Below, one piece after another: positions 1 to 64,000 of a stretch of DNA of 64,000 nucleotides (position 1 is its first letter; each line of letters opens with the position of its first letter). The position numbers and the translations under genes were made by a program. The notes under the pieces were generated by a model. The model saw only the letters and a list, made by a program, of their open reading frames with translations. It was not told the DNA's origin and did not search any database. Source of the DNA: Parasedimentitalea marina (GTDB lineage Bacteria > Pseudomonadota > Alphaproteobacteria > Rhodobacterales > Rhodobacteraceae); assembly GCF_004006175.1 (NCBI RefSeq), contig NZ_CP033219.1, positions 1 through 64,000 of the forward strand. Reading direction: 5' to 3'.

Positions 1-1413
1 ATGACACAAGAAAAATGGAGCCAACTGAGGCAGCGGTTGCTCAAAACGGTCGGTCAAAACAATTATACTACGTGGATTGAACCACTTGAGTTCGATGAGT
101 TGGAAGGGGGAGTGGCTGTATTCCACGTTCCGACTAATTTTATGGGAAACTACGTTAGTCAAAACTTTGCGGATTTGATTCTGCATGAACTCAGCTTGTC
201 CGGTGAGCCGGTGCAGCGTTTGTCGTTCAGGGTTGCTGCCAATTCGCCGGTCCGCCCAGCTCGTTCGGCTGAGCGTGCAGAGGAACCTTTTCAGGAATTG
301 ACGGATCAGCACGCTGAGCTGGAGAATCCTACTCAACGTGCTGCCGGTACGGTTGTGAATAAGATGGAAACGCTGCAGGCCGCGCCGCTTGATCCGCGTT
401 TCACATTCGACAGCTTTGTCGTTGGTAAGCCCAATGAGCTGGCCCATGCAGCTGCGCGCCGGGTCGCCGAGGGTGGTCCCGTCACCTTTAATCCGCTGGT
501 GCTGTATGGTGGCGTTGGCTTGGGTAAGACTCACCTGATGCATGCCATCGCCTGGGAGCTGACCGCCCGTAAGCCTGATCTGAATGTCCTGTATCTGTCC
601 GCAGAACAGTTCATGTACCGTTTTGTGCAGGCCTTGCGCGAACGTCGGATGATGGACTTTAAACACCTGTTCCGGTCGGTTGACGTGCTGATGGTGGATG
701 ACGTTCAATTCATCGCCGGCAAAGGATCGACCCAGGAAGAGTTCTTTCACACCTTCAACGCGCTGGTGGATCAGAACAAACAGATCATTATTTCAGCCGA
801 CCGCGCCCCGGGTGAGATTAAGGATCTGGAAGACAGGGTAAAATCACGTCTGCAGTGTGGTTTGGTGGTTGATCTGCATCCCACTGACTATGAGCTGCGT
901 CTGGGCATTCTGCAAACCAAGGTCAAGCAATACGGCGCCACCTATCCAGGCCTGCAGATCGCTGACGGTGTCCTGGAATTTCTGGCCCACCGTATTTCGA
1001 CCAATGTGCGTGTGCTTGAGGGTGCTTTGACCCGCCTGTTCGCCTTTGCCTCATTGGTTGGGCGCGAAATTGATATGGACCTGACACAGGATTGTTTGGC
1101 CGATGTTCTGCGTGCCTCCGAGCGTAAAATCACGGTCGAAGAAATCCAGCGTAAAGTGTCTGATTACTACAATATCCGTATGTCCGACATCATTGGCCCC
1201 AAACGGTTGCGGTCGTTTGCGCGTCCGCGTCAGGTGGCGATGTATCTGTCCAAGCAGCTGACCAGCCGGTCTTTGCCGGAAATTGGCCGCCGTTTTGGTG
1301 GTCGTGACCACACGACTGTGATGCACGGCGTTAAGCGCATCGAAGAGCTAAAGCAAACTGACGGACAGATTGCTGAAGACGTCGAAATGCTGCGCCGCGC
1401 GCTAGAAGCGTAA
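1..1413 (+). CDS. dnaA: Chromosomal replication initiator protein DnaA
   Basis: DnaA is the AAA+ ATPase that binds DnaA boxes at oriC and opens the origin. The 470-residue protein has the usual four-part layout: an N-terminal DnaB/DiaA-interaction domain, a variable linker (about 75-130), the AAA+ core with Walker A GGVGLGKT at 170-177 and Walker B around LMVDDVQF, and a C-terminal DNA-binding domain with the GRDHTTVMHG signature at about 434-443. It is full length for the family. The ATG is the first base of the window, so its promoter and any upstream origin are out of view. It is followed by a strong terminator and then dnaN, the standard order. Confidence 0.98.
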   Translation: MTQEKWSQLRQRLLKTVGQNNYTTWIEPLEFDELEGGVAVFHVPTNFMGNYVSQNFADLILHELSLSGEPVQRLSFRVAANSPVRPARSAERAEEPFQELTDQHAELENPTQRAAGTVVNKMETLQAAPLDPRFTFDSFVVGKPNELAHAAARRVAEGGPVTFNPLVLYGGVGLGKTHLMHAIAWELTARKPDLNVLYLSAEQFMYRFVQALRERRMMDFKHLFRSVDVLMVDDVQFIAGKGSTQEEFFHTFNALVDQNKQIIISADRAPGEIKDLEDRVKSRLQCGLVVDLHPTDYELRLGILQTKVKQYGATYPGLQIADGVLEFLAHRISTNVRVLEGALTRLFAFASLVGREIDMDLTQDCLADVLRASERKITVEEIQRKVSDYYNIRMSDIIGPKRLRSFARPRQVAMYLSKQLTSRSLPEIGRRFGGRDHTTVMHGVKRIEELKQTDGQIAEDVEMLRRALEA

Positions 1414-1427
1414 TTTGTTCTGTATGG

Positions 1428-1459
1428 ACGGCCTCGGGAATTTCCGGGGCCGTTTTTTT
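1428..1459 (+). terminator. Rho-independent terminator after dnaA
   Basis: ACGGCCTCGG (1428-1437) pairs with CCGGGGCCGT (1444-1453) with one G-U wobble across a six-base loop, and is followed directly by a run of seven T. It starts 14 bases after the dnaA stop. The remaining sequence up to dnaN at 1616 holds no further gene and presumably the dnaN promoter. Confidence 0.9.
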
Positions 1460-1615
1460 GTGCGGTAGGGCAACGATTGGCCGGCAATGGGTGGACATCG
1501 GCCTTGTGCCCCTTGACGGGCCGGTCTTTCCGCTGAACAAATTCATGAAAAGCCTTGTGCCGGTTGGTTAAAACGTTAGTTTGCCCTTCCCGGCCATTCG
1601 AAGAGGATTGAGGGA

Positions 1616-2734
1616 ATGAAGATCAGTATTGAACGTGGCGCCCTGCTGAAGGCAGTGTCCCAGGCCCAGTCCGTTGTGGAACGCCGCAACACTATCCCGA
1701 TACTCGCCAATGTCTTGATCGAGGCCGAAGGTGAGCAGGTGCAATTTCGTGCCACCGATCTGGATATCGAAGTGGTCGACAAAGCGATTGCGCAGGTCGA
1801 ACGCGCCGGGGCTACCACGGTGGCAGCTACGACATTGCACGAGATTGTCCGCAAATTGCCCGATGGGGCCTTGGTTTCCCTGACCGCTGATGCAGCCACC
1901 GGGCGATTGACGGTTGAGGCCGGACGGTCCAACTTCTCGCTGGCGACCTTGCCGCGTGAAGATTTCCCAGTGATGGCTTCGTCAGAATACCAGTCCAATT
2001 TCACGGCTCCGGCTGGGATGCTGCGTCGGTTGTTTGATAAATCAAAGTTTGCGATTTCGACCGAAGAGACACGGTATTACTTGAACGGTGTCTACATGCA
2101 CACGGCAGATGGCGCAGACGGTAAGGCCTTGCGTTGTGTGGCAACAGATGGTCACCGTCTGGCGCGCATTGATGCGGATCTGCCTTCCGGTGCGCTGGAA
2201 ATGCCCGGTGTCATTGTTCCCCGTAAAACCGTGGGCGAGCTGCGTAAGCTGCTGGATGACGACGACATGGAAATCGCAGTTTCGGTGAGCGAGACCAAGG
2301 TGCGCTTTGCGACGCCAGACATCACGCTGACCTCAAAGGTGATCGATGGAACCTTCCCCGATTACACACGTGTTATTCCGCAGGGCAACACCCGTCGTCT
2401 GGAAGTGGACGCCAAGGAATTTGCGCAGGCTGTGGACCGGGTGGCGACAGTGTCCTCGGAACGGTCGCGCGCTGTGAAGCTACAGCTGGACGAGGACCGG
2501 TTGGTTCTGTCAGTCAATGCGCCAGACAGTGGTGCTGCCGAAGAAGAGTTGGCCGTAGCTTATAGCGACGAGCGGCTGGAGATTGGGTTTAACGCCAAAT
2601 ACCTGCTGGAAATTGCCAATCAGGTGGACCGCGAAAATGCGGTATTCATGTTCAACTCTTCAGGTGATCCAACATTGATGCGCGAAGGCAGTGACCAAAG
2701 CGCGGTCTATGTTGTGATGCCGATGCGGGTATGA
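1616..2734 (+). CDS. dnaN: DNA polymerase III beta subunit (sliding clamp)
   Basis: DnaN forms the ring-shaped processivity clamp of DNA polymerase III and is the docking platform for repair and replication factors. The 372-residue protein begins MKISIERGALLKAVSQAQSVVERRNTIPIL, typical of alphaproteobacterial beta clamps, and ends with the conserved Y-VVMPMRV tail that lines the partner-binding pocket. The length fits three clamp domains. The ATG follows a purine-rich GAGGATTGAGGGA stretch that acts as ribosome binding site. It lies between dnaA and recF. Confidence 0.98.
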   Translation: MKISIERGALLKAVSQAQSVVERRNTIPILANVLIEAEGEQVQFRATDLDIEVVDKAIAQVERAGATTVAATTLHEIVRKLPDGALVSLTADAATGRLTVEAGRSNFSLATLPREDFPVMASSEYQSNFTAPAGMLRRLFDKSKFAISTEETRYYLNGVYMHTADGADGKALRCVATDGHRLARIDADLPSGALEMPGVIVPRKTVGELRKLLDDDDMEIAVSVSETKVRFATPDITLTSKVIDGTFPDYTRVIPQGNTRRLEVDAKEFAQAVDRVATVSSERSRAVKLQLDEDRLVLSVNAPDSGAAEEELAVAYSDERLEIGFNAKYLLEIANQVDRENAVFMFNSSGDPTLMREGSDQSAVYVVMPMRV

Positions 2735-2782
2735 TCGCCTGAAGGCGGAAGTCTTATTAGCAAAAAGAAATGAGGCTGGGCG

Positions 2783-3880
2783 ATGTTGGCTCTGACCGCG
2801 TTGACCCTGTCTCATTTTCGCTCGCATAAGTGGGCGGAGCTGACACTGGACGGGCGTCCGGTGGCAATTCATGGCGCCAACGGCGCGGGCAAGACCAATA
2901 TCCTAGAAGCCGTATCCCTGTTTTCGCCGGGCCGCGGATTGCGCCGGGCGGGCGCTGCGGATATGGCGCGCCGCACCGAGGCACTGGGGTGGAAGCTCAC
3001 CGGGCAATTGCAGGCTCCTAATCAGATCTACGAAATTGACACCTGGTCCGAGGCAGGCGCGGCGCGGCAGGTTCGGATTGACGGCAAAACTGCAAGTCAG
3101 ATCGCTTTGGGCAAGATCAGCCGGGTGGTATGGCTGATCCCGGCAATGGACCGGTTGTGGATTGAAGCGGCAGAAGGGCGGCGGCGATTTTTGGATCGCA
3201 TTGTTCTGAGTTTCGATCCGACCCACGCCGAAGCCTCGCTGACCTACGAGAAATCCATGCGCGAGCGGAACCGGCTGTTGAAAGAGCAGGTGCGCGACCC
3301 GGCTTGGTATCGTGTGCTGGAATCACAGATGGCCGAGGCTGGCAATCGCCTGCATCAGGCGCGCGTATTGGCGTTGGAGCATTTGCAAGGGGCCCAGGCC
3401 GAAGCTGAAACTGCGTTTCCGACGGCTGAACTGGAGTTGATCCAGAGTGAAGGCACTATGCCCGGTAGCCAAGAGGATCTGTGTGAGGCGCTGGCCGAGA
3501 GCCGGTTTCGGGATCTGGCCGCTGGCCGCACGTTGGTTGGGCCACACCGCAGTGATCTGATCGGGACTTTTGCAGCCAAGGGCGTACCGGCAAAAGAATG
3601 CTCGACCGGAGAGCAAAAGGCCTTGTTGGTCTCGCTAATTTTGGCGAATGCACGGTCGCTGGCACAGCGCGAAGGCGCACCGCCGATGTTGCTGCTGGAC
3701 GAAGTCACGGCACATTTGGACGCTGAGCGATGTGCGGCACTGTATGATGAGATTTGTGGTTTGCGGGCTCAGGCCTGGATGACCGGGACCGGCCCCGAGC
3801 TGTTTTCCGTGTTGGGCGACCGGGCACAGATGTTGCAGGTGACCGAGAACGACGGTTTGTCGCAGGTGCACCAGTCGTGA
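2783..3880 (+). CDS. recF: DNA replication/repair ATPase RecF
   Basis: RecF is an SMC-like ABC ATPase that acts with RecO and RecR to load RecA at single-strand gaps. The 365-residue protein starts MLALTALTLSHFRSHKWAELTL and has Walker A GANGAGKT at residues 31-38. The ABC signature region (STGEQKALLVSLILANA) and Walker B with DEVTAHLD lie in the last quarter. It sits 48 bases after dnaN, and its stop overlaps the GTG start of the next gene by four bases, so the exporter gene is probably translationally coupled. Confidence 0.96.
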   Translation: MLALTALTLSHFRSHKWAELTLDGRPVAIHGANGAGKTNILEAVSLFSPGRGLRRAGAADMARRTEALGWKLTGQLQAPNQIYEIDTWSEAGAARQVRIDGKTASQIALGKISRVVWLIPAMDRLWIEAAEGRRRFLDRIVLSFDPTHAEASLTYEKSMRERNRLLKEQVRDPAWYRVLESQMAEAGNRLHQARVLALEHLQGAQAEAETAFPTAELELIQSEGTMPGSQEDLCEALAESRFRDLAAGRTLVGPHRSDLIGTFAAKGVPAKECSTGEQKALLVSLILANARSLAQREGAPPMLLLDEVTAHLDAERCAALYDEICGLRAQAWMTGTGPELFSVLGDRAQMLQVTENDGLSQVHQS

Positions 3881-4497
3881 GCGTCACCGTTTGGGATTTG
3901 GTGCTCTACGCTGGCGCGCTGTTTGTTCTGTTTCTGACGCCGGGACCCGTATGGATGGCCCTAATGGCGCGATCGCTATCGGGTGGATTTCATGCGGCTT
4001 GGCCACTGGCGGTGGGGGTCGCCAGCGGAGATATTTTGTGGCCGCTGCTGGCGGTTGCTGGCATGGCCTGGTTGACGTCCGAGGTGGAAGGCCTGATGGC
4101 CGTGATGCGCTGGGTCGCATGTCTGATGTTCGTGATCATGGGAGTTCTGCTGATCCGCCATGACGCAGACGGTGTGCAGGAAAACAAAAAGCTCACCCGA
4201 CCAGGGGCCTGGGCGGGTTTTCTGGCAGGGGTGGCAGTGATCCTGGGCAACCCCAAGGCGATCCTGTTTTACATGGGCGTATTGCCCGGCTTTTTTGATC
4301 TGTCGGGGCTGACCTGGAAAGATGTGACGGCGATTGTGGTTTTATCGTTCATGGTGCCGCTGGTGGGGAACCTAGTGCTGGCAGGGTTTATCCACCACCT
4401 GCGCCAGTTTATTTCTTCATCTGACAGCTTAAAGCGGATCAACATTGTCTCAGGTGGCTTGCTGATCTGTGTAGGGCTGGCGATACCGCTGCTTTAG
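3877..4497 (+). CDS. LysE/RhtB-family amino-acid exporter
   Basis: This is a predicted inner-membrane exporter of the LysE superfamily, about 206 residues with six hydrophobic segments. The N-terminal VLYAGALFVLFLTPGPVWMALMARSL block carries the TPGP signature of the family, and the GNPKAILFYMGVLPGFF block at about 115-132 is the second diagnostic motif. I start it at the GTG at 3877, which overlaps the recF stop as GTGA. An open frame extends upstream into recF, but that part is not family-like. The substrate cannot be told from sequence. Its stop codon interlocks with that of the convergent tetR gene (TTAG at 4494-4497). Confidence 0.88.
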   Translation: MSVTVWDLVLYAGALFVLFLTPGPVWMALMARSLSGGFHAAWPLAVGVASGDILWPLLAVAGMAWLTSEVEGLMAVMRWVACLMFVIMGVLLIRHDADGVQENKKLTRPGAWAGFLAGVAVILGNPKAILFYMGVLPGFFDLSGLTWKDVTAIVVLSFMVPLVGNLVLAGFIHHLRQFISSSDSLKRINIVSGGLLICVGLAIPLL

Positions 4498-5090
4498 CTT
4501 TTGGGTGCCAGCCAGCTGTGCAGAAACGGTTGCAATGATGTGGCAGGTGAATCTGCGTTGGTGTGCTCCATGCAGAACCACAGTGCTAGGACGTGGTAGA
4601 GAAAGGCTTGGATGCCTTCGGACAGGAGTTCGGCAGGGGAGTCATCGCGTACTACACTGGTATGTTGTAGCTCAGTTAGCCAACCGGCGAAGAGGGTGAC
4701 TTGGCGCACAAGTCCTGCTGTTACCACTTCGTCGATTTCGGCCCCAGTTGAGCCCGAGTAGCGCAATAAGAGTTCGAAAATCACCCGGTCGGTTGCGATG
4801 AAGGTGAGCAGGGGGGAAAGACGATCAATGACTTCGTTGATGGTGTTGGGCTGCCCATGTGTCTCCATCTGGTCAAGTTTAGCCATGATCTCGGCGCCGA
4901 TCAGCACCGCCAGCAATCCATCTTTGTCTTTGAAGTGGGAAAACAGAGTGCCCTTGGCGACGCCTGCCTGTTCTACCACATCTTCGACACGAAGAGCGGA
5001 ATAGCCCTGAACCGCGACTATTTGCTGTGCAACTTCGATTAACTTTGCACGTGTTTTCAATCGTCTTGGCTGTGGGGCGCGTGTGTTCAC
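4494..5090 (-). CDS. TetR/AcrR-family transcriptional repressor
   Basis: A 198-residue TetR-family regulator. The N-terminal helix-turn-helix runs over about residues 12-58 and includes the signature VEDVVEQAGVAKGTLFSHFKDKDGLL. The rest is a divergent ligand-binding and dimerisation domain. The start is a GTG at 5090. It is divergent from the oxidoreductase at 5179, and the 88-base gap holds a perfect 20-bp palindrome plus a second half-conserved copy, so it very likely represses itself and that gene. The inducer is unknown; a quinone or electrophile would suit the target but is only inference. Confidence 0.9.
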   Translation of the reverse strand: MNTRAPQPRRLKTRAKLIEVAQQIVAVQGYSALRVEDVVEQAGVAKGTLFSHFKDKDGLLAVLIGAEIMAKLDQMETHGQPNTINEVIDRLSPLLTFIATDRVIFELLLRYSGSTGAEIDEVVTAGLVRQVTLFAGWLTELQHTSVVRDDSPAELLSEGIQAFLYHVLALWFCMEHTNADSPATSLQPFLHSWLAPKS

Positions 5091-5108
5091 GGAAGCGTTA
5101 CCATTTTA

Positions 5109-5157
5109 AAATTGACCGCGGTCAATTTATTCCTATATGAAAGTGACCGTAGTCAAT
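5109..5157. promoter_or_regulatory. Tandem TetR operators over the oxidoreductase promoter
   Basis: Bases 5109-5128 form a perfect palindrome, AAATTGACCGCGGTCAATTT. A second site at 5142-5157 keeps the core TGAC-N4-GTCA with the same spacing (AGTGACCGTAGTCAAT). On the plus strand, the left arm of the first palindrome contains a -35 box TTGACC (5112-5117), followed 16 bases later by TATATG (5134-5139) as -10. Repressor bound at site 1 would cover the -35, and at site 2 the transcription start. The palindrome lies 19 bases from the tetR start, so autoregulation is also expected. Confidence 0.85.
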
Positions 5158-5178
5158 TTTACTAATTTGGAGCCGCAA

Positions 5179-5772
5179 ATGTCCAGCCAGAAAATCCTGA
5201 TCCTGAGTGGTCACCCCGGTGAGACCTCGCTGTCGAAATCTCTTTGCCAAGCCTATATGGACGCAGCCGAGGCGCAAGGCCATGACGTGCGTTTTCATGA
5301 TTTGTCACAGATGTCGTTTGACATGGATTATGGTCATGCCGGTTATGGGAATACAAAGCCATTGGAGCCGGTCCTGGACGTGTTTCTTGGCGATGTGGAG
5401 TGGGCAAATCACATCGTGGTTGCAACGCCGCTGTGGTGGGGGGGGATTCCTGCCAAGCTGAAGGGGCTGTTCGATCGGGCGCTGTTGCCGGGGCGGACCT
5501 TTGATACCCGCAACACAAGCTTCATGGGTCTGCCGAAGCCAATGTTGAAAGGCAAAACTGCGCGGGTATTGCTGACCTCGGATACGCCCTCCGTACTTCT
5601 GCGGCTCTTCTATGGGAATGCGATAAAGAAAATACTCAGCCGCCAGGTACTGGGATTTGTGGGCATCACGCCGACCAAATTTGCATCGTTTGCGCCTGCG
5701 ACGGATGCCGCAGAGGCCAAGGTAAAGGTCTGGTTGGATCAAGCGGCTCGGCTTGGTGCCAAAGCAGCTTGA
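5179..5772 (+). CDS. Flavodoxin-fold NAD(P)H-dependent oxidoreductase
   Basis: A 197-residue protein of the Flavodoxin_2 / NAD(P)H:quinone oxidoreductase (KefF/MdaB/NQO-like) family. The N-terminal KILILSGHPGETSLSKSL loop binds FMN phosphate, and VATPLWWGGIPAKLKGLFDRALLPGRTF at about 78-105 is the second flavin-contact block. These enzymes reduce quinones or azo dyes by two electrons. An upstream in-frame ATG at 5137 lies inside the promoter, so I use the ATG at 5179, which has a GGAG ribosome binding site at 5169. It is divergent from and probably repressed by the adjacent TetR protein. The pair lies between recF and gyrB, as an accessory insertion would. Confidence 0.87.
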   Translation: MSSQKILILSGHPGETSLSKSLCQAYMDAAEAQGHDVRFHDLSQMSFDMDYGHAGYGNTKPLEPVLDVFLGDVEWANHIVVATPLWWGGIPAKLKGLFDRALLPGRTFDTRNTSFMGLPKPMLKGKTARVLLTSDTPSVLLRLFYGNAIKKILSRQVLGFVGITPTKFASFAPATDAAEAKVKVWLDQAARLGAKAA

Positions 5773-8274
<2,502 letters not shown>

Positions 8275-8315
8275 TTTAGTATTGGGACAAGCATTGTTTT
8301 GCGCATCGACCAAAG

Positions 8316-8497
8316 ATTTGCGCAAATGCTCCGTAGGCATGTCGCTAGACTGGGTTGGTTGGATCGTGACCCATGCTGCTGGCGCAGAAACTCGACACAA
8401 AAGACGGACAACGGACTTTCGCTGCGCGGACTACTAATGTCCGCAAAACGAAAGTCCGCCGCCACTCTCATATTTTCAGAACTACCCGTGAGAGTGG
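8316..8497. other. Hairpin-rich gap between convergent genes
   Basis: The 207-base gap between the gyrB and amidohydrolase stops carries three dyad symmetries. ATTTGCGCAAAT is a perfect palindrome at 8316-8327. A two-step hairpin runs from 8412 to 8458, with outer arms CGGACTTTCG/CGAAAGTCCG and inner arms GCGGAC/GTCCGC. The nine-base repeat CCACTCTCA (8462-8470) / TGAGAGTGG (8489-8497) overlaps the 3' end of the minus-strand gene. No arm is followed by a long T run, so none is a textbook terminator, but the region is likely the transcriptional boundary. Confidence 0.5.
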
Positions 8498-10377
8498 ACT
8501 GAGCGAATGGCGTGCTCCATTGCGGCCTTGGCAAATTCGGTTCTGTTGATCCCGGATGGTGTCGGGTCCAACAAGGCCTTTCGTCCATCGGCATCTCCGG
8601 TCTGAATTTTCCGGCCCTCCATGACAGTCCCCCAAACACCGACGTCTTTGATCTTGGTTGCCTCAACCGTCAGGGGGTTTTCGTCCAGAATTGTAAAATT
8701 CGCGAGTTTTCCGGGTTCGATACTGCCTCGTTCCTGCTCCAGTCTGAGCGAATAGGCCGCATCAAGTGTCACACCACGCAGGGCTCCCTCGCGGGAAATG
8801 CTCTGATTTTCGCCTGCTATACGCCCTGAACTGGTGATCCTATTGACCGCACACCACATCAAAAACAAAGGATCCGCCGGAGCCATAGGCATGTCGGAAT
8901 GCAGTGAATAGGAAATACCCGCACGTTCGACATCACCCAGACGGACCATTTGATCTGCCCGTTCTGGCCCAAGCCCGGTTTCGCTGTACTGATCGGCCAA
9001 AGCGGACACATAATATGGGTTGGCGCTTACAATTGCGCCAAGCTGTTTGATGCGATCAACCTGATCTGGGGCACTGACTGCAAAATGGACAATTGTTGTG
9101 CGATGGTCGATCCGTGGATTAGGTTTCAGGTTGGTTTCAAGGGCATTGAGCACGCGATCTAGTCCAGCATCCCCGTTTACGTGAATATGGATTTGATAGC
9201 CGGCGTTCCAGTAAATCCTGAAAGTACGATCAAACAGGTCTTCATCCATCATCCACTCGCCGTGGTAATCGCCAATATAGGGCTCTCGCAGTTGCATCGC
9301 GAGCGAATAAATCGCTCCATCTGCAAACAACTTTACTGATCCCTGCGCTAAGTGGGTCATCCCGTTGTACCAGCTTTCTAGCTTTTCGGTTTCGGCAATG
9401 ACCTGTGCATCGTCCGCATAGGTTTCCGCCAAGGTTTTACCGTCGGCCATAAACGACCAGCGGAACGGCATTGACGAGTCGGACATTACCGAATTCACCG
9501 TGTCCTGCACCGGTTTGGCCAATATTCCACCGGGCTCATTGCCAAAGGTGATCCCCTTTGAATGCATGTAATCGCGCATCACAATCGCGCCTTCACGAAA
9601 TTTGTCAGGGTCAGCGACCATAGGAGCGATGTAAGGCAGGACAGAGAACATTCCTTGCTCCCAAAAGTGACCTTCCACAAAACTAGATTGCGCTTGGGCC
9701 GATGTGCTCCAGCCATCCATCAGGTCTTGGGTGACACCAGCCTGAGCAAGAGCGAACGAGTTGAGTACAAATTCGTGGCAGGACCGCAGCCAGATGATAA
9801 CTGGGCGGGTTGTGCTGATTTCGTCCAGATCGCTGCGCGTAAGGGTGCCGTAAAATGCAGCGTGATACCCCCAGCTGAACAACACTGACTCGGCTGTATC
9901 AAGGCTCCCTTCGGCGCTCGCCAATCGCTGCATGAAATCTGCTTTGTCTTTCAACGCAGGCACTGTTCCCGTGGGCAGCTCCCAATCTTCGATCGACAGG
10001 ATTTCGGACGACATTGAGAGAGCGGCAAGTAGCGGGTGCGCGTGTTGAGCAATAAAGCCAGGAACAATCACTTTGTCTTGGAACGTTGTGTCCATTTCAT
10101 AGGGCAGATCCCCGACAGCGGCTTTCACCTCGTCAAGCGTTCCACAGGCCAAAATGCGGTCGTTTGCAACGGCGACAAAGTCGGCGGATGGGCGCGAGGG
10201 ATCAAGTGTGACGATTTCGCGGGCGGAGTAAACCGTAACGAGGTCATTGGCGCTCATCAGCCGTCCAAGATCAGAAAGAGACGATGTATTCGCCAAGGCG
10301 ACAGCGGCAGGAGAGATTAAAAAGGTGGCGCTCAAAAGCCCGGTTCGTAAGAAAGCTCTGCGGTTCAAATTGTCCAT
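8482..10377 (-). CDS. Tat-exported amidohydrolase (YtcJ/Amidohydro_3 type)
   Basis: A 631-residue metal-dependent hydrolase of the amidohydrolase superfamily, YtcJ/N-substituted formamide deformylase-like branch. The N terminus MDNLNRRAFLRTGLLSATFL is a twin-arginine signal (RRAFLR), so it is probably exported folded to the periplasm. The metal motif HAHPL (about residue 110) follows the VIVPGFIAQ strand, and later conserved blocks include the HVNGDAGLDRVLNALE and HSDMPM segments. The ATG at 10377 has a GGAAGG ribosome binding site; the open frame continues upstream without one. It is a single gene convergent with gyrB. The substrate is unknown. Confidence 0.85.
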   Translation of the reverse strand: MDNLNRRAFLRTGLLSATFLISPAAVALANTSSLSDLGRLMSANDLVTVYSAREIVTLDPSRPSADFVAVANDRILACGTLDEVKAAVGDLPYEMDTTFQDKVIVPGFIAQHAHPLLAALSMSSEILSIEDWELPTGTVPALKDKADFMQRLASAEGSLDTAESVLFSWGYHAAFYGTLTRSDLDEISTTRPVIIWLRSCHEFVLNSFALAQAGVTQDLMDGWSTSAQAQSSFVEGHFWEQGMFSVLPYIAPMVADPDKFREGAIVMRDYMHSKGITFGNEPGGILAKPVQDTVNSVMSDSSMPFRWSFMADGKTLAETYADDAQVIAETEKLESWYNGMTHLAQGSVKLFADGAIYSLAMQLREPYIGDYHGEWMMDEDLFDRTFRIYWNAGYQIHIHVNGDAGLDRVLNALETNLKPNPRIDHRTTIVHFAVSAPDQVDRIKQLGAIVSANPYYVSALADQYSETGLGPERADQMVRLGDVERAGISYSLHSDMPMAPADPLFLMWCAVNRITSSGRIAGENQSISREGALRGVTLDAAYSLRLEQERGSIEPGKLANFTILDENPLTVEATKIKDVGVWGTVMEGRKIQTGDADGRKALLDPTPSGINRTEFAKAAMEHAIRSVHSHG

Positions 10378-10761
10378 TGTACTGCCTTCCAGTCTATCAA
10401 TATGGGTAAAGGATGCCGGAAAGTTGGGGTGAATGCTAGGGTAATAGCACAATCAGGAATTGCACAGCCATTACCCCAGTAAGGAAACCCGCCATTCGCT
10501 GCGACCCGCATCAAGAACGGCAACGGGCTGTTTATTACCTGAGGGTTCTACTGGTTCAGTGGAATGATACAGAGACGCCATTGCCAAGGGACTGCGCATG
10601 CTTCATGAGCGGCAGCCCCTTTCCAAAATCCGAAAATGTGGATTGAATCGCCAAGCGCGTAGGGGCGAAAATTGAGACAACTTTTGGTGCCGATACGCAA
10701 AGCTATGGCGAGTCTTTGTGCAAATCTTTCGCGCGAGATTGCTTCGATAATGCAGATGGAC
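10378..10761. other. Intergenic gap upstream of the amidohydrolase
   Basis: About 380 bases separate the amidohydrolase start from the terminator of trhO. I find only short frames here (the longest is 71 codons on the minus strand, with no ribosome binding site and no family resemblance). The stretch presumably holds the amidohydrolase promoter. I see no RNA gene and no repeat related to those elsewhere in the window. Confidence 0.5.
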
Positions 10762-10789
10762 AAAAGGCCGACTTACAGGGCGGCCTTTT
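10762..10789 (-). terminator. Terminator downstream of trhO
   Basis: A perfect nine-base stem, AAAAGGCCG (10762-10770) with CGGCCTTTT (10781-10789), encloses a ten-base loop 17 bases past the trhO stop on the minus strand. The stem ends in T-rich sequence on both strands, so it could act in both directions. Confidence 0.85.
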
Positions 10790-10805
10790 CTTGCTTATCC
10801 TGAAC

Positions 10806-11705
10806 TCAACCCAAGTGACTTTCACCGCGTTCTTTGGCCAGTTGAATTTGTTTTTGACGTTCGCGAAACCGCGTTTTGTCTGCGTCGGATGTTTCATCAA
10901 TGCATTGGTGGCAGGATACACCCAGCTCAAACGCCGGATGTCTGGTGTCTTCGGGCACAAGTGGGCGACGGCAGCCGTGGCAGAGTTGATGTGGTCCAAC
11001 TTTTAGCCCGTGTCCCACCGACACACGATTATCGAAAACGTAACAGTCACCCTGCCAGGTGCTGTCTTCAACGGGGGTTTCTTCCAAGTAGCGCAGAATG
11101 CCGCCCTTTAGATGATAGACGTCCTCGATGCCTTGGCCGATCAGGAAGTTGGTCGACTTTTCACAGCGAATGCCGCCGGTGCAGAACATCGCGACCCGCT
11201 TGTTGTGGAACCGGTCCTTATTGTTTTCCCACCAAGCGGGAAACTCGCGGAATGATGCCGTTTTGGGATCAATGGCCCCTTCAAACGTACCAATGCCGAC
11301 CTCATAATCGTTTCGGGTGTCAATCACCACCACGTCATCTGATTGGATCAGATCATTCCATTCTTGTGGTTCTACATAGTGACCAACATGCGCCTTGGGA
11401 TCCACATTAGGCTGCCCCATGGTGACGATCTCTTTTTTCAGCCGGACCTTCATTTTTCCAAATGGGGCCTCTTCGCTTGTCGCTTCCTTCCATTCCAGGT
11501 TGGCACACCCGGGCAGAGCCTTGATATGGGCCAGCACCGCATCAATCCCTGAGCGTGACCCGGCAATTGTGCCGTTGATCCCTTCGCGCGCCAAAAGCAA
11601 AGAGCCCTTGACGTTGTGCGTCAGGCACTGATCCAACAGAGCGGGCTTGATGGTCGCCGTGTCAGAAAACTGGGTGAAGTGATAGAGAGCGCATATAACA
11701 TACAT
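10806..11705 (-). CDS. trhO: tRNA uridine(34) hydroxylase TrhO (rhodanese family)
   Basis: TrhO (YceA) makes 5-hydroxyuridine at the wobble base of tRNAs in an oxygen-dependent route. The 299-residue protein has the N-terminal acylphosphatase-like domain (ALYHFTQF...GSLLLAREGINGTIAG), a rhodanese domain with the active-site loop MFCTGGIRCEK (Cys175, with Cys181), and the C-terminal zinc-type segment CHGCRRPL...CHQC. I use the ATG at 11705; a TTG at 11741 is in frame but adds non-conserved residues. No strong ribosome binding site is visible. It is divergent from pncA and ends in its own terminator. Confidence 0.93.
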   Translation of the reverse strand: MYVICALYHFTQFSDTATIKPALLDQCLTHNVKGSLLLAREGINGTIAGSRSGIDAVLAHIKALPGCANLEWKEATSEEAPFGKMKVRLKKEIVTMGQPNVDPKAHVGHYVEPQEWNDLIQSDDVVVIDTRNDYEVGIGTFEGAIDPKTASFREFPAWWENNKDRFHNKRVAMFCTGGIRCEKSTNFLIGQGIEDVYHLKGGILRYLEETPVEDSTWQGDCYVFDNRVSVGHGLKVGPHQLCHGCRRPLVPEDTRHPAFELGVSCHQCIDETSDADKTRFRERQKQIQLAKERGESHLG

Positions 11706-11803
11706 ATAGCAGCGAATAGTTCGGAGGCGCGGTAGTTTCAAGGCTCACGTTGACCTGAGTGCTGCCTTTGCCTAGGCCAGAGGGGACAGAACGGGAGAAC
11801 AAT

Positions 11804-12409
11804 ATGACCAAGGCCCTTATCATTATCGACGTACAGAATGACTTTTGCCCCGGCGGCGCACTGGCCGTGTCGGGGGGCGACGACATCGTACCGGTCATCA
11901 ACGGCATGATGGCAGATTTTGACGCTGTGATTCTGACACAGGACTGGCACCCCAGTGGGCACTCGTCGTTTGCTTCATCTCATAGTGGAAAAGTACCGTT
12001 TGATACAACCCCAATGCCATACGGGCTGCAGGTGTTATGGCCAGACCATTGTGTTCAGGGCACGGAAGGGGCCGCATTTCATGCTGACCTTCAAGTTAAT
12101 GCAGATATGATTATCCGAAAAGGGTATCGCCCCGAAATCGACAGCTACTCTGCCTTTTACGAAAATGACCAGACAACGCCAACCGGGTTGCAGGGTTACT
12201 TAAACGAGCGTGGTATCAAGGACTTGACTTTAGTTGGTCTGGCCACGGACTTCTGTGTCGCATTTTCCGCACTTGATGCTATTCGACTTGGATTTCGGGT
12301 TAGGGTTGAATTGTCGGCCTGTCGCGCAATCGACATGGACGGATCTCTGAACGTTGCATTGGATAAAATGAAGAATGCCGGGGTGGTACTGGACATGACC
12401 GAAGTGTAA
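11804..12409 (+). CDS. pncA: Nicotinamidase PncA
   Basis: PncA deamidates nicotinamide to nicotinate in NAD salvage. The 201-residue isochorismatase-fold protein has the full catalytic triad: Asp9 in IIDVQNDFCPGG, Lys106 in RKGYRPEIDSYSAF, and Cys151 in ATDFCVAFSALDA. The metal ligands Asp47, His49 and His53 are in QDWHPSGHSSF, with His82 in the PDHCVQGT loop. I use the ATG at 11804 behind GGGAGA; the frame opens earlier at a less likely start. The next two genes on the strand are a hybrid kinase and pncB, which uses the product. Confidence 0.95.
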   Translation: MTKALIIIDVQNDFCPGGALAVSGGDDIVPVINGMMADFDAVILTQDWHPSGHSSFASSHSGKVPFDTTPMPYGLQVLWPDHCVQGTEGAAFHADLQVNADMIIRKGYRPEIDSYSAFYENDQTTPTGLQGYLNERGIKDLTLVGLATDFCVAFSALDAIRLGFRVRVELSACRAIDMDGSLNVALDKMKNAGVVLDMTEV

Positions 12410-12468
12410 AATGTTAACACCCTAAAGTTAGGCATGTCATGACGTGGTAACAGCACATAGGCAAAACG

Positions 12469-14709
12469 ATGACTGAACTGGGAGGTGCATCCTCGGGCGC
12501 GTCGACCGACTATCATCGGATCTACAACCCAACGAACTTACTGTTGCGCTATGCAAAAGGACGCATTCGGCATTTCGCCTATCGTCAGATATTTGCTGTC
12601 GCTAACGGTATTATTCTTTGGTTTCTAGTTTCGCCTGGTGTCGGGCTGCTGGCGATGACCCTCGTTTTCCTAGGTGATGTCGCCGATTGTATATTACTGC
12701 GATATATCCCGATTATGTTTGCCCGTGGACACTCCTTTTACAAGCTGTCCATTCTCACGGGGGTCACGGCGGGGATACAGGCGTTAACTGCGGCAGTATG
12801 CGTCTGGCTCTCCTGGTATGCACAGCACGATGATGCTGAGCCTCTATTTGCGTTGGGGTTGTTGATAAGCGCGACGATCAATGCCGGAATGGTCCTGCCA
12901 TATAACCCTGTCGCCGGGTACGTGCGATTAACGGTATATGGACTGACACCGATGGCTATTTTAGCCGGCGAAGTATTCGGTACCTTTGAAAGTGACGATC
13001 ATATTCACATGAACCTGGCTGGGCTGGCCATGCTCTACATGATGATGATGTGGATGCAGAACTTTATGAATGGAAACTTTCACCGGACCCGGCTGCATTT
13101 GAAAGATCAGTTCGAGCAACGCCAGCAACTGGAAGTCTCCAACGCATTATTGCAGGAACAACAAGAGCAGGCGAGGCGCCTTGCTCTGGTGGCTGAGCAC
13201 GCTTACGATAGTGTGTTTCTGATTGACCGGGAAGACAAGATTTCCTGGGTCAATGACTCCTTTACCAGGATCACTGGCTATACCTACTCCGAGGCGGTTG
13301 GGCGTACTCCTTGTGAGCTATTGGGAACTAAAGACCCAGATTCTGAAGAGGCCAGTTTGTTGCTGGGAAATCGGGCAAAAGGTCTTCCATTTCAAATTGA
13401 GATTCAAAGCCGTCGTAAGGATGGTTCGCTGATCTGGATAGAGACCAACCAAGTTCCGGTGCGGGGGTATAATGGTGAAATCGAAACCGTTGTTGCGGTT
13501 GAACGCGATGTGACGGCGGCACACCTTCATGCACAAGAGATGGAGGAGGCGCGGATCGCTGCTGAGGAAGGTGAGCGGACGAAGGCTGAATTTCTTGCGA
13601 CGATGAGCCATGAAATCCGCACACCGATGAATGGTGTTATTGGCATGGCACAGATGCTTGAAGGCACCTCCCTGGACGCAGAGCAACAGTTGTACACGGG
13701 TACTATCTTAAGCTCTTCCAAAACGCTGCTGGCCCTTATCAATGACGTGTTGGATCTGTCTAAACTGGACGCCAACAAGGTGTCATTCTCCAGCGTAGAT
13801 TTTGATATCCACGAGAGTTTTGAGGAAACATTGCGTCTATTGCAGCCGCAAGCATGGGGAAAGGGGCTGACCCTTGCCTTGGACATTTCTGAGACGGCCC
13901 CAAAAAACGTGCACGGTGATGATCGTCGAATTCGTCAAATTCTGTTGAACCTGGTTGGGAACGCGATCAAATTCACCGACACTGGTGAGGTGAGGGTGAC
14001 GTTAAAGATCAAACCTCAAGGTGATGCTCTGGCCTTAAGTTTTTCTGTAAAAGACACCGGAATCGGAATCCCCGAGAACAAGCTAGATCGTATTTTTGAA
14101 CATTTCTCACAGGCGGAGGCCGCCACAACCCGCAGGTACGGTGGGACCGGACTTGGGCTCGCGATTTCACGTAAACTGACCAATGCCATGGGCGGCGAGA
14201 TCACTGTTACCTCGGATGTTGGCGTTGGGACCTGTCTGACAGTCACGCTTGAACTGGAGGCTGCTAAAACGGTGGGCGACAGCGGTGAGGACACCAAGGT
14301 TGCAAAAGTTTTGATCCCATCGGTTCCTTCCGGGATGCGGATTCTTGTCGCTGAAGACAACAAAGTAAATCGGCTGGTGATGAAGAAGTTCCTGCGCGAT
14401 GTCCCCATCGAGTTGGAGTTTGCGCATAATGGCAGTGAAGCTGTGGAAAAGGTGCAGGAGAATAGACCGCACCTGGTGTTCATGGATATGTCTATGCCAG
14501 TGATGAGTGGCCTTGATGCCACCCGCGTCATTCGCAACAGCGGAGGGGCCCAGCCGGTGATCGTCGCGCTGACCGCCAATGCCTTTGAAAGCGACCGTAA
14601 GGCCTGCCTGCAGGCCGGTATGGACGAGTTTTTGAGTAAACCCCTGAACCGCAATGACCTACTTGCAGTACTGCAGCGATATGGCGAAGCGGACAACCCC
14701 AGGTCCTAG
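12469..14709 (+). CDS. Membrane hybrid sensor histidine kinase (PAS-HisKA-HATPase-REC)
   Basis: A 746-residue hybrid kinase. The N-terminal part (about 40-200) has roughly six hydrophobic segments without a large periplasmic loop, so it may sense within the membrane. A coiled stretch and a PAS domain (about 235-350) follow. Next come HisKA with the phosphorylated His381 in FLATMSHEIRTPMNG, a HATPase domain with NLVGNAIKFTD and GIGIPE boxes, and a receiver domain with Asp673 in VFMDMSMPVMSG and a late lysine (FLSKPLN). No partner regulator is nearby. It lies 59 bases after pncA and 67 before pncB on the same strand, so it is probably cotranscribed with NAD salvage genes. Confidence 0.93.
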   Translation: MTELGGASSGASTDYHRIYNPTNLLLRYAKGRIRHFAYRQIFAVANGIILWFLVSPGVGLLAMTLVFLGDVADCILLRYIPIMFARGHSFYKLSILTGVTAGIQALTAAVCVWLSWYAQHDDAEPLFALGLLISATINAGMVLPYNPVAGYVRLTVYGLTPMAILAGEVFGTFESDDHIHMNLAGLAMLYMMMMWMQNFMNGNFHRTRLHLKDQFEQRQQLEVSNALLQEQQEQARRLALVAEHAYDSVFLIDREDKISWVNDSFTRITGYTYSEAVGRTPCELLGTKDPDSEEASLLLGNRAKGLPFQIEIQSRRKDGSLIWIETNQVPVRGYNGEIETVVAVERDVTAAHLHAQEMEEARIAAEEGERTKAEFLATMSHEIRTPMNGVIGMAQMLEGTSLDAEQQLYTGTILSSSKTLLALINDVLDLSKLDANKVSFSSVDFDIHESFEETLRLLQPQAWGKGLTLALDISETAPKNVHGDDRRIRQILLNLVGNAIKFTDTGEVRVTLKIKPQGDALALSFSVKDTGIGIPENKLDRIFEHFSQAEAATTRRYGGTGLGLAISRKLTNAMGGEITVTSDVGVGTCLTVTLELEAAKTVGDSGEDTKVAKVLIPSVPSGMRILVAEDNKVNRLVMKKFLRDVPIELEFAHNGSEAVEKVQENRPHLVFMDMSMPVMSGLDATRVIRNSGGAQPVIVALTANAFESDRKACLQAGMDEFLSKPLNRNDLLAVLQRYGEADNPRS

Positions 14710-14776
14710 TGCTGATTTTCTTGCCCCCGCCGCTGCGCTGGCTTATCAACCAGTGAACTAACGAATGAGGTCGCCG

Positions 14777-16066
14777 GTGGATATTGCAACCCGGGTCTAT
14801 AATCATAAGTGGAAGATTGATCCGATCGTGCGATCGTTGATTGATACTGATTTCTATAAATTGTTGATGTGCCAGTCCGTCTTCCGCAACAAGCCGGACA
14901 CGCAGGTAAGGTTCTCGCTGATTAACCGCTCAATCAAGGTGCCATTGGCCGACCTGATTGACGAGGGCGAATTGCGCGAGCAGTTGGACCACATTCGGAC
15001 ACTGACGCTGTCACGGGGCGAAAGCACCTGGCTGCGCGGCAATACGTTCTATGGCAAACGGCAGATGTTTCGGCCTGACTTTATGGAATGGTTCGAAGGA
15101 TTGCGCCTGCCTCCGTATCACCTGGAGCGCCGGGGGGATCAGTACGAGCTCACGTTTGAAGGCAGCTGGCCCGAAGTGATGCTGTGGGAAATCCCGGCAT
15201 TGGCAGTGTTGATGGAATTGCGCAGCCGCGCGGTATTGAACCGGCTTGATCGGTTCGAACTGCAGGTTCTCTATGCCCGCGCCATGACCAAAGTCTGGGA
15301 GAAAATTGAACGGCTACGTCAAATTGATGGGCTGAGCATCGCTGACTTTGGCACCCGTCGCCGACACTCATTCCTGTGGCAGGACTGGTGCGTTCAGGCG
15401 ATGAGCGAGGGGTTGGGGTCTAAGTTCACCGGCACCTCGAACTGCAAAATTGCGATGCGCCGCGAGCTGGAGGCGATTGGCACCAACGCACATGAGTTGC
15501 CGATGGTTTATTCAGCGCTGGCCGAAGATGATGCAGCCCTGGCGCAGGCTCCCTATGATGTGATGGCGGATTGGCGCGAGGAACACGAAGGCAATCTGCG
15601 CATCATTTTGCCGGATACCTATGGCACCAAGGGTTTTCTGGATCATGCACCCGAATGGCTGAACCAATGGACCGGTATCCGCATCGACAGTGGTGATCCG
15701 GCAACCGCCGCTGAGATTGCGATCAACTGGTGGCAAGAGCGCGGCGAAGATCTCAGCCAGAAGCGCGTGATTTTCTCGGATGGGCTGGACGTCGACAAAA
15801 TCGCGGAACTACATGCGAAATTTTCTGACCAGGTGAATGTTTCCTTCGGCTGGGGTACGCTTTTAACCAACGATTTTCGCGGGTTGGTTCCGGATAAGGG
15901 ATTGGCACCGTTCTCTTTGGTGTGCAAAGCCGTTTCTGCCAATGGCCGCCCAACGGTGAAGCTGTCGGATAACCCGGAAAAAGCAATGGGCCCCGCGGGT
16001 GAGATTGAACGCTACAAACGCGTGTTTGGCGTCGGCGAACAAGATCGGCAGCGGGTGATTGTATAA
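14777..16066 (+). CDS. pncB: Nicotinate phosphoribosyltransferase
   Basis: PncB converts nicotinate and PRPP to nicotinate mononucleotide, the committed step of Preiss-Handler salvage. The protein has the family N terminus SLIDTDFYKLLMCQSVF, the phosphohistidine region LSIADFGTRRRHSF, the TSNCKIAMRRE block, and the phosphate-binding GIRIDSGDP and FSDGLDV motifs. The GTG at 14777 (MDIATRVYNHKW, preceded by GAGG) looks better than the ATG at 14765, which has no ribosome binding site; the difference is four residues. About 429 residues, normal for the alphaproteobacterial type. It works directly after PncA. Confidence 0.95.
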   Translation: MDIATRVYNHKWKIDPIVRSLIDTDFYKLLMCQSVFRNKPDTQVRFSLINRSIKVPLADLIDEGELREQLDHIRTLTLSRGESTWLRGNTFYGKRQMFRPDFMEWFEGLRLPPYHLERRGDQYELTFEGSWPEVMLWEIPALAVLMELRSRAVLNRLDRFELQVLYARAMTKVWEKIERLRQIDGLSIADFGTRRRHSFLWQDWCVQAMSEGLGSKFTGTSNCKIAMRRELEAIGTNAHELPMVYSALAEDDAALAQAPYDVMADWREEHEGNLRIILPDTYGTKGFLDHAPEWLNQWTGIRIDSGDPATAAEIAINWWQERGEDLSQKRVIFSDGLDVDKIAELHAKFSDQVNVSFGWGTLLTNDFRGLVPDKGLAPFSLVCKAVSANGRPTVKLSDNPEKAMGPAGEIERYKRVFGVGEQDRQRVIV

Positions 16067-16100
16067 CCACCCGGCCCAATGCTTTCTAACCGCAATACTA

Positions 16101-16132
16101 CCGTGAATTGTTTCGTGCGCGAAACAATGCGG
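16101..16132. terminator. Hairpin between convergent pncB and aldehyde dehydrogenase
   Basis: ATTGTTTCG (16107-16115) and CGAAACAAT (16120-16128) form a perfect nine-base stem with loop TGCG, extended by outer CCG/CGG pairs. It lies midway in the 79-base gap between the two convergent stops. Flanking T runs are short (GTTTTGG), so it is a probable but not ideal bidirectional terminator. Confidence 0.6.
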
Positions 16133-16145
16133 CAGTTTTGGTGAC

Positions 16146-17606
16146 CTATCCGTGGTGTGCTGCGACTGTTTTCAGGTGCGAAAACCCATAGAGTGCTTCA
16201 AAGCCTTTTTCGCGGCCGTGACCTGATTTTCCGACACCGCCAAAGGGGAGCTCAACCCCACCGCCAGCGCCGTAGTTGTTCAGGAACACCTGACCGGCGC
16301 GTAACTTTTTCGCCAACCGCATCTGCCGCGCGCCGTCCCGGCTCCAGACGCTGGCGACAAGGCCATAATCGGTAGAGTTGGCAATCTCCAGTGCCTCATC
16401 TTCCGTATCAAAGGGAATAATCACCTGAACGGGCCCAAAGATTTCATCCTGCGCCAAGGGATGATCTGCGGGGACATCGGCGAACAGCGTAGGGCGGACA
16501 TAGGCGCCAGTATTCGGCGTGCCGTCAACGATTTTACCCTGCGCAGCCAGGGTCAAATCCGCACCTTTGGTCAGAAACCCTTCGACAATACTCTTCTGCC
16601 GGGTCGAGATCAGCGGCCCCAACCGCAAGTCCTGGGTGGCGGGTCCAACAGTCAATTCGCTATAGGCCGTACTCATCTGCGCGACGACCTGATCATAGAC
16701 GCCACGTTGAACCAGAATGCGGGACGAGGCCGAGCAGGTCTGACCGGCGTTTTGGATGCCGGCATTGACCAGAAACGGCAAAGCGGCATCAAGGTCTGCG
16801 TCGTCAAACACCAGCTGCGGCGATTTTCCTCCCAGTTCCAGCGTGACAGGCACCACGTTCTTGCCTGCCGCCTGCTGAACCAGCGCGCCGGTGGCCACCG
16901 ACCCGGTGAATGATATGTGGTGAACGCCGGGATGAGACGACAGTGCGGCGCCCGCCTCGGCGCCCAGTCCCGGAACGACGTTCAATGCGCCGGCCGGCAA
17001 TCCAGCCTCTTGCGCGATATGGGCGAAGGCCAGAGCTGTCAGGCAGGCCTCTTCGGCTGGTTTCAGGACAGCCGCATTGCCCATTGCCAGTGCAGCACCA
17101 ACCGACCGGCCGATGATCTGCATCGGATAGTTCCACGGTACGATGTGCCCCGTCACCCCATGCGGTTCACGCAGCGTGTAGACGGTATAGCCGTCCAGAT
17201 AGGGGATGGTTTCGCCGTGTACCTTGTCTGCCGCGCCGCCGTAGAATTCCATATAGCGGGCCAGTGCGATCGCATCAGCGCGGGCCTGGGTCAGGGGCTT
17301 GCCGACATCCAGTGCTTCAAGCGCCGCAAGGTCGTCGACGCGTTCCAGGACCAGTTGCCCAATCCGGGTCAGGATGCGGCCGCGTTCCAGTGCTGTCATG
17401 CGACCCCAGTCGCCGCTCAGTGCTGCATCGGCGGCCTGCACTGCCGCGTCGATGTCCGCTTTGCCACCGCGTGCAATCTGGCAAATATCGCGTCCATCTG
17501 ATGGGTTCACCAGTGTCAGAGTTTCGCCACTGACAGCAGCGCTCCACTCACCGTTTATCAGGCAGGTAGTGGGATCAAACCAAAGGGATTGCACGTTAGT
17601 CATCAT
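16146..17606 (-). CDS. NAD(P)-dependent aldehyde dehydrogenase
   Basis: A 486-residue aldehyde dehydrogenase of the betaine/aminoaldehyde-like branch. It carries the cofactor-binding PWNYPMQIIGRSVGAALAMGNAAVLKPAE block, the GSVATG turn, the general base Glu257 in TLELGGKSPQ, and the catalytic Cys291 in NAGQTCSASSR. All key residues are present. The start (ATG at 17606 or 17603) overlaps the stop of the upstream acetyltransferase by 8-11 bases, so it is coupled to the ABC importer run that starts at 23114. That context suggests oxidation of an aldehyde derived from the imported compound; the substrate is inference. Confidence 0.9.
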   Translation of the reverse strand: MMTNVQSLWFDPTTCLINGEWSAAVSGETLTLVNPSDGRDICQIARGGKADIDAAVQAADAALSGDWGRMTALERGRILTRIGQLVLERVDDLAALEALDVGKPLTQARADAIALARYMEFYGGAADKVHGETIPYLDGYTVYTLREPHGVTGHIVPWNYPMQIIGRSVGAALAMGNAAVLKPAEEACLTALAFAHIAQEAGLPAGALNVVPGLGAEAGAALSSHPGVHHISFTGSVATGALVQQAAGKNVVPVTLELGGKSPQLVFDDADLDAALPFLVNAGIQNAGQTCSASSRILVQRGVYDQVVAQMSTAYSELTVGPATQDLRLGPLISTRQKSIVEGFLTKGADLTLAAQGKIVDGTPNTGAYVRPTLFADVPADHPLAQDEIFGPVQVIIPFDTEDEALEIANSTDYGLVASVWSRDGARQMRLAKKLRAGQVFLNNYGAGGGVELPFGGVGKSGHGREKGFEALYGFSHLKTVAAHHG

Positions 17607-18069
17607 TGGGTCCTGCTATGTCGAAAGTGTAGCTTTTTATCTGGTGTTCGGTATATGGGGCGCCTTCGCGCAGCTCGCGCACGCCGGGCATGCCACTCAG
17701 GCAGGTGCCCCAGAATGCGGCAGCTTGCAGCGAGTGCGCAGACAGGCCCATGCGCCAGCGGCCGGGAAATTCCTGTAGCAAGATCTGCGCGGCCTCATAG
17801 CCAAAGCCCTGCCGCCGGTGTTTTGAGAAAATTGCAAATTCGGACAGTTCGCGACGGTCATCCGGCAGGTTCAAGACGATAGCAAAACCGATACGGGCTG
17901 TGTCTTTTTTGATCCAGAATGCGGTGACGTCTTTGCGGTGAAGGACCTGTTCGGCGCGGTCGTCTGGGTTGACGCCAGCGGTTGGGGCGACCTCGCCGAA
18001 ATATGGTGCAAGAGCAGCGGCCAGAAAGGCGCGCTCCCGCGGGAGGATCAGGGTAAGTGTCAGGCTCAT
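17596..18069 (-). CDS. GNAT-family N-acetyltransferase
   Basis: A 157-residue protein with the GNAT acetyl-CoA-binding motif A: ELSEFAIFSKHRRQGFGYEAAQILL, where R-R-Q-G-F-G is the pyrophosphate loop. It overlaps the ABC ATPase stop by four bases (ATGA) and its own stop overlaps the aldehyde dehydrogenase start, so it is a true member of the operon and not an insertion. It may acetylate an amine or peptide brought in by the transporter; no specific substrate can be read from sequence. Confidence 0.85.
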   Translation of the reverse strand: MSLTLTLILPRERAFLAAALAPYFGEVAPTAGVNPDDRAEQVLHRKDVTAFWIKKDTARIGFAIVLNLPDDRRELSEFAIFSKHRRQGFGYEAAQILLQEFPGRWRMGLSAHSLQAAAFWGTCLSGMPGVRELREGAPYTEHQIKSYTFDIAGPNDD

Positions 18070-19664
18070 GCGGTGATGACCCCTTTGCTCAGTTCGGGCA
18101 ACTTTGGTGCGGCAGCTAGCAGCGACTGGGTGTAAGGGTGCTGAGGGGCGGAAAACACCGTCTCTGTAGCGCCCTGTTCAACAATCTCGCCGGCCTTCAT
18201 CACCAGAACCCGGTCCGTGATGGTACGCACTACGTTCAGGTCGTGGCTGATGAACAGATAGGTCAATGCGTAGGATTCGCATAGATCTGCCAGGAGATCG
18301 AGGATCTGTGCCCGCACGGATACATCCAACGCCGAAACCGCCTCGTCGAACAAGATCAGTTCGGGCCGGGTGATCAGTGCACGGGCAATCGCAATACGCT
18401 GGCGCTGTCCGCCAGAAAATTGGTGAATGTATTTTGTGGCGTCATTGGGGGATAGTCCGACCGCGATCAGCGTTTCTGCGATCAGGTTTTGGCGGGCACG
18501 ACCCTTGGGGGGATCGGTCAGCAGGTAGAAGGGTTCAGTGATCAGCCGGTCCACCCGATGACGTGGATTGAAGCTGCCAAACGGATCCTGAAACACCACT
18601 TGCATTTTGCGTTGCATGTCCGCGCCCTGCGTCGGGGTAACAGGCTGTCCATCCAAAAGGATCTGGCCGCCCTGCAGCGGCTCCAATCCCAGTATTGCCC
18701 GGGTCAGGGTCGATTTTCCACAGCCGGATTCGCCAACCAACCCCAGTCTTTCGCCGCGATTCAGGGTAAAGCTGACTTGTTTGACCGCGCGGTAGTGGCC
18801 AGGCGCTGCAAACAGCGAAGTACGGGGCAGGGCATAGTCGCGCACTGCATCCTTGACCTGCAACAATGGTTTGGGCTTGGGCGGCGGCGGTAGGGCCACC
18901 TGATGGTTCGATGCAGCAAACAGCATGCGGGTATAGGGTTGCTGCATATTGGTCAGCAGGTCTTGGGTTGGTCCAGCCTCGATGACCTTGCCGCGCCGCA
19001 TGACAACGATTTTGTCCGCCAGATCAGCTACCACAGCCAGATCATGGGTGATCATCAGGAGCCCCATGTCATAATCCTGCACAAGGTCCTTTAGCAGTGC
19101 CAGAATTTGCGCCTGCGTGGTGACATCCAGTGCCGTTGTCGGCTCGTCTGCGATCAGCAGCTTGGGGCGCAGCGCGATGGCCATGGCGATGACCACCCGC
19201 TGGCGTTGGCCACCCGACAGCTCGTGTGGGAACCGGCTAAGCGGAAACCGGTCAGCAGGCAGGCCGACACGTTCCAGTACGTCTTGCGCATGTTGGCGCG
19301 CCTTGGCCTTGGGCATCGCCTTGTGGATCAGGATGGTTTCCATCACCTGGTCGCCGATGGTCTGGACCGGGTTGAGCGCGGTCATGGGCTCTTGAAACAC
19401 CATGCCGATAGAGGCCCCGCGCAGGGCGCACATTTGCGCCTCGCTTTGATCCAGAATGTTAGTGCCGCCCAGCGAGACCGTGCCACTGGCCTGAGCAATA
19501 TCCGGCAGCAGTTGCATCACTGCCAAGGCGGTCATCGACTTACCCGATCCGCTTTCGCCGGTGACAGCAACAATTTCACCCGAAGCGACCGATAGTGAGA
19601 CATGCTGTAAAATCGGAACGCCGACGATCGACATGGATAGGTTTTGAATGTCCAGCAGGCTCAT
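18066..19664 (-). CDS. Fused double ATPase of a peptide-type ABC importer
   Basis: A 532-residue protein with two complete nucleotide-binding domains in one chain, as in YejF and other fused DppD-DppF ATPases. The first Walker A is GESGSGKS at 36-43 and the second is GESGCGKS in the C-terminal half. Each half has its own LSGGQRQRV or FSGGQRQRIAIARAL signature and a DEPTTALD or DEAVSALD Walker B. Each half also ends in a typical oligopeptide-transporter tail (QPYTRMLF, HPYTQSLLAAAPKL). It powers the two permeases encoded immediately upstream and overlaps its neighbours by four bases on each side. Confidence 0.95.
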   Translation of the reverse strand: MSLLDIQNLSMSIVGVPILQHVSLSVASGEIVAVTGESGSGKSMTALAVMQLLPDIAQASGTVSLGGTNILDQSEAQMCALRGASIGMVFQEPMTALNPVQTIGDQVMETILIHKAMPKAKARQHAQDVLERVGLPADRFPLSRFPHELSGGQRQRVVIAMAIALRPKLLIADEPTTALDVTTQAQILALLKDLVQDYDMGLLMITHDLAVVADLADKIVVMRRGKVIEAGPTQDLLTNMQQPYTRMLFAASNHQVALPPPPKPKPLLQVKDAVRDYALPRTSLFAAPGHYRAVKQVSFTLNRGERLGLVGESGCGKSTLTRAILGLEPLQGGQILLDGQPVTPTQGADMQRKMQVVFQDPFGSFNPRHRVDRLITEPFYLLTDPPKGRARQNLIAETLIAVGLSPNDATKYIHQFSGGQRQRIAIARALITRPELILFDEAVSALDVSVRAQILDLLADLCESYALTYLFISHDLNVVRTITDRVLVMKAGEIVEQGATETVFSAPQHPYTQSLLAAAPKLPELSKGVITA

Positions 19665-20476
19665 GTTCGGGTCACCCGCAGTTTAGGATCCAGCCAGTCG
19701 CGCAAACCATCGCCCATCAGGTTCAGGCCCAGCACTGTGACAATGATGGCGCTGCCGGGGATCAGTGCCAGATGCGGGGCAAAGCTGACCATGGTCTGCG
19801 CATCGGCCAGCATTCTGCCCCAACTGGGTGTCGGGGGCTGCGCCCCAAGGCCGACATAAGACAGGCCTGCCTCGGCCAGAATGCCCAGGCTGAATTGAAT
19901 GGTGCCCTGTACGATCAACAGGTTGGCGATATTGGGCAGGATGTGTTCGGCTGAAATTCGCGCCGGACCTTTGCCCGAGACGCGGGCGGCCAGGATAAAT
20001 TCACGCTGCCAGAGCGATAGCGATGCACCGCGGGTGATGCGGGCAAAGACGGGGATGTTGAAGATGCCGATGGCGATGATCGCATTGACGGCGCCGGCGC
20101 CAAAGATGGCGGTGATCAGGATGGCGATCACCAGCGACGGGAAGGCAAACACCAGATCATTGCCGCGCATGATCAGCTCGTCCAGCCAGCTGCCGCTGCG
20201 GGCTGCTGCGGTCAGGCCCAGCGGGATGCCGATGCTCATGCCGATGCCTACGGCCACCAGTGCCACGGCGATCGAGGTACGCGCACCGACCATCACCATG
20301 GAAAAGATGTCACGGCCAAAGTGGTCGGTGCCCAGCCAGTGGTCGGTGTTGGGGGTTTGCAGCTTGGCCGGGATATCCATTGCGGTATGGTCGAAGGGGG
20401 TCCAGACAAACGATACCAGTGCGGCCAGAAGCACCAGTGATGACAGTATCGCGCCTATGATCAGATTACGGATCAT
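19661..20476 (-). CDS. ABC importer permease (DppC/OppC type)
   Basis: A 271-residue inner-membrane permease. The first hydrophobic helix is followed by the characteristic NTDHWLGTDHFGRDIFSMVMVGARTS segment of DppC proteins. The cytoplasmic EAA loop (REFILAARVSGKGPARISAEHILPNI) contacts the ATPase. It overlaps both neighbours by four bases and would pair with the DppB-type permease to form the pore. Confidence 0.95.
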   Translation of the reverse strand: MIRNLIIGAILSSLVLLAALVSFVWTPFDHTAMDIPAKLQTPNTDHWLGTDHFGRDIFSMVMVGARTSIAVALVAVGIGMSIGIPLGLTAAARSGSWLDELIMRGNDLVFAFPSLVIAILITAIFGAGAVNAIIAIGIFNIPVFARITRGASLSLWQREFILAARVSGKGPARISAEHILPNIANLLIVQGTIQFSLGILAEAGLSYVGLGAQPPTPSWGRMLADAQTMVSFAPHLALIPGSAIIVTVLGLNLMGDGLRDWLDPKLRVTRT

Positions 20477-21420
20477 GTCCGGCTCCTCAACCTTGGGTCA
20501 ACGGCCGCATAGGCCAGGTCGACCAGGAAATTCACCGTTATCACCGCAAAGACCAGCAGCATGACCACTGATTCCACCACGATCAGATCGCGGGCTGAAA
20601 TCGCCTGAAACACCAGTCGTCCCAGCCCCGGCAGATAGAATACCTGCTCGATGATGATTGCCCCGGCCAGCAAAAACGAGAATTGCAGGCCGATGATGGT
20701 TAGCACCGGGATCAGCGCGTTGCGTACGCCGTGGCGCCACAAGGCCTGACGGCGGCTTAGCCCCTTGGCGCGGGCCGTGCGCATGAAATCCTCGCCCAGA
20801 ATATCCAGCAGTGCCGAGCGCATTACTCGCGCCAGAATGGCGGCTTGGGGCAGGGCCAGTGAAATTGCCGGTAAGGTTAGGGAATGAAGTCCGGACCACA
20901 GTCCTTTGTCCCAGCCGGCAAAGCCACCGGCATTGAACCAGCGTAGGTTGATAGCAAAGATCAGCACCAGCATCATCGCAAACCAGAAGTTGGGTACGGC
21001 GACACCCAGCTGCGTTGCGCCCATCACAGCCATGTCGCCGCCCTTACCGCGCCGTGCAGCGGCGAAGATGCCAGCCGGAAAGGCGATCAGCGTTGACAAG
21101 ACCAGCGCATAGAGCGCCAGTGGCAGAGACACCCACAAGCGGTCGGAAATCATCCCGGCGACCGGTGTGCGATAGGTGTATGAGGTGCCAAAATCGCCGT
21201 GCAACATACCCGTTACCCAATTGGCGTAGCGGGCAAATTTGGACTGGTCCAGCCCTAATTCAGTGCGGAGCGCGGCCACAGTGTCAGGTTGTGCATTGAT
21301 CCCCAGCATAAACGAGGCCGGGTCGCCCGGTGCCACTTCGATGACAAAAAAGATCACCAGTGAGGCGACGGCCAGACTGAGGATCAGGGAGAGCAAGCGT
21401 TTAAGCGAATAGCGTAACAT
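20473..21420 (-). CDS. ABC importer permease (DppB/OppB type)
   Basis: A permease of about 315 residues with six membrane helices. The N terminus MLRYSLKRLLSLILSLAVASLVIFFVIEVAPGDPA is typical of DppB. The EAA loop is EDFMRTARAKGLSRRQALWRHGVRNALIPV. I use the ATG at 21420; a GTG at 21429 is in frame three codons earlier and neither has a clear ribosome binding site. The 215-base gap to the binding-protein gene contains a terminator, a common way to make more binding protein than membrane parts. Confidence 0.93.
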   Translation of the reverse strand: MLRYSLKRLLSLILSLAVASLVIFFVIEVAPGDPASFMLGINAQPDTVAALRTELGLDQSKFARYANWVTGMLHGDFGTSYTYRTPVAGMISDRLWVSLPLALYALVLSTLIAFPAGIFAAARRGKGGDMAVMGATQLGVAVPNFWFAMMLVLIFAINLRWFNAGGFAGWDKGLWSGLHSLTLPAISLALPQAAILARVMRSALLDILGEDFMRTARAKGLSRRQALWRHGVRNALIPVLTIIGLQFSFLLAGAIIIEQVFYLPGLGRLVFQAISARDLIVVESVVMLLVFAVITVNFLVDLAYAAVDPRLRSRT

Positions 21421-21591
21421 TGGCGACACGTTAGGAGTGAGATTTGCGCAGGTCTAGTGCGACGGTGAAATAAACGTGAAATTACAGATAAATAATCGTC
21501 TATTGCCAAGGGTATAGATGAATTCTGTGCGGATTCCGCGCAAAGTTGGAATGTCATTTTGACATGCCTAATAATCGGCTCGTTTGAGATG

Positions 21592-21617
21592 AAAAAGGCC
21601 CCGTCTCCGGAGCCTTT
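21592..21617 (-). terminator. Intra-operon terminator after the binding-protein gene
   Basis: Read on the minus strand, AAAGGCTCC pairs with GGGGCCTTT (one wobble) around a GGAGAC-side loop and runs into TTTTT, 19 bases after the binding-protein stop. Partial read-through here would give high binding protein and low permease and ATPase. The remaining 170 bases up to the permease start show no gene. Confidence 0.8.
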
Positions 21618-21635
21618 GACTGTATGAGGGTCGGG

Positions 21636-23114
21636 TTATTCGGCCCAGCTGACAGCTGTCAAATCGGTCGCCTGTGTCGGCGCATTGGACCACAGGCCCT
21701 GAACGCCGGCCTTGGCAACGCTAAGCTGTGCCAGCTGGAACAGATAGCCATTGACGTAATCATCCGAAATGATGGTCTGCGCCTGTTGCATCAGCTCAAT
21801 CCGCTTGGCCGGATCAGTGGTGGCATTGAGGTCTGTCATCAGTTCTTGGAAGCCCTTGTTGTCATACTGGAAATAGTACTCGGGGCGGGCATAGATGCCG
21901 ATATCCATCGGCTCGGTGTGGCTGATGATGGTCAGGCCGAAATCCTTGCCCCGGAACACGGTTTCCAACCACTGAGCCCATTCCACATTGATGATCTCGG
22001 CTTTGATGCCAACCTCGGCCAGTTGCGCGGCGATGATTTCGCCACCACGACGGGCATAAGACGGCGGCGGAAGGTGCAGGGTGGTTGTAAACCCATCCCC
22101 CATGCCTGCCTCGGCCAGCAGTGCCTTGGATTTCTCTGGATCAAAGGCAGAGTTGGCGGTCAGATCCAGATACGCGGGATTGTGCGGCGCAAAATGGCTG
22201 CCGATTGGTGTGCCATAGCCAAACATTGCCCCATCCACGATGGCCTGGCGGTCAATGGCATGAGCCAGGGCCTGACGGACACGGACGTCATCAAAGGGTG
22301 GTTGCTTGTTGTTGGTCGACAAAATCGTCTCGCCCTCGGTCGAGCCTACCAACACTTGAAACCTTGGGTCGGCTTCAAACTGCGGGATGTTTTCCGGCGC
22401 TGGGAAGCTGATGAAGGCGTCAACGTCTTCAGCCATCACAGACGCAAAGGCGGCGGTGGGGTCGCTGATGAATTTGAAGGTTGCGGTGTTCAGCACCGCA
22501 GGCGTGCCCCAGTAGTCAGCGTTTCTCGTCAGATCAATCCGGTCGCCCTGAACCCAGTTGGTGAACTTGAACGCGCCGGTGCCGACGGGGTTTGTCTTGA
22601 TGTCGTCAATGCTTTCGGGGGCGACAATCACCGCGTCCCCCCAGGCCAGATTGAACAGGAAATTGCCGTTTGGTTCAGCCAGCGTGACCTTTACAGTCTG
22701 CGGATCAACCACTGTGATATCTGTGATGCCGGCAAACAGGGCCTTTTGTGCGTTGGTGCTGTCCTCGGCGCGGGCGCGGTCCAGGCTGAATTTTACGTCC
22801 TCGCCATCCAGTGTGGTGCCATCGTGAAATGCCACGCCGCCGTGCAGAGTGAAAGTATAGGTCAAGCCGTCATTGGAAATTTCCCAGCTTTCGGCCAGTC
22901 CTGGAACCACGGCACCGTCCCCCATGAAACGGGTCAGACCTTCGAAAACATTGGAGTACAGAACCGAATCGATGGCACCTGCCGCTGCGCTGGTTGGGTC
23001 CAGATGAGGTGGCTCCAGCTGCATGGCGACAATGATTGAATCCTTGGCGGAAGCTGCGCCCGCAGTCAGTGCCAGTGCTGAACTTGCTGCAAGAATTAGT
23101 GATTTTAATGACAT
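21636..23114 (-). CDS. ABC importer substrate-binding protein (SBP family 5)
   Basis: A 492-residue periplasmic binding protein of the dipeptide/oligopeptide/nickel family 5. The Sec signal is MSLKSLILAASSALALTAGAASA, cut before KDS. Family blocks include VEGLTRFM-like FEGLTRFMGDGAVVPGLAESWEIS, FTLHGGVAFHDG and DVRVRQALAHAIDRQAIVDGAMFGYGTPIGSHFAP. The ATG at 23114 has a GGGGAAA ribosome binding site. The frame is open far upstream to 23705 but that part overlaps panB and is not family-like. It is first in the operon, divergent from panB. Ligand is likely a peptide or similar small molecule. Confidence 0.94.
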   Translation of the reverse strand: MSLKSLILAASSALALTAGAASAKDSIIVAMQLEPPHLDPTSAAAGAIDSVLYSNVFEGLTRFMGDGAVVPGLAESWEISNDGLTYTFTLHGGVAFHDGTTLDGEDVKFSLDRARAEDSTNAQKALFAGITDITVVDPQTVKVTLAEPNGNFLFNLAWGDAVIVAPESIDDIKTNPVGTGAFKFTNWVQGDRIDLTRNADYWGTPAVLNTATFKFISDPTAAFASVMAEDVDAFISFPAPENIPQFEADPRFQVLVGSTEGETILSTNNKQPPFDDVRVRQALAHAIDRQAIVDGAMFGYGTPIGSHFAPHNPAYLDLTANSAFDPEKSKALLAEAGMGDGFTTTLHLPPPSYARRGGEIIAAQLAEVGIKAEIINVEWAQWLETVFRGKDFGLTIISHTEPMDIGIYARPEYYFQYDNKGFQELMTDLNATTDPAKRIELMQQAQTIISDDYVNGYLFQLAQLSVAKAGVQGLWSNAPTQATDLTAVSWAE

Positions 23115-23279
23115 AATCAATTTCCCCGTCTGGTTGTCCGCGCCTGAAAGTGGTGACGCTTTGAACTGAGTGTTCCCGCTTTGCGATACGTAATCAAGAC
23201 CATGTGGACATTTCGCGCACTGGAAACACGCGGCGTAAATTGCTAATCGTGCGCAACGCGAACAAACAGCAGGACCATC

Positions 23280-24122
23280 ATGAGCGCCACTGCCAAAAAG
23301 ACGGCCTCTAGTGCCGAAGACATTCGCGCCTGTAAAGGCAAAACCCCCATCGTGAGCCTGACCGCATATACCACGCCGATGGCGCGATTCATGGATGCCC
23401 ATTGTGATTTTGTTCTGGTGGGCGACAGTGTCGGCATGGTGCTGCACGGGTTGACCTCGACGCTGGGCGTGACGATGGACATGATGATCATGCATGGTCA
23501 GGCAGTGGCCCGCGGGTTGCAGTCTGCATTGATGGTAATCGATATGCCGTTTGGGTCCTATGAGGAAACACCACAGCAAGCATTTCGCAATGCGGCCCGG
23601 CTGATGGCCGAGACCGGTGCTGGTGCGGTCAAACTGGAGGGCGGCGTGGAGATGGCTGAAACTATTCGGTTTTTGGTCGCGCGTGGCATTCCGGTCATGG
23701 CCCACATCGGTCTAACGCCACAGTCGGTCAACACATTGGGCGGCTACAAGGTCCAGGGCAGGGACGAGCAGGCAGACAAGGTGCTGGCCGACGCGCGTGC
23801 AGTGGCAGATGCCGGGGCGTTTTCGGTTGTACTGGAAAAAGTGCCGCAAAAATTGGCGGATCAGATCACTGCAGATGTTGCAATCCCAACTATCGGAATT
23901 GGGGCCTCGGCCGGGTGTGATGGGCAGATTCTGGTTGTCGATGACATGCTTGGATTCTTTACGGCGTTTAAGGCCAAGTTCGTCAAGCGTTATGCCCAAC
24001 TGGGCGACGATGCCGAAGCCGCGATTGCCGCCTATGCGGCTGAAGTGCGCGCGCGGGAATTCCCCGCGCCCGAGCACGTCTTTGCAGATCAAGCCCCCAA
24101 GAAGAGCGCCCAAAAAAAATGA
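23280..24122 (+). CDS. panB: 3-methyl-2-oxobutanoate hydroxymethyltransferase
   Basis: PanB transfers a hydroxymethyl group from methylene-tetrahydrofolate to 2-oxoisovalerate, giving ketopantoate for pantothenate and CoA synthesis. The 280-residue protein has the signatures [45 protein letters not shown] and the catalytic-lid [20 protein letters not shown]. It ends with an ATGA overlap into panC, the usual coupled pair. The 165-base gap to the divergent binding-protein gene must hold both promoters. Confidence 0.97.
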
Positions 24123-24976
24123 CAGCCCCAATTTTGCGCCGCCTTAGTGAGCTGCGTGCCAAGCATGCGGACTGGATTCAGGACGGGGAAACCGTTGCCG
24201 TGGTGCCGACCATGGGTGCGCTGCATGCAGGCCATCTGTCCCTGGTCGAAGCGGCCTGTGCAGCATGCGATCGGGTGATCGTGACTATTTTTGTCAATCC
24301 GCGTCAGTTCAACAATGCCGCTGATCTGGCCAATTACCCCCGCACTGAATTTGAGGACGCAAAAAAGCTGTCTGGGTTAGATGTAGATGTGATCTATGTC
24401 CCCGACGGCGATCAGATTTACCCCGTAGGATATTCGTCCAATGTCTCGGTCTCTGGAGTGGCAGATGTGCTGGAAGGTGAATTCCGACCCGGTCATTTCG
24501 ACGGGGTAGCCACGGTGGTGGCCAAATTGTTTCTGCAAACCGGGGCACATCAGGCCTTTTTCGGCCAGAAGGACTTTCAGCAGTTGATGGTGGTCACGCG
24601 CATGGCGCGCGATTTGGATATCCCGATAAAGGTGATTGGGTGTCCAACCGTGCGGGAGGTATCGGGATTGGCGATGTCCTCGCGCAATTTACGGCTGTCG
24701 GCCGAGGGCCTGGATCGGGCAGCAAAACTGTATCCGATCATGCAGCAGGTCGTAGCGCGGCTGGCGGGTGGCGAGGGTTTTGCACCACTGGCTGATGAGG
24801 CGCGCAGCAAATTGGCGGCGGCAGGGTTCAATGATATTGAATATTTCGACCTGCGCTGCGCCGAGCAATTGCAACTGCTGGAACGCCCAACACGTCCCGC
24901 CCGATTATTGGTGGCGGCCTGGATGGACGGCATTCGGTTGATCGACAATATCGCGGTTGATGTACTAACGGTTTAG
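24119..24976 (+). CDS. panC: Pantoate-beta-alanine ligase
   Basis: PanC joins pantoate and beta-alanine with ATP to make pantothenate. The 285-residue class I-like ligase has [15 protein letters not shown] (the HxGH nucleotide-binding motif), [21 protein letters not shown], and SGLAMSSRN, the family equivalent of the KMSKS loop. It overlaps panB by four bases. The aspartate decarboxylase and ketopantoate reductase genes of the pathway are not in this window. Confidence 0.97.
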
Positions 24977-25043
24977 TAGGGGCTGGTAGCGATAGCATTT
25001 TTGCGGTTAATGTCTGCCTCGACACTGATTTTAAGGGGCGGAC

Positions 25044-26528
25044 ATGACTTATATTCTGGCAATCGATCAAGGTACGACGTCTACTCGAGCAATATTGTTC
25101 GATGACCAGATGCAGGTCGCAGGCAGTGCGCAACAAGAGTTTCCTCAGCATTTTCCACAGGCGGGTTGGGTTGAGCACGACCCAGAAGATCTGTGGACCA
25201 CCACGATTGAGACGTGTCGCAGGGTGATGGCGGACTTGGATGTCACGGCTGGCGAAATTGCTGGGATTGGCATTACAAACCAACGCGAGACCACCGTGGT
25301 TTGGGACCGTAAGACAGGCAAGGCAATCCATAATGCGATCGTCTGGCAGGATCGTCGGACCACCCCGATCTGTGAGGCGCTGCGGGAGGCAGGTCATGAG
25401 GCATTGATCAGCCATCAGACCGGGTTATTGCTGGATCCGTATTTCTCGGGGACCAAGCTGAGCTGGATTCTGGATCAGGTGCCCGGCAGCCGGGAGCAGG
25501 CGGGGAATGGCGATCTGTTGGTTGGCACGGTGGACAGCTTTCTGATTTGGCGGCTGACCGGCGGCGCGTCACATGTGACCGATGCCACCAATGCGGCGCG
25601 GACATTGATGTATGATATCCGCAACGGGGCGTGGAGCGCCGAGATCTGCGATGTACTGAACGTACCGATGGCCATGCTGCCCGAGGTCAAAGACAGTGCT
25701 GCCGATTTTGGTGTGATACAGGCCGATATTCTGGGCGGCGAAATTCCGGTTCTGGGGGTCGCGGGCGACCAGCAGGCGGCTACGATCGGTCAGGCCTGTT
25801 TTCGCCCGGGCATGATGAAATCAACCTATGGCACCGGGTGTTTTGCGCTGCTGAATACGGGCGAAACGCCTGTGGTTTCAAGCAATCGGATGCTGACCAC
25901 TATCGCCTATCAACTGGACGGCAAACCTACCTATGCGCTGGAAGGGTCCATCTTTATTGCAGGCGCTGCAGTGCAGTGGCTGCGTGATGGCATGGGTATG
26001 ATCGAAAACGCGGGTCAGACGGGTGAATTGGCTCCTCAGGCCGATCCGGGTCAGGATGTGTTGCTGGTGCCTGCCTTTACCGGCCTTGGCGCGCCCTATT
26101 GGCAGCCCGACAGCCGCGGGGCGGTGTTTGGTCTGACCCGCAATTCGGGGCCTGCTGAATTGGCGCGGGCGGCCTTGCAGAGCGTGGGATACCAGACCCG
26201 CGATCTATGGGAGGCGATGCGCGCGGATTGGGGCGGAGAGACAGATGTCACCCTGCGGGTTGATGGCGGTATGAGTGCCAGCGACTGGACCATGCAGAGC
26301 CTGTCTGACCTGCTGGGTGCGGCGGTGGATCGGCCGGTGATGCAGGAAACCACCGCGCTGGGCGCGGCCTGGCTGGCTGGGATGCGGGCCGGGATTTATC
26401 CTGATCAGGAGAGGTTTGCCGAGACCTGGGCATTGGACCGCCAGTTCACGCCGCAACTGGCAGCGGAAAGTCGCGAGGCTGCCTATGCCCGCTGGAAGCG
26501 GGCTGTACAGGCGGTGATCGGGGTTTGA
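25044..26528 (+). CDS. glpK: Glycerol kinase
   Basis: GlpK phosphorylates glycerol to glycerol 3-phosphate in the cytosol. The 494-residue FGGY-family protein has the N-terminal [17 protein letters not shown], the substrate block [29 protein letters not shown], and [15 protein letters not shown] and [12 protein letters not shown] in the second ATPase half. Full length with no odd features. It is preceded by GGGGCGG near the ATG and stands alone: no glpD, glpF or regulator is adjacent. It is followed by the first copy of the multi-hairpin repeat. Confidence 0.97.
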
Positions 26529-26537
26529 AACCGCGCG

Positions 26538-26627
26538 CTCCCGCGCCCGCTGGATCGTCGGCTGCGCCGCCATATCCATAGCGGTCTTGGGCATAGCGCC
26601 GCGCTGACGCGCGGCGCGGTTGTGACC
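26538..26627 (+). repeat. Multi-hairpin repeat, degenerate copy A
   Basis: This copy lies in the 102-base gap between the convergent glpK and FAD monooxygenase genes. It has the left end CTCCCGC (26538-26544) and the left arm of the central palindrome, TTGGGCATAGCGCCGCGC (26587-26604), one base off copy C. The right arm is only partly kept (GCGCGGCGC at 26609-26617, loop TGAC) and the right end GCGGGAG is missing. I read it as a decayed or truncated member of the family at 33007, 50414 and 59015. The nine-base GC-rich stem that remains could still end transcripts. Confidence 0.7.
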
Positions 26628-26630
26628 CGT

Positions 26631-27884
26631 TTAGACCCGAGCGCCCGCCGTGATGATGCTTGGTTTTGCGTTCAGGGTCTTGATCGAGAACCCGGCCAGT
26701 GTCTTGTATTTCTCGGCGTGGGCAGCCAGTTTAGTCACCGGGATCACAGTGTTGATGTCGTCGAAATCCCCACCACAAAGGTCCTCGACCTGTTGCAAGA
26801 CAGCGTCGGGGCCGTTGCCTGACCGGTTGGCGCGCGCCACACTGGTGGCAATGGGGCGGACCTCATCCTCGAACGCCTGCAGTGCCGCTGTGGTGATGCC
26901 GTGCTGAAGGATGCGGGCGCCGATCACACGCGCATCAATGATCGCCTGTCCGGCCCCATTAGAGCCAATGGGATAGGTTGGATGTGCGGCATCCCCCATC
27001 AGGGTAACATTGCCGAAAGTCCATCGATCCAAGGGATCCCGGTCGACCATCGGGTATTCATAGACCACCTCGGCCGCTTTGATCAGGGCCGGAACGTCGA
27101 TCCAGTCAAACTGCCAATTGGCAAAATCGGGTAGGAAGTCGTTGATATCCGCAGCCCGGTTCCAGTCTTCCTTTTTCCACGCTGCGGATCGATCAAAGCT
27201 TTTCTCGGCGATCCAATTGAGGGTCGCGATGCCGTTTTCATCCGGGGTTGAAATCGGATAGGCGACCAGTCGGACCTCATCATGGCCGATCATCACCATG
27301 GAGGCGCCACCTAAGAAGGCCTTTGCCCGGGTTGTAGCCCGCCACAAAATGCGGCCGTTCCAAATGGGTGCGCCCTCGTCCGGTGCAATCTGTGCACGCA
27401 AAGCAGAGTGGATGCCATCGGCGGCGACAATCAGATCGCCGTCAATTCGACGACCATCGGCAAGCAGCAGTGACGCACCGCTTGCGGTGTTCTCAAAGCC
27501 ACTGGCACGGGCGCCGGTGGTGATACAGTCAGGTCCTGCACGGTCGAGCAAAACCCGATAGAGCATCATCTGCAAGGCGCCGCGATGTACCGAATATTGC
27601 GGCCAGGCATAGCCGGCCCAGGTTCCACGCGGCTCTTCCCAAATGGTTTTGCCTAGTTTGGAATAGAAGCCGTATTGCTGCGTTTTGACGCCAATGGCGT
27701 CCAGTTCGTCTGCCAGACCCAGATCCAGTAGCTCACGCACAGCATTGGGTTGCAGGTTGATGCCAACGCCCATGGGTTTGATTTCGGCTGTGGCCTCATA
27801 GATATGAAACGACACGCCAATTTGGTGCAGTGTCAGCCCGAGAGTCAGCCCTGCGATACCGCCGCCTGCGATGAGAATGGTCAT
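26631..27884 (-). CDS. FAD-dependent aromatic-ring monooxygenase
   Basis: A 417-residue group A flavoprotein monooxygenase (salicylate hydroxylase / PhzS-like; often annotated flavin-dependent oxidoreductase). It has the dinucleotide fold ILIAGGGIAGLTLGLTLHQIG at the N terminus, the DG motif LIVAADGIHSALR at about 155-165, and the GDAAHPTYPIGSNGAGQAIIDA flavin-ribityl motif at about 296-317. These enzymes hydroxylate aromatic acids with NAD(P)H and oxygen. The substrate is unknown. It stands alone, convergent with glpK and 80 bases after idi on the same strand. Confidence 0.9.
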   Translation of the reverse strand: MTILIAGGGIAGLTLGLTLHQIGVSFHIYEATAEIKPMGVGINLQPNAVRELLDLGLADELDAIGVKTQQYGFYSKLGKTIWEEPRGTWAGYAWPQYSVHRGALQMMLYRVLLDRAGPDCITTGARASGFENTASGASLLLADGRRIDGDLIVAADGIHSALRAQIAPDEGAPIWNGRILWRATTRAKAFLGGASMVMIGHDEVRLVAYPISTPDENGIATLNWIAEKSFDRSAAWKKEDWNRAADINDFLPDFANWQFDWIDVPALIKAAEVVYEYPMVDRDPLDRWTFGNVTLMGDAAHPTYPIGSNGAGQAIIDARVIGARILQHGITTAALQAFEDEVRPIATSVARANRSGNGPDAVLQQVEDLCGGDFDDINTVIPVTKLAAHAEKYKTLAGFSIKTLNAKPSIITAGARV

Positions 27885-27964
27885 TCAACGTCCTCCAAGT
27901 CATTGGATCACAAGAAGCACGGTGGCGCCTTGCAGGCAAGGCACAGGTCCCTGTGCCGCAGCGT

Positions 27965-28507
27965 TCAAGTCTTGGAGGCGATAATCAAATCTGGGCCAAA
28001 AATGACATCGGCATAGTTTTGCAAATAGATTTTCAGCCAGGGCGTGAACCGTCCGGGGTAACGAGCCACTTCGGCCAGTAAATCATGGTAATTGACCCAA
28101 CGGGTATCCATGACCTCATCCGGGTTCACATCCAACGCGAGCGGATGGTGCACATGGGTCAAAAAGATATCAACGGCCTCATGCTCGACCATGTCATTGC
28201 CGACGTCAGCGCGATATTCCAGATGATGGCGAAACTCCGGATAGAGGCCCGTGATACCCAGTTCCTGCTCCATCCGGCGCACCGCACAGGAAGAGGGTTG
28301 TTCCCCCCACATTGGATGGGTGCAGCAGGTATTCGCCCAAAGGCCCGGTGTGTGATACTTGCCCAAGGCCCTGCGCTGAAGCAAGATTTCTAGACCTTTG
28401 ACGACAAACACTGAAACCGCCTTGTGTTTCAAACCCGTTTCATGGGCGTAAAGCTTGTCGACAGGGGTAAGGACACCGTCCACCCAGGCTGGGATTAAAG
28501 AGTTCAT
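27965..28507 (-). CDS. idi: Isopentenyl-diphosphate delta-isomerase (type I)
   Basis: IDI interconverts isopentenyl and dimethylallyl diphosphate for isoprenoid synthesis. The 180-residue Nudix-fold protein has the active-site cysteine in GLWANTCCTHPMWGEQ and the catalytic glutamate block MVEHEAVDIFLT, both intact. In phototrophic relatives idi often lies in the photosynthesis gene cluster; here no bch, crt or puf genes flank it. Confidence 0.95.
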   Translation of the reverse strand: MNSLIPAWVDGVLTPVDKLYAHETGLKHKAVSVFVVKGLEILLQRRALGKYHTPGLWANTCCTHPMWGEQPSSCAVRRMEQELGITGLYPEFRHHLEYRADVGNDMVEHEAVDIFLTHVHHPLALDVNPDEVMDTRWVNYHDLLAEVARYPGRFTPWLKIYLQNYADVIFGPDLIIASKT

Positions 28508-28602
28508 TCAGGGTCCGCGATTGTTGTTTATCAGGATTCGTCCGTATCGGAACATATCCGGGTTAATCGCTAGTCGCTGCCGCCCTAAAAAGCAATGGAG
28601 CG

Positions 28603-28631
28603 AAAAGCCGCAACAAGTTGCGGCGGCTTTT
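28603..28631 (-). terminator. Terminator downstream of the cytochrome c gene
   Basis: AAAAGCCG (28603-28610) pairs with CGGCTTTT (28624-28631). The inner CAAC/GTTG pairs lengthen the stem with a three-base CGG bulge. It lies 26 bases past the cytochrome stop on the minus strand and reads into TTTT. Confidence 0.85.
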
Positions 28632-28656
28632 CATAGGTCTCAATGTAAGCGCCGGA

Positions 28657-29118
28657 TCAGTTGCTGGCAGGCTCTTCGGCGGCTTCTTCAGCGGGCTCAG
28701 CGGCCGGAGCCGGGCTGACACTGGCGAGGAAGGCAAAGATGTCTTCGCCGCCTTTTTTCAGCTTGAAGGACATTTTCGACTTGGCCTTGGCGTTGCCTGT
28801 TTCGGTTCTTAGGAATTCTTTGGGGTTGGTGACAAAGCCAACGAATTGCTCTTCGTCCCAAACCAGACCACCTTCGCCTGCGGCTACCATATCCTTGCTG
28901 TATTTGAAGCCTTCAGTGGTGCCGGCAACACGGCCAGGAAGGCCCCAGAGGTTCGGACCTGTCTTGCCGCCTTTGACGAAGACTTCACCATCGTCCGAGA
29001 CGACGCTGTGGCACGCTTTGCACTTGTTAAAAGATTTTAGGCCCTTGGCGATGTCACCCTCAGCAAATGCGGGTGCGGCGAGGAGGCTGACGAACGCAGC
29101 TGCGGCGAATAGTTTCAT
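28657..29118 (-). CDS. Periplasmic c-type cytochrome (cytochrome c2-like)
   Basis: A 153-residue class I cytochrome c, an electron carrier in the periplasm. Residues 1-19 are a Sec signal (MKLFAAAAFVSLLAAPAFA). The haem site is Cys33-Lys-Ala-Cys36-His37 and the axial methionine is probably Met116 in KSKMSFKL. The GKTGPNLWGLPGR segment is typical of c2. The mature protein ends in an Ala/Pro/Glu-rich acidic tail of about 20 residues. The ATG at 29118 has a GGAG ribosome binding site. The upstream region carries an FNR-type box, so expression probably rises at low oxygen. It resembles cycA, but orthology is not proven. Confidence 0.92.
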   Translation of the reverse strand: MKLFAAAAFVSLLAAPAFAEGDIAKGLKSFNKCKACHSVVSDDGEVFVKGGKTGPNLWGLPGRVAGTTEGFKYSKDMVAAGEGGLVWDEEQFVGFVTNPKEFLRTETGNAKAKSKMSFKLKKGGEDIFAFLASVSPAPAAEPAEEAAEEPASN

Positions 29119-29166
29119 ATGTTTGCTCCGGTTCAATTGGCTAAAGGCATTACTTGCCTTCGTGGC

Positions 29167-29208
29167 ATAATAGTCAACTGGAGGAGCGGCAAGTTTGATG
29201 TATATCAC
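29167..29208 (-). promoter_or_regulatory. FNR/FnrL-type box and -10 element of the cytochrome gene
   Basis: The plus strand reads TTGATGTATATCAC at 29195-29208, one mismatch from the FNR consensus TTGAT-N4-ATCAA. On the minus strand a -10 box TATTAT lies at 29172-29167, which puts transcription start near 29160. The box centre is then about 41 bases upstream, the spacing of a class II FNR-activated promoter. No good -35 is present, as expected for an activated promoter. The coordinates span both elements. Confidence 0.65.
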
Positions 29209-29228
29209 TTAAAACATACGTGATCGCG

Positions 29229-30257
29229 TTAATCCGGGCTTTTCCAGCTGGGAAGAAGATCGCCGGGCATGGGATTGGCACAATATGCCGCTCGGGCAAT
29301 GGCCCGACTAAGGCACAGTGATGCCGCATGTCCGATGAGTGCCAGATCGGATTCGGCGTTTTGCAGGGCATGGGATTCGGTGCTGAGGGCGAAAACCAAA
29401 TCGCCATCCCCCGGTGAATGCGCCGGCACCGTGGCGCGTCCGATACCATCATGCGCCGCTATGGCCAGTCGTTGACACTGGGCCTTGCTGAGTGTTGCAT
29501 CGGTGGCGACGATGGCAATTGTTGTATTGCCACGATCCTGGGGCAGCGACTGGCCATTGGCCTGAGCCATCATGCTTGCCATCTTGCGACTATCGAGATT
29601 TCGCCCCAACCCTGCAGCTGGGTCCGGTCCCAAACCGCCAAATTCACCGTCGACTTCAAACGGAGCGGCCCAGAAATGCCGGTCTCCGGGTGTGGTGACC
29701 GCACCAATAGGATTGGATGCGACCAGTGCGCCAACTGTGATGCCATTATCCAGTACAAAGGACGCCGATCCCAGACCGCCCTTAACCATCGCAGTCAACG
29801 CGCCGGTGCCCGCACCCGCCGTGCCGAGGGCAAAATCCTCGGCGGCGGCGTCAAACGCAGCCCGACCCAGCGCGCGGTAAGGGTTGTCTTGCCAATCCTT
29901 GGCACCGCCATTCAACAGGTCAAACAGGATTGCCCCCGGAACCAGAGGGATCACTGCCGGTCCCAGTTTGTAGCCCCGACCTGCGGCCCGCAGAGCGTCC
30001 ACCACTCCGCTACAGGCATCCAGCCCATAGGACGAACCGCCAGACAGGGTCAGTGCGTCTACTCTCGCCACTGATTTATCGGGTGCCAGCAGGTCTGTTT
30101 CGCGGGTCCCCGGAGCCCCGCCCATCACATGGACTGAGGCCGTAAATGCCTGATCTGCGGTCAAGACTGTGGTGCCGGATTTCAGAGTGTCATCCTGTGC
30201 ATTACCGACTTTCAGGCCGGGGACATCGGTGATCAGGTTCTTGGGGCCGGGCTTCAT
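29229..30257 (-). CDS. P1-family (DmpA/NylC-type) self-processing peptidase or amidohydrolase
   Basis: A 342-residue Ntn-like hydrolase of peptidase family S58 (L-aminopeptidase DmpA, 6-aminohexanoate-oligomer hydrolase). The ITDVPGLKVGNAQDDTLKSGTTV opening and LSGGSSYGLDACSGVV block are family hallmarks. The autocleavage site is predicted at Asn244-Thr245 in DRGNTTIAIVATDA, which would free Thr245 as N-terminal nucleophile. I start at the ATG at 30257, which has an AGGAAACC ribosome binding site. No signal peptide is evident. It is a single gene behind the cupin/SDR pair. Confidence 0.88.
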   Translation of the reverse strand: MKPGPKNLITDVPGLKVGNAQDDTLKSGTTVLTADQAFTASVHVMGGAPGTRETDLLAPDKSVARVDALTLSGGSSYGLDACSGVVDALRAAGRGYKLGPAVIPLVPGAILFDLLNGGAKDWQDNPYRALGRAAFDAAAEDFALGTAGAGTGALTAMVKGGLGSASFVLDNGITVGALVASNPIGAVTTPGDRHFWAAPFEVDGEFGGLGPDPAAGLGRNLDSRKMASMMAQANGQSLPQDRGNTTIAIVATDATLSKAQCQRLAIAAHDGIGRATVPAHSPGDGDLVFALSTESHALQNAESDLALIGHAASLCLSRAIARAAYCANPMPGDLLPSWKSPD

Positions 30258-30348
30258 GGTGGTTTCCTGCACAAAAAAGGGCGGTGAGGGCAGGCCAAAG
30301 TGCACTGCCCTCGGTAGAGATAATTAGACTAAGGCCAATGGGCCGTCG

Positions 30349-30702
30349 TCAGATCCTTGGTTTTGGCGCAGCAGTTGCCGGATCGCCAGAGTTGGGTTCC
30401 CCTTTGGGTTCAATCAGCAGAACCTTGCATTCGTTCTGGGCGCGCGGGCGGTGCGTTACGCCCTTGGGGACGATGTAGATCTCGCCAGCGCGGACCACTT
30501 CGGGGTCTTGGCCTTCGATATCCATGACCATCTCGCCTTCGAGAACCAGGAAGAAGTCATCGGTGTCCATATGGTTGTGAAAGGGGTATTCGCCCTGAAA
30601 TTTCACCACCATGATGTCGTTGTCATTGTAGTCTGCAATAACCTTGGGGTCCCAGTGGGTCGAGAATAGCGCCAGTTTTTCGGCGAGATTGACACGGCTC
30701 AT
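30349..30702 (-). CDS. Single-domain cupin protein
   Basis: A 117-residue cupin with both metal-site motifs: HNHMDTDDFFLVLEGEMVMDI and GEIYIVPKGVTHRP. It starts at the ATG at 30702, which overlaps the SDR stop as ATGA, so the two are translationally coupled and likely act on the same substrate. The last 15 residues are Pro/Ala-rich and not conserved. Such small cupins may be isomerases, dioxygenases or sugar binders; nothing here decides. Confidence 0.85.
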   Translation of the reverse strand: MSRVNLAEKLALFSTHWDPKVIADYNDNDIMVVKFQGEYPFHNHMDTDDFFLVLEGEMVMDIEGQDPEVVRAGEIYIVPKGVTHRPRAQNECKVLLIEPKGEPNSGDPATAAPKPRI

Positions 30703-31445
30703 ATGCAGCGCCCCCCGTCGACTTCCATCGCGACGCCAGTCACCATGCTGGCCTCGTCCGAGCAAAGATAGCAGGCAGCATTACCCATGTCCTCGGGAGT
30801 GGAAAAGCGGCCTATTGGAATCGTCGAGATAAACTGCGCACGTTTTTCAGGGGTGTCTTCCCCCATGAAGGATTTCAACAATGGAGTTTCGCCGGCGACG
30901 GGGTTGATGGCGTTCACCCGGATCCCCTGCGATGCCAGTTCAACCGCCATCGCCTTGGTTGCCGTGATCATCCACCCCTTGGAGGCGTTGTACCAGTTTA
31001 GATTGGGACGTGGGCTGACCCCAGCCGTCGAGGCAACGTTAAGGATAGCACCGGACTGGAGCGATTTCATATGCGGAACCAAAGCCCGGGCGGTGAGGTA
31101 GACTGATTTCATATTCACATTGAAGACACGGTCAAAATCGTCTTCGCTGACCTCATCCAAAGGGGTTGGCAGGTGGGTGATACCGGCGTTGTTGATCAGT
31201 ATATCGACATGGCCAAAGGCAGCGATTGCGGCCTGCGCCATGGCATCAACAGAGGAACGGTTGGCGACATCCACCTGCTGCGCGATACAGCTCGCACCGA
31301 AGTTTTCAGCCATTTCGGTGGCCGCGGCGCCATTGATGTCAGCGATCATCACTTGGGCGCCTTCGGTCAGGAATTTCTGCACGATTCCGGCGCCAAATCC
31401 TGAGGCACCTCCGGTGACGATGGCGGTTTTTCCGTTCAGGCGCAT
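30699..31445 (-). CDS. Short-chain dehydrogenase/reductase
   Basis: A 248-residue classical SDR. It has the cofactor loop TGGASGFGAGI, the NNAG motif at about 87-90, the catalytic Ser of NVASTAG, and YNASK with Tyr and Lys (YNASKGWMITATKAMAVELA). The Asp at the end of beta-2 (MIADING) suggests NAD(H) over NADP(H). The ATG at 31445 follows GGAGAAA; a TTG four codons earlier is less likely. It forms a coupled pair with the downstream cupin gene. Confidence 0.92.
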   Translation of the reverse strand: MRLNGKTAIVTGGASGFGAGIVQKFLTEGAQVMIADINGAAATEMAENFGASCIAQQVDVANRSSVDAMAQAAIAAFGHVDILINNAGITHLPTPLDEVSEDDFDRVFNVNMKSVYLTARALVPHMKSLQSGAILNVASTAGVSPRPNLNWYNASKGWMITATKAMAVELASQGIRVNAINPVAGETPLLKSFMGEDTPEKRAQFISTIPIGRFSTPEDMGNAACYLCSDEASMVTGVAMEVDGGRCI

Positions 31446-31507
31446 GGCTTTCTCCAAATTGACTTAGCGGCACGGTAGCAGCGTGTCAGGTGGGTGCAAT
31501 CACCGGA

Positions 31508-31927
31508 TCAATCGTCGCCAATTTTACCCCGCGTCGTTTTCAAGACGCTGCGCTGTTTCTTGGCTGTGATGCGGCGTTGAACTGATCCGCGGGTTGGCTT
31601 GGTCGCGATACGGCGTTTGGGGGCGATCAGTGCCTTGCGAATCAGATCGGCCAGACGATCGCGTACAATATCGCGGTTGCGTTGCTGTGATCGGGTTTCA
31701 TCACATTGCAAGATCAGTGCGCCCTCTTTGGTCCAGCGACGCCCTGCCAATCGTTTCAGGCGGGTTTTGACGGGTCCGGTTAAGGCGGGGGACCGATCAG
31801 CCTCGAACCGGAGTTCAACGGCCGTCGCGACTTTATTCACGTTCTGTCCGCCGGGACCCGAGGCGCGGACAAAGTGTTCGGTCAATTCCCAGTCTTGCAA
31901 CGCGATAGTGTCGTTGATGCGCAGCAT
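31508..31927 (-). CDS. arfB: Alternative ribosome-rescue factor ArfB
   Basis: ArfB (YaeJ) hydrolyses peptidyl-tRNA on ribosomes stalled at mRNA ends. The 139-residue protein has the release-factor motif RASGPGGQNVNKVATAVELRF with the catalytic GGQ, and a basic C-terminal tail (KRRIATKPTRGSVQRRITAKKQRSVLKTTRGKI) that would enter the mRNA channel. It is too short to be RF1 or RF2. It is transcribed as a single gene. Confidence 0.95.
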   Translation of the reverse strand: MLRINDTIALQDWELTEHFVRASGPGGQNVNKVATAVELRFEADRSPALTGPVKTRLKRLAGRRWTKEGALILQCDETRSQQRNRDIVRDRLADLIRKALIAPKRRIATKPTRGSVQRRITAKKQRSVLKTTRGKIGDD

Positions 31928-32032
31928 GGGTCATGTCCTTGGGTCTGTGAAAGCCTGATTGTCAGGTCGGGTTTGTACCTGATTTTCCCAAAAGGGTCAC
32001 ATTATTTGCTTTAAAATATCAAAAGGGCTGAC

Positions 32033-32055
32033 CGAAAGCGCAACGGACAGCCCTT
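32033..32055 (-). terminator. Terminator between the small ORF and arfB
   Basis: AAGGGCTG (32033-32040) and CAGCCCTT (32048-32055) form a perfect eight-base stem with a seven-base loop. Read on the minus strand the stem runs into TTTTGATATTTT. It lies 24 bases past the stop of the small frame described at 32079-32179, so a short minus-strand transcript seems to end here. Confidence 0.75.
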
Positions 32056-32078
32056 CTTGAGTTTCGGAGGTGCGCCGG

Positions 32079-32179
32079 TTAGGCGATAACCAATTCAGTT
32101 TCTGCAATTGCCAAGGGTTGCCTCAGCACCGAGTCTCCCGAACTGTTCCGACACCAAACTCCAAGTTCCCAATAGACAT
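32079..32179 (-). pseudogene. Candidate tiny gene with a probable one-base frameshift
   Basis: This minus-strand unit follows yhhQ. An unusually good ribosome binding site, AAAGGAGGT, sits five bases before an ATG at 32179. As written the ATG frame closes after only 18 codons (TGA at 32125-32123). One extra T near codon 4 (ATTGGG to ATTTGGG) would instead open a frame of 33 residues, beginning MSIWELGVWCRNSSG and ending AETELVIA, with a TAA at 32081-32079 just before a terminator. So this may be a broken gene, a recoded one, or a sequence error. A second frame from an ATG at 32196 also stays open for 33 codons. I cannot name a family. Confidence 0.35.
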
Positions 32180-32248
32180 AGAGTACCTCCTTTCATTTGT
32201 TACGCATGCAAGCAGCGTGGCACAAAATGTGGAGATGTCAAAACAAAA

Positions 32249-32872
32249 TCATGTGGTGCCGGGGGATAGCTTCCGCACGATGATGCGGAAAGGGACCAGA
32301 GCGATCAGCGCAAGCGATAGCTTTACAGCCCAGTCTGCACAGGCCAATGAAACCCAAAGCGGGGCCATTGGGCCAAAGCCGAGCAGCGGCAGCATTTCGC
32401 CGGCCCAAGAGACATCATTGGCTGGTTCGATCCAGACCAGTGCCGCTGAAAAGGCGATGGTGAAAAAGAGAGCGGTATCAACGAGTGACCCAACCAATGT
32501 TGACGCCAACGGTGCACGCCACCAGGCACCTTTGCGCAGGGCTGAGAAAATCGAGATATCCAACATCTGCGCAGTAAGGAACGCGAGGCCCGAGCCAATG
32601 GCGATACGCAGCGTAACCAAGGGACCAAATTCACCCATGATCTGCGTGCCGATCAGTGAGCAGATTACACCAACAACAAAACCGATAAGTACAACCTTGC
32701 GGGCCGGACCTTCTCCATAGACGCGATTCATTACATCGGTGACCAAAAAGGCAATCGGATAGGTGAATGCGCCCCAAGTTAGCCATTGGCCGAACAGGAA
32801 CTGTACTAAGATATTGGAAGCCACGACAATTGTTGCCATGGCGAGAATTCCGGGAAGATGTATGCGTGTCAT
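32249..32872 (-). CDS. Queuosine precursor transporter YhhQ (VUT family)
   Basis: A 207-residue integral membrane protein of the VUT/YhhQ family, which imports queuosine precursors such as preQ0/preQ1. It has about six hydrophobic helices and the hallmark WGAFTYPIAFLVTDVMNRVYGEGPARKVV, then SLVDTALFFTIAF and ACADWAVKLSLALIALVPF. A weak ribosome binding site precedes the ATG. I looked upstream for a preQ1 riboswitch and did not find a recognisable one; that space holds a multi-hairpin repeat. Confidence 0.92.
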   Translation of the reverse strand: MTRIHLPGILAMATIVVASNILVQFLFGQWLTWGAFTYPIAFLVTDVMNRVYGEGPARKVVLIGFVVGVICSLIGTQIMGEFGPLVTLRIAIGSGLAFLTAQMLDISIFSALRKGAWWRAPLASTLVGSLVDTALFFTIAFSAALVWIEPANDVSWAGEMLPLLGFGPMAPLWVSLACADWAVKLSLALIALVPFRIIVRKLSPGTT

Positions 32873-33006
32873 TTTCTGGTCCGTTTTTACAAGGTAGCGG
32901 CAACTTGATGTGCGATTTAAGTAGGCAGTTGGACCACCTAGTCGAGACTTTTTGGTTTGGCAAGTGCTTTGCCTTTGGTCGGGTTTTCGACTGGGTATTC
33001 GGAGTT

Positions 33007-33135
33007 CTCCCGTCCGTCGTCAGGCATCCTGGATGCCGTCCTCCCGTTGGGCGTGGCGCCGCGCAAAGCGCGGCGCCACGCCCAAGCCTGCTGCGGATGC
33101 GCAGGTGAAGCCTGGGCACCCTGCAGGCGCGGGAG
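33007..33135 (+). repeat. Multi-hairpin repeat, complete copy B
   Basis: A 129-bp element between yhhQ and the phytase-esterase-like gene, 24 bases from the latter's stop. Ends are CTCCCGT (33007-33013) and GCGGGAG (33129-33135), inverted. Inside are hairpin 1 (GGCATCC/GGATGCC, 33023-33037) and the central perfect 18-bp palindrome TTGGGCGTGGCGCCGCGC / GCGCGGCGCCACGCCCAA (33047-33064 and 33068-33085) with loop AAA. On the right is a weaker stem around CTGCG/CGCAG. It shares the right-end string CCTGCAGGCGCGGGAGT almost exactly with copy D. Confidence 0.85.
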
Positions 33136-33159
33136 TACATCGAGAAGTTGGAATTAGGA

Positions 33160-34068
33160 TTAGTCGGGAAGGGAGTATTCTACTAATTCTGTGCGTTGCA
33201 ATATCAGGAAATTGTCGTCGGACACCATTGTGGCCCGAAGGCGCCCAGTGGCGTCACGCCAGACCGAAAGTCCTTCCAGATTGTCATGCCGGCCAGAGGA
33301 CGTCTGCAACAGGATCTGTTCGTTTTTGGGGCCTTTTTCGGTGAAATCCCATCGGCGCAACCGACTGCGAAATCCGAAAAACCCGTAATCGCGTTCAAGT
33401 AGGTAAAAGCGACCATCGGGGCCAAAGTCGGCACTGACAGGAAAAAAGCCGCCTTTGGGTGGAAGGGTAAAGGGGGTCGACCATTTTCGACCATTCCAGC
33501 GCCAGACAGGAATTTGGCCGTCACTGTTCAATGCGTTTTCCGGCAAGGTGTAGAGGTGTCCGCGTGCATCACTTGCAAGGGCCTCTAGCGCCTTGTTGAT
33601 TGGCAGTCTGCGGAATGCTTTGGGGCGTGGCAACACTTCGGCGCGACTGCTTGCTTTGCGGTGGCGTGCCACCCGCGAGATTCCCTCAAAAGAGACGTAG
33701 ATGGTTCCATCGGGGGCAATAGCGAGCCCTTCGCTGTCTTTGGTAAAACCTTTCAAAACCCCTCCGGTGGAGGCGCGTAATTTATGCACTGACTTAATTT
33801 CGATCCCGGATATCTGGCCTACGTCGCGATCGATCTGAGCAGTGGCGAGGGTGGCGCGATCACTGAGAATGGTCATGGAACAGCCATCTGGGCTAAGCGA
33901 AAGCGCAGAGAGGCCGCCAAACCATTTTGCGTTAATCTGCCAGGTGTAACTGCCCAAATAGGACGCAGTGTTAATTGTTTCAGGACGGTTTGCAGCATGG
34001 GCAACAATCCCCAGAGTTGCTGCAAGGGCCAAGCCGAGCGTTAGTTTGATTGCAGTACCGAGGCGCAT
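33160..34068 (-). CDS. Secreted esterase-like activity of phytase family protein
   Basis: A 302-residue protein of the phytase-esterase-like (PF13449) beta-propeller family. It begins with a Sec signal (MRLGTAIKLTLGLALAATLGIVAHA). Family blocks include FGGLSALSLSPDG, DSEGLAIAPDGTIYVSFEG and the closing NLEGLSVWRDATGRLRATMVSDDNF. The activity of the family is not well established; a phosphoesterase or lactonase-like role is only suggested by name. Its start overlaps the 3' end of mepA by 28 bases, so it is the last gene of an envelope-related run. Confidence 0.85.
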   Translation of the reverse strand: MRLGTAIKLTLGLALAATLGIVAHAANRPETINTASYLGSYTWQINAKWFGGLSALSLSPDGCSMTILSDRATLATAQIDRDVGQISGIEIKSVHKLRASTGGVLKGFTKDSEGLAIAPDGTIYVSFEGISRVARHRKASSRAEVLPRPKAFRRLPINKALEALASDARGHLYTLPENALNSDGQIPVWRWNGRKWSTPFTLPPKGGFFPVSADFGPDGRFYLLERDYGFFGFRSRLRRWDFTEKGPKNEQILLQTSSGRHDNLEGLSVWRDATGRLRATMVSDDNFLILQRTELVEYSLPD

Positions 34069-34910
34069 TGTTTTGGTAAATCCGACAAAGTGTATTCGCG
34101 GCGAGGTTTAGGCTTTGGTGCGTTGGGGTCAACCGGTTTGGGGGGGGGTGGATTCAGGATATCATTAACCCAGGTCTGGGCATCTGCGCATCCGTCACCT
34201 TTTGGTGGTGCAGCCTGATTGGTGCATCCACGGGCCCCCTTGGGGCACTTTAAACGCACATGGAAATGATAATGGTGTCCCCACCAGGGACGAATTTTGC
34301 GCAACCAACGACGGTCGCCGGTCTCATCATTGCACATTTGCACCTTGGCGCCAGGGAACACAAATATCCTGGCCACTCGTTTGTCTTTTGCTGCGGCGCG
34401 CAAAATGGCGTGATGCTGAGGCGTCCAGCTGGAATTTACATAAGCTCCGTTGGCACGGCGCATTGAAATGGAAGACAGGTTTTCGCGTTGCCTGTTGTTC
34501 AGGTCCAGCCGTTCAGGTGGCAGCATCCAGATATCGACATCAAGACCGACCTGGTGGCTGCGATGACCGGACAGCATCGGACCCCCGCGAGGTTGGCTGA
34601 TGTCGCCAATGTACAACCCGTCCCAGCCGCGTTGTTTGGCTGCAAATCGGCTGAGTTTTTCTATGAAATCAATAGTTTCGGGATGGCCCCAATTGCGGTT
34701 ACGTGACAGTCGCATGGCCTGCCAGGTGGCCCCTGTTTCGGGCAGTTGAACTGCACCAGCCACGCAGCCTTTGGCATAGGAACCAAAGGGTGCCGGTTTT
34801 TGATCTGATCCGCTGGGCTTGGCTCCAAACAGTTGCTTGGCCGCGGTTTCACCGCTTGCCGTACTGGTTAAACAAAAAACGAGGAACAAACTGGCAAGTA
34901 GATGTTTCAC
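34041..34910 (-). CDS. mepA: Penicillin-insensitive murein endopeptidase MepA
   Basis: MepA is a periplasmic LAS-type zinc endopeptidase that cuts D-Ala-mDAP cross-links. The 289-residue protein starts at a GTG (34910) that overlaps the MFS gene stop as GTGA and has AAGGAG upstream, followed by a signal peptide (VKHLLASLFLVFCLTSTASG). Zinc ligands are visible in GHRSHQVGLDVDIWM and WWGHHYHFHVRLKCP. Paired cysteines match the family. The C terminus has a proline-rich stretch (about 255-270). It is coupled to the genes on both sides. Confidence 0.94.
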   Translation of the reverse strand: MKHLLASLFLVFCLTSTASGETAAKQLFGAKPSGSDQKPAPFGSYAKGCVAGAVQLPETGATWQAMRLSRNRNWGHPETIDFIEKLSRFAAKQRGWDGLYIGDISQPRGGPMLSGHRSHQVGLDVDIWMLPPERLDLNNRQRENLSSISMRRANGAYVNSSWTPQHHAILRAAAKDKRVARIFVFPGAKVQMCNDETGDRRWLRKIRPWWGHHYHFHVRLKCPKGARGCTNQAAPPKGDGCADAQTWVNDILNPPPPKPVDPNAPKPKPRREYTLSDLPKQCASVLQSN

Positions 34911-36277
34911 TCCTGATCTCCTTCGGCGCGGACCCAAATCAGTAGAATCAGCCCCAGAATAAACAGGACGACCACTGGCGATATGCCCAAGCGTGCGCTG
35001 CCGGTGAGGGTTGTGGCAACCCCTATGAGGGCTGGTGCCAGAAACGCAGTGGCGCGGCCCGATAAACCGTATAGCCCAAAGCTCTCAGTCGGGCGGTCTG
35101 GGTTGGTATGGCGCACCATAAGGCTGCGACTGGTGGCCTGCAGGATTCCGCCGAAACCACCGATCAATACACCACAGCCAAAGAAAATCATGTCCGGTAG
35201 GGTCGAGCCCGTGGCCAACTGCACTCCGAACAGTTGTTCGCGAGACATGCCAACAATGATGGTGCAGACCATCGTCAGGACTATGATAGAAAAAACAATC
35301 ACTGGTTTGGGCCCAAATCGCCGGTCGGCGTGACCTCCGAACCAACAGAACAGCGCTGACGAAATCGCGGCGACGATGCCAAAGATCCCGATCGAGGTGA
35401 TCTCCCAGTCCAGCACCAGTCGCGCATAGACGCCGCCAAATCCGTACAAGCCATTCAGCGCGTCGCGGTACAGCATGGATGAGCCGAGGTAACTGGCCAA
35501 GCTTAACCGGTTGCGCAGGTTTTTCAGGGATTGCACCACCAACTGGATTGCGCCACCAAAACTGCCACGCTGGCCGGTGCGATTCCCGTCCCGCACCCAC
35601 AAGAAGTAAGGGATCATAAAGACTGCGAACCACAAGGCGGTGATCGGGCCGACGGCGCGTGTTCCTTCACGTGTGGCTGCATCCAGTCCGAATGCCGGGT
35701 CCAATCCGATCAGTGTCTTGCCGTTGCTTTGCTCAACAAACAGTAACAGCAGGATGAACAGTGATATCACGCCACCGAGATAGCCAAAGGCAAACCCCGA
35801 GCCCGAGATTTTACCGACGTCATCCTTGTTACACAGAGATGGCAGTTGTGAGTTGATAAAGATCAGTGCAAATTCGGCGCCGATAAAGCCAATACCAAAA
35901 CTGATCAGCATCCATGTCAGGTTTGAACCTGCCGGATCCATGAACCACAAGCCGCCAGCGCCAATCACATACATGACGGAAAAGGCAAGGATCCAGGGCA
36001 TACGACGTCCGGAAATGTCAGCCAAAGCCCCCAGAAATGGCCCGCCAAAGCCGATGATCAACCCGGTTACGGTCAAACACATTGACCAGATTGTCTGCGC
36101 CTGTGCTTTGGCGGCATCGTCTGCCAGTCCTTGCCCCATAAAGAAGTCAGCAGCCACGGCAGCAAAGAAGGGTCCAAAGACAAAGGTGACCAGCAGTGTG
36201 TGGTAGGGTTGGCTGGCCCAATCAAAGAAATACCATCCCCAAATGCGCTTACGTGTTGAAATTTCTTGCACTACCAT
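34907..36277 (-). CDS. MFS transporter, UMF1 (BtlA/Atg22-like) family
   Basis: A 456-residue major facilitator with about 12 membrane helices. The opening RKRIWGWYFFDWASQPYHTLLVTFVFGPFF is diagnostic of the UMF1 family, related to yeast vacuolar effluxer Atg22. The loop GALADISGRRMPW between helices 2 and 3 is the MFS motif. I use the ATG at 36277; TTG and GTG alternatives lie within six bases either side. The stop overlaps mepA as GTGA. The coupling to a murein hydrolase suggests, but does not prove, efflux or recycling of an envelope component. Confidence 0.9.
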   Translation of the reverse strand: MVVQEISTRKRIWGWYFFDWASQPYHTLLVTFVFGPFFAAVAADFFMGQGLADDAAKAQAQTIWSMCLTVTGLIIGFGGPFLGALADISGRRMPWILAFSVMYVIGAGGLWFMDPAGSNLTWMLISFGIGFIGAEFALIFINSQLPSLCNKDDVGKISGSGFAFGYLGGVISLFILLLLFVEQSNGKTLIGLDPAFGLDAATREGTRAVGPITALWFAVFMIPYFLWVRDGNRTGQRGSFGGAIQLVVQSLKNLRNRLSLASYLGSSMLYRDALNGLYGFGGVYARLVLDWEITSIGIFGIVAAISSALFCWFGGHADRRFGPKPVIVFSIIVLTMVCTIIVGMSREQLFGVQLATGSTLPDMIFFGCGVLIGGFGGILQATSRSLMVRHTNPDRPTESFGLYGLSGRATAFLAPALIGVATTLTGSARLGISPVVVLFILGLILLIWVRAEGDQE

Positions 36278-36320
36278 CCCCAAACTAACTGTTTAGCAGG
36301 TATGGCAGGGGCAGTTGCCG

Positions 36321-36869
36321 TTAGGCAAGTCTATCTTGCATCGGCGGCCAGGGGCGTTGGGCGTCTGCCTTACACCAGGCCTTGATCCAATCGGGCATTG
36401 GCGGCGGCACGGCATCGGCGTGACCCATCTCTGCCAGAACCTGCGCTGGTGGTATTATACCGGTTTTGCCGGTTACTGCGGATCTGAACATCACATGGCT
36501 GGCGCATTCACCGTTCTTCTTCCACATTGATTGTTCCAGATAGATGAATTTGTCGTCCCATGTCACCGCCCGGCTGCGCATTTCAAACCGTTCAAAGCCG
36601 CGAATGCGGCGACGAAAGCGAACGGTGCTGCCTGCCATGGTCATGCCCCAGCGGTGTTTGCTGATGGCCGTGATCAATCCAACCCGTTGGGCGTTCATTG
36701 TGCGGCCCAGATCATAGAGCGTCATCGCGCGGCCATTGTTGAGCTCCATCCAGATATCCAGATCCCAGGGCCAGCAAATGTGATGCGAGATATGAGTCTC
36801 CGTTAGCTCCAAAGGTGGCATGCGTCGAGCGACGAGCAAATCCTTGATCAGGCGAACAATGGGGAACAT
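36321..36869 (-). CDS. Thioesterase-superfamily (hot-dog, THEM6-like) protein
   Basis: A 182-residue single hot-dog domain protein. The block CWPWDLDIWMELNNGRAMTLYDLGR is the acyl-CoA thioesterase motif with the catalytic-position Asp/Asn region, and RRRIRGFERFEMRSRAVTWDDKFIYLEQSMWKKNGECASHVMFR forms the second half. It would hydrolyse acyl-CoA esters in the cytosol. It is first in the minus-strand run leading to the MFS gene 43 bases further on, and divergent from yggT. Confidence 0.85.
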   Translation of the reverse strand: MFPIVRLIKDLLVARRMPPLELTETHISHHICWPWDLDIWMELNNGRAMTLYDLGRTMNAQRVGLITAISKHRWGMTMAGSTVRFRRRIRGFERFEMRSRAVTWDDKFIYLEQSMWKKNGECASHVMFRSAVTGKTGIIPPAQVLAEMGHADAVPPPMPDWIKAWCKADAQRPWPPMQDRLA

Positions 36870-36998
36870 GGGTAAGACCTTTGTAATCTGAAGCTGTCAT
36901 GCCTTCTTTTGCAGCAGCGTCAACCACAACTTCGCGGAAGGCTTGCGCTTTGCGGTGTTGCTGCTTACGTCTGGGACGGATCCAAAGAAGGAAATAAG

Positions 36999-37286
36999 AT
37001 GCTGTCGTTGTTCCAAATCCTGATGCTTGTCCTCGACATCGTCTGGTTCTTTATTATTGCTCATGTGATCATGAGCTGGCTGATCAATTTTCAGGTGCTG
37101 AACCTGCATCAGCAATTGGTGGGGCAAATTTGGTATTTCCTGAACCGAATGCTTGAGCCGGTATATGGCCCAGTGCGTCGTATTTTGCCCAATATGGGGG
37201 GGGTCGACTTGGCGCCGCTGGTGGTGCTGATCGGGGTCTATGCCGCGCGGATCATCCTGGCTAACAATATTTCGGCCTTCTACTGA
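36999..37286 (+). CDS. YggT family membrane protein
   Basis: A 95-residue protein with two hydrophobic hairpins and the YggT signatures ILMLVLDIVWFFIIAHVIMSWL and RMLEPVYGPVRRILPNMGGVDLAPLVVLIGVYAARI. The family is linked to osmotic shock tolerance and cell-division site assembly, but its role here is unknown. The ATG at 36999 has an AAGGAA ribosome binding site; the frame is open earlier from 36909 without family similarity. Confidence 0.92.
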   Translation: MLSLFQILMLVLDIVWFFIIAHVIMSWLINFQVLNLHQQLVGQIWYFLNRMLEPVYGPVRRILPNMGGVDLAPLVVLIGVYAARIILANNISAFY

Positions 37287-37339
37287 CCAAAGATGCGGGG
37301 CTAAGCCTCCGTAGTGAGTATTTAGGCGCAAAAAGAAGT

Positions 37340-37357
37340 AGGGGCCAACTGGCCCTT
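37340..37357 (+). terminator. Weak hairpin between yggT and recQ
   Basis: AGGGGCC (37340-37346) pairs with GGCCCTT (37351-37357) with one wobble around an AACT loop. Only two T residues follow, so termination would be weak. It is the best candidate for an end to the yggT transcript. Confidence 0.35.
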
Positions 37358-37429
37358 GCTGTGCGATTCCGCATGTGAGACTGTGCCGATCAAACGATCA
37401 GCAACACCCCCACGCGAGACCTCCCGCCT

Positions 37430-39478
37430 ATGACAGCCCTGCCAGGCGCTTCCCCCCTTTTACGCGATGTCTTTGGATTTGACGCCTTCCGGCCCGGTCA
37501 GGAAGAGATCGTTGATGCCGTGACTGCAGGTGAAAACGTGTTGGCGATTATGCCGACCGGTGGCGGCAAATCCCTGTGCTTTCAGCTGCCGGCGCTGATC
37601 CGCGAAGGTGTTACAGTTGTGATATCCCCGTTGATTGCCTTGATGCGGGATCAGGTGCGGGGCCTGCAAGAGGCAGGCGTCGCGGCTGGTGCGCTGACAT
37701 CCGGCAATACCCAAGAAGAAACCGACGCCGTTTGGGAGGCCCTGGAGGCCGGGCGGCTGAAGCTGTTGTATATGGCGCCAGAACGGTTGGCGTCGGGTGC
37801 GGCTATGGGCATGTTGCGGCGCATCGGCGTTAGCATGATTGCGGTGGACGAGGCACACTGTGTCAGTCAGTGGGGCCATGATTTCCGTCCGGACTATCTG
37901 CGCATTGGTGAGCTGCGGCAGGCTTTGGATGTTCCCTTGGCTGCCTTTACCGCCACGGCGGATGCAGAAACCCGCGACGAAATTGTACAAAAACTGTTCG
38001 ACGGTCAGCCGCCACGTTCTTTTTTGCGAGGGTTTGATCGCCCGAATATTCATCTTGCATTTGCAACCAAAGATGGGCCACGCCGACAGATCCTCAGTTT
38101 TGCCGCCGCACGCAAGGGCCAGTCGGGCATTGTGTATTGCGGCACCCGTGCCAAGACAGAAGCGCTGGCATCGGCGCTGCGCGATGATGGACATGTGGCC
38201 TGCCATTACCATGGTGGCATGCAGGCCGAGGACCGGCGCAACGTCGAAACCCGATTTGCCCGCGAAGATGGGCTGATAGTGGTGGCCACGGTGGCTTTTG
38301 GCATGGGGATCGACAAGCCGGACATTCGCTGGGTCGCCCATGCGGACCTGCCCAAAAGCATCGAGTCTTACTATCAGGAAATTGGCCGCGCCGGGCGCGA
38401 TGGCGCCCCAGCTGAGACGATGACCCTGTTTGGCCCAGACGACATTCGTCTGCGTCGCAGCCAGATCGACGAAGGCCTGGCCCCTCCCGAACGGCGTGCC
38501 GCCGATCATGCCCGGTTGAACTCTCTGTTGGGACTGGCCGAGGCGCTCCACTGTCGCCGCAAAAACCTGCTGGGATATTTTGGCGAGGTGACGGAACCCT
38601 GCGGCCATTGTGACCTGTGCGACAGCCCCGCCGAGGTGTTCGATGGCACCACGGCGGTGCGCAAGGCGCTCTCAGCAATTCTGCGTACGGAAGAGTGGTT
38701 TGGTGCGGGTCACTTGATCGATATTCTGACCGGAACAGAGACAGATAAGATCCGCGCACGTCGCCATGATCAACTGTCGGTGTACGGCTGTGGTAACGAA
38801 TATGACAAGCGGCAATGGCAGGCTGTGTTTCGGCAGATGATGGGCCATGACCTGGTACGCCCCAACCCCGAACGCCACGGTGCGTTGCAGATGACCGCGG
38901 CGGCGCTGCCGGTGCTGAAGGGAGAGGCGCAAATCTCTCTGCGCAAGGATTCGATCAAAACAGCCAGCCGCCGCCCCGCCGTCAAAGCCCTGGTTGCCGA
39001 GGAAGACGCACCGCTACTGTCGGCTTTAAAAGCCAAACGTAGGGCCTTGGCTGAGGCACAGAAGGTGCCTGCCTATGTGATTTTTCCAGACCGCACGCTG
39101 ATCGAGATGGCAGAAACCCGACCCACGGATCTGGATGCGATGGCCCATGTGGGTGGCGTAGGCGCGAAAAAGCTGGAACGCTATGGCGATCTGTTTCTTG
39201 CGGTTATCAACGGTGCTGTTGATGAGGTACACCCAGCCCGGCGAAAATTGGCAGGACGGTCGGCGGGGACTTTGTATGATGCGCTGTTAGAGGCGCAAAG
39301 CATGTTGGCACGCGGCGAGGCAGGCACTGAAAAACCACTCAGTTGTTCTGCCAGCCTATTGGCGAAGGTGGCCCAGCTGCGCTCCACTGACGAGGCGGGG
39401 CTTGCGCGCTTACTTGGTGACAAACGCGCAGATCGGTTTGCTGCCGCCTTTCTAAATGTATTGCAGTCTGAGAGTTAG
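37430..39478 (+). CDS. recQ: ATP-dependent DNA helicase RecQ
   Basis: RecQ is a 3'-5' helicase that processes stalled forks and recombination intermediates. The 682-residue protein has the superfamily 2 core (Q motif FRPGQEEIVDAV, Walker A MPTGGGKSLCFQ, Walker B VDEAHCVSQWGHDFRPDY, motif VI QEIGRAGRDGAPA). The RQC zinc site is CRRKNLLGYFGEVTEPCGHCDLC, and a winged helix and a C-terminal HRDC domain (KVPAYVIFPDRTLIEMAETRPTDLDAM) complete it. The ATG at 37430 is a clear start. yaaA follows 30 bases later and is probably cotranscribed. Confidence 0.97.
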   Translation: MTALPGASPLLRDVFGFDAFRPGQEEIVDAVTAGENVLAIMPTGGGKSLCFQLPALIREGVTVVISPLIALMRDQVRGLQEAGVAAGALTSGNTQEETDAVWEALEAGRLKLLYMAPERLASGAAMGMLRRIGVSMIAVDEAHCVSQWGHDFRPDYLRIGELRQALDVPLAAFTATADAETRDEIVQKLFDGQPPRSFLRGFDRPNIHLAFATKDGPRRQILSFAAARKGQSGIVYCGTRAKTEALASALRDDGHVACHYHGGMQAEDRRNVETRFAREDGLIVVATVAFGMGIDKPDIRWVAHADLPKSIESYYQEIGRAGRDGAPAETMTLFGPDDIRLRRSQIDEGLAPPERRAADHARLNSLLGLAEALHCRRKNLLGYFGEVTEPCGHCDLCDSPAEVFDGTTAVRKALSAILRTEEWFGAGHLIDILTGTETDKIRARRHDQLSVYGCGNEYDKRQWQAVFRQMMGHDLVRPNPERHGALQMTAAALPVLKGEAQISLRKDSIKTASRRPAVKALVAEEDAPLLSALKAKRRALAEAQKVPAYVIFPDRTLIEMAETRPTDLDAMAHVGGVGAKKLERYGDLFLAVINGAVDEVHPARRKLAGRSAGTLYDALLEAQSMLARGEAGTEKPLSCSASLLAKVAQLRSTDEAGLARLLGDKRADRFAAAFLNVLQSES

Positions 39479-39508
39479 AGAATGTCGCATATGAATAAGG
39501 AGACTGGG

Positions 39509-40279
39509 ATGCTGGTCGTTATTTCACCGGCCAAGCGGCTGGACTGGGCAGTACGCACAGTCGCAGTGACGCAGCCTGACTTTCAGGCCGATGCGTGCCG
39601 GTTGGTGAAAACCGCACGCAATCTCACGCTGCGTGATTTGAAAAAGCTGATGGATTTGAGCGACGATCTGGCCCGGTTGAACCGTGACCGGTTCCGCAAC
39701 TTTTCTGAAGAACCATCAGCTGACATTATCCGACCTGCGGCATTGGCTTTTGCTGGTGATACCTATCTTGGACTTGAGGCCGGGACGCTGGACAGTGATG
39801 AAATGGCCTGGGCGCAGGATCATTTGCGTATTCTGTCCGGGCTTTACGGTGTCTTGCGACCTTTGGATGTGATCCAGGCTTACCGGCTGGAAATGGGCAG
39901 CCGATTGAAAACGCGGCGCGGCAAGAACCTGTATAAGTATTGGGGCGACCAGCTCAGCACGGCGCTGAATGCTCAGGGGCAAGAGACGAATGCGCAGGTA
40001 TTGGTGAACTGTGCCAGCAAAGAGTATTTTGGCGCGGTGGCCCCCCAGGCTTTGAAGCTGAAAGTGATCACGCCGGTGTTCATGGAAGACAAAGACGGAT
40101 CTCCCAAAGTGGTGAGTTTCTTTGCCAAGCGCGCCCGTGGCGCGATGGCGCGTTTTATCATTCAGAACCGGTTGCGGGATCCTGACGGTTTAAAGGATTT
40201 CGACGTCGGCGGGTATAAATATCAGGCTAAGATGTCGACGGCAGATGCGCCAGTGTTCTTACGACCCTATGCCAGTTAG
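39509..40279 (+). CDS. yaaA: Peroxide stress protein YaaA (DUF328)
   Basis: YaaA limits intracellular iron during peroxide stress and binds DNA in E. coli. The 256-residue protein starts MLVVISPAKRLDW and carries the family blocks GDTYLGLEAGTLDSDE, LRILSGLYGVLRPLDVIQAYRLEMGSRL, and KRARGAMARFIIQNRLRDPDGLKDFDVGGYKY. The ATG at 39509 has AAGGAG upstream; the frame opens nine codons earlier. It is convergent with the kinase gene, seven bases between stops. Confidence 0.95.
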   Translation: MLVVISPAKRLDWAVRTVAVTQPDFQADACRLVKTARNLTLRDLKKLMDLSDDLARLNRDRFRNFSEEPSADIIRPAALAFAGDTYLGLEAGTLDSDEMAWAQDHLRILSGLYGVLRPLDVIQAYRLEMGSRLKTRRGKNLYKYWGDQLSTALNAQGQETNAQVLVNCASKEYFGAVAPQALKLKVITPVFMEDKDGSPKVVSFFAKRARGAMARFIIQNRLRDPDGLKDFDVGGYKYQAKMSTADAPVFLRPYAS

Positions 40280-40286
40280 TCACGGG

Positions 40287-42659
40287 TCAGATTGATTGCG
40301 GCTGAACAGGTTGCGCTTCATCGGGGAGGTGCTGGTCAATCTGTTCGTGAATGACGGCTTTGCGCAACGGCTTGGTTAGATAGAAATCTAGACCAGCAGC
40401 CAGAATACCCTCCGAGTCGCCGTTCATGGCATGGGCCGTCAGTGCGACGATCGGAACATGGCGACCGGTGGATTTTTCGATTTCCCGGATTTCGGACGTG
40501 GCCTGTTTCCCGTCCATTTTGGGCATGGAGATATCCATAAAAATCAGGTCAGGGGAAAATTCAGAATAGGCTTCCACGGCTTCAATTCCATTGTTGGCAA
40601 AGCGGATGTCGATGTTCAGATCCTTGACCATCTTCCGGAACACCAATTGATTGGTCTTGTTGTCTTCGGCCGCCAGAATTCGCATCAAACGCTGCGGGTT
40701 GTTGTCGGGTACCGGGTTTTGGTCCTCGGGCTGAATTTCCTCGATTATAGGTGCTTCGGTCCCAGCTTTAGAGGACGGTGAACTGGCCTGCTGTTCGGTT
40801 TGGGAATCAGACTGTAGGCTATGCTCGGGGAAGGCCGCAGCTTCTTTTGACGCATCTGTTGAACCAGCCAGAGGTTCTTTGTCAGGGAACACGGCGCTTT
40901 TGTCAGGGAACACGGCGCCCATGTCTGCCAGTTTGGTAAACAGATCTTTTCGAAGCACCGGTTTTTGCAAGATCCCCTGAACCAGATTCTGAGTAGTATT
41001 GTCCCTGGCAAAATTCGAATTCGAGCTGAGCAAAAGGAACGGCACATCGGACCAGTCCCCTTGTCGCAAAGCAGTGGCAAATTCTACTCCGTCCATGCCC
41101 GGCATGTGGTGATCGCTAATCACCAAATCGATGGTCTCGTCCATCTTGAGCAATGCTTCGCTGCCCGAAGTTGCAGTTGTCACTTCGGCGCCCAGCACTT
41201 GCATCTGCTTTTTCAGAATTGAACAGTTCATGGGCAAATCATCAACAATCAACACATGCCGCAGGTTCGCGGGCAGTTCAGCCGCGCGGGGTTGTGGCCC
41301 CTCTGCCATCGGCAACGGCACCCGGAACCCAAAGCATGATCCAACGCCCTCTTCGCTTTCAACCCAGGCTGACCCGCCCATCAATTCGATCAGACGTTTG
41401 GAAATCGCCAGCCCGAGGCCGGTACCTTCAAACTGCCGGTTGCGTTCGTCTTCAACCTGATTGAACTCGCCAAAAATATGCTGGATCTTGTCCTCAGGAA
41501 TCCCAATTCCAGTATCTTCGATAGCGACATGAATGGCACAATTTTTGTCATCGGCGTCAGGCACACCGGTAACACGCAGCGCAACATAGCCTGATTTGGT
41601 GAACTTTATGGCATTGCCGACCAAATTCGTCAGGACCTGTCGTATGCGGCCAGGATCGCCGAGGAACTGTGTTGGCAGGAACAAATCATAGTCCACCAGC
41701 ATCGCCAGCCCTTTGTCCCGCGCCGTTGGCTGCAAAAGCATCACAACTTCATGGATGCACCGCTCCATGTCAAAAGGTTCACTGTGCAGCACCAATTTGT
41801 CGGCTTCGATCTTAGAGTAATCCAGCACGTCATTGATGATAACCAGCAGCGCCTCACCAGAGTTTTTGATGGTGTCAGCATAGAGCCGCTGTTCATCACT
41901 CAGGTTGGTGTCGTTCAGCAGTTCTGCCATGCCGACAACCCCGTTCATCGGGGTCCGGATTTCATGGGACATATTGGCCAGGAAAGCAGACTTGGCGCGG
42001 TTGGCTGCCTCGGCTCGTTCTCGGGATGCGCGCAGTTCTTCTTCGTATTGAACTGAAGACGTAATATCCAAAGCCAGACTGACGACGTCGCCGCCGTGAC
42101 CACGTTGGTCAATCAGTTTGATATAGCTATTGTTCCACAGCTGGAGCACCACAGGCTCTGGCGTAGGTGACACCCAACGCGCAGTCATCATTTCCCGCCA
42201 CGCATCCGGGTTAAGCTGACCAGTGTTGACCAGACCTTCGTCCGTTAGAATCTGTAAGATGCGAATGTAGGGTATGCCGGGGGCAACCTCTTCCAGCCCT
42301 TCAAACGTGTTCAGATAGGCCGTGTTCGCACCGATCAATTTGCTGTCAGCGCCGAAAAAAGCAAACCCATCCTGAATGGTCTGGATCGAGTGCCACAATC
42401 GGCGCTCGGCCACTTCTATCTTTTCGTTTGCCACATGCAGGTCAGATTTGACCTTTTCATTCTCATCCCGGACGGTGGCAACCTCGTCCCGAAAGGTTGC
42501 AACCTCAGCTTGAGTCGCGCCAATCTGCTTGGTCAACGCCATTGCATGACGCCCAAGTTTTCGATTTGCGGCTGAAAGCTCCGCCTGCTTTAGCTCAAGC
42601 AGGCGCTCAGCAGCCAAACGGGCACGCCGTTCGAGAGCAAATTTATCAGCTATGGGCAT
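40287..42659 (-). CDS. Cytoplasmic hybrid histidine kinase with two receiver domains
   Basis: A 790-residue hybrid kinase with no membrane segment. A long coiled coil fills about residues 10-90, followed by a PAS-like domain (IQDGFAFFGADSKLIGAN), HisKA with His232 in FLANMSHEIRTPMNG, and a HATPase. Receiver 1 has Asp516 in VISDHHMPGMDG and receiver 2 has Asp709 in IFMDISMPKMDG. Receiver 1 has Ser-Ser in place of the usual Ser/Thr-Ala before the lysine loop. A 7-codon tandem duplication lies in the linker between receivers. I use the ATG at 42659; a TTG at 42680 is in frame. It is divergent from the macroglobulin gene; no partner is evident. Confidence 0.93.
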   Translation of the reverse strand: MPIADKFALERRARLAAERLLELKQAELSAANRKLGRHAMALTKQIGATQAEVATFRDEVATVRDENEKVKSDLHVANEKIEVAERRLWHSIQTIQDGFAFFGADSKLIGANTAYLNTFEGLEEVAPGIPYIRILQILTDEGLVNTGQLNPDAWREMMTARWVSPTPEPVVLQLWNNSYIKLIDQRGHGGDVVSLALDITSSVQYEEELRASRERAEAANRAKSAFLANMSHEIRTPMNGVVGMAELLNDTNLSDEQRLYADTIKNSGEALLVIINDVLDYSKIEADKLVLHSEPFDMERCIHEVVMLLQPTARDKGLAMLVDYDLFLPTQFLGDPGRIRQVLTNLVGNAIKFTKSGYVALRVTGVPDADDKNCAIHVAIEDTGIGIPEDKIQHIFGEFNQVEDERNRQFEGTGLGLAISKRLIELMGGSAWVESEEGVGSCFGFRVPLPMAEGPQPRAAELPANLRHVLIVDDLPMNCSILKKQMQVLGAEVTTATSGSEALLKMDETIDLVISDHHMPGMDGVEFATALRQGDWSDVPFLLLSSNSNFARDNTTQNLVQGILQKPVLRKDLFTKLADMGAVFPDKSAVFPDKEPLAGSTDASKEAAAFPEHSLQSDSQTEQQASSPSSKAGTEAPIIEEIQPEDQNPVPDNNPQRLMRILAAEDNKTNQLVFRKMVKDLNIDIRFANNGIEAVEAYSEFSPDLIFMDISMPKMDGKQATSEIREIEKSTGRHVPIVALTAHAMNGDSEGILAAGLDFYLTKPLRKAVIHEQIDQHLPDEAQPVQPQSI
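40878..40919 (-). repeat. In-frame 21-bp tandem duplication
   Basis: Two adjacent 21-base units (40878-40898 and 40899-40919) differ at one base. They encode a repeated AVFPDK segment in the linker between the two receiver domains of the hybrid kinase. Recent slippage in a flexible linker is the simple explanation. Confidence 0.9.
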
Positions 42660-42804
42660 CCTTATGGGCTCCAGCGACAACGAAACAAGAGGGTAAACCC
42701 CAAGATCAATTCCAAACGTGAAATACTAATTAAGCCTAGCTACGTCGTCATCCTTGCCATGTGGTTAATCGCGTGACAGCCTGAGTATAAATTTGGAGGG
42801 TGTT

Positions 42805-45800
42805 ATGTTACGAGTTTCTGTTCGCTTTTTGCTTTTTATTTTCATTGGGTTATCGCATATTTCAGCAGCCTGGTCCGAGTCGCCAGTCCCGGATTTCCGG
42901 TTTGTCGCAACCAAAGATATCGACTTCTATGGCTCTGATTTACAATCGATTTTTGATACAGACCTGAATAGTTGCGTGCGTGTCTGCGCAAGTCAGGACG
43001 AATGCGTGGGATTTTCGTTCAACTCCAGGTCGAATTCCTGCTTTCCTAAAAGTACCATAGGGGAATCAAGCCCTTATGTTGGTGCCTTTTCAGCGCAAAA
43101 GATCGCAACGCCTGCAACGATTCGCGCTATCGGAGAATCTCAAGGCGCAACACTGGCCTTTTTAAAGCCGGTTGACCTGACACGTGCCAGAGATCTTGCT
43201 CGCGAAATCGGGCTGCGTCATCCAGCGGGCAGTTTTGAATTGGATCAGATGATTCAGGCCGCCCGTGCCCGTGCACAAGAAGGCAATAACACTGCCGCAA
43301 TGCGCTGGATGGGAGCCGCGGTCTCACTGAGCGACCAGCCAGAGCTTTGGGCCGATTACGCCGACTATTTGTTGCGGATCGAGGACGTGGGTAGCGCTCA
43401 GAAACGTAAATACCAATCAAACGCTTTGTCGGCAGCGGTGAATAGCTATTTGCGCAGTGAACGCCGTGGCACGCAGACCAATGCATTGGTTATTGCTGCC
43501 CGTGCCTTAGAGGCACTGGGCCGTGGCCGCGACATGCTGCCAACTCTGCGTCTGGCCGAGGATATACAGCCCCGGCGAACCACTGCCGAGATGTTGGACA
43601 GCGCAATAGGAAAATACGGGTTTCGGGTCAAAGATAGTACCATCGAAAGCGACAGCGCCGCGCCGCGGATTTGCATCGAGTTCACAGAAGTGCTGGTCAA
43701 ATCCGGGGTGGATTACGGCGACTACGTGAAACTGCCAAGCAAGCGCATGGTGGCCGAACCCAACGGGCGTCAGTTGTGTATTGATGGGGCTGAACATGGC
43801 GAGCGGTATCGTGTGACTCTGCGCCGTGGATTGCCTGCGGCCAATGGTGAGATGCTGTACCGCGATATTGAGCTGAACCATTATGTGCGGGACCGATCAG
43901 CCACGGTTCGGTTTCCTGGTCGGTCCTATGTGCTGCCCAAGTCCGATCTGGCGGCGCTTCCGATTGAAACGGTCAACCTGACGGAAGTTGAACTGCGCCT
44001 GCGGCGAGTCAGCGACCGCAACCTGTTACGGGCGCTGCAAGAAGGCTTGTTTGGCCGTCCGATGTCCCAATGGCAGGACGAATATTTCTCGGATGAGATT
44101 GCCGAGGAGGTCTGGACCGGGTCAGCTGATGTGCAAAGCGAGCTGAACCGGGACATGACCACCCGCCTGCCGTTGACCGAGGCAATTGCGGGTCAGCCGG
44201 TTGGAATCTACGCTCTAAATGCCAGTATCCCAGGCGCTGATCCCTATGATGATCCGGCGGCGACCCAATGGTTTGTCCTGTCAGATCTGGGGATCAGTTC
44301 AATGTCAGGCGCAGATGGGTTGCATGTGCAGGTTAACGGCTTGTCTGACGCCATGGCTAAATCAGGGGTCGAGATCACACTGGTGTCGCGTGCAAATGCG
44401 GTGCTGGGTACGGCGATGACGGATGACAGTGGCCATGTCCGTTTTGCCCCCGGTTTGTCGCGGGGGCGTGGGGCCGGTGCTCCGGCGATGATCCTGGCGC
44501 AAAGCGGCGAGACAGATTTCGGATTTTTGTCGCTGACAGATCCGGGGTTTGACCTCTCTGACCGTGGTGTCGAGGGACGGCCTGCACCGGGGCCAGTGGA
44601 TGTCTTTCTGACCACTGATCGCGGTGCGTATCGTGCCGGTGAGGTCATGAATGTGACGGCCCTGGCGCGGGACAGCAAGGCGCAGGCCATCGAGGGGCTG
44701 CCATTGATCGCCATTCTGTCCCGGCCGGATGGGGTGGAATACAGCCGCCATATCTCGGACGGTGGCCAAATGGGCGGCCATGTCTTTGCCCTTCCGGTTG
44801 GGCTTTCGGCGCCGCGCGGCACCTGGCGTTTGGACATCAAAGGCGATCCCAAAGCACCGGCACTGGCCAGCCGCCAGATCCTGGTCGAGGACTTCCTGCC
44901 CGAGCGGATCGACTTTACGCAAAGCCTGCCAACGGGCGGTTTGCGCCCTGGTGACGATGCGCCGCTGACGATCGATGCGCGTTACCTGTTTGGCGCACCG
45001 GGCGCCGGGCTGGCGATCGAAGGCGATGTCAGCCTGCGTGCTGCTGCAACAGTGGACGGTTGGTCTGGCTATAAGTTTGGTCGTTATGACGGACAAAGCA
45101 CCACTCAACGCAGCTATTTTGGTGACGAAAAAACCGATGCCCAGGGATTGGCCACGGTCTGGGTCGACATTCCCACTGGCGCGGCCACGGGCAAGCCGAT
45201 GACGGCTACGGTCACCACGCGTCTTGCTGATGGATCGGCCCGTCCGGTTGAACGCCGTATGACTGTGTCTGTGCGCCCGGATGCTGCGGTCATCGGGATC
45301 AAGCCGATGTTTGACGATGTCGTGGGCGAGGGGGGCGAGGCTGGTTTCAGTGTGATTGGCCTTAGCCCTGATCTGCAGCCAATTCCAATGCAGGTAAAAT
45401 GGACCCTGAACCGGGTGCGCACGCATTATCAGTGGTATCAGCTTTACGGCAATTGGAATTGGGAACCGATCACCCGCCGCACCCGCGTCGCTATGGGCGA
45501 GGCCGCACTGTCGGGCGAGCCATTGGTTTTGTCCGAACCTGTAGACTGGGGTCGCTACGAGTTGGTGGTGGAGCGGTTGGATGGGGATGAACATGTCTCG
45601 GCTGCGTTGGACTTTTATGCCGGTTGGTACGCCCCGGCGGATGCGGCTTCGACCCCGGATCGGCTAGAGCTGTCGCTGGATCGCGAGACCTATCAGCCAG
45701 GCGATACTGCGGAATTGCGTATCGTGCCGCGCGCGGCGGGCACTGCCTTGATTTCGGTTATGTCAAACGAGTTGATCGAGCGCCACGCGGTAGAGGTGCC

Positions 45801-48246
45801 TGCCGGTGCCTCGGTTATTCCTTTGACTGTGACCGAAGACTGGGGCAGTGGTGCCTATGTCAGTGCCATGGTGATCAAGCCGATGGAGGGGGCAACGGAC
45901 CAAACTCCAGCCCGGGCACTTGGATTGGCGCATGTCACAATTGAGCAACCCGGTCAGCAGCTGAGTGTCACCGTGGACGTACCCGACGTGGCCCGCCCTC
46001 GGGGGACCGAGACCGCAATAATCCGTGTTGATGGTGTCACTGCCGGGGACGATGTCTGGGTTAGTGTAGCAGCCGTGGATCTTGGTATTCTTAACCTCAC
46101 GGGGTTCAAAAGCCCGGATCCATCGGCGTATTACTACGGCCAGCGCCGTCTGGGGATGGAGCTGCGCGATATCTATGGTCGTCTGATCGACGGCCAGAAC
46201 GGCGCTCTGGGGCAAGTGCGCTCGGGCGGGGATGCCGATACTGGGATGCGGTTGGATTCGCCGCCTCCGACACAGGATCTGATGTCGGTGTTCTCGGGAC
46301 CTTTGCAGGTCGGAGCGGATGGTACGGTAGATTTCCCGATTGAGCTGCCAGCCTTTAACGGCACCGTGCGGTTGATGGTAGTGGCCTGGTCAGGCCGTGC
46401 CGTGGGGCAGGCCGAACAAGACATGCTGGTGCGTGATCCGGTGGTTGTTACCGCCTCGGCACCACGATTCCTGGCACCCGGGGACAGCAGCCGTGTGTTG
46501 CTGGAAATCGTTCACGCCGATGGGCCAAGTGGCGAGATGGCCCTGACCGCCCGCGCACTGGGCAGTGGGTTGCAGCTGGGCGAACTGCCGGGATCAGTGA
46601 CGCTGACCCATCAGGGCAAGGCCACACTAGAGCTTGCGGTTTCGGCGCTTGAAGTGGGCGATCCGGAGATCGAGCTGACCCTGACCACACCCGCTGGGCA
46701 AGCGCTGGTTCAGCAGTTGCGCCTGCCAGTGCGGGCGAATGATCCGGTGGTCTCTCAAACCCGGCGTTTTTCGCTTGGGTCAGGGGATAGTTTCCGTTTC
46801 AGTGCGGATGTCTTTGCCAACCTGCGCGCTGGTACAGGACGCGCTGTGTTGTCGGCGGGTCCATTGGCCAAGTTCGACGTGCCCGGATTGCTAAGCTCGC
46901 TGGATCGATACCCCTATGGCTGCACCGAACAAGTGACCTCAAAGGCGATGCCGTTGTTGTACCTGTCCTCGGTGGCACAGGCCGCGGGGTTGGGCAATGG
47001 ACCTGCGGTGCAGGGACGCGTGCAAGATGCAATCGCCAAGGTGTTGACCCGTCAGGCCAGCAACGGTGCCTTCGGGATGTGGCGGGCTGAAAGTGGCCAG
47101 TTCTGGCTGGATGCCTATGCCAGTGATTTCCTCAGCCGGGCACGGGCGCAGGGCTATATTGTGCCGGATCAGGCTTTCCGGCAGGCGATGGACAACCTGC
47201 GCAACCGGGTGAATTACGCAGCTGACTTTGATCATGGCGGCCGGGCATTGTCCTATGCGCTGTTGGTTCTGGCGCGTGAAGGCGCGGCGGCGATGGGCGA
47301 TCTGCGCTATTACGCCGATGTCAAAGGCGATGCCTTTGACTCGCCGCTCGCTGCTGCCCAGCTTGGTGCTGCTCTGGCGGCTTACGGGGATCAGATCCGG
47401 GCCGACCAGATGTTCTCGCGTGCGGCGGCGATGATTGGTAAGATCAAACCCGAAGCTTCGTTGTGGCGTGCTGATTTCGGCACCCCGTTGCGCGATGTGG
47501 CTGCGGTTTTGGCCCTTGCGGTTGAGGCCGGAAGCACAGCGGTGGACCGTGATCGCCTGAGCAACCGTATTGTTCGCGTCAGTGGAGGCCGGTCAACGCA
47601 AGAATCCGCATGGACGCTGATGGCGGCGCAGGCGATGATCGACATTCCCGAGGATTCGGGCCTGTTGGTTGACGGCAATCCGGTGCCGGGTGCCTTTGTT
47701 CAGGTGCTTGAATCCGATGCCGCAGGCAAGGTGATCGACATCTCTGTCGCCTCTGGTCGCCGTACGGATATCACCCTGACCACACTGGGTGTCCCCGAGG
47801 TTGCGCCGCAGGCTGGCGGCACTGGCTTTACCATCGAACGAGAATATTACGCGCTAGATGGCACGCCGATTGAGCGACGTGAGTTTACGGTAGGGGAACG
47901 GTTCGTCACCGTGCTGCGGATCTCTCCCCATGAAAATCTGGGCGCGCGTCTGATGGTGAATGATCCCCTGCCAGCAGGAATTGAGATTGATAATCCCAAT
48001 CTGCTGCGCTCTGGCGATCTGCGTGACTTGAGCTGGTTGAAACTGGCCGGTGCAGAACATACCGAGTTCCGCTCGGATCGGTTCCTGGCAGCGGTCAATT
48101 TGCGTGGTACTGGCAAGGTGACACTGGGCTATATCGCCCGCGCGGTAACACCGGGTAGCTTTCACCACCCGGCTGCTTCGGTCGAAGATATGTATCGCCC
48201 GGCCTACCGCGCCCGCACTGATACAGGCCGTGTTACGGTCCGGTGA
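42805..48246 (+). CDS. Thioester-containing alpha-2-macroglobulin family protein with N-terminal PAN domain
   Basis: A 1813-residue bacterial alpha-2-macroglobulin (YfhM-like), thought to trap foreign proteases in the periplasm. A Sec signal (MLRVSVRFLLFIFIGLSHISAAWS) without a lipobox is followed by a PAN/apple module at about 30-85 with several cysteines (SCVRVCASQDECVGFSFNSRSNSCFP). A string of macroglobulin domains comes next. The thioester motif Cys1373-Thr-Glu-Gln1376 (YPYGCTEQVTS) lies in the alpha-helical domain. The ATG at 42805 has GGAGGG upstream. Its stop overlaps the pbpC start as GTGA, the classic pairing in which PBP1c repairs the wall breach. Confidence 0.95.
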   Translation: MLRVSVRFLLFIFIGLSHISAAWSESPVPDFRFVATKDIDFYGSDLQSIFDTDLNSCVRVCASQDECVGFSFNSRSNSCFPKSTIGESSPYVGAFSAQKIATPATIRAIGESQGATLAFLKPVDLTRARDLAREIGLRHPAGSFELDQMIQAARARAQEGNNTAAMRWMGAAVSLSDQPELWADYADYLLRIEDVGSAQKRKYQSNALSAAVNSYLRSERRGTQTNALVIAARALEALGRGRDMLPTLRLAEDIQPRRTTAEMLDSAIGKYGFRVKDSTIESDSAAPRICIEFTEVLVKSGVDYGDYVKLPSKRMVAEPNGRQLCIDGAEHGERYRVTLRRGLPAANGEMLYRDIELNHYVRDRSATVRFPGRSYVLPKSDLAALPIETVNLTEVELRLRRVSDRNLLRALQEGLFGRPMSQWQDEYFSDEIAEEVWTGSADVQSELNRDMTTRLPLTEAIAGQPVGIYALNASIPGADPYDDPAATQWFVLSDLGISSMSGADGLHVQVNGLSDAMAKSGVEITLVSRANAVLGTAMTDDSGHVRFAPGLSRGRGAGAPAMILAQSGETDFGFLSLTDPGFDLSDRGVEGRPAPGPVDVFLTTDRGAYRAGEVMNVTALARDSKAQAIEGLPLIAILSRPDGVEYSRHISDGGQMGGHVFALPVGLSAPRGTWRLDIKGDPKAPALASRQILVEDFLPERIDFTQSLPTGGLRPGDDAPLTIDARYLFGAPGAGLAIEGDVSLRAAATVDGWSGYKFGRYDGQSTTQRSYFGDEKTDAQGLATVWVDIPTGAATGKPMTATVTTRLADGSARPVERRMTVSVRPDAAVIGIKPMFDDVVGEGGEAGFSVIGLSPDLQPIPMQVKWTLNRVRTHYQWYQLYGNWNWEPITRRTRVAMGEAALSGEPLVLSEPVDWGRYELVVERLDGDEHVSAALDFYAGWYAPADAASTPDRLELSLDRETYQPGDTAELRIVPRAAGTALISVMSNELIERHAVEVPAGASVIPLTVTEDWGSGAYVSAMVIKPMEGATDQTPARALGLAHVTIEQPGQQLSVTVDVPDVARPRGTETAIIRVDGVTAGDDVWVSVAAVDLGILNLTGFKSPDPSAYYYGQRRLGMELRDIYGRLIDGQNGALGQVRSGGDADTGMRLDSPPPTQDLMSVFSGPLQVGADGTVDFPIELPAFNGTVRLMVVAWSGRAVGQAEQDMLVRDPVVVTASAPRFLAPGDSSRVLLEIVHADGPSGEMALTARALGSGLQLGELPGSVTLTHQGKATLELAVSALEVGDPEIELTLTTPAGQALVQQLRLPVRANDPVVSQTRRFSLGSGDSFRFSADVFANLRAGTGRAVLSAGPLAKFDVPGLLSSLDRYPYGCTEQVTSKAMPLLYLSSVAQAAGLGNGPAVQGRVQDAIAKVLTRQASNGAFGMWRAESGQFWLDAYASDFLSRARAQGYIVPDQAFRQAMDNLRNRVNYAADFDHGGRALSYALLVLAREGAAAMGDLRYYADVKGDAFDSPLAAAQLGAALAAYGDQIRADQMFSRAAAMIGKIKPEASLWRADFGTPLRDVAAVLALAVEAGSTAVDRDRLSNRIVRVSGGRSTQESAWTLMAAQAMIDIPEDSGLLVDGNPVPGAFVQVLESDAAGKVIDISVASGRRTDITLTTLGVPEVAPQAGGTGFTIEREYYALDGTPIERREFTVGERFVTVLRISPHENLGARLMVNDPLPAGIEIDNPNLLRSGDLRDLSWLKLAGAEHTEFRSDRFLAAVNLRGTGKVTLGYIARAVTPGSFHHPAASVEDMYRPAYRARTDTGRVTVR

Positions 48247-50393
48247 GACCTGTGGCGCAAATCACCAAGAGTAGCGCCAAACCTAGGGCGGGTGCGAAAG
48301 CGCCCTCCCGCGGGGAGGTCGGACGTTTCCCGGCCTATCAGTCGGCCAAGTGGTGGAGACGGTGGGGCGTGGCGCTTGCTATCACGCTTGCTGTCCTCCT
48401 CGTAGGCGGAAACCGCGCTTTCAATTCTTGGATCGATGACACGGAACTGCCGGTCACCCTGGCCGAGACGTCGACCGAAGTGCGCGACCGTAACGGTCAG
48501 TTATTGCGTGCTTATCCGGTAGGAACGGGCATTTGGCGGCTGGCGGTGCACCCTGATCAAGTCGACCCCAGCTATCTCTCAATGCTGGTACGCTATGAGG
48601 ACAAACGGTTCTGGAGCCATTCCGGCGTTGACCCTCGGGCCATGGCGCGCGCGGTAGGGCAGGCGGTGTGGAACGGCCGGGCGGTGTCAGGCGGATCAAC
48701 CCTGACGATGCAGGTGGCCCGGTTGTTAGAAGACGGCAGCACTGGGCGCTGGGAGGGCAAGCTGCGTCAGATCCGTCTGGCACTGGCTCTGGAACGGCGG
48801 CTGAGCAAGCAACAGATCCTGACACTTTATCTGACCCATGCCCCATATGGTGGCAACTTAGAAGGAATCCGGGCGGCAACCCTGGCGTGGTTTGGCAAAG
48901 AACCCGGGCGGTTGACGGCCTCGGAATCTGCGCTTTTAGTGGCCATGCCACAGTCCCCCGAGCGCCGCCGTCCTGACCGAGCGCCTGACAGTGCCCGTGC
49001 TGCCCGTGACCGGGTTTTGTCGCGTATGTCACGTCAGGGCGTGATTGATGCAGGTGAGATGCAGATGGCGCAGGCCGAGGCAATCCCGCGCAAGATGGTG
49101 CCTTTTGCCCAACTGGCGCCTCATCTTAGTGACCGAATGCTGGCCACCGACCCGGATTTGCAACGATTTGACCTGACCATTGATGCGGGCGTACAGGCCC
49201 GGATGGCGCAGCTACTGCGGGATGCGACCCGGCAAGGCGGCGAACGGTTATCGGCGGCGATGGTTGTTGCGGACTATCAGACCGGAGAGGTGCTCGCTTC
49301 GGTTGGTTCACCCGGCTATCGCGACAGCAGGCGGTTGGGTTTTGTTGATATGACACAGGCGCTGCGATCCCCTGGATCAACGCTGAAACCGTTGATTTAC
49401 GGGCTGGCCTTTGATGAAGGGTTGGTTCATCCGGAAACACTGATTCATGATGGGCCGGTGAATTTTGACGGCTATGCTCCGCAGAACTTTGACGGCGAAT
49501 TTCGCGGCGATGTGCGGGTGCGCGAGGCGCTGCAACTGTCTTTGAATATCCCAGTGGTCAAGCTGACGAATGAATTGGGCGCTACGCGTATCATGTCGGC
49601 CCTGCGCCGCGCCGGTGCCACACCAAAACTGCCCGGAGGCGTACCGGGACTGGCCATTGCGCTGGGCGGAGTTGGCGTATCGCTGCACGATCTGGTGCAG
49701 CTTTATGCTGGGCTGGCGGCAGGCGGGCAGGGGCCGAGACTGTCGCTGCGCTTGGATGAGGTCAGTTCTCAACAGCGGCGATTGGTTTCGGGTGTGGCGG
49801 CCTGGCAGTTGATGGACATCCTGCGCGGATTGGCGCCGCCACAGGGTGCGCGGGCGGGTGTGCTGGCCTATAAGACGGGGACATCTTACGGCCACCGGGA
49901 CGCCTGGGCACTGGGCTGGGACGGGCGCCATGTGATCGGCGTCTGGATGGGCCGAGCGGATGGCACACCTGTGCCTGGAGTATTTGGTGGCAGCCTGGCA
50001 GCGCCGGTCTTGTTCGAGGCCTTTGGACGGTTGAAGCCCGGTTTCGAGCCGCTGCCCCCGCCACCAGCTGCAACGCTGATTGTAAGTTCTGCCGAGCTGC
50101 CCCAACCCCTGCGCCGGTTCCGTCCGCGTGATGCGGCATTTGAAGAACCAAGCGATGCACCGAAGCTGGTGTTTCCACCGGATGGAGCCCAACTGGCATT
50201 GCTGGATGCGTCTCTGACCCTGAAACTGCGCGGCGGAACTGCTCCATTTTTGGTGTTGGCGAACGGATTGCCGGTGATTCAGGGGCAGCATGTTCGAGAG
50301 TTCGAGATCCCTAATCCGGGTCGCGGATTTTCTGCATTGGTGGTGATCGATGGGAAAGGCAAATCAACCCGCGTCACTGTACGGGTCGAGTGA
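48243..50393 (+). CDS. pbpC: Penicillin-binding protein 1C
   Basis: PBP1c is a bifunctional peptidoglycan synthase. The 716-residue protein has one membrane anchor (about 38-55), a glycosyltransferase domain (VRYEDKRFWSHSGVDPRAMARA, GGSTLTMQVARLLE), and a transpeptidase domain with the nucleophile serine in SPGSTLKPLIYG and the KTGTSYGHRDAW box. The C-terminal domain PKLVFPPDGAQLALL is specific to PBP1c. It starts at a GTG overlapping the macroglobulin stop by four bases and is therefore coupled to it. Confidence 0.96.
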   Translation: MRPVAQITKSSAKPRAGAKAPSRGEVGRFPAYQSAKWWRRWGVALAITLAVLLVGGNRAFNSWIDDTELPVTLAETSTEVRDRNGQLLRAYPVGTGIWRLAVHPDQVDPSYLSMLVRYEDKRFWSHSGVDPRAMARAVGQAVWNGRAVSGGSTLTMQVARLLEDGSTGRWEGKLRQIRLALALERRLSKQQILTLYLTHAPYGGNLEGIRAATLAWFGKEPGRLTASESALLVAMPQSPERRRPDRAPDSARAARDRVLSRMSRQGVIDAGEMQMAQAEAIPRKMVPFAQLAPHLSDRMLATDPDLQRFDLTIDAGVQARMAQLLRDATRQGGERLSAAMVVADYQTGEVLASVGSPGYRDSRRLGFVDMTQALRSPGSTLKPLIYGLAFDEGLVHPETLIHDGPVNFDGYAPQNFDGEFRGDVRVREALQLSLNIPVVKLTNELGATRIMSALRRAGATPKLPGGVPGLAIALGGVGVSLHDLVQLYAGLAAGGQGPRLSLRLDEVSSQQRRLVSGVAAWQLMDILRGLAPPQGARAGVLAYKTGTSYGHRDAWALGWDGRHVIGVWMGRADGTPVPGVFGGSLAAPVLFEAFGRLKPGFEPLPPPPAATLIVSSAELPQPLRRFRPRDAAFEEPSDAPKLVFPPDGAQLALLDASLTLKLRGGTAPFLVLANGLPVIQGQHVREFEIPNPGRGFSALVVIDGKGKSTRVTVRVE

Positions 50394-50413
50394 CAATTAG
50401 ATGCCGAACCAAA

Positions 50414-50547
50414 GGCTCCCGCGTCTGTACGGAGCATCGGCAAGTGCCGAGACACCGTACAGACTTGGGCGTAGCGCCGCGCTTTGCGCGGCGCTACGCC
50501 CAACGGGAGGCCGACCTCCATTGGGAGGTCAACGACGGGCGGGAGCC
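50414..50547 (-). repeat. Multi-hairpin repeat, complete copy C
   Basis: A 134-bp element in the 186-base gap between convergent pbpC and the membrane-protein gene, in the reverse orientation to copies A, B and D. It has perfect nine-base inverted ends, GGCTCCCGC (50414-50422) and GCGGGAGCC (50539-50547). Inside are a nested hairpin (GTCTGTACGG/CCGTACAGAC with inner TCGGCA/TGCCGA, 50423-50464) and a central perfect 18-bp palindrome (50465-50482 and 50486-50503, loop TTT). A third hairpin is GACCTCC/GGAGGTC (50513-50530). The central stem has A-T where copy B has G-C, a paired change that keeps the stem. Confidence 0.88.
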
Positions 50548-50579
50548 ATTGAAAAGACGAAAGTTGGGCCGCCCGTCAG

Positions 50580-52622
50580 TTATCGCCGGCCCTCTCGGAT
50601 CCAACCAACCGTGATGAAAAATGATGCCAATAGCAGTACCAGCCAGGGTGGTAGCAATTGGGATTGTACCACGGACAGAGTTTCATAGGCGTTTCGAGGC
50701 GTTAAACCGATCCATCCGCGTCCTGAGGCGGGACGCCCAGTACGGGTATTTCTAAGGACGGGAATACCGTCCTGCAGGCGCAATAGCCCGCCGCGTGTCG
50801 GCTTGATCACAGGCTGAAGGATGTCTCTGGTGGCAATGGTCTCCTCGAATTCCCGCGGCGCAGCGGGGCCAAGACCGATAACGGCAGACTGGTCGCCTTC
50901 GGTCAGGCGGTACAGTCCGATTTCAGGGCCTTCAAACTGGGTTTCCCATTGCCCTGGGCCGGTTTCGGTCAAGTCCAGTTTAACGGTGCTGCCATCGGGG
51001 TGGGTCACCGTGACCTGGCCGACCGAGTCATCCAGAGTGCGCCGCAAGATGCGCATACGTTGGCCGACTGCCTCGGCCCAAAGGGCCTGCTCTTCGAGTT
51101 CCGGCTCTTTCATCATCCAATGCGCTAAGCGTCGCAGCAGTTCCAGCTGCGGGCCGCCGCCCTCATAGCCCCTGCTCCATAGCCAGGCGTGATCCGAGGC
51201 CAGCAGCGCCACGCGACCTTCGCCGACCCGGTTCAGCACCAGCAAGGGGCGATCGTCGAGACCGGACATCAAGGTGTGGCCCTGTGGTTGGTCCACCTCA
51301 ATCTGACGCAACCAGCGGCCCCAGGTTGCGGCGTCTCCCAAATCGGCGGTAACCGGATGTCGTTGGCCAAGATCCGTGACGACAGGCTGATAAGGGTCTT
51401 CGATGACCCGCGCCGTCGGGCGTGCGGGAAGAACCAGGGACAAGGGCGAGCGGTAGATGCTGTCGGCGGTGGCAAAGTCGGGCCCGGCGGCGACCAGTAC
51501 TGCGCCGCCCTTGGTCACATAATTGGACACATTGTCCAGATAAATTGCAGGCAGAATCCCACGTCTTTGGTAGCGATCAAAGATGATCAGGTCGAAATCA
51601 TCGATCTTTTCCAGAAACAACTCACGCGTGGGAAAGGCAATCAGCGACAGCTCGTCCACCGGTACCCCGTCCTGTTTTTCAGGCGGGCGCAGGATGGTGA
51701 AATGGACCAGATCTACCGCGCTGTCGGACTTCAGCAGATTGCGCCAGGTGCGGCTGCCGGGATGTGGTTCGCCCGAGACCAGAAGCACCCGCAGTCGATC
51801 CCGCACCCCATTGATCTGCACCAGCGCGGTGTTGTTGCGATCCGTTAGCTCGCCCTGTTCTTTGGGCACGGTAAACTGGATCACATTGCGCCCACCATGT
51901 GGCAGCGTTAGCGGCAGGTCGATATCAGCGCCAATAGGCAGCGAGAACCGTTGCGGCGCGGCGCCGTTGACCGATATTTCCAGGGGGGCCAGCGCGGAGT
52001 TGTCTGGAGCTGCGCCCTGATCCTCGATGCGCAGGGTCAGGGTCACGGGCTCACCGATGATGGCGAATCCAGGGGCATTGCGTACAATCAGGCGGCGATC
52101 CCAATCGGTATTCTTGCCGGTCGCCAACAGGTGCAGCGGGGCAGGTAAGTCAGGAGCGTCTTGAACATCATGGATCTGTCCATCCGACAGCGCGATGATG
52201 CCAGCAATGCGGGAGCGGGGTTCTTCGGCCAATGCTTCAGAGATGGCGCCCATCAGTTGTGAGCCGGTATCGGCTTCCCCATCATCCAGGGTTATCCAGC
52301 GGGTCTGGGTGTTGGGGCGATCTGCCAGCTGATTGGCAAGGTCGGCCCTGGCAGCATCCATCTGGGCCGGGCGGTCAGAAAGCTGATTGCTGGCGGTGTC
52401 ATCTGACACCACCAATACGATGTCGCTAAGCGGCGCACGGTTTTCAACCTGATAGACCGGCCCGGACAGTGCAGCGATCAACACCAGTGCCGCAAAACCA
52501 CGTAAGGCCCAGCCGGACAATCCTCGCCAAAGGGCCGCGCCAATGCTGATCAGCGACAGGGCCGATAACCCCCCAATCACTGTCCATGGTACCAGCGGAT
52601 CAAAAAGGATTACCTGTATCAT
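50580..52622 (-). CDS. Membrane protein with class I glutamine amidotransferase-like domain
   Basis: A 680-residue protein with membrane helices near the N terminus (about 10-58) and one at the extreme C terminus (PPWLVLLLASFFITVGWI). Between them is a von Willebrand-like segment (DIVLVVSDDTASNQ...IAGIIALSDGQIHDV) and a glutamine amidotransferase-like fold (RLRVLLVSGEPHPGSRTWRNLLK...FDLIIFDRYQRRGILP...GGAVLVAAGPDF), with no clear catalytic Cys-His-Glu triad. It overlaps the DUF4159 gene by four bases and is last in the moxR operon. Function unknown. Confidence 0.82.
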   Translation of the reverse strand: MIQVILFDPLVPWTVIGGLSALSLISIGAALWRGLSGWALRGFAALVLIAALSGPVYQVENRAPLSDIVLVVSDDTASNQLSDRPAQMDAARADLANQLADRPNTQTRWITLDDGEADTGSQLMGAISEALAEEPRSRIAGIIALSDGQIHDVQDAPDLPAPLHLLATGKNTDWDRRLIVRNAPGFAIIGEPVTLTLRIEDQGAAPDNSALAPLEISVNGAAPQRFSLPIGADIDLPLTLPHGGRNVIQFTVPKEQGELTDRNNTALVQINGVRDRLRVLLVSGEPHPGSRTWRNLLKSDSAVDLVHFTILRPPEKQDGVPVDELSLIAFPTRELFLEKIDDFDLIIFDRYQRRGILPAIYLDNVSNYVTKGGAVLVAAGPDFATADSIYRSPLSLVLPARPTARVIEDPYQPVVTDLGQRHPVTADLGDAATWGRWLRQIEVDQPQGHTLMSGLDDRPLLVLNRVGEGRVALLASDHAWLWSRGYEGGGPQLELLRRLAHWMMKEPELEEQALWAEAVGQRMRILRRTLDDSVGQVTVTHPDGSTVKLDLTETGPGQWETQFEGPEIGLYRLTEGDQSAVIGLGPAAPREFEETIATRDILQPVIKPTRGGLLRLQDGIPVLRNTRTGRPASGRGWIGLTPRNAYETLSVVQSQLLPPWLVLLLASFFITVGWIREGRR

Positions 52623-55393
52623 TGGCCTAGCCTGTCCAGCAATGCAGGCACATGGACCTGATCGGATTTATAATTGCCGGTCAGCACATGCATCACCAGA
52701 TTAACACCAAAACGATAGGCCAACTCGCGTTGGCGTTCGCCGGCAAAGCCACGCCCCACCGGCAATAGCGGTCGCCCGTTGTTGTCCACTGCCCAGGCGG
52801 CCCCCCAGTCATTGCCGCCGATGACCACCGGTGTCACACCGTCGTTGAGATTGCGGAACGGCATGCCTTCGATGTGCTCGGCGTCCACCGGGGCCGCCTC
52901 GACCCAAAGCTCACCACGTTGGTGACGGCCGGGAAAATCCTGCAGCAAGTAAAAGCTGCGCGTCAGCACGTGGTCGGCGGGCAGCGGCTCCAGCGGGGGG
53001 ATGTCCAGAGACCGGGCCAGTTGTTGTAATTTGCGGGCGTTTGCACTGCTGGCACCGGATCCAACTAGATTGGCGTCGCGGGTGTCGAACACTATCATGC
53101 CGCCAGTGCGCAGATAGGCGTTCAACCGGGCATAGGCCTCGGCTGAGGGGCGCGGTTGGTCTGGCGTGATCGGCCAGTACAGCAATGGGTAGAACGCCAG
53201 CTCATCACGTTCCAGATCAACACCCACGGGGACCGAGGGTTCGATCGAAGTGCGAAAGAGCAGCGTGTTGGACAGTCCGCGTAACCCGTCATGGGCGATA
53301 GCGTCGATCTGATCATCGCCCGTTAGCACATGCGCCAGTGCCAGCTCTGAGCTGAGACCCAGTAAATCAGCACCCTGCTGGGCCTGGGCTGGTTGGACCG
53401 GAAGGCAAAGCCCGCCGACTGTCGTCAAGCCAAGCACCAGGGCAGCGGTGCGGGACATGTGCAGCAGCCCTGACACCGCCAGCGAGGCCGCTACGTCCAG
53501 TGCCAACAACATCAGTGCCAAGCTGAGTAACAGCCCGCCCAGGGCGCGTTCAGGCGCTAAGGCTGCACTGATCACTGGTATATTACTGGGCCAGAGCGCA
53601 GGACGCAATTGATCACCTGCGCGCAAAACATTGCGTGCCAGTTTTCGGGTGCCGCTGTCGTATAAACCGGGGCGCAGGCCGGGGCCGGCGGGGGCCTCCA
53701 TCAGGTCAGGGCCATCAACGCCGGACAGGGTGCCTGCCTCGGTAAGGCGACCAAACCCGTCCAGGACACTAATCGGTGTCCAGACAGTGCCCTCTAGTTC
53801 CTCTGCGCTGGGAAGCTTGGCGGCGGTAGAGACCGCCAGCCGTTCCAGCATTTCCACAAACAGCCCGGACAGCGGCAAGCTGGTCCATTCGGCATTGGCG
53901 GTGACGTGAAACAGCACAACTTGCCCTTGACCCAGCGGCTTGCGCGTCACCAGCGGGGTGCCGTCGCCCAGCTCGGCAATCACCCGGTCCGCCAGACTGG
54001 GGTCGGGCTGCGCCACCACCTGCGAGCTTACCGTGACCTCTTGGGGAATAGTCAGGCCATAGAACGGTGTGTTTTGTTGGAAGGTGGCCAGAGTTTTGGG
54101 CTCACCCCAGCTCATCGCGCCGCCCAGGCTGCGGCCGCCACTGCGCAGGCGAACGGGCATCAGCGGGTGTTCTTCATCGCGGGAGATATCGCTGGCGGCC
54201 AGTCTTGGTCCGGCAAAGCGCAGCAACATGCCGCCCTTTTCGACCCATTCGGTCAATGCGTCTTCTTCGCTTGGGGCCAGTCGCGCGACGTCGGCCAGAA
54301 TGATGACATCCGGATTGGCAGGCAGCAGATCACCCAGCCCGCCTTCGAACAATTCGGCCGTTGGCTGTAGGGCCTGACGCAGGTAATGCATTGGCGACAG
54401 CAGGATCAGGCCCTCGTTATCAGTCTGCGAGGTGATCAGTGCCACCTCACGACGACGCAGGCTGTCGTCGGTTAAGGCTACAGCTCCGGCAGAGCGGACT
54501 TGCTGCAGCTCAAACCGGGTAATCCGGGCGCGCAGTTCCGAAGGCAGGATCAGCTTGGCGCTTGCGGTGTTCCCATCAGCGGCAAATTCGGCGGTGGCCG
54601 TGGCCAGCACCCGCAGGGTGCCACCAGGATCACGACCCTGGGCGCGTACGGTGACCTGTTGCTCGGCAAGGGCTTGGCTGCGAATAGCCGTCAGCTCGAT
54701 GGCACCATCTGCAAATTGCGCTGGCAACAGTCCCAGCCTGTTCGTGGTGGTCTGATATGCCTGCACCCCGCCGCGCTGCATTAGCGCCGCAGTTAGCTGA
54801 TCGCGGTCAGGATAATCCAACCCATCGGAAAACCACAGGGTGTCAAACCCCGTGTCCACCGCTGCTATGTGTGTCATCGCGGTGGCTATCTGGTCCGGGC
54901 TTGGCTGCCAGGGCTGCGGCACCAGCCCGGCCACCCGCTTGCGCCAGACATCGGCGGATTGAAAATGCAGCGCCTCGGGTGCGGTCAAACGCAGCACGGC
55001 GACGGTACGATCGGCGCGTCCGGCCTCGGCTAACTTGGTGACCATCTGTTCGCTGGTGTTCTTCCAGTCGTCGGCTCCGGCCCAACTGGCGTCCAGAACC
55101 ACCAGCAGTGGGCCGTTTCCGGCAGTGGCAGTGGGCGTGGGGTTTAGTACCGGGCCTGCCAGACCGATGATTGCCGCCGCCACCGCCAGCATGCGCAGCA
55201 GCAACAGCCACCATGGTGTGCGGTCCGACAGGCTCTCGTCGTCGCTGAGCCCCAGCAATAAGGTGACAGCCGGAAACACCCGACGCACCGGTGCAGGCGG
55301 GACGGCGCGCAGCAGCAGCCATAAGATAGGCAGCGCCAGCAATCCCAATAGCAGCCAGGGTGTGGTGAAACCGATGCCAGCCAGCGTTGTCAT
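52619..55393 (-). CDS. BatA-like / DUF4159 membrane protein
   Basis: A 924-residue protein. The first 80 residues are a BatA-type N-terminal domain with two helices (FTTPWLLLGLLALPILWLLLRA and TPWWLLLLRMLAVAAAIIGLAGPVL). A von Willebrand-like region (LLVVLDASWAG, with the MIDAS motif degenerate) follows, then two more helices at about 650-715. The DUF4159 domain fills the end (HDGLRGLSNTLLFRTSIEP...LLYWPITPDQPRPSAEAYARLNAYLRTGGMIVFDTRD). I start at the ATG at 55393, which shares a base with the DUF58 stop (TAATG). The frame also opens at 55492 in non-conserved sequence. Role unknown; likely envelope or MoxR-associated. Confidence 0.88.
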   Translation of the reverse strand: MTTLAGIGFTTPWLLLGLLALPILWLLLRAVPPAPVRRVFPAVTLLLGLSDDESLSDRTPWWLLLLRMLAVAAAIIGLAGPVLNPTPTATAGNGPLLVVLDASWAGADDWKNTSEQMVTKLAEAGRADRTVAVLRLTAPEALHFQSADVWRKRVAGLVPQPWQPSPDQIATAMTHIAAVDTGFDTLWFSDGLDYPDRDQLTAALMQRGGVQAYQTTTNRLGLLPAQFADGAIELTAIRSQALAEQQVTVRAQGRDPGGTLRVLATATAEFAADGNTASAKLILPSELRARITRFELQQVRSAGAVALTDDSLRRREVALITSQTDNEGLILLSPMHYLRQALQPTAELFEGGLGDLLPANPDVIILADVARLAPSEEDALTEWVEKGGMLLRFAGPRLAASDISRDEEHPLMPVRLRSGGRSLGGAMSWGEPKTLATFQQNTPFYGLTIPQEVTVSSQVVAQPDPSLADRVIAELGDGTPLVTRKPLGQGQVVLFHVTANAEWTSLPLSGLFVEMLERLAVSTAAKLPSAEELEGTVWTPISVLDGFGRLTEAGTLSGVDGPDLMEAPAGPGLRPGLYDSGTRKLARNVLRAGDQLRPALWPSNIPVISAALAPERALGGLLLSLALMLLALDVAASLAVSGLLHMSRTAALVLGLTTVGGLCLPVQPAQAQQGADLLGLSSELALAHVLTGDDQIDAIAHDGLRGLSNTLLFRTSIEPSVPVGVDLERDELAFYPLLYWPITPDQPRPSAEAYARLNAYLRTGGMIVFDTRDANLVGSGASSANARKLQQLARSLDIPPLEPLPADHVLTRSFYLLQDFPGRHQRGELWVEAAPVDAEHIEGMPFRNLNDGVTPVVIGGNDWGAAWAVDNNGRPLLPVGRGFAGERQRELAYRFGVNLVMHVLTGNYKSDQVHVPALLDRLGQ

Positions 55394-56280
55394 TATCGGG
55401 TACTTTCTAATGCGTGATACAGCCACAACAGGGCCGTCTGGGCACTGTCGCCGGTGTGATGCTGGCCCAGGCGCCAACCGGTGGCGCGACACAGGCTGTC
55501 CAGGGCATCGCGTCGCTCTGCCAGCCGATCCAGATAGCGGTCCCGCAGCGCCGATGCCTTGAGTGTTTCATGGCGCAACCCGCCACTGACGCTTTCGAAC
55601 AGGGTGCGACCGGAAAATGGAAAACCCTCTTCGCTGGGATCGAGAACTTGCAGCAACACACCGCGAAGACCGCGGTCGGCAGCTTTGCTGAGGGCCAGTT
55701 GCAATTCGCCAAAGGGGCCAAGGAAATCGGAAATGAACAGGCCCCGTGCATGGGGAATCATGGCGTGATGTTCGGGCGGGGCGTAGTCAACGTCATCCTT
55801 GATACTCAATGCCTCGGCCATGCGCAGAACCTGCATGTTGCCACTGCGTGGCGGCAGGGATGTCCCGGTCAGGCCAACGCGTTCTCCGCCGCGGATCATT
55901 AAAATCGATGCTGCCAGGGCCAGCTTGCGGGCGCGGTCGATCTTTTGCGGCAACTCGGGTTTCGAGGCAAAGCGCATCGATCCGCCCTGATCGACCCAGA
56001 CATGCACTGTCTGGGCAATCTGCCACTCGCGTTCGCGGATAAATTGTTGATCGCCGCGCGCCGAGCGACGGTGGTCGATCAGGCTGCGGCTGTCACCGGG
56101 TTGAGCCGGGCGATATTGCCAAAAATCGTCTCCCATTCCGGCACGCCTGCGGCCATGTTCGCCCAGCAACACCGAACCAGCCAGCTGTTCAGCCTGCACC
56201 AACAACGGTGGCAGGCTGCCGGCCTCAATTTCGGCGCGGTGTCTTAGCTCGGTGGCCTGAGGGATCTTGGCTAGGCTCAC
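55393..56280 (-). CDS. DUF58 domain-containing protein
   Basis: A 295-residue DUF58 protein, the usual partner of MoxR ATPases. Family features are GEHGRRRAGMGDDFWQYRPAQPGDSRSLIDHRRSARGDQQFIREREWQIAQTVHVWVDQGGSM, where the last part is a degenerate MIDAS-like motif. It starts at a GTG overlapping the moxR stop (GTGA). It has no membrane helix and is thought to form a complex with MoxR and the membrane-bound downstream proteins. Confidence 0.9.
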   Translation of the reverse strand: MSLAKIPQATELRHRAEIEAGSLPPLLVQAEQLAGSVLLGEHGRRRAGMGDDFWQYRPAQPGDSRSLIDHRRSARGDQQFIREREWQIAQTVHVWVDQGGSMRFASKPELPQKIDRARKLALAASILMIRGGERVGLTGTSLPPRSGNMQVLRMAEALSIKDDVDYAPPEHHAMIPHARGLFISDFLGPFGELQLALSKAADRGLRGVLLQVLDPSEEGFPFSGRTLFESVSGGLRHETLKASALRDRYLDRLAERRDALDSLCRATGWRLGQHHTGDSAQTALLWLYHALESTR

Positions 56281-57284
56281 GCGGCGGCCTTGGTCCGGGT
56301 AAGATCCGCAGCCGTAGTGGCGATCAGATCAGTCAAGCTGTCGCCCCGGGCGCGGGCGGCAAAGTTCAGCGCCATGCGGTGGCTCAGCACCGGCTGCGCC
56401 ATATCGATCACGTCCTCGGCACTGGGCACTAAATGGCCCTGTAGTAATGCCCGCGCCCGCACTGCCAGCATCAGCGCCTGCGCCGCGCGCGGGCCGGGGC
56501 CCCAGGCCACGGTTTGGGCAACTTGGTCGGTGACACCGGGTTCGTCGGGACGGAAGGCACGGACCAGATCCAGGATCAGCTCCATCACCGATTCGCCAAC
56601 TGGCACCCGGCGCAACAGGGTCTGAGCAGCAATCAGGTCTTCGCCGGTGAAGACCTGCACGGCTTTGCTGTCCACTGTCCCGGTGGTAGCCAGCAGAATG
56701 TCCCGCTCGGTGTCACGGGTGGGATAGCTGACGTCAATCTTGAGCAGGAACCGGTCCAGCTGTGCTTCAGGCAGGGGATAAGTGCCTTCCTGCTCGATCG
56801 GGTTCTGGGTGGCCAGCACATGGAACGGCGCGCCAAGCGGCCTGTCTTCACCCGCTACGGTCACTGTATGTTCCTGCATCGCCTGCAGCAGTGCCGACTG
56901 TGTGCGCGGGCTGGCCCGGTTGATTTCATCGGCCATCAGCAGCTGGCAAAACACGGGCCCCGGTACAAAGCGGAACGATCGGTGGCCTTCGGCATCGGTA
57001 TCCAGAACCTCAGAGCCAAGAATGTCGGCCGGCATCAGATCAGGCGTGAACTGGATTCGATTTCCGTCCAGGCCCATTACGGTCGCAAGGGTTTCTACCA
57101 GCAGGGTTTTACCCAGGCCGGGTAGCCCAATCAGCAGCCCGTGACCACCACATAACAGGGTCGACAGCGCCAGATCCACCACACGCTCTTGTCCGATGAA
57201 CTGTCGGGTGATCGAGTCCCGCGCTTGTTGCAGTTTTTCTTGCAAAGCCTCGATTTCAGTCAGCAGGTCGTCGGGTTCGGACAT
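56277..57284 (-). CDS. MoxR-family AAA+ ATPase
   Basis: A 335-residue AAA+ chaperone-like ATPase of the MoxR family. Walker A is GLPGLGKT at about 56-63, Walker B lies in LLMADEINRA, and sensor and arginine-finger blocks appear in HVLATQNPIEQEGTYPLPEAQLDRFLLKI. The C-terminal lid carries RAQALMLAVRARALLQG. The ATG at 57284 follows AAGGGGA; the frame opens 70 codons earlier in sequence that overlaps the divergent gene. It is first of four coupled genes that together resemble MoxR/DUF58/BatA systems for assembly of membrane or secreted complexes. Confidence 0.94.
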   Translation of the reverse strand: MSEPDDLLTEIEALQEKLQQARDSITRQFIGQERVVDLALSTLLCGGHGLLIGLPGLGKTLLVETLATVMGLDGNRIQFTPDLMPADILGSEVLDTDAEGHRSFRFVPGPVFCQLLMADEINRASPRTQSALLQAMQEHTVTVAGEDRPLGAPFHVLATQNPIEQEGTYPLPEAQLDRFLLKIDVSYPTRDTERDILLATTGTVDSKAVQVFTGEDLIAAQTLLRRVPVGESVMELILDLVRAFRPDEPGVTDQVAQTVAWGPGPRAAQALMLAVRARALLQGHLVPSAEDVIDMAQPVLSHRMALNFAARARGDSLTDLIATTAADLTRTKAAA

Positions 57285-57336
57285 GACATTCCCCTTGTCG
57301 CGAATATATAATGGTACTCTATCGTGCTGGAGGGAA

Positions 57337-57930
57337 ATGGCAAAAGCAATGAATGGACAAAATGATGTGAGCCCGTCGGCCGAGGGCATCGCGGCGTCGA
57401 TAAAAGCCGCAAAGAGTGGCGGATTGCCGCCAGTGCACCTGTGGAACCCGGCGTTCTGCGGTGATTTGGATATGCGGATCGCCCGCGATGGCACCTGGTT
57501 TTATCTGGGCACCCCAATTGGCCGCTTCGAGCTGGTCAAACTGTTCTCATCGATTCTTAAACGCGAAGACGGCAAATATTTTCTGGTCACTCCGGTTGAA
57601 AAGGTCGGCATCACTGTCGATGATGCGCCGTTTGTTGCGGTGGATTTTGACGCCACGGGCAGTGGGGCCGCGCAGATTATTAGCTTCTCCACTCATGTGG
57701 GGGACATCGCCATTGCCGGACCAGACCACCCTATCCGGGTGGTGCGCGATCCGCAGACAGGAGAGCCTTCCCCTTATGTCCTGATTCGCGCCGACCTAGA
57801 GGCCCTGATTGATCGCAAAAGCTTTTACCGGCTGGTCGATCTGGGTGCGCATCACGATGGCTGGTTCGGAGTGTGGTCGTCAGGGCAGTTTTTCCCGGTG
57901 ATCCCGTCAGCGGATTTGGACGAGACATGA
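57337..57930 (+). CDS. DUF1285 domain-containing protein
   Basis: A 197-residue DUF1285 protein. The conserved core begins PPVHLWNPAFCGDLDMRIARDGTWFYLGTPIGRFELVKLFSSILKREDGKYFLVTPVEKVGI and includes DAPFVAVDFDATG. Function is not known, though the fold is conserved in alphaproteobacteria. The ATG at 57337 follows GGAGGG. It is divergent from moxR across a 52-base gap, a conserved neighbourhood in this group as far as I recall. Confidence 0.9.
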   Translation: MAKAMNGQNDVSPSAEGIAASIKAAKSGGLPPVHLWNPAFCGDLDMRIARDGTWFYLGTPIGRFELVKLFSSILKREDGKYFLVTPVEKVGITVDDAPFVAVDFDATGSGAAQIISFSTHVGDIAIAGPDHPIRVVRDPQTGEPSPYVLIRADLEALIDRKSFYRLVDLGAHHDGWFGVWSSGQFFPVIPSADLDET

Positions 57931-58046
57931 TGGGCTTACCGGTTGTTTCTGATTTGAGGGTTACCGGGTGCTGACGTCAAATGCGCGCAATTTGAAGAAA
58001 TGATGGCACCACACTCGAAGCGATATGTGTCATTCGTTGACAACCC

Positions 58047-58066
58047 CGGCCTCACGTCTGGGGCCG
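58047..58066 (+). other. Hairpin before the hydroxypyruvate-isomerase-like gene
   Basis: CGGCCTCA (58047-58054) pairs with TGGGGCCG (58059-58066) with one wobble around a CGTC tetraloop. It lies 116 bases after the DUF1285 stop and 26 before the next start. The following ATCACATTT is a poor T run. It may be a weak terminator or a leader structure. Confidence 0.4.
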
Positions 58067-58092
58067 ATCACATTTAACCGGGAAGGGTCCTG

Positions 58093-58845
58093 ATGCCTAA
58101 GTTTGCAGCCAATATCTCGCTGCTGTTTTCCGAACTGCCTTACCTCGACCGGTTTCAGGCCGCCGCCGCTGCCGGGTTCGAGGCCGTGGAGATCCTGTAT
58201 CCCTATGAGACTGCCGCCAAGGAAACCCAGCGCGCCCTGATGAGCAACGGGTTGGAGCTATTGCTGATCAATGCACCTCCGCCGAATTATACCGGAGGTG
58301 AGCCGGGTTATGCGGCCATTCCAGGTGGCGAGGACCGCTTCCAGCGCGATATCCGCAGGGCGCTGCGCTATGCGGAAGTACTGCGCCCAGGGATGATCCA
58401 TGTAATGGCCGGCTATGAAAAAGGTCTGGCAGCGCAGGAGACCTATATTCGCAATCTGCAATGGGCAGCGGACCGGGCGCCTGAGCAGAAATTCACCATC
58501 GAACCGCTCAACAGCGGTGACCAGCCGGGCTATTTTCTGGATGATTACAATCTGGCGGTTGAAATTCTGGATGCCGTGGACCGCCCTAATGTTGGGTTAC
58601 AATTCGATGCCTATCATGCGCAGATGATCCATGGTGACGCCGCGCAGGTCTGGGATGCGTTTTCAACCCATGCTGCGCATATCCAAATCGGCGCGGCACC
58701 GGCTCGCAGTGAGCCGGGTACGGGCCCAATGGATTTTAGCGCTCTGTTTAATGCAATTGATGAAAGCGGTTATGCAGGCTGGGTGAGTGCAGAATACACC
58801 CCAACAACCAAACGCACCGAGGATAGTCTGGGTTGGATGTCATAA
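58093..58845 (+). CDS. Hydroxypyruvate isomerase family TIM-barrel protein
   Basis: A 250-residue xylose-isomerase-like TIM barrel of the Hyi/OtnI group. Typical blocks are FAANISLLFSELPYLDRFQAAAAAGFEAVEILYPYE at the N terminus, and the metal ligands are expected in FTIEPLN (Glu), LQFDAYHAQ (Asp/His) and the final SAEYTP (Glu). Family members interconvert hydroxypyruvate and tartronate semialdehyde or 2-oxotetronates. No glyoxylate or tartrate pathway gene lies nearby to decide. A GGGAAGG ribosome binding site precedes the ATG. Confidence 0.88.
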   Translation: MPKFAANISLLFSELPYLDRFQAAAAAGFEAVEILYPYETAAKETQRALMSNGLELLLINAPPPNYTGGEPGYAAIPGGEDRFQRDIRRALRYAEVLRPGMIHVMAGYEKGLAAQETYIRNLQWAADRAPEQKFTIEPLNSGDQPGYFLDDYNLAVEILDAVDRPNVGLQFDAYHAQMIHGDAAQVWDAFSTHAAHIQIGAAPARSEPGTGPMDFSALFNAIDESGYAGWVSAEYTPTTKRTEDSLGWMS

Positions 58846-59014
58846 CCAGATAAACGACGAAGTGTACAAGTGCGCTGGAGTGAGAGTCGTTGTCGCGTGC
58901 AGGTGGATCGCATTTTGGCAGGAGATTCCAGTTTCGTGTTCGGTTGCCCATACCTTTGGAACAAGCATCGTAGCTGTATTGAGGTATCGCAAGGGTTTGC
59001 CAAGGAACGGCGTT

Positions 59015-59191
59015 CTCCCGCCCGTCATCGACCTCCTGTCGGAGGTACTCTGCCAGTTGGGCGTGGCATGAAGCGCTCCTACGGAGCACTTCATGCGGGT
59101 CGTGTGCCACCGGCGCCGCGCATTGCGCGGCGCTTGGCCCAAGGCTGTCATGGGGAATTGGCGTAGCCGGTTCACCTTGCAGGCGCGGGAG
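59015..59191 (+). repeat. Multi-hairpin repeat, copy D with inserted hairpin
   Basis: A 177-bp copy filling the 368-base gap between convergent hyi-like and polA genes. Inverted ends are CTCCCGC (59015-59021) and GCGGGAG (59185-59191). Hairpin 1 is ACCTCC/GGAGGT (59031-59046). The central palindrome starts TTGGGCGTGGC at about 59057 but is then split by an extra hairpin, GCATGAAG/CTTCATGC with inner GCTCC/GGAGC (59066-59096). It resumes as GCGCCGCGC/GCGCGGCGC (59113-59133). The rest of the gap outside the element shows no gene or RNA that I can recognise. Confidence 0.8.
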
Positions 59192-59213
59192 TGCACCGTT
59201 GATGGGCTGTTGG

Positions 59214-62015
59214 CTAGTGTGCCTCGGCCCAGTTGGCACCACGTCCGGCATCCACGATGAGTTTTACATCCAAATGCACCGCCGGGTCGGCGGCGTTTTC
59301 CATTGCGGTGCGGGCCGCTGCAATGGTTTCTTCGACGGAGGCCTCGGGTACTTCGAACAGTAGTTCATCGTGCACCTGCAGCAGCATGCGTGCGGGCAGG
59401 TGGGCGATGGCGTCGGGCATGCGGATCATGGCGCGGCGGATTACATCTGCTGCGGTGCCCTGGATCGGTGCGTTGATGGCGGCGCGTTTGGCAAAACCGG
59501 CGCGCGGCCCTTTGGCAGCGATCTCAGGGGTATGGATCTTGCGGCCGAACAGGGTCTGGACATAGCCGTGCTCTTTGGCGAACTCGACCGTTGCGTCCAT
59601 GTAGGTGCGGATGCCAGGGAAGCGCTCGAAATAGCGGTTGATGAACCCCTGTGCCTCGGCCCGTGGAATGCGCAGGTTGCGCGCCAGGCCAAAGCCCGAG
59701 ATGCCATAGATGACGCCAAAGTTGATCGCCTTGGCCTGTCGGCGGATTTCCGGTGTCATCTCATCCAGCGATACGTCGAACATTTCCGAGGCGGTCATGG
59801 CGTGAATGTCCAACCCGTCGGCAAAGGCCTGCTTCAGCGCATCAATGCCGGCAACATGGGCCAGAATGCGCAGTTCGATCTGACTGTAGTCGAGTGACAG
59901 CAACACATTACCGGGCTCAGGTATAAAGGCCTCGCGGATGCGACGGCCCTCTTCGCTGCGCACCGGAATGTTTTGCAGGTTGGGATCTTTTGAGGCCATG
60001 CGCCCGGTGTTGGCACCGGTCTGCAAATAAGAAGTATGCACCCGGCCGGTGTCTGCATTGATATGGTCCTGAAGGGCATCCGTGTAGGTAGACTTTAGTT
60101 TGGACAGCTGACGCCAGTCCAACACGCGTGCGGGCAAGTCGTGTTCGGTGGCCAGATCCTCCAGGATATCAGCCCCAGTAGCATAGGCGCCGGTCTTGCC
60201 CTTTTTGCCACCTTCGAGACCCATTTCGTCAAACAGGATTTCGCCCAGCTGTTTTGGGCTGCCGACGTTAAAGGGCCGCCCGGCGAGCGCGTGAATATCC
60301 GCCTCCAGCTCTGCCATTTTCTGGGCAAAGGCATTGGACATACGGCTGAGCGTGTCACGGTCAACCTTGATACCGTCCATTTCCATCTTGGCCAGCACCG
60401 GAATCAGTGGCCGCTCCAACGTTTCATAAACAGTGGAGACTTTGGCCTGGTGCAATCGCGGTTTGAACAGCTGCCACAGGCGCAAAGTAATATCGGCGTC
60501 CTCGGCGGCATAGGGAATGGCGTCGCTGACCGGGACTTTGTCAAAAGTGATCGCGGATTTTCCTGTGCCCAGCAGAGGTTTGATCGGGATTGGTGTGTGA
60601 TCCAGATAGCGTTCGGACAGGGTATCCATACCGTGATTGTGCAACCCGCCGTGCAATGCATAAGACATCAGCATAGTGTCATCCATCGGCGCAACCGTGA
60701 TGCCCTGACGGGCAAAGATCTTGGCGTCATATTTCATGTTTTGGCCGATCTTCATGATCGCCGGGTCTTCCAGAACGGGTTTTAGCATCTCCAGTGCCGT
60801 GGTCAGTGGCATTTGCCCCTTGGCCAGATCGTCCGAGCCGAACAGATCATCTGCTGCGGCGGCGCGGTGGGTCAGCGGGATGTAGCAGGCGGTTCCCGGC
60901 TCGACACAGAGGGAAATACCAACCAGATCGACGACCATTTCGTCCAGCCCGGTGGTTTCGGTATCTACCGCCACCCAGCCACGTTGGCGGATCTGGTCGA
61001 TCCAGGGCTGCAGCTCGTCGGCACTGCGGACACAGGTGTAGGCGTCACGATCAAAGGGCACATCCTCGGCAATGACCTCGATCACTCCGGCGGGGGCTTC
61101 GGCAATGGCCGGGGCCTCTTGCCCCAATTGATCTGCCATCCGTTTGGTGAGGGTGCGGAATTCCATTTCGGCAAGGAAGCCCAGCAGCACTTCGGGATCG
61201 GGATCGCGCACCTCAAGGTCTGCAATGGTGAAGTCCAGCGCCATGTTGCAGTCCAGCTGTACCAATGTCTTGGACATCTCGATCTGCTTGCGCTTGTCGA
61301 TCAGGGTCTGGCGGCGTTTGGGTTGCTTGATCTCACTGGCGCGGTCCAGCAGGCTTTCCAGATCACCGTATTCATTGATCAGAAGGGCTGCGGTTTTAAT
61401 GCCGATTCCCGGCGCGCCGGGGACGTTATCGACGCTATCACCCGCCAGCGCCTGTACATCGACCACCCGTTCAGGGCCAACGCCGAATTTCTCAATCACA
61501 CCGTCCCGGTCGATGCGTTTGTTTTTCATCGCGTCCAGCATTTCAACGCCGCCGCCAACCAGTTGCATCAGATCCTTGTCGGAACTGATGATGGTACAGC
61601 GCCCACCGGCATCGCGGGCCTGACAGGCCAGGGTGGCCATGATGTCATCGGCCTCAAACCCTTCGACCTCTTTGCAGGCAATGTTAAAGGCACGGGTGGC
61701 GGTGCGGGTCAGCGGAAACTGTGGGCGCAGATCTTCGGGGGCAGGGGGACGGTTGGCCTTGTAAAGGTCATACAGATCATTTCGGAACGTCTTGCCAGAA
61801 TGGTCAAATATTACCGCTACATGGGTGGGGGCGTCGGGGCCGGTGTTGCCCTCGACATAGCGTTGCAACATGTTGCAGAACCCGGCGACAGCGCCAATCG
61901 GCAGCCCGTCGGATTTACGCGTCAATGGCGGCAATGCGTGATAGGCGCGAAAAATAAACGCCGAGCCGTCGATCAGATGCAAATGGCAGCCTTTGCCGAA
62001 TTCCGTATTGCTCAT
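59214..62015 (-). CDS. polA: DNA polymerase I
   Basis: Pol I fills gaps and removes RNA primers. The 933-residue protein has all three activities: a 5'-3' exonuclease domain (HLIDGSAFIFRAYHALP, ...GVEMLDAMKNK, VDNVPGAPGIGIKTA), a 3'-5' proofreading domain with WVAVDTETTGLD intact, and a polymerase domain. Polymerase motifs A (LSLDYSQIELRILAHVAG), B (RRQAKAINFGVIYGISGFGL) and C (LQVHDELLFE) are all present. It is a single gene, with the repeat copy D directly at its 3' end. Confidence 0.97.
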   Translation of the reverse strand: MSNTEFGKGCHLHLIDGSAFIFRAYHALPPLTRKSDGLPIGAVAGFCNMLQRYVEGNTGPDAPTHVAVIFDHSGKTFRNDLYDLYKANRPPAPEDLRPQFPLTRTATRAFNIACKEVEGFEADDIMATLACQARDAGGRCTIISSDKDLMQLVGGGVEMLDAMKNKRIDRDGVIEKFGVGPERVVDVQALAGDSVDNVPGAPGIGIKTAALLINEYGDLESLLDRASEIKQPKRRQTLIDKRKQIEMSKTLVQLDCNMALDFTIADLEVRDPDPEVLLGFLAEMEFRTLTKRMADQLGQEAPAIAEAPAGVIEVIAEDVPFDRDAYTCVRSADELQPWIDQIRQRGWVAVDTETTGLDEMVVDLVGISLCVEPGTACYIPLTHRAAAADDLFGSDDLAKGQMPLTTALEMLKPVLEDPAIMKIGQNMKYDAKIFARQGITVAPMDDTMLMSYALHGGLHNHGMDTLSERYLDHTPIPIKPLLGTGKSAITFDKVPVSDAIPYAAEDADITLRLWQLFKPRLHQAKVSTVYETLERPLIPVLAKMEMDGIKVDRDTLSRMSNAFAQKMAELEADIHALAGRPFNVGSPKQLGEILFDEMGLEGGKKGKTGAYATGADILEDLATEHDLPARVLDWRQLSKLKSTYTDALQDHINADTGRVHTSYLQTGANTGRMASKDPNLQNIPVRSEEGRRIREAFIPEPGNVLLSLDYSQIELRILAHVAGIDALKQAFADGLDIHAMTASEMFDVSLDEMTPEIRRQAKAINFGVIYGISGFGLARNLRIPRAEAQGFINRYFERFPGIRTYMDATVEFAKEHGYVQTLFGRKIHTPEIAAKGPRAGFAKRAAINAPIQGTAADVIRRAMIRMPDAIAHLPARMLLQVHDELLFEVPEASVEETIAAARTAMENAADPAVHLDVKLIVDAGRGANWAEAH

Positions 62016-62192
62016 GCCCGTGCGCTCCTCGGTGTGCTGGTTTGGTCCTGTTATCAGTTATCCCGCTTGTAAGGGCAACGCCGGAAGACAGTTCTTGTGT
62101 GCAGAAACGGAGAGGGGCTCATCGCTGGTGGTCCCCGTGCATATCCAGTAGGGGATTTTACGAGCCAGGGCAGAATAGGGGCAAGTGCCGCG

Positions 62193-63122
62193 ATGACACA
62201 GGATGCGATACGGATTGAAGGTTTGCGCAAGACCTACAAGGGCGCAAAGGGACAACCCGAGAAGCAGGCGCTTAGAGGTATCGATCTGAGCATTCCGCGC
62301 GGATCTGTGTTTGGTCTGCTGGGCCCCAATGGTGCCGGCAAATCGACAATGATCAATATTCTGGCCGGTCTGGTGCTTAAAACCTCGGGTAAGGTGACAA
62401 TCTGGGGCTTTGACCAGGATGCCAACCCTCGTCAGTCGCGGGCCTCGATTGGGGTGATGCCGCAAGAGCTGAACCTAGATCCGTTCTTTTCCCCGTGTGG
62501 CGCGCTCGAGGTGCAGGCAGGGCTGTATGGTGTCCCCAAATCCGAACGCCGCAGCGACGAGATTTTGCGCATGATCGGGCTGGAGGACAAGGCCGAGGCC
62601 TATGCCCGGACACTATCGGGTGGCATGCAGCGTCGGTTGTTGCTGGGCAAGGCATTGGTGCATCGCCCGAATATTCTGGTGCTGGATGAGCCGACCGCAG
62701 GTGTTGATATCGAGCTGCGCCAGATGTTGTGGACCAATATCCGCAAGTTGAACAAACAGGGCATGACCATCATCCTGACCACCCACTACCTGGAAGAGGC
62801 CGAAGAGATGTGCGACGAGATCGCCATCATCAATGAGGGCGAGGTGGTGGTGCGTGACAGTACGGTCAATTTGCTGGGCCGCTTGGATAGCAAAACGATG
62901 GTCGTGCAACCCGATCAGCCGGTCACAGACCTTCCCCAAGGGGATGGAATTGGGGCCGAGTTGCGTAGCGATGGCGCTGTGGTACTGCGCTACCGTGTTG
63001 GTTCTACCAGTGCGGAACAGGTACTTGCCGCGGTGCGCGATGCGGGCATCACCATCCGGGATGTGAAAACGGAAGAGGCAGATCTGGAAGACGTGTTCCT
63101 GTCTTTGACCAAGACGAAGTAG
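62193..63122 (+). CDS. ABC transporter ATP-binding protein (DrrA/CcmA-like)
   Basis: A 309-residue ATPase of the ABC-2/DrrA type. It has Walker A GPNGAGKST, the Q-loop MPQELNLD, signature LSGGMQRRLLLGKAL, Walker B ILVLDEPTAGVDIE and the switch histidine in LTTHYLEEAEEM. The C-terminal 90 residues form the typical DrrA extension ending in DLEDVFLSLTKTK. The ATG at 62193 gives the family N terminus; the frame opens earlier. The cognate ABC-2 permease would normally follow but is not here: arsR comes next on the other strand. Confidence 0.92.
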   Translation: MTQDAIRIEGLRKTYKGAKGQPEKQALRGIDLSIPRGSVFGLLGPNGAGKSTMINILAGLVLKTSGKVTIWGFDQDANPRQSRASIGVMPQELNLDPFFSPCGALEVQAGLYGVPKSERRSDEILRMIGLEDKAEAYARTLSGGMQRRLLLGKALVHRPNILVLDEPTAGVDIELRQMLWTNIRKLNKQGMTIILTTHYLEEAEEMCDEIAIINEGEVVVRDSTVNLLGRLDSKTMVVQPDQPVTDLPQGDGIGAELRSDGAVVLRYRVGSTSAEQVLAAVRDAGITIRDVKTEEADLEDVFLSLTKTK

Positions 63123-63160
63123 CGCCGGTAATTGCGAATAGGTGGCGCTGCTGAGGTGCC

Positions 63161-63490
63161 TTAGCAGGCTTTGGAGGATGCCCCACAACACGCCAGCACG
63201 CCCTGGTGATTGTTGCAGCAATCCTTGATCAGATAGCCCATCATGCCGCCCATGGCGTCAAAATCGACGCGGTAAATGATATTGCGTGATCTGCGCTCGG
63301 CGGTGACCAGCCCGGCCTTGGCAAGCGTGGACAGGTGAAATGACGCCCTGGACGATGCCGCGTCAACAGCTTCGCCAATCTCTCCGGCGGAAGCGCCGTC
63401 GCTGCCTTTGGTGACCAGAAACGTGAGGATGCGCAGCCGTGTTTCCTGAGCAAGGGCACCCAGGGCCTCGATGACTTGACCTTCATTCAT
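63161..63490 (-). CDS. ArsR/SmtB-family transcriptional repressor
   Basis: A 109-residue winged-helix repressor. The DNA-binding helices lie around SAGEIGEAVDAASSRASFHLSTLAKAGLV, followed by the beta wing AERRSRNIIYRVD. A cluster of cysteines at the C terminus (Cys91, Cys92, Cys101, Cys102, Cys109) is a candidate arsenite or metal(loid) sensor site, at a different place from the classical ArsR alpha-3 CxC. It is divergent from the DUF6428 gene across an inverted repeat that holds both -10 boxes, so self-repression is expected. The chemical inducer is inference. Confidence 0.9.
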   Translation of the reverse strand: MNEGQVIEALGALAQETRLRILTFLVTKGSDGASAGEIGEAVDAASSRASFHLSTLAKAGLVTAERRSRNIIYRVDFDAMGGMMGYLIKDCCNNHQGVLACCGASSKAC

Positions 63491-63519
63491 ATTTCAACTC
63501 CCGTTGAGGTGTCTATTGA

Positions 63520-63565
63520 CTCCATTATACTTCAATAATACTTGAGATATTGAAATATAATGGAG
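63520..63565. promoter_or_regulatory. ArsR operator with mirrored promoters
   Basis: A 46-base inverted repeat has 16-base arms: CTCCATTATACTTCAA (63520-63535) and TTGAAATATAATGGAG (63550-63565), with one mismatch. Each arm contains a perfect -10 box TATAAT, for arsR on the minus strand (63529-63524) and for the DUF6428 gene on the plus strand (63556-63561). The opposite arm supplies a TTCAAT-like -35 at 19 bases. One bound repressor complex would shut both genes. Confidence 0.8.
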
Positions 63566-63574
63566 ATTTACACG

Positions 63575-64000
63575 ATGACAGATCAACTGACAACACTGAA
63601 CGACATGCTGAAGGCGCTGGACTCCGAAGATGCAACGCTACCGCTGGTGTTTACCACCCAAGACGGTGAGATCGGCGGAGGGTATCACGTAACCGAATTG
63701 AAGCAGACCTCGATCCGCAGCATTGATTGTGGGGGTAATATTGATGATTGGCGGGAAACGCACATTCAGTTGTTGGATGGTCAAATCGGCGATCACATGA
63801 GGGTCGGAAAATTCACCTCTATCGCTGCTCAGAGCGCGGCCAAACTGAACGGGCTGGGTAAGGCTCCGCTGTATTTCGAGTTTGCGTTGGAGAACAAGGG
63901 GCTTCGCCGTTATCAGGTCCAGTCGTTTGCGTCTGAGGTGGGGCAGATCAGCATAGGGCTGAGTGAGGGCCGGGCCACGTGCAAAGCAGCGGGGGTAAGG
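63575..64000 (+). CDS. DUF6428 family protein (partial, runs off the window)
   Basis: The first 142 codons are open to the last base with no stop. The protein starts MTDQLTTLNDMLKALDSEDATLPLVFTTQDGEIGGGYHVTELK and continues through IDCGGNIDDWRETHIQLLDG, which fits the DUF6428 family often found next to arsR in alphaproteobacteria. Only a few tens of residues should be missing. The ATG at 63575 has GGAG upstream, within the operator arm. Function unknown; likely part of an arsenic or metal(loid)-responsive operon continuing beyond the window. Confidence 0.8.
   Translation, partial: MTDQLTTLNDMLKALDSEDATLPLVFTTQDGEIGGGYHVTELKQTSIRSIDCGGNIDDWRETHIQLLDGQIGDHMRVGKFTSIAAQSAAKLNGLGKAPLYFEFALENKGLRRYQVQSFASEVGQISIGLSEGRATCKAAGVR

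Follow-up and report, generated by a model that had tools for sequence, protein, structure and literature searches.

Dozens of copies of a two-part hairpin repeat, apparently undescribed, at the ends of genes in marine Rhodobacterales

Four sites in the window (the whole 64-kb stretch of Parasedimentitalea marina DNA analysed here) are members of one repeat family, designated copies A to D (Table 1). Copy A starts 9 nt past the stop codon of an FGGY-kinase gene (25044-26528, + strand) and ends 13 nt short of the stop codon of an opposing FAD-binding gene (26631-27884, - strand). The CTCCCG end of the R module of B lies 24 nt from the stop codon of a phytase-like gene (33160-34068, -), in a tandem context where the gene on the other side is called on the same strand. 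Copy C sits between the convergent PBP1C gene (48243-50393, +) and a gene at 50580-52622 (-), and D adjoins polA (59214-62015, -), beside which related species have counterparts; the long form seen in D also occurs at the orthologous site of other species.

Table 1. Coordinates of the repeat copies and their parts within the window
Feature	Coordinates	Strand	Remarks
Copy A, single R-type module	26538-26617	+	Half forms also at other loci
A, CTCCCG	26538-26543
A, TTGGGC	26587-26592
A, terminal hairpin	26596-26617		GCGCCGCGC-TGAC-GCGCGGCGC
Copy B, full element	33007-33135	+	L then R module; covariance model 121 bits
B, L module	33007-33052	+	CTCCCGTCCGTCG-hairpin-CTCCCGTTGGGC; hairpin 33023-33037
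B, central palindrome	33047-33085		Common to both modules; 18 bp, loop AAA
B, R module	33080-33135	-
Copy C, full element	50416-50545	-
C, R module	50416-50470	+
C, central palindrome	50465-50503		18 bp, loop of 3
C, L module	50498-50545	-	Hairpin 50513-50530
Copy D, long form	59015-59191	+	Covariance model 69.6 bits
D, L module	59015-59062	+
D, hairpin after L module	59066-59096		ATGAAGCGCTCC/GGAGCACTTCAT
D, R-module hairpin	59113-59133		GCGCCGCGC-ATT-GCGCGGCGC
D, R module	59137-59191	-

The original prediction described a four-copy family with one common layout. All four sites do belong, but the layout, with inverted ends CTCCCG...CGGGAG around an 18-bp palindrome with a 3-nt loop, is found in B and C only. 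Copy A, previously taken for a decayed full copy, consists of a single R-type module with a terminal hairpin of its own (9 bp), and the central 18-bp palindrome ascribed to D is absent, its two modules keeping separate hairpins. The repeating unit is not the 130-bp element but its half, a module of ~75 nt made up in order of CTCCCG, a variable hairpin, TTGGGC and a GC-rich hairpin. A module is of either the L or the R type; B and C consist of one of each, head to head, and share the 18-bp palindrome between them, such that two inverted units form one hairpin in B, C and 17 aligned copies, and single modules also exist. Elements are 123-177 bp long. The CTCCCG/CGGGAG head is invariant in 20 aligned copies, and single modules (at loci that had been located through these motifs or the covariance model) also carry CTCCCG and TTGGGC, where the motifs have no pairing partner.

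Many more copies had been expected in the genome, and a covariance-model search (E <= 0.01, 66 rows) found them. The 5.08-Mb Parasedimentitalea genome (G000) holds at least 46 loci (43 distinct loci after merging the strands of the 66 rows by hand, plus 3 places from other searches), and 20 weaker places that were fetched all contained a CTCCCG...TTGGG module under a loose pattern. Of 295 genomes of the family Rhodobacteraceae, 30 contain the exact L motif, a floor given that an exact match was demanded, against 0 of 237 other genomes of the class; stricter filters, with 10 candidates scored per genome, retained 8 of the 295, likewise a floor. When the pattern was reversed as a control, none of the 295 matched. 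The repeats are genuine and above chance. Searches of the open-licence literature found no account of such a repeat, and the earlier impression that it belongs to no known family is supported by Rfam, which gave 0 matches in the window (permissive settings at 7 loci returned 9, all under the gathering score). The family is a two-part hairpin repeat, apparently undescribed, with dozens of copies in marine Rhodobacterales.

Modeled as single-stranded DNA, copies C and B fold far better than dinucleotide shuffles (z -11.4 and -8.4, respectively), D reaches z -5.3, and A only -2.1, which 6 of 200 shuffles equalled. Conservation of structure with changing letters, as proposed originally, holds: 17 of 39 pairs are altered on both sides, which 0 of 500 shuffles and 0 of six slid controls match. 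Of five covariation measures, one is attained by 10 of 500 shuffles, and pairing in the left hairpin covers only 69% of cells in the covariation count. A perfect stem of at least 5 bp is present in 123 of 163 distinct L hairpin regions (vs. 7.4% of shuffled regions), amounting to 74 different stems, and the central palindrome of C has paired changes in G004 orthologs and other loops in G002 and G003. Template-switch repair can also keep perfect palindromes without selection. The corresponding explanation, that these are ancient repeats maintained solely by quasi-palindrome correction, would suit the central stem, which is nearly perfect in most aligned copies, orthologs with different letters included. 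We nonetheless consider it very unlikely: the unpaired CTCCCG...CTCCCGTTGGGC is kept in orthologs as strongly as the stems, the flanks are not, and neutral 130-bp inserts are expected to be lost by deletion at such divergence.

Full elements are symmetric, leaving room for a role at the DNA level. The elements could be DNA sites, paired or palindromic and set between transcription units, at which a nucleoid protein, gyrase or a recombination protein, for instance, would act. The two-fold symmetry and conserved ends of full elements would suit this explanation, as would two rearranged genomes: G005 carries an inversion of the stretch separating the C and D sites, and in G006 both sites are broken. 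The explanation is improbable in our view, given that single modules exist and are asymmetric, that the rearranged genomes number only two, and that paired changes alter the hairpin letters, as fits a structure better than a DNA-binding sequence. We do not attribute the G005 inversion to the elements, because C and D do not form clean hybrids at its ends.

Modules mostly lie close behind genes. A stop codon faces the CTCCCG end of 231 of the 307 modules with both neighbours called (40 of 347 were dropped for a missing called neighbour), counts that are non-independent, since orthologous modules, and the two modules of a pair, each enter separately, and that rest on our own codon-score gene calls rather than annotation. 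In 0 of the 231 does the gene overlap the module, and the median gap is 20 nt for singles (57 of 69 stop-facing) and 36 nt for paired modules (174 of 238). Placement between divergent genes is seen for 7 of 307 modules; among the 26 intergenic gaps longer than 40 bp in the window, 6 are of this kind. Singles between tandem genes show a weak preference for the sense of the gene (23 vs. 11 opposite, p ~0.06, by hand). The resemblance to REP/BIME repeats suggested at the outset thus extends to placement as well as architecture, the modules being extragenic and, by these gene calls, at the 3' ends of transcription units.

Position after stop codons and between convergent genes, together with strong hairpins, could also describe simple bidirectional intrinsic terminators, alike since GC-rich hairpins after genes are common in the group. 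One single module in G022 is indeed followed by TTTTTT, but this is an exception: no general U-tract lies behind the terminal hairpin (in single modules, T accounts for 11-39% at positions 1-10), and a terminator scan of 50300-50700 returned one site, outside C (shuffles, mean 0.5), so these are not classical intrinsic terminators. Moreover, the long unpaired motifs CTCCCGCCCGTC and CTCCCGTTGGGC are common to 30 family genomes and occur in 0 of 237 genomes of other families, an extent of common sequence that convergence does not explain. Overall, we regard the terminator explanation as unlikely.

A further possibility, which we think doubtful but not far-fetched, is a selfish, non-autonomous REPIN- or MITE-like repeat copied in trans, whose position after genes would mark tolerated insertion sites. 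It is favoured by a patchy range, 30 of the 295 family genomes, and by the number of copies, which is high (G080 has 91 exact L motifs). Recent mobility, however, is not the Parasedimentitalea pattern, contrary to the suggestion of a mobile element: for 18 of 28 G000 copies examined, flank-matched counterparts exist elsewhere in the genus, in other species (grouped by any flank match >=150 bp, possibly on one side only; the other 10 were compared with fetched elements, not whole genomes). Across 99 ortholog pairs (18 groups), elements are 83% identical, their 60-nt flanks 53% and shuffled flanks 32%, and element identity exceeds flank identity in 97 pairs; 136 paralog pairs in G000 have a mean identity of 69%. 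Decayed orthologs exist (6 of 74 genus copies lack exact ends), and with these 6 dropped a weak flank motif is visible outside the element ends. At the C site, G001 is not empty but retains the remnant of a deletion. Persistence may reach across genera in places: the gene adjoining the element is 77% identical between L004 and L075, and L015 and L066 also have a common neighbour gene beside the element (28 G000 loci compared with 74 loci). Four other pairs (L005/L089, L012/L069, L018/L084 and L050/L073) have common genes, with the listed element not at the same place.

Halves are exchanged at fixed sites in genus g74: a given site may be occupied in relatives by a half, long, swapped or inverted form. 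Because 14 of 19 regions fetched from relatives for seven G304 sites hold some element form, most tested G304 copies are not fresh insertions into empty sites, which again speaks against selfish copying. No element form was found in L288, L289, L290, L300 or L301 of the 19 regions; L289 retains a 22-bp remnant (CTCCCG-10-CGGGAG), and L290 matches on one side only and may not be the same site. Selfish copying is in turn favoured by presence/absence differences at L258, where G304 and G080 have the element and G302 and G303 lack it (their two genes appear to overlap there), and at L239. It is also favoured by 35 near-full-length matches in G304 with 76-91% identity to a G080 copy (hand count); with 7 of 28 fetched G304 loci dropped as outside the strict pattern, 21 were cut out exactly, and the 16 of these compared average 91% identity. 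In 8 of 13 comparisons in g74, L halves resemble their ortholog more than they resemble other copies, by a margin of 0.04 at most, implying that some turnover or conversion acts.

The anticipated link to a RAYT transposase did not materialize: the five copy-rich genomes searched (G000 and all four g74 genomes) contain no Y1 transposase, and no autonomous version of the repeat was seen in a non-exhaustive search, both at odds with a selfish repeat. Among the Parasedimentitalea genomes, 4 of 8 have Y1 genes, as do 2 of 5 further genomes that carry elements; three Y1 proteins were typed, all over the IS200 cut-off and none over the RAYT cut-off. Two of 12 Y1 loci viewed hold a module (loose pattern). 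One Y1 gene, at L309 in G022, lies between two module-like halves and was considered as a RAYT unit, which was rejected since the protein is IS200; we read the locus as an IS200 insertion into an element. The other G022 Y1 genes have a module on one side ~1 kb off (L308) or none (L310). Direct repeats of >=3 nt abut both ends in 0 of 68 genus copies and 0 of 21 G304 copies, and 2-nt repeats are at chance level in the same copies. Lack of target duplication is in keeping with a selfish repeat of the REPIN or IS200 kind. The elements have inverted ends of 6-7 bp but do not classify as MITEs, which combine terminal inverted repeats with a target-site duplication and an autonomous partner. An outer stem from 3 nt beyond the ends was not found, its pairing being reached by 95 and 231 of 300 shuffles.

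The reading we prefer, and rate as evenly balanced between right and wrong, is a REP/BIME-like family of directional 3'-end modules acting on mRNA 3' ends. Going outward from the gene, a transcript would pass from the stop codon through a few to a few tens of nt into CTCCCG, a hairpin of free letters, (CTCCCG)TTGGGC and the GC-rich hairpin. One module would serve one transcript, and two head-to-head modules, with a common or separate terminal hairpin, would serve two convergent genes. When transcribed, a module would form stable hairpins beside conserved unpaired CUCCCG motifs, which together would contribute to stopping or pausing RNA polymerase, to blocking decay in the 3'-5' direction, or to both, as REP/BIME RNA does; repeats of that class are transcribed, stabilise or end mRNA, and are bound by gyrase, IHF or Pol I. 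In reading position, anatomy, persistence at the same sites, and conservation of structure and unpaired motif in this way, we infer transcription of the modules, relevance of the RNA form, an effect at 3' ends and a factor that reads CUCCCG. A narrower version is tentative and, taken whole, rather improbable: a directional RNA module specific to Rhodobacteraceae, whose conserved unpaired CUCCCG would be read by a putative factor that makes or protects the 3' ends of mRNAs. Such a module would stay beside the same genes from one species to the next, and here and there from genus to genus, with its copies homogenised and its halves exchanged in place without a recognised transposase.

Repeats of the REP/BIME kind are best known from enterobacteria and pseudomonads, where they are tied to RAYT transposases. 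The present family comes from marine bacteria that are abundant, and the copy-rich genomes examined for Y1 transposases have none. Its orthologous copies can be compared base by base, and single, paired, long, swapped and inverted forms occupy the same gene ends in sister species. Comparable orthologs and form variants make two questions testable, namely selection for a job at mRNA 3' ends, and in-place renewal without a known transposase.

Among known systems, IS200/IS605 elements have hairpin ends. The elements described here are too short to encode the Y1 transposase of that family (NCBIfam NF033573). ERIC, a 127-bp intergenic repeat described in the passages of PMC2267715 as folding at the RNA level and reported to affect neighbour-gene expression in Yersinia, is alike in being intergenic, foldable and of similar size; it is one long stem-loop from E. 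coli, Yersinia and Vibrio, whereas our elements have at least three hairpins in two modules and come from another class, and the conserved motif looks unrelated, a tentative distinction drawn from ERIC's published features in those passages. Br-REP1/Br-REP2, from Bradyrhizobium and Rhodopseudomonas, have an unrelated consensus (CCGGAATCTCGAGATTCCGG), and the passages describing them contain no two-module orientation rule or ortholog-level paired changes (PMC5082802). REP/REPIN sequences, as outlined in passages of PMC2817692, have a GT(A/G)G head followed by a short imperfect palindrome; membership among the RAYT-associated REP/REPINs, which also calls for a RAYT gene with inverted family repeats on its two sides, was rejected, as the head is not GTAG/GTGG and the genomes named above lack Y1. 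The features given for REP, BIME and REPIN repeats in passages of PMC2817692 and PMC8049555 nevertheless recur here (extragenic location, palindromes, inverted hairpin pairs, singlets and very long persistence), in a family set apart by its ~75-nt module, its conserved unpaired motif and hairpins whose letters are not conserved.

The repeating unit of this family is the module, not the whole element. At many places, above all in Leisingera, one half occurs alone as CTCCCGCCCGTCG, a small hairpin, CTCCCGTTGGGC and a GC-rich hairpin, and several such single-half copies are wedged into the gap that separates the stop codons of a convergent gene pair (examples in the Parasedimentitalea marina genome are loci L222, L224, L226 and L231). 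The other half is a second module type, R, made of CTCCCGCGCCYGC, a longer hairpin and TTGGGC. In a full element one module of each type, L and R, is placed head to head, with the two terminal hairpins fused into one 18-bp palindrome; in copy D and similar long forms the hairpins stay separate, with extra sequence in between. The original prediction of one layout for four copies holds for B and C, which match it as drawn, and fails for D, which lacks the shared palindrome, and for A, which is a single R module. TTGGGC is retained in single modules although it has no pairing partner there, so the sequence itself, beyond pairing, seems to matter; these loci, however, had been found via these same motifs or the covariance model.

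Copies of the element in the window, with folding z-scores for single-stranded DNA against dinucleotide shuffles
Copy	Start	End	Strand	Found by	z-score
A	26538			looser module scan	-2.1
B	33007	33135	+	exact-end search	-8.4
C	50416	50545	reverse	exact-end search	-11.4
D	59015	59191	+	exact-end search	-5.3

Many further copies had been expected, with a covariance-model search as one proposed check. Our model, built on 17 aligned copies, gave 66 matches at E <= 0.01 in the 5.08-Mb genome (five contigs), leaving 43 loci once both strands were merged by hand; with copy A and places at 1980802 and 369272, the total is at least 46 loci. A loose pattern found the CTCCCG...TTGGG module in 20 of 20 weaker places inspected. 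The model matched all eight Parasedimentitalea genomes, and the exact L motif was present in 30 of 295 sampled Rhodobacteraceae genomes (20 copies in P. marina, 91 in G080 of the copy-rich genus g74), with a reversed control pattern in 0 of 295. Across 240 genomes spread over the class, 237 of them outside the family, P. marina alone matched. Named matches among 58 stretches include Leisingera, Phaeobacter, Tritonibacter, Tropicimonas, Aliiruegeria, Rubricella and Roseicyclus. A record titled Nocardioides marinus strain DP1N28-1 (JAHVJD010000010.1, locus L090) carries a Leisingera-like module and a neighbour gene resembling those of Leisingera loci; this record, titled as an actinobacterium, is probably mislabelled or contaminated.

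As anticipated, stems are kept while their letters differ. In the alignment of 17 copies, 92.7% of cells were paired and 17 of 39 pairs had changed on both sides, a count reached by none of 500 shuffles and none of six slid controls (slid maximum 8 pairs). Four of five covariation measures exceeded all 500 shuffles, and the fifth, further pair types, was reached by 10. The left hairpin, where loop lengths vary, had 69% of cells paired on this alignment; when distinct L hairpin regions were instead examined singly, 123 of the 163 had a perfect stem of at least 5 bp, with 74 different stems, compared with 7.4% of shuffled regions.

Within Parasedimentitalea, 18 of 28 P. marina loci clustered with loci of other species by flank matches, a one-sided match being enough. 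In ortholog groups the element is conserved and the 25-nt flanks are mostly unalignable. Across 18 groups, which gave 99 ortholog pairs, identity was 83% for the element, 53% for 60-nt flanks and 32% for shuffled flanks, and P. marina paralogs averaged 69% (136 pairs). Copy C recurs in G004, G002 and G003, with paired changes in the central stem of G004, and G001 holds a deletion remnant at its site. In G005 the C-to-D stretch is inverted (G005:C29:93849-104840 vs window 50389-59215; loci L139, L147 and L152), and there C's far flank comes straight after polA, with no element; G006, too, is broken at both sites. The window also carries, at 42793-50393, a gene for a bacterial alpha-2-macroglobulin and, after it, one for penicillin-binding protein 1C (Pfam), a known pairing. 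Between genera, one pair keeps the element beside a 77% identical gene (L004/L075) and another has an 81% identical neighbour gene (L015/L066); in four further gene-sharing pairs the listed element was not at the same place. One copy is located on a small contig, which in G004 is a plasmid record (L038, G000:C5:95003-95144, where G000 is P. marina; L160, G004:C3:39079-39220). Five Parasedimentitalea genomes hold counterparts of it with matching flanks, so it seems as old as the chromosomal copies.

In g74, match counts range from 53 to 71 per genome for G080 and three relatives. G304 has 35 near-full-length matches, 76-91% identical to a G080 copy; 21 of 28 copies fetched could be delimited exactly in the sequence, and 16 of these 21 had a mean identity of 91%. 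At seven G304 sites, some form of the element occurs in 14 of 19 relatives' regions compared, and the forms differ: long forms (L242), half forms in G302 and G303 (L262), an L-L pair in G080 (L246) and an inverted R-L order in G080 (L250). At L258 the element is absent from G302 and G303, where the two genes appear to overlap. L halves resemble their ortholog barely more than they resemble the remaining G304 copies (the ortholog scored higher in 8 of 13 comparisons, with differences <= 0.04). From the differing forms and this comparison we conclude that module halves undergo exchange or conversion in place. No direct repeats of at least 3 nt abutted both ends in 68 Parasedimentitalea or 21 G304 copies.

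P. marina loci lie between convergent (12), tandem (14) or divergent (1) genes, with one undecided; among the 307 of 347 modules from all loci with both neighbours called, seven lay between divergent genes. Of 69 single modules, 57 have a stop codon facing CTCCCG, at a median of 20 nt; among paired modules the count is 174 of 238, at a median of 36 nt. In none of these cases do gene and module overlap. In tandem contexts 23 single modules run along the gene direction and 11 oppose it, a preference that is suggestive, not strong. The evidence fits a module read as RNA from the upstream gene, at that gene's 3′ end; its likeliest action, at about even odds, would be 3′-end formation or protection. 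A general U-tract after the terminal hairpin was not found, and the only site in a terminator scan around C falls outside it, which would make classical intrinsic termination less likely than factor-dependent termination or protection from 3′-5′ decay. One single module in G022 (L308:476-570), unlike most, has TTTTTT after its terminal hairpin and resembles an ordinary intrinsic terminator. For such action at 3′ ends, REP RNA serves as the working analogy: it has been described as impeding 3′-5′ decay, acting in termination and, within 15 nt of a stop codon, stalling ribosomes (PMC5082802). Some single modules adjoin a further palindromic stretch (CTCCGGGGCTTGCCCCGGACCCC and similar; L225:441-463, also L228) or, at Leisingera loci, lie near a CTCCGGGGTGAATTGGCC stretch (L082, L090, L110, L111); both look like separate 3′-end repeats of the group.

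The proposed link to RAYT transposases did not survive: no Y1 transposase was found in P. marina or four g74 genomes, all three Y1 proteins typed were IS200, and the head sequence differs, which excludes RAYT-type REP membership. In G022 an IS200 transposase copy (L309:1371-2085) is flanked by two module-like halves whose ends point outward; it may have inserted into the centre of an element. In keeping with the view that the family is not a named one, Rfam gave no match and we found no description of it in open-licence literature. The nearest described system by architecture and place is Br-REP1 of Bradyrhizobium, whose sequence is unrelated to the modules.
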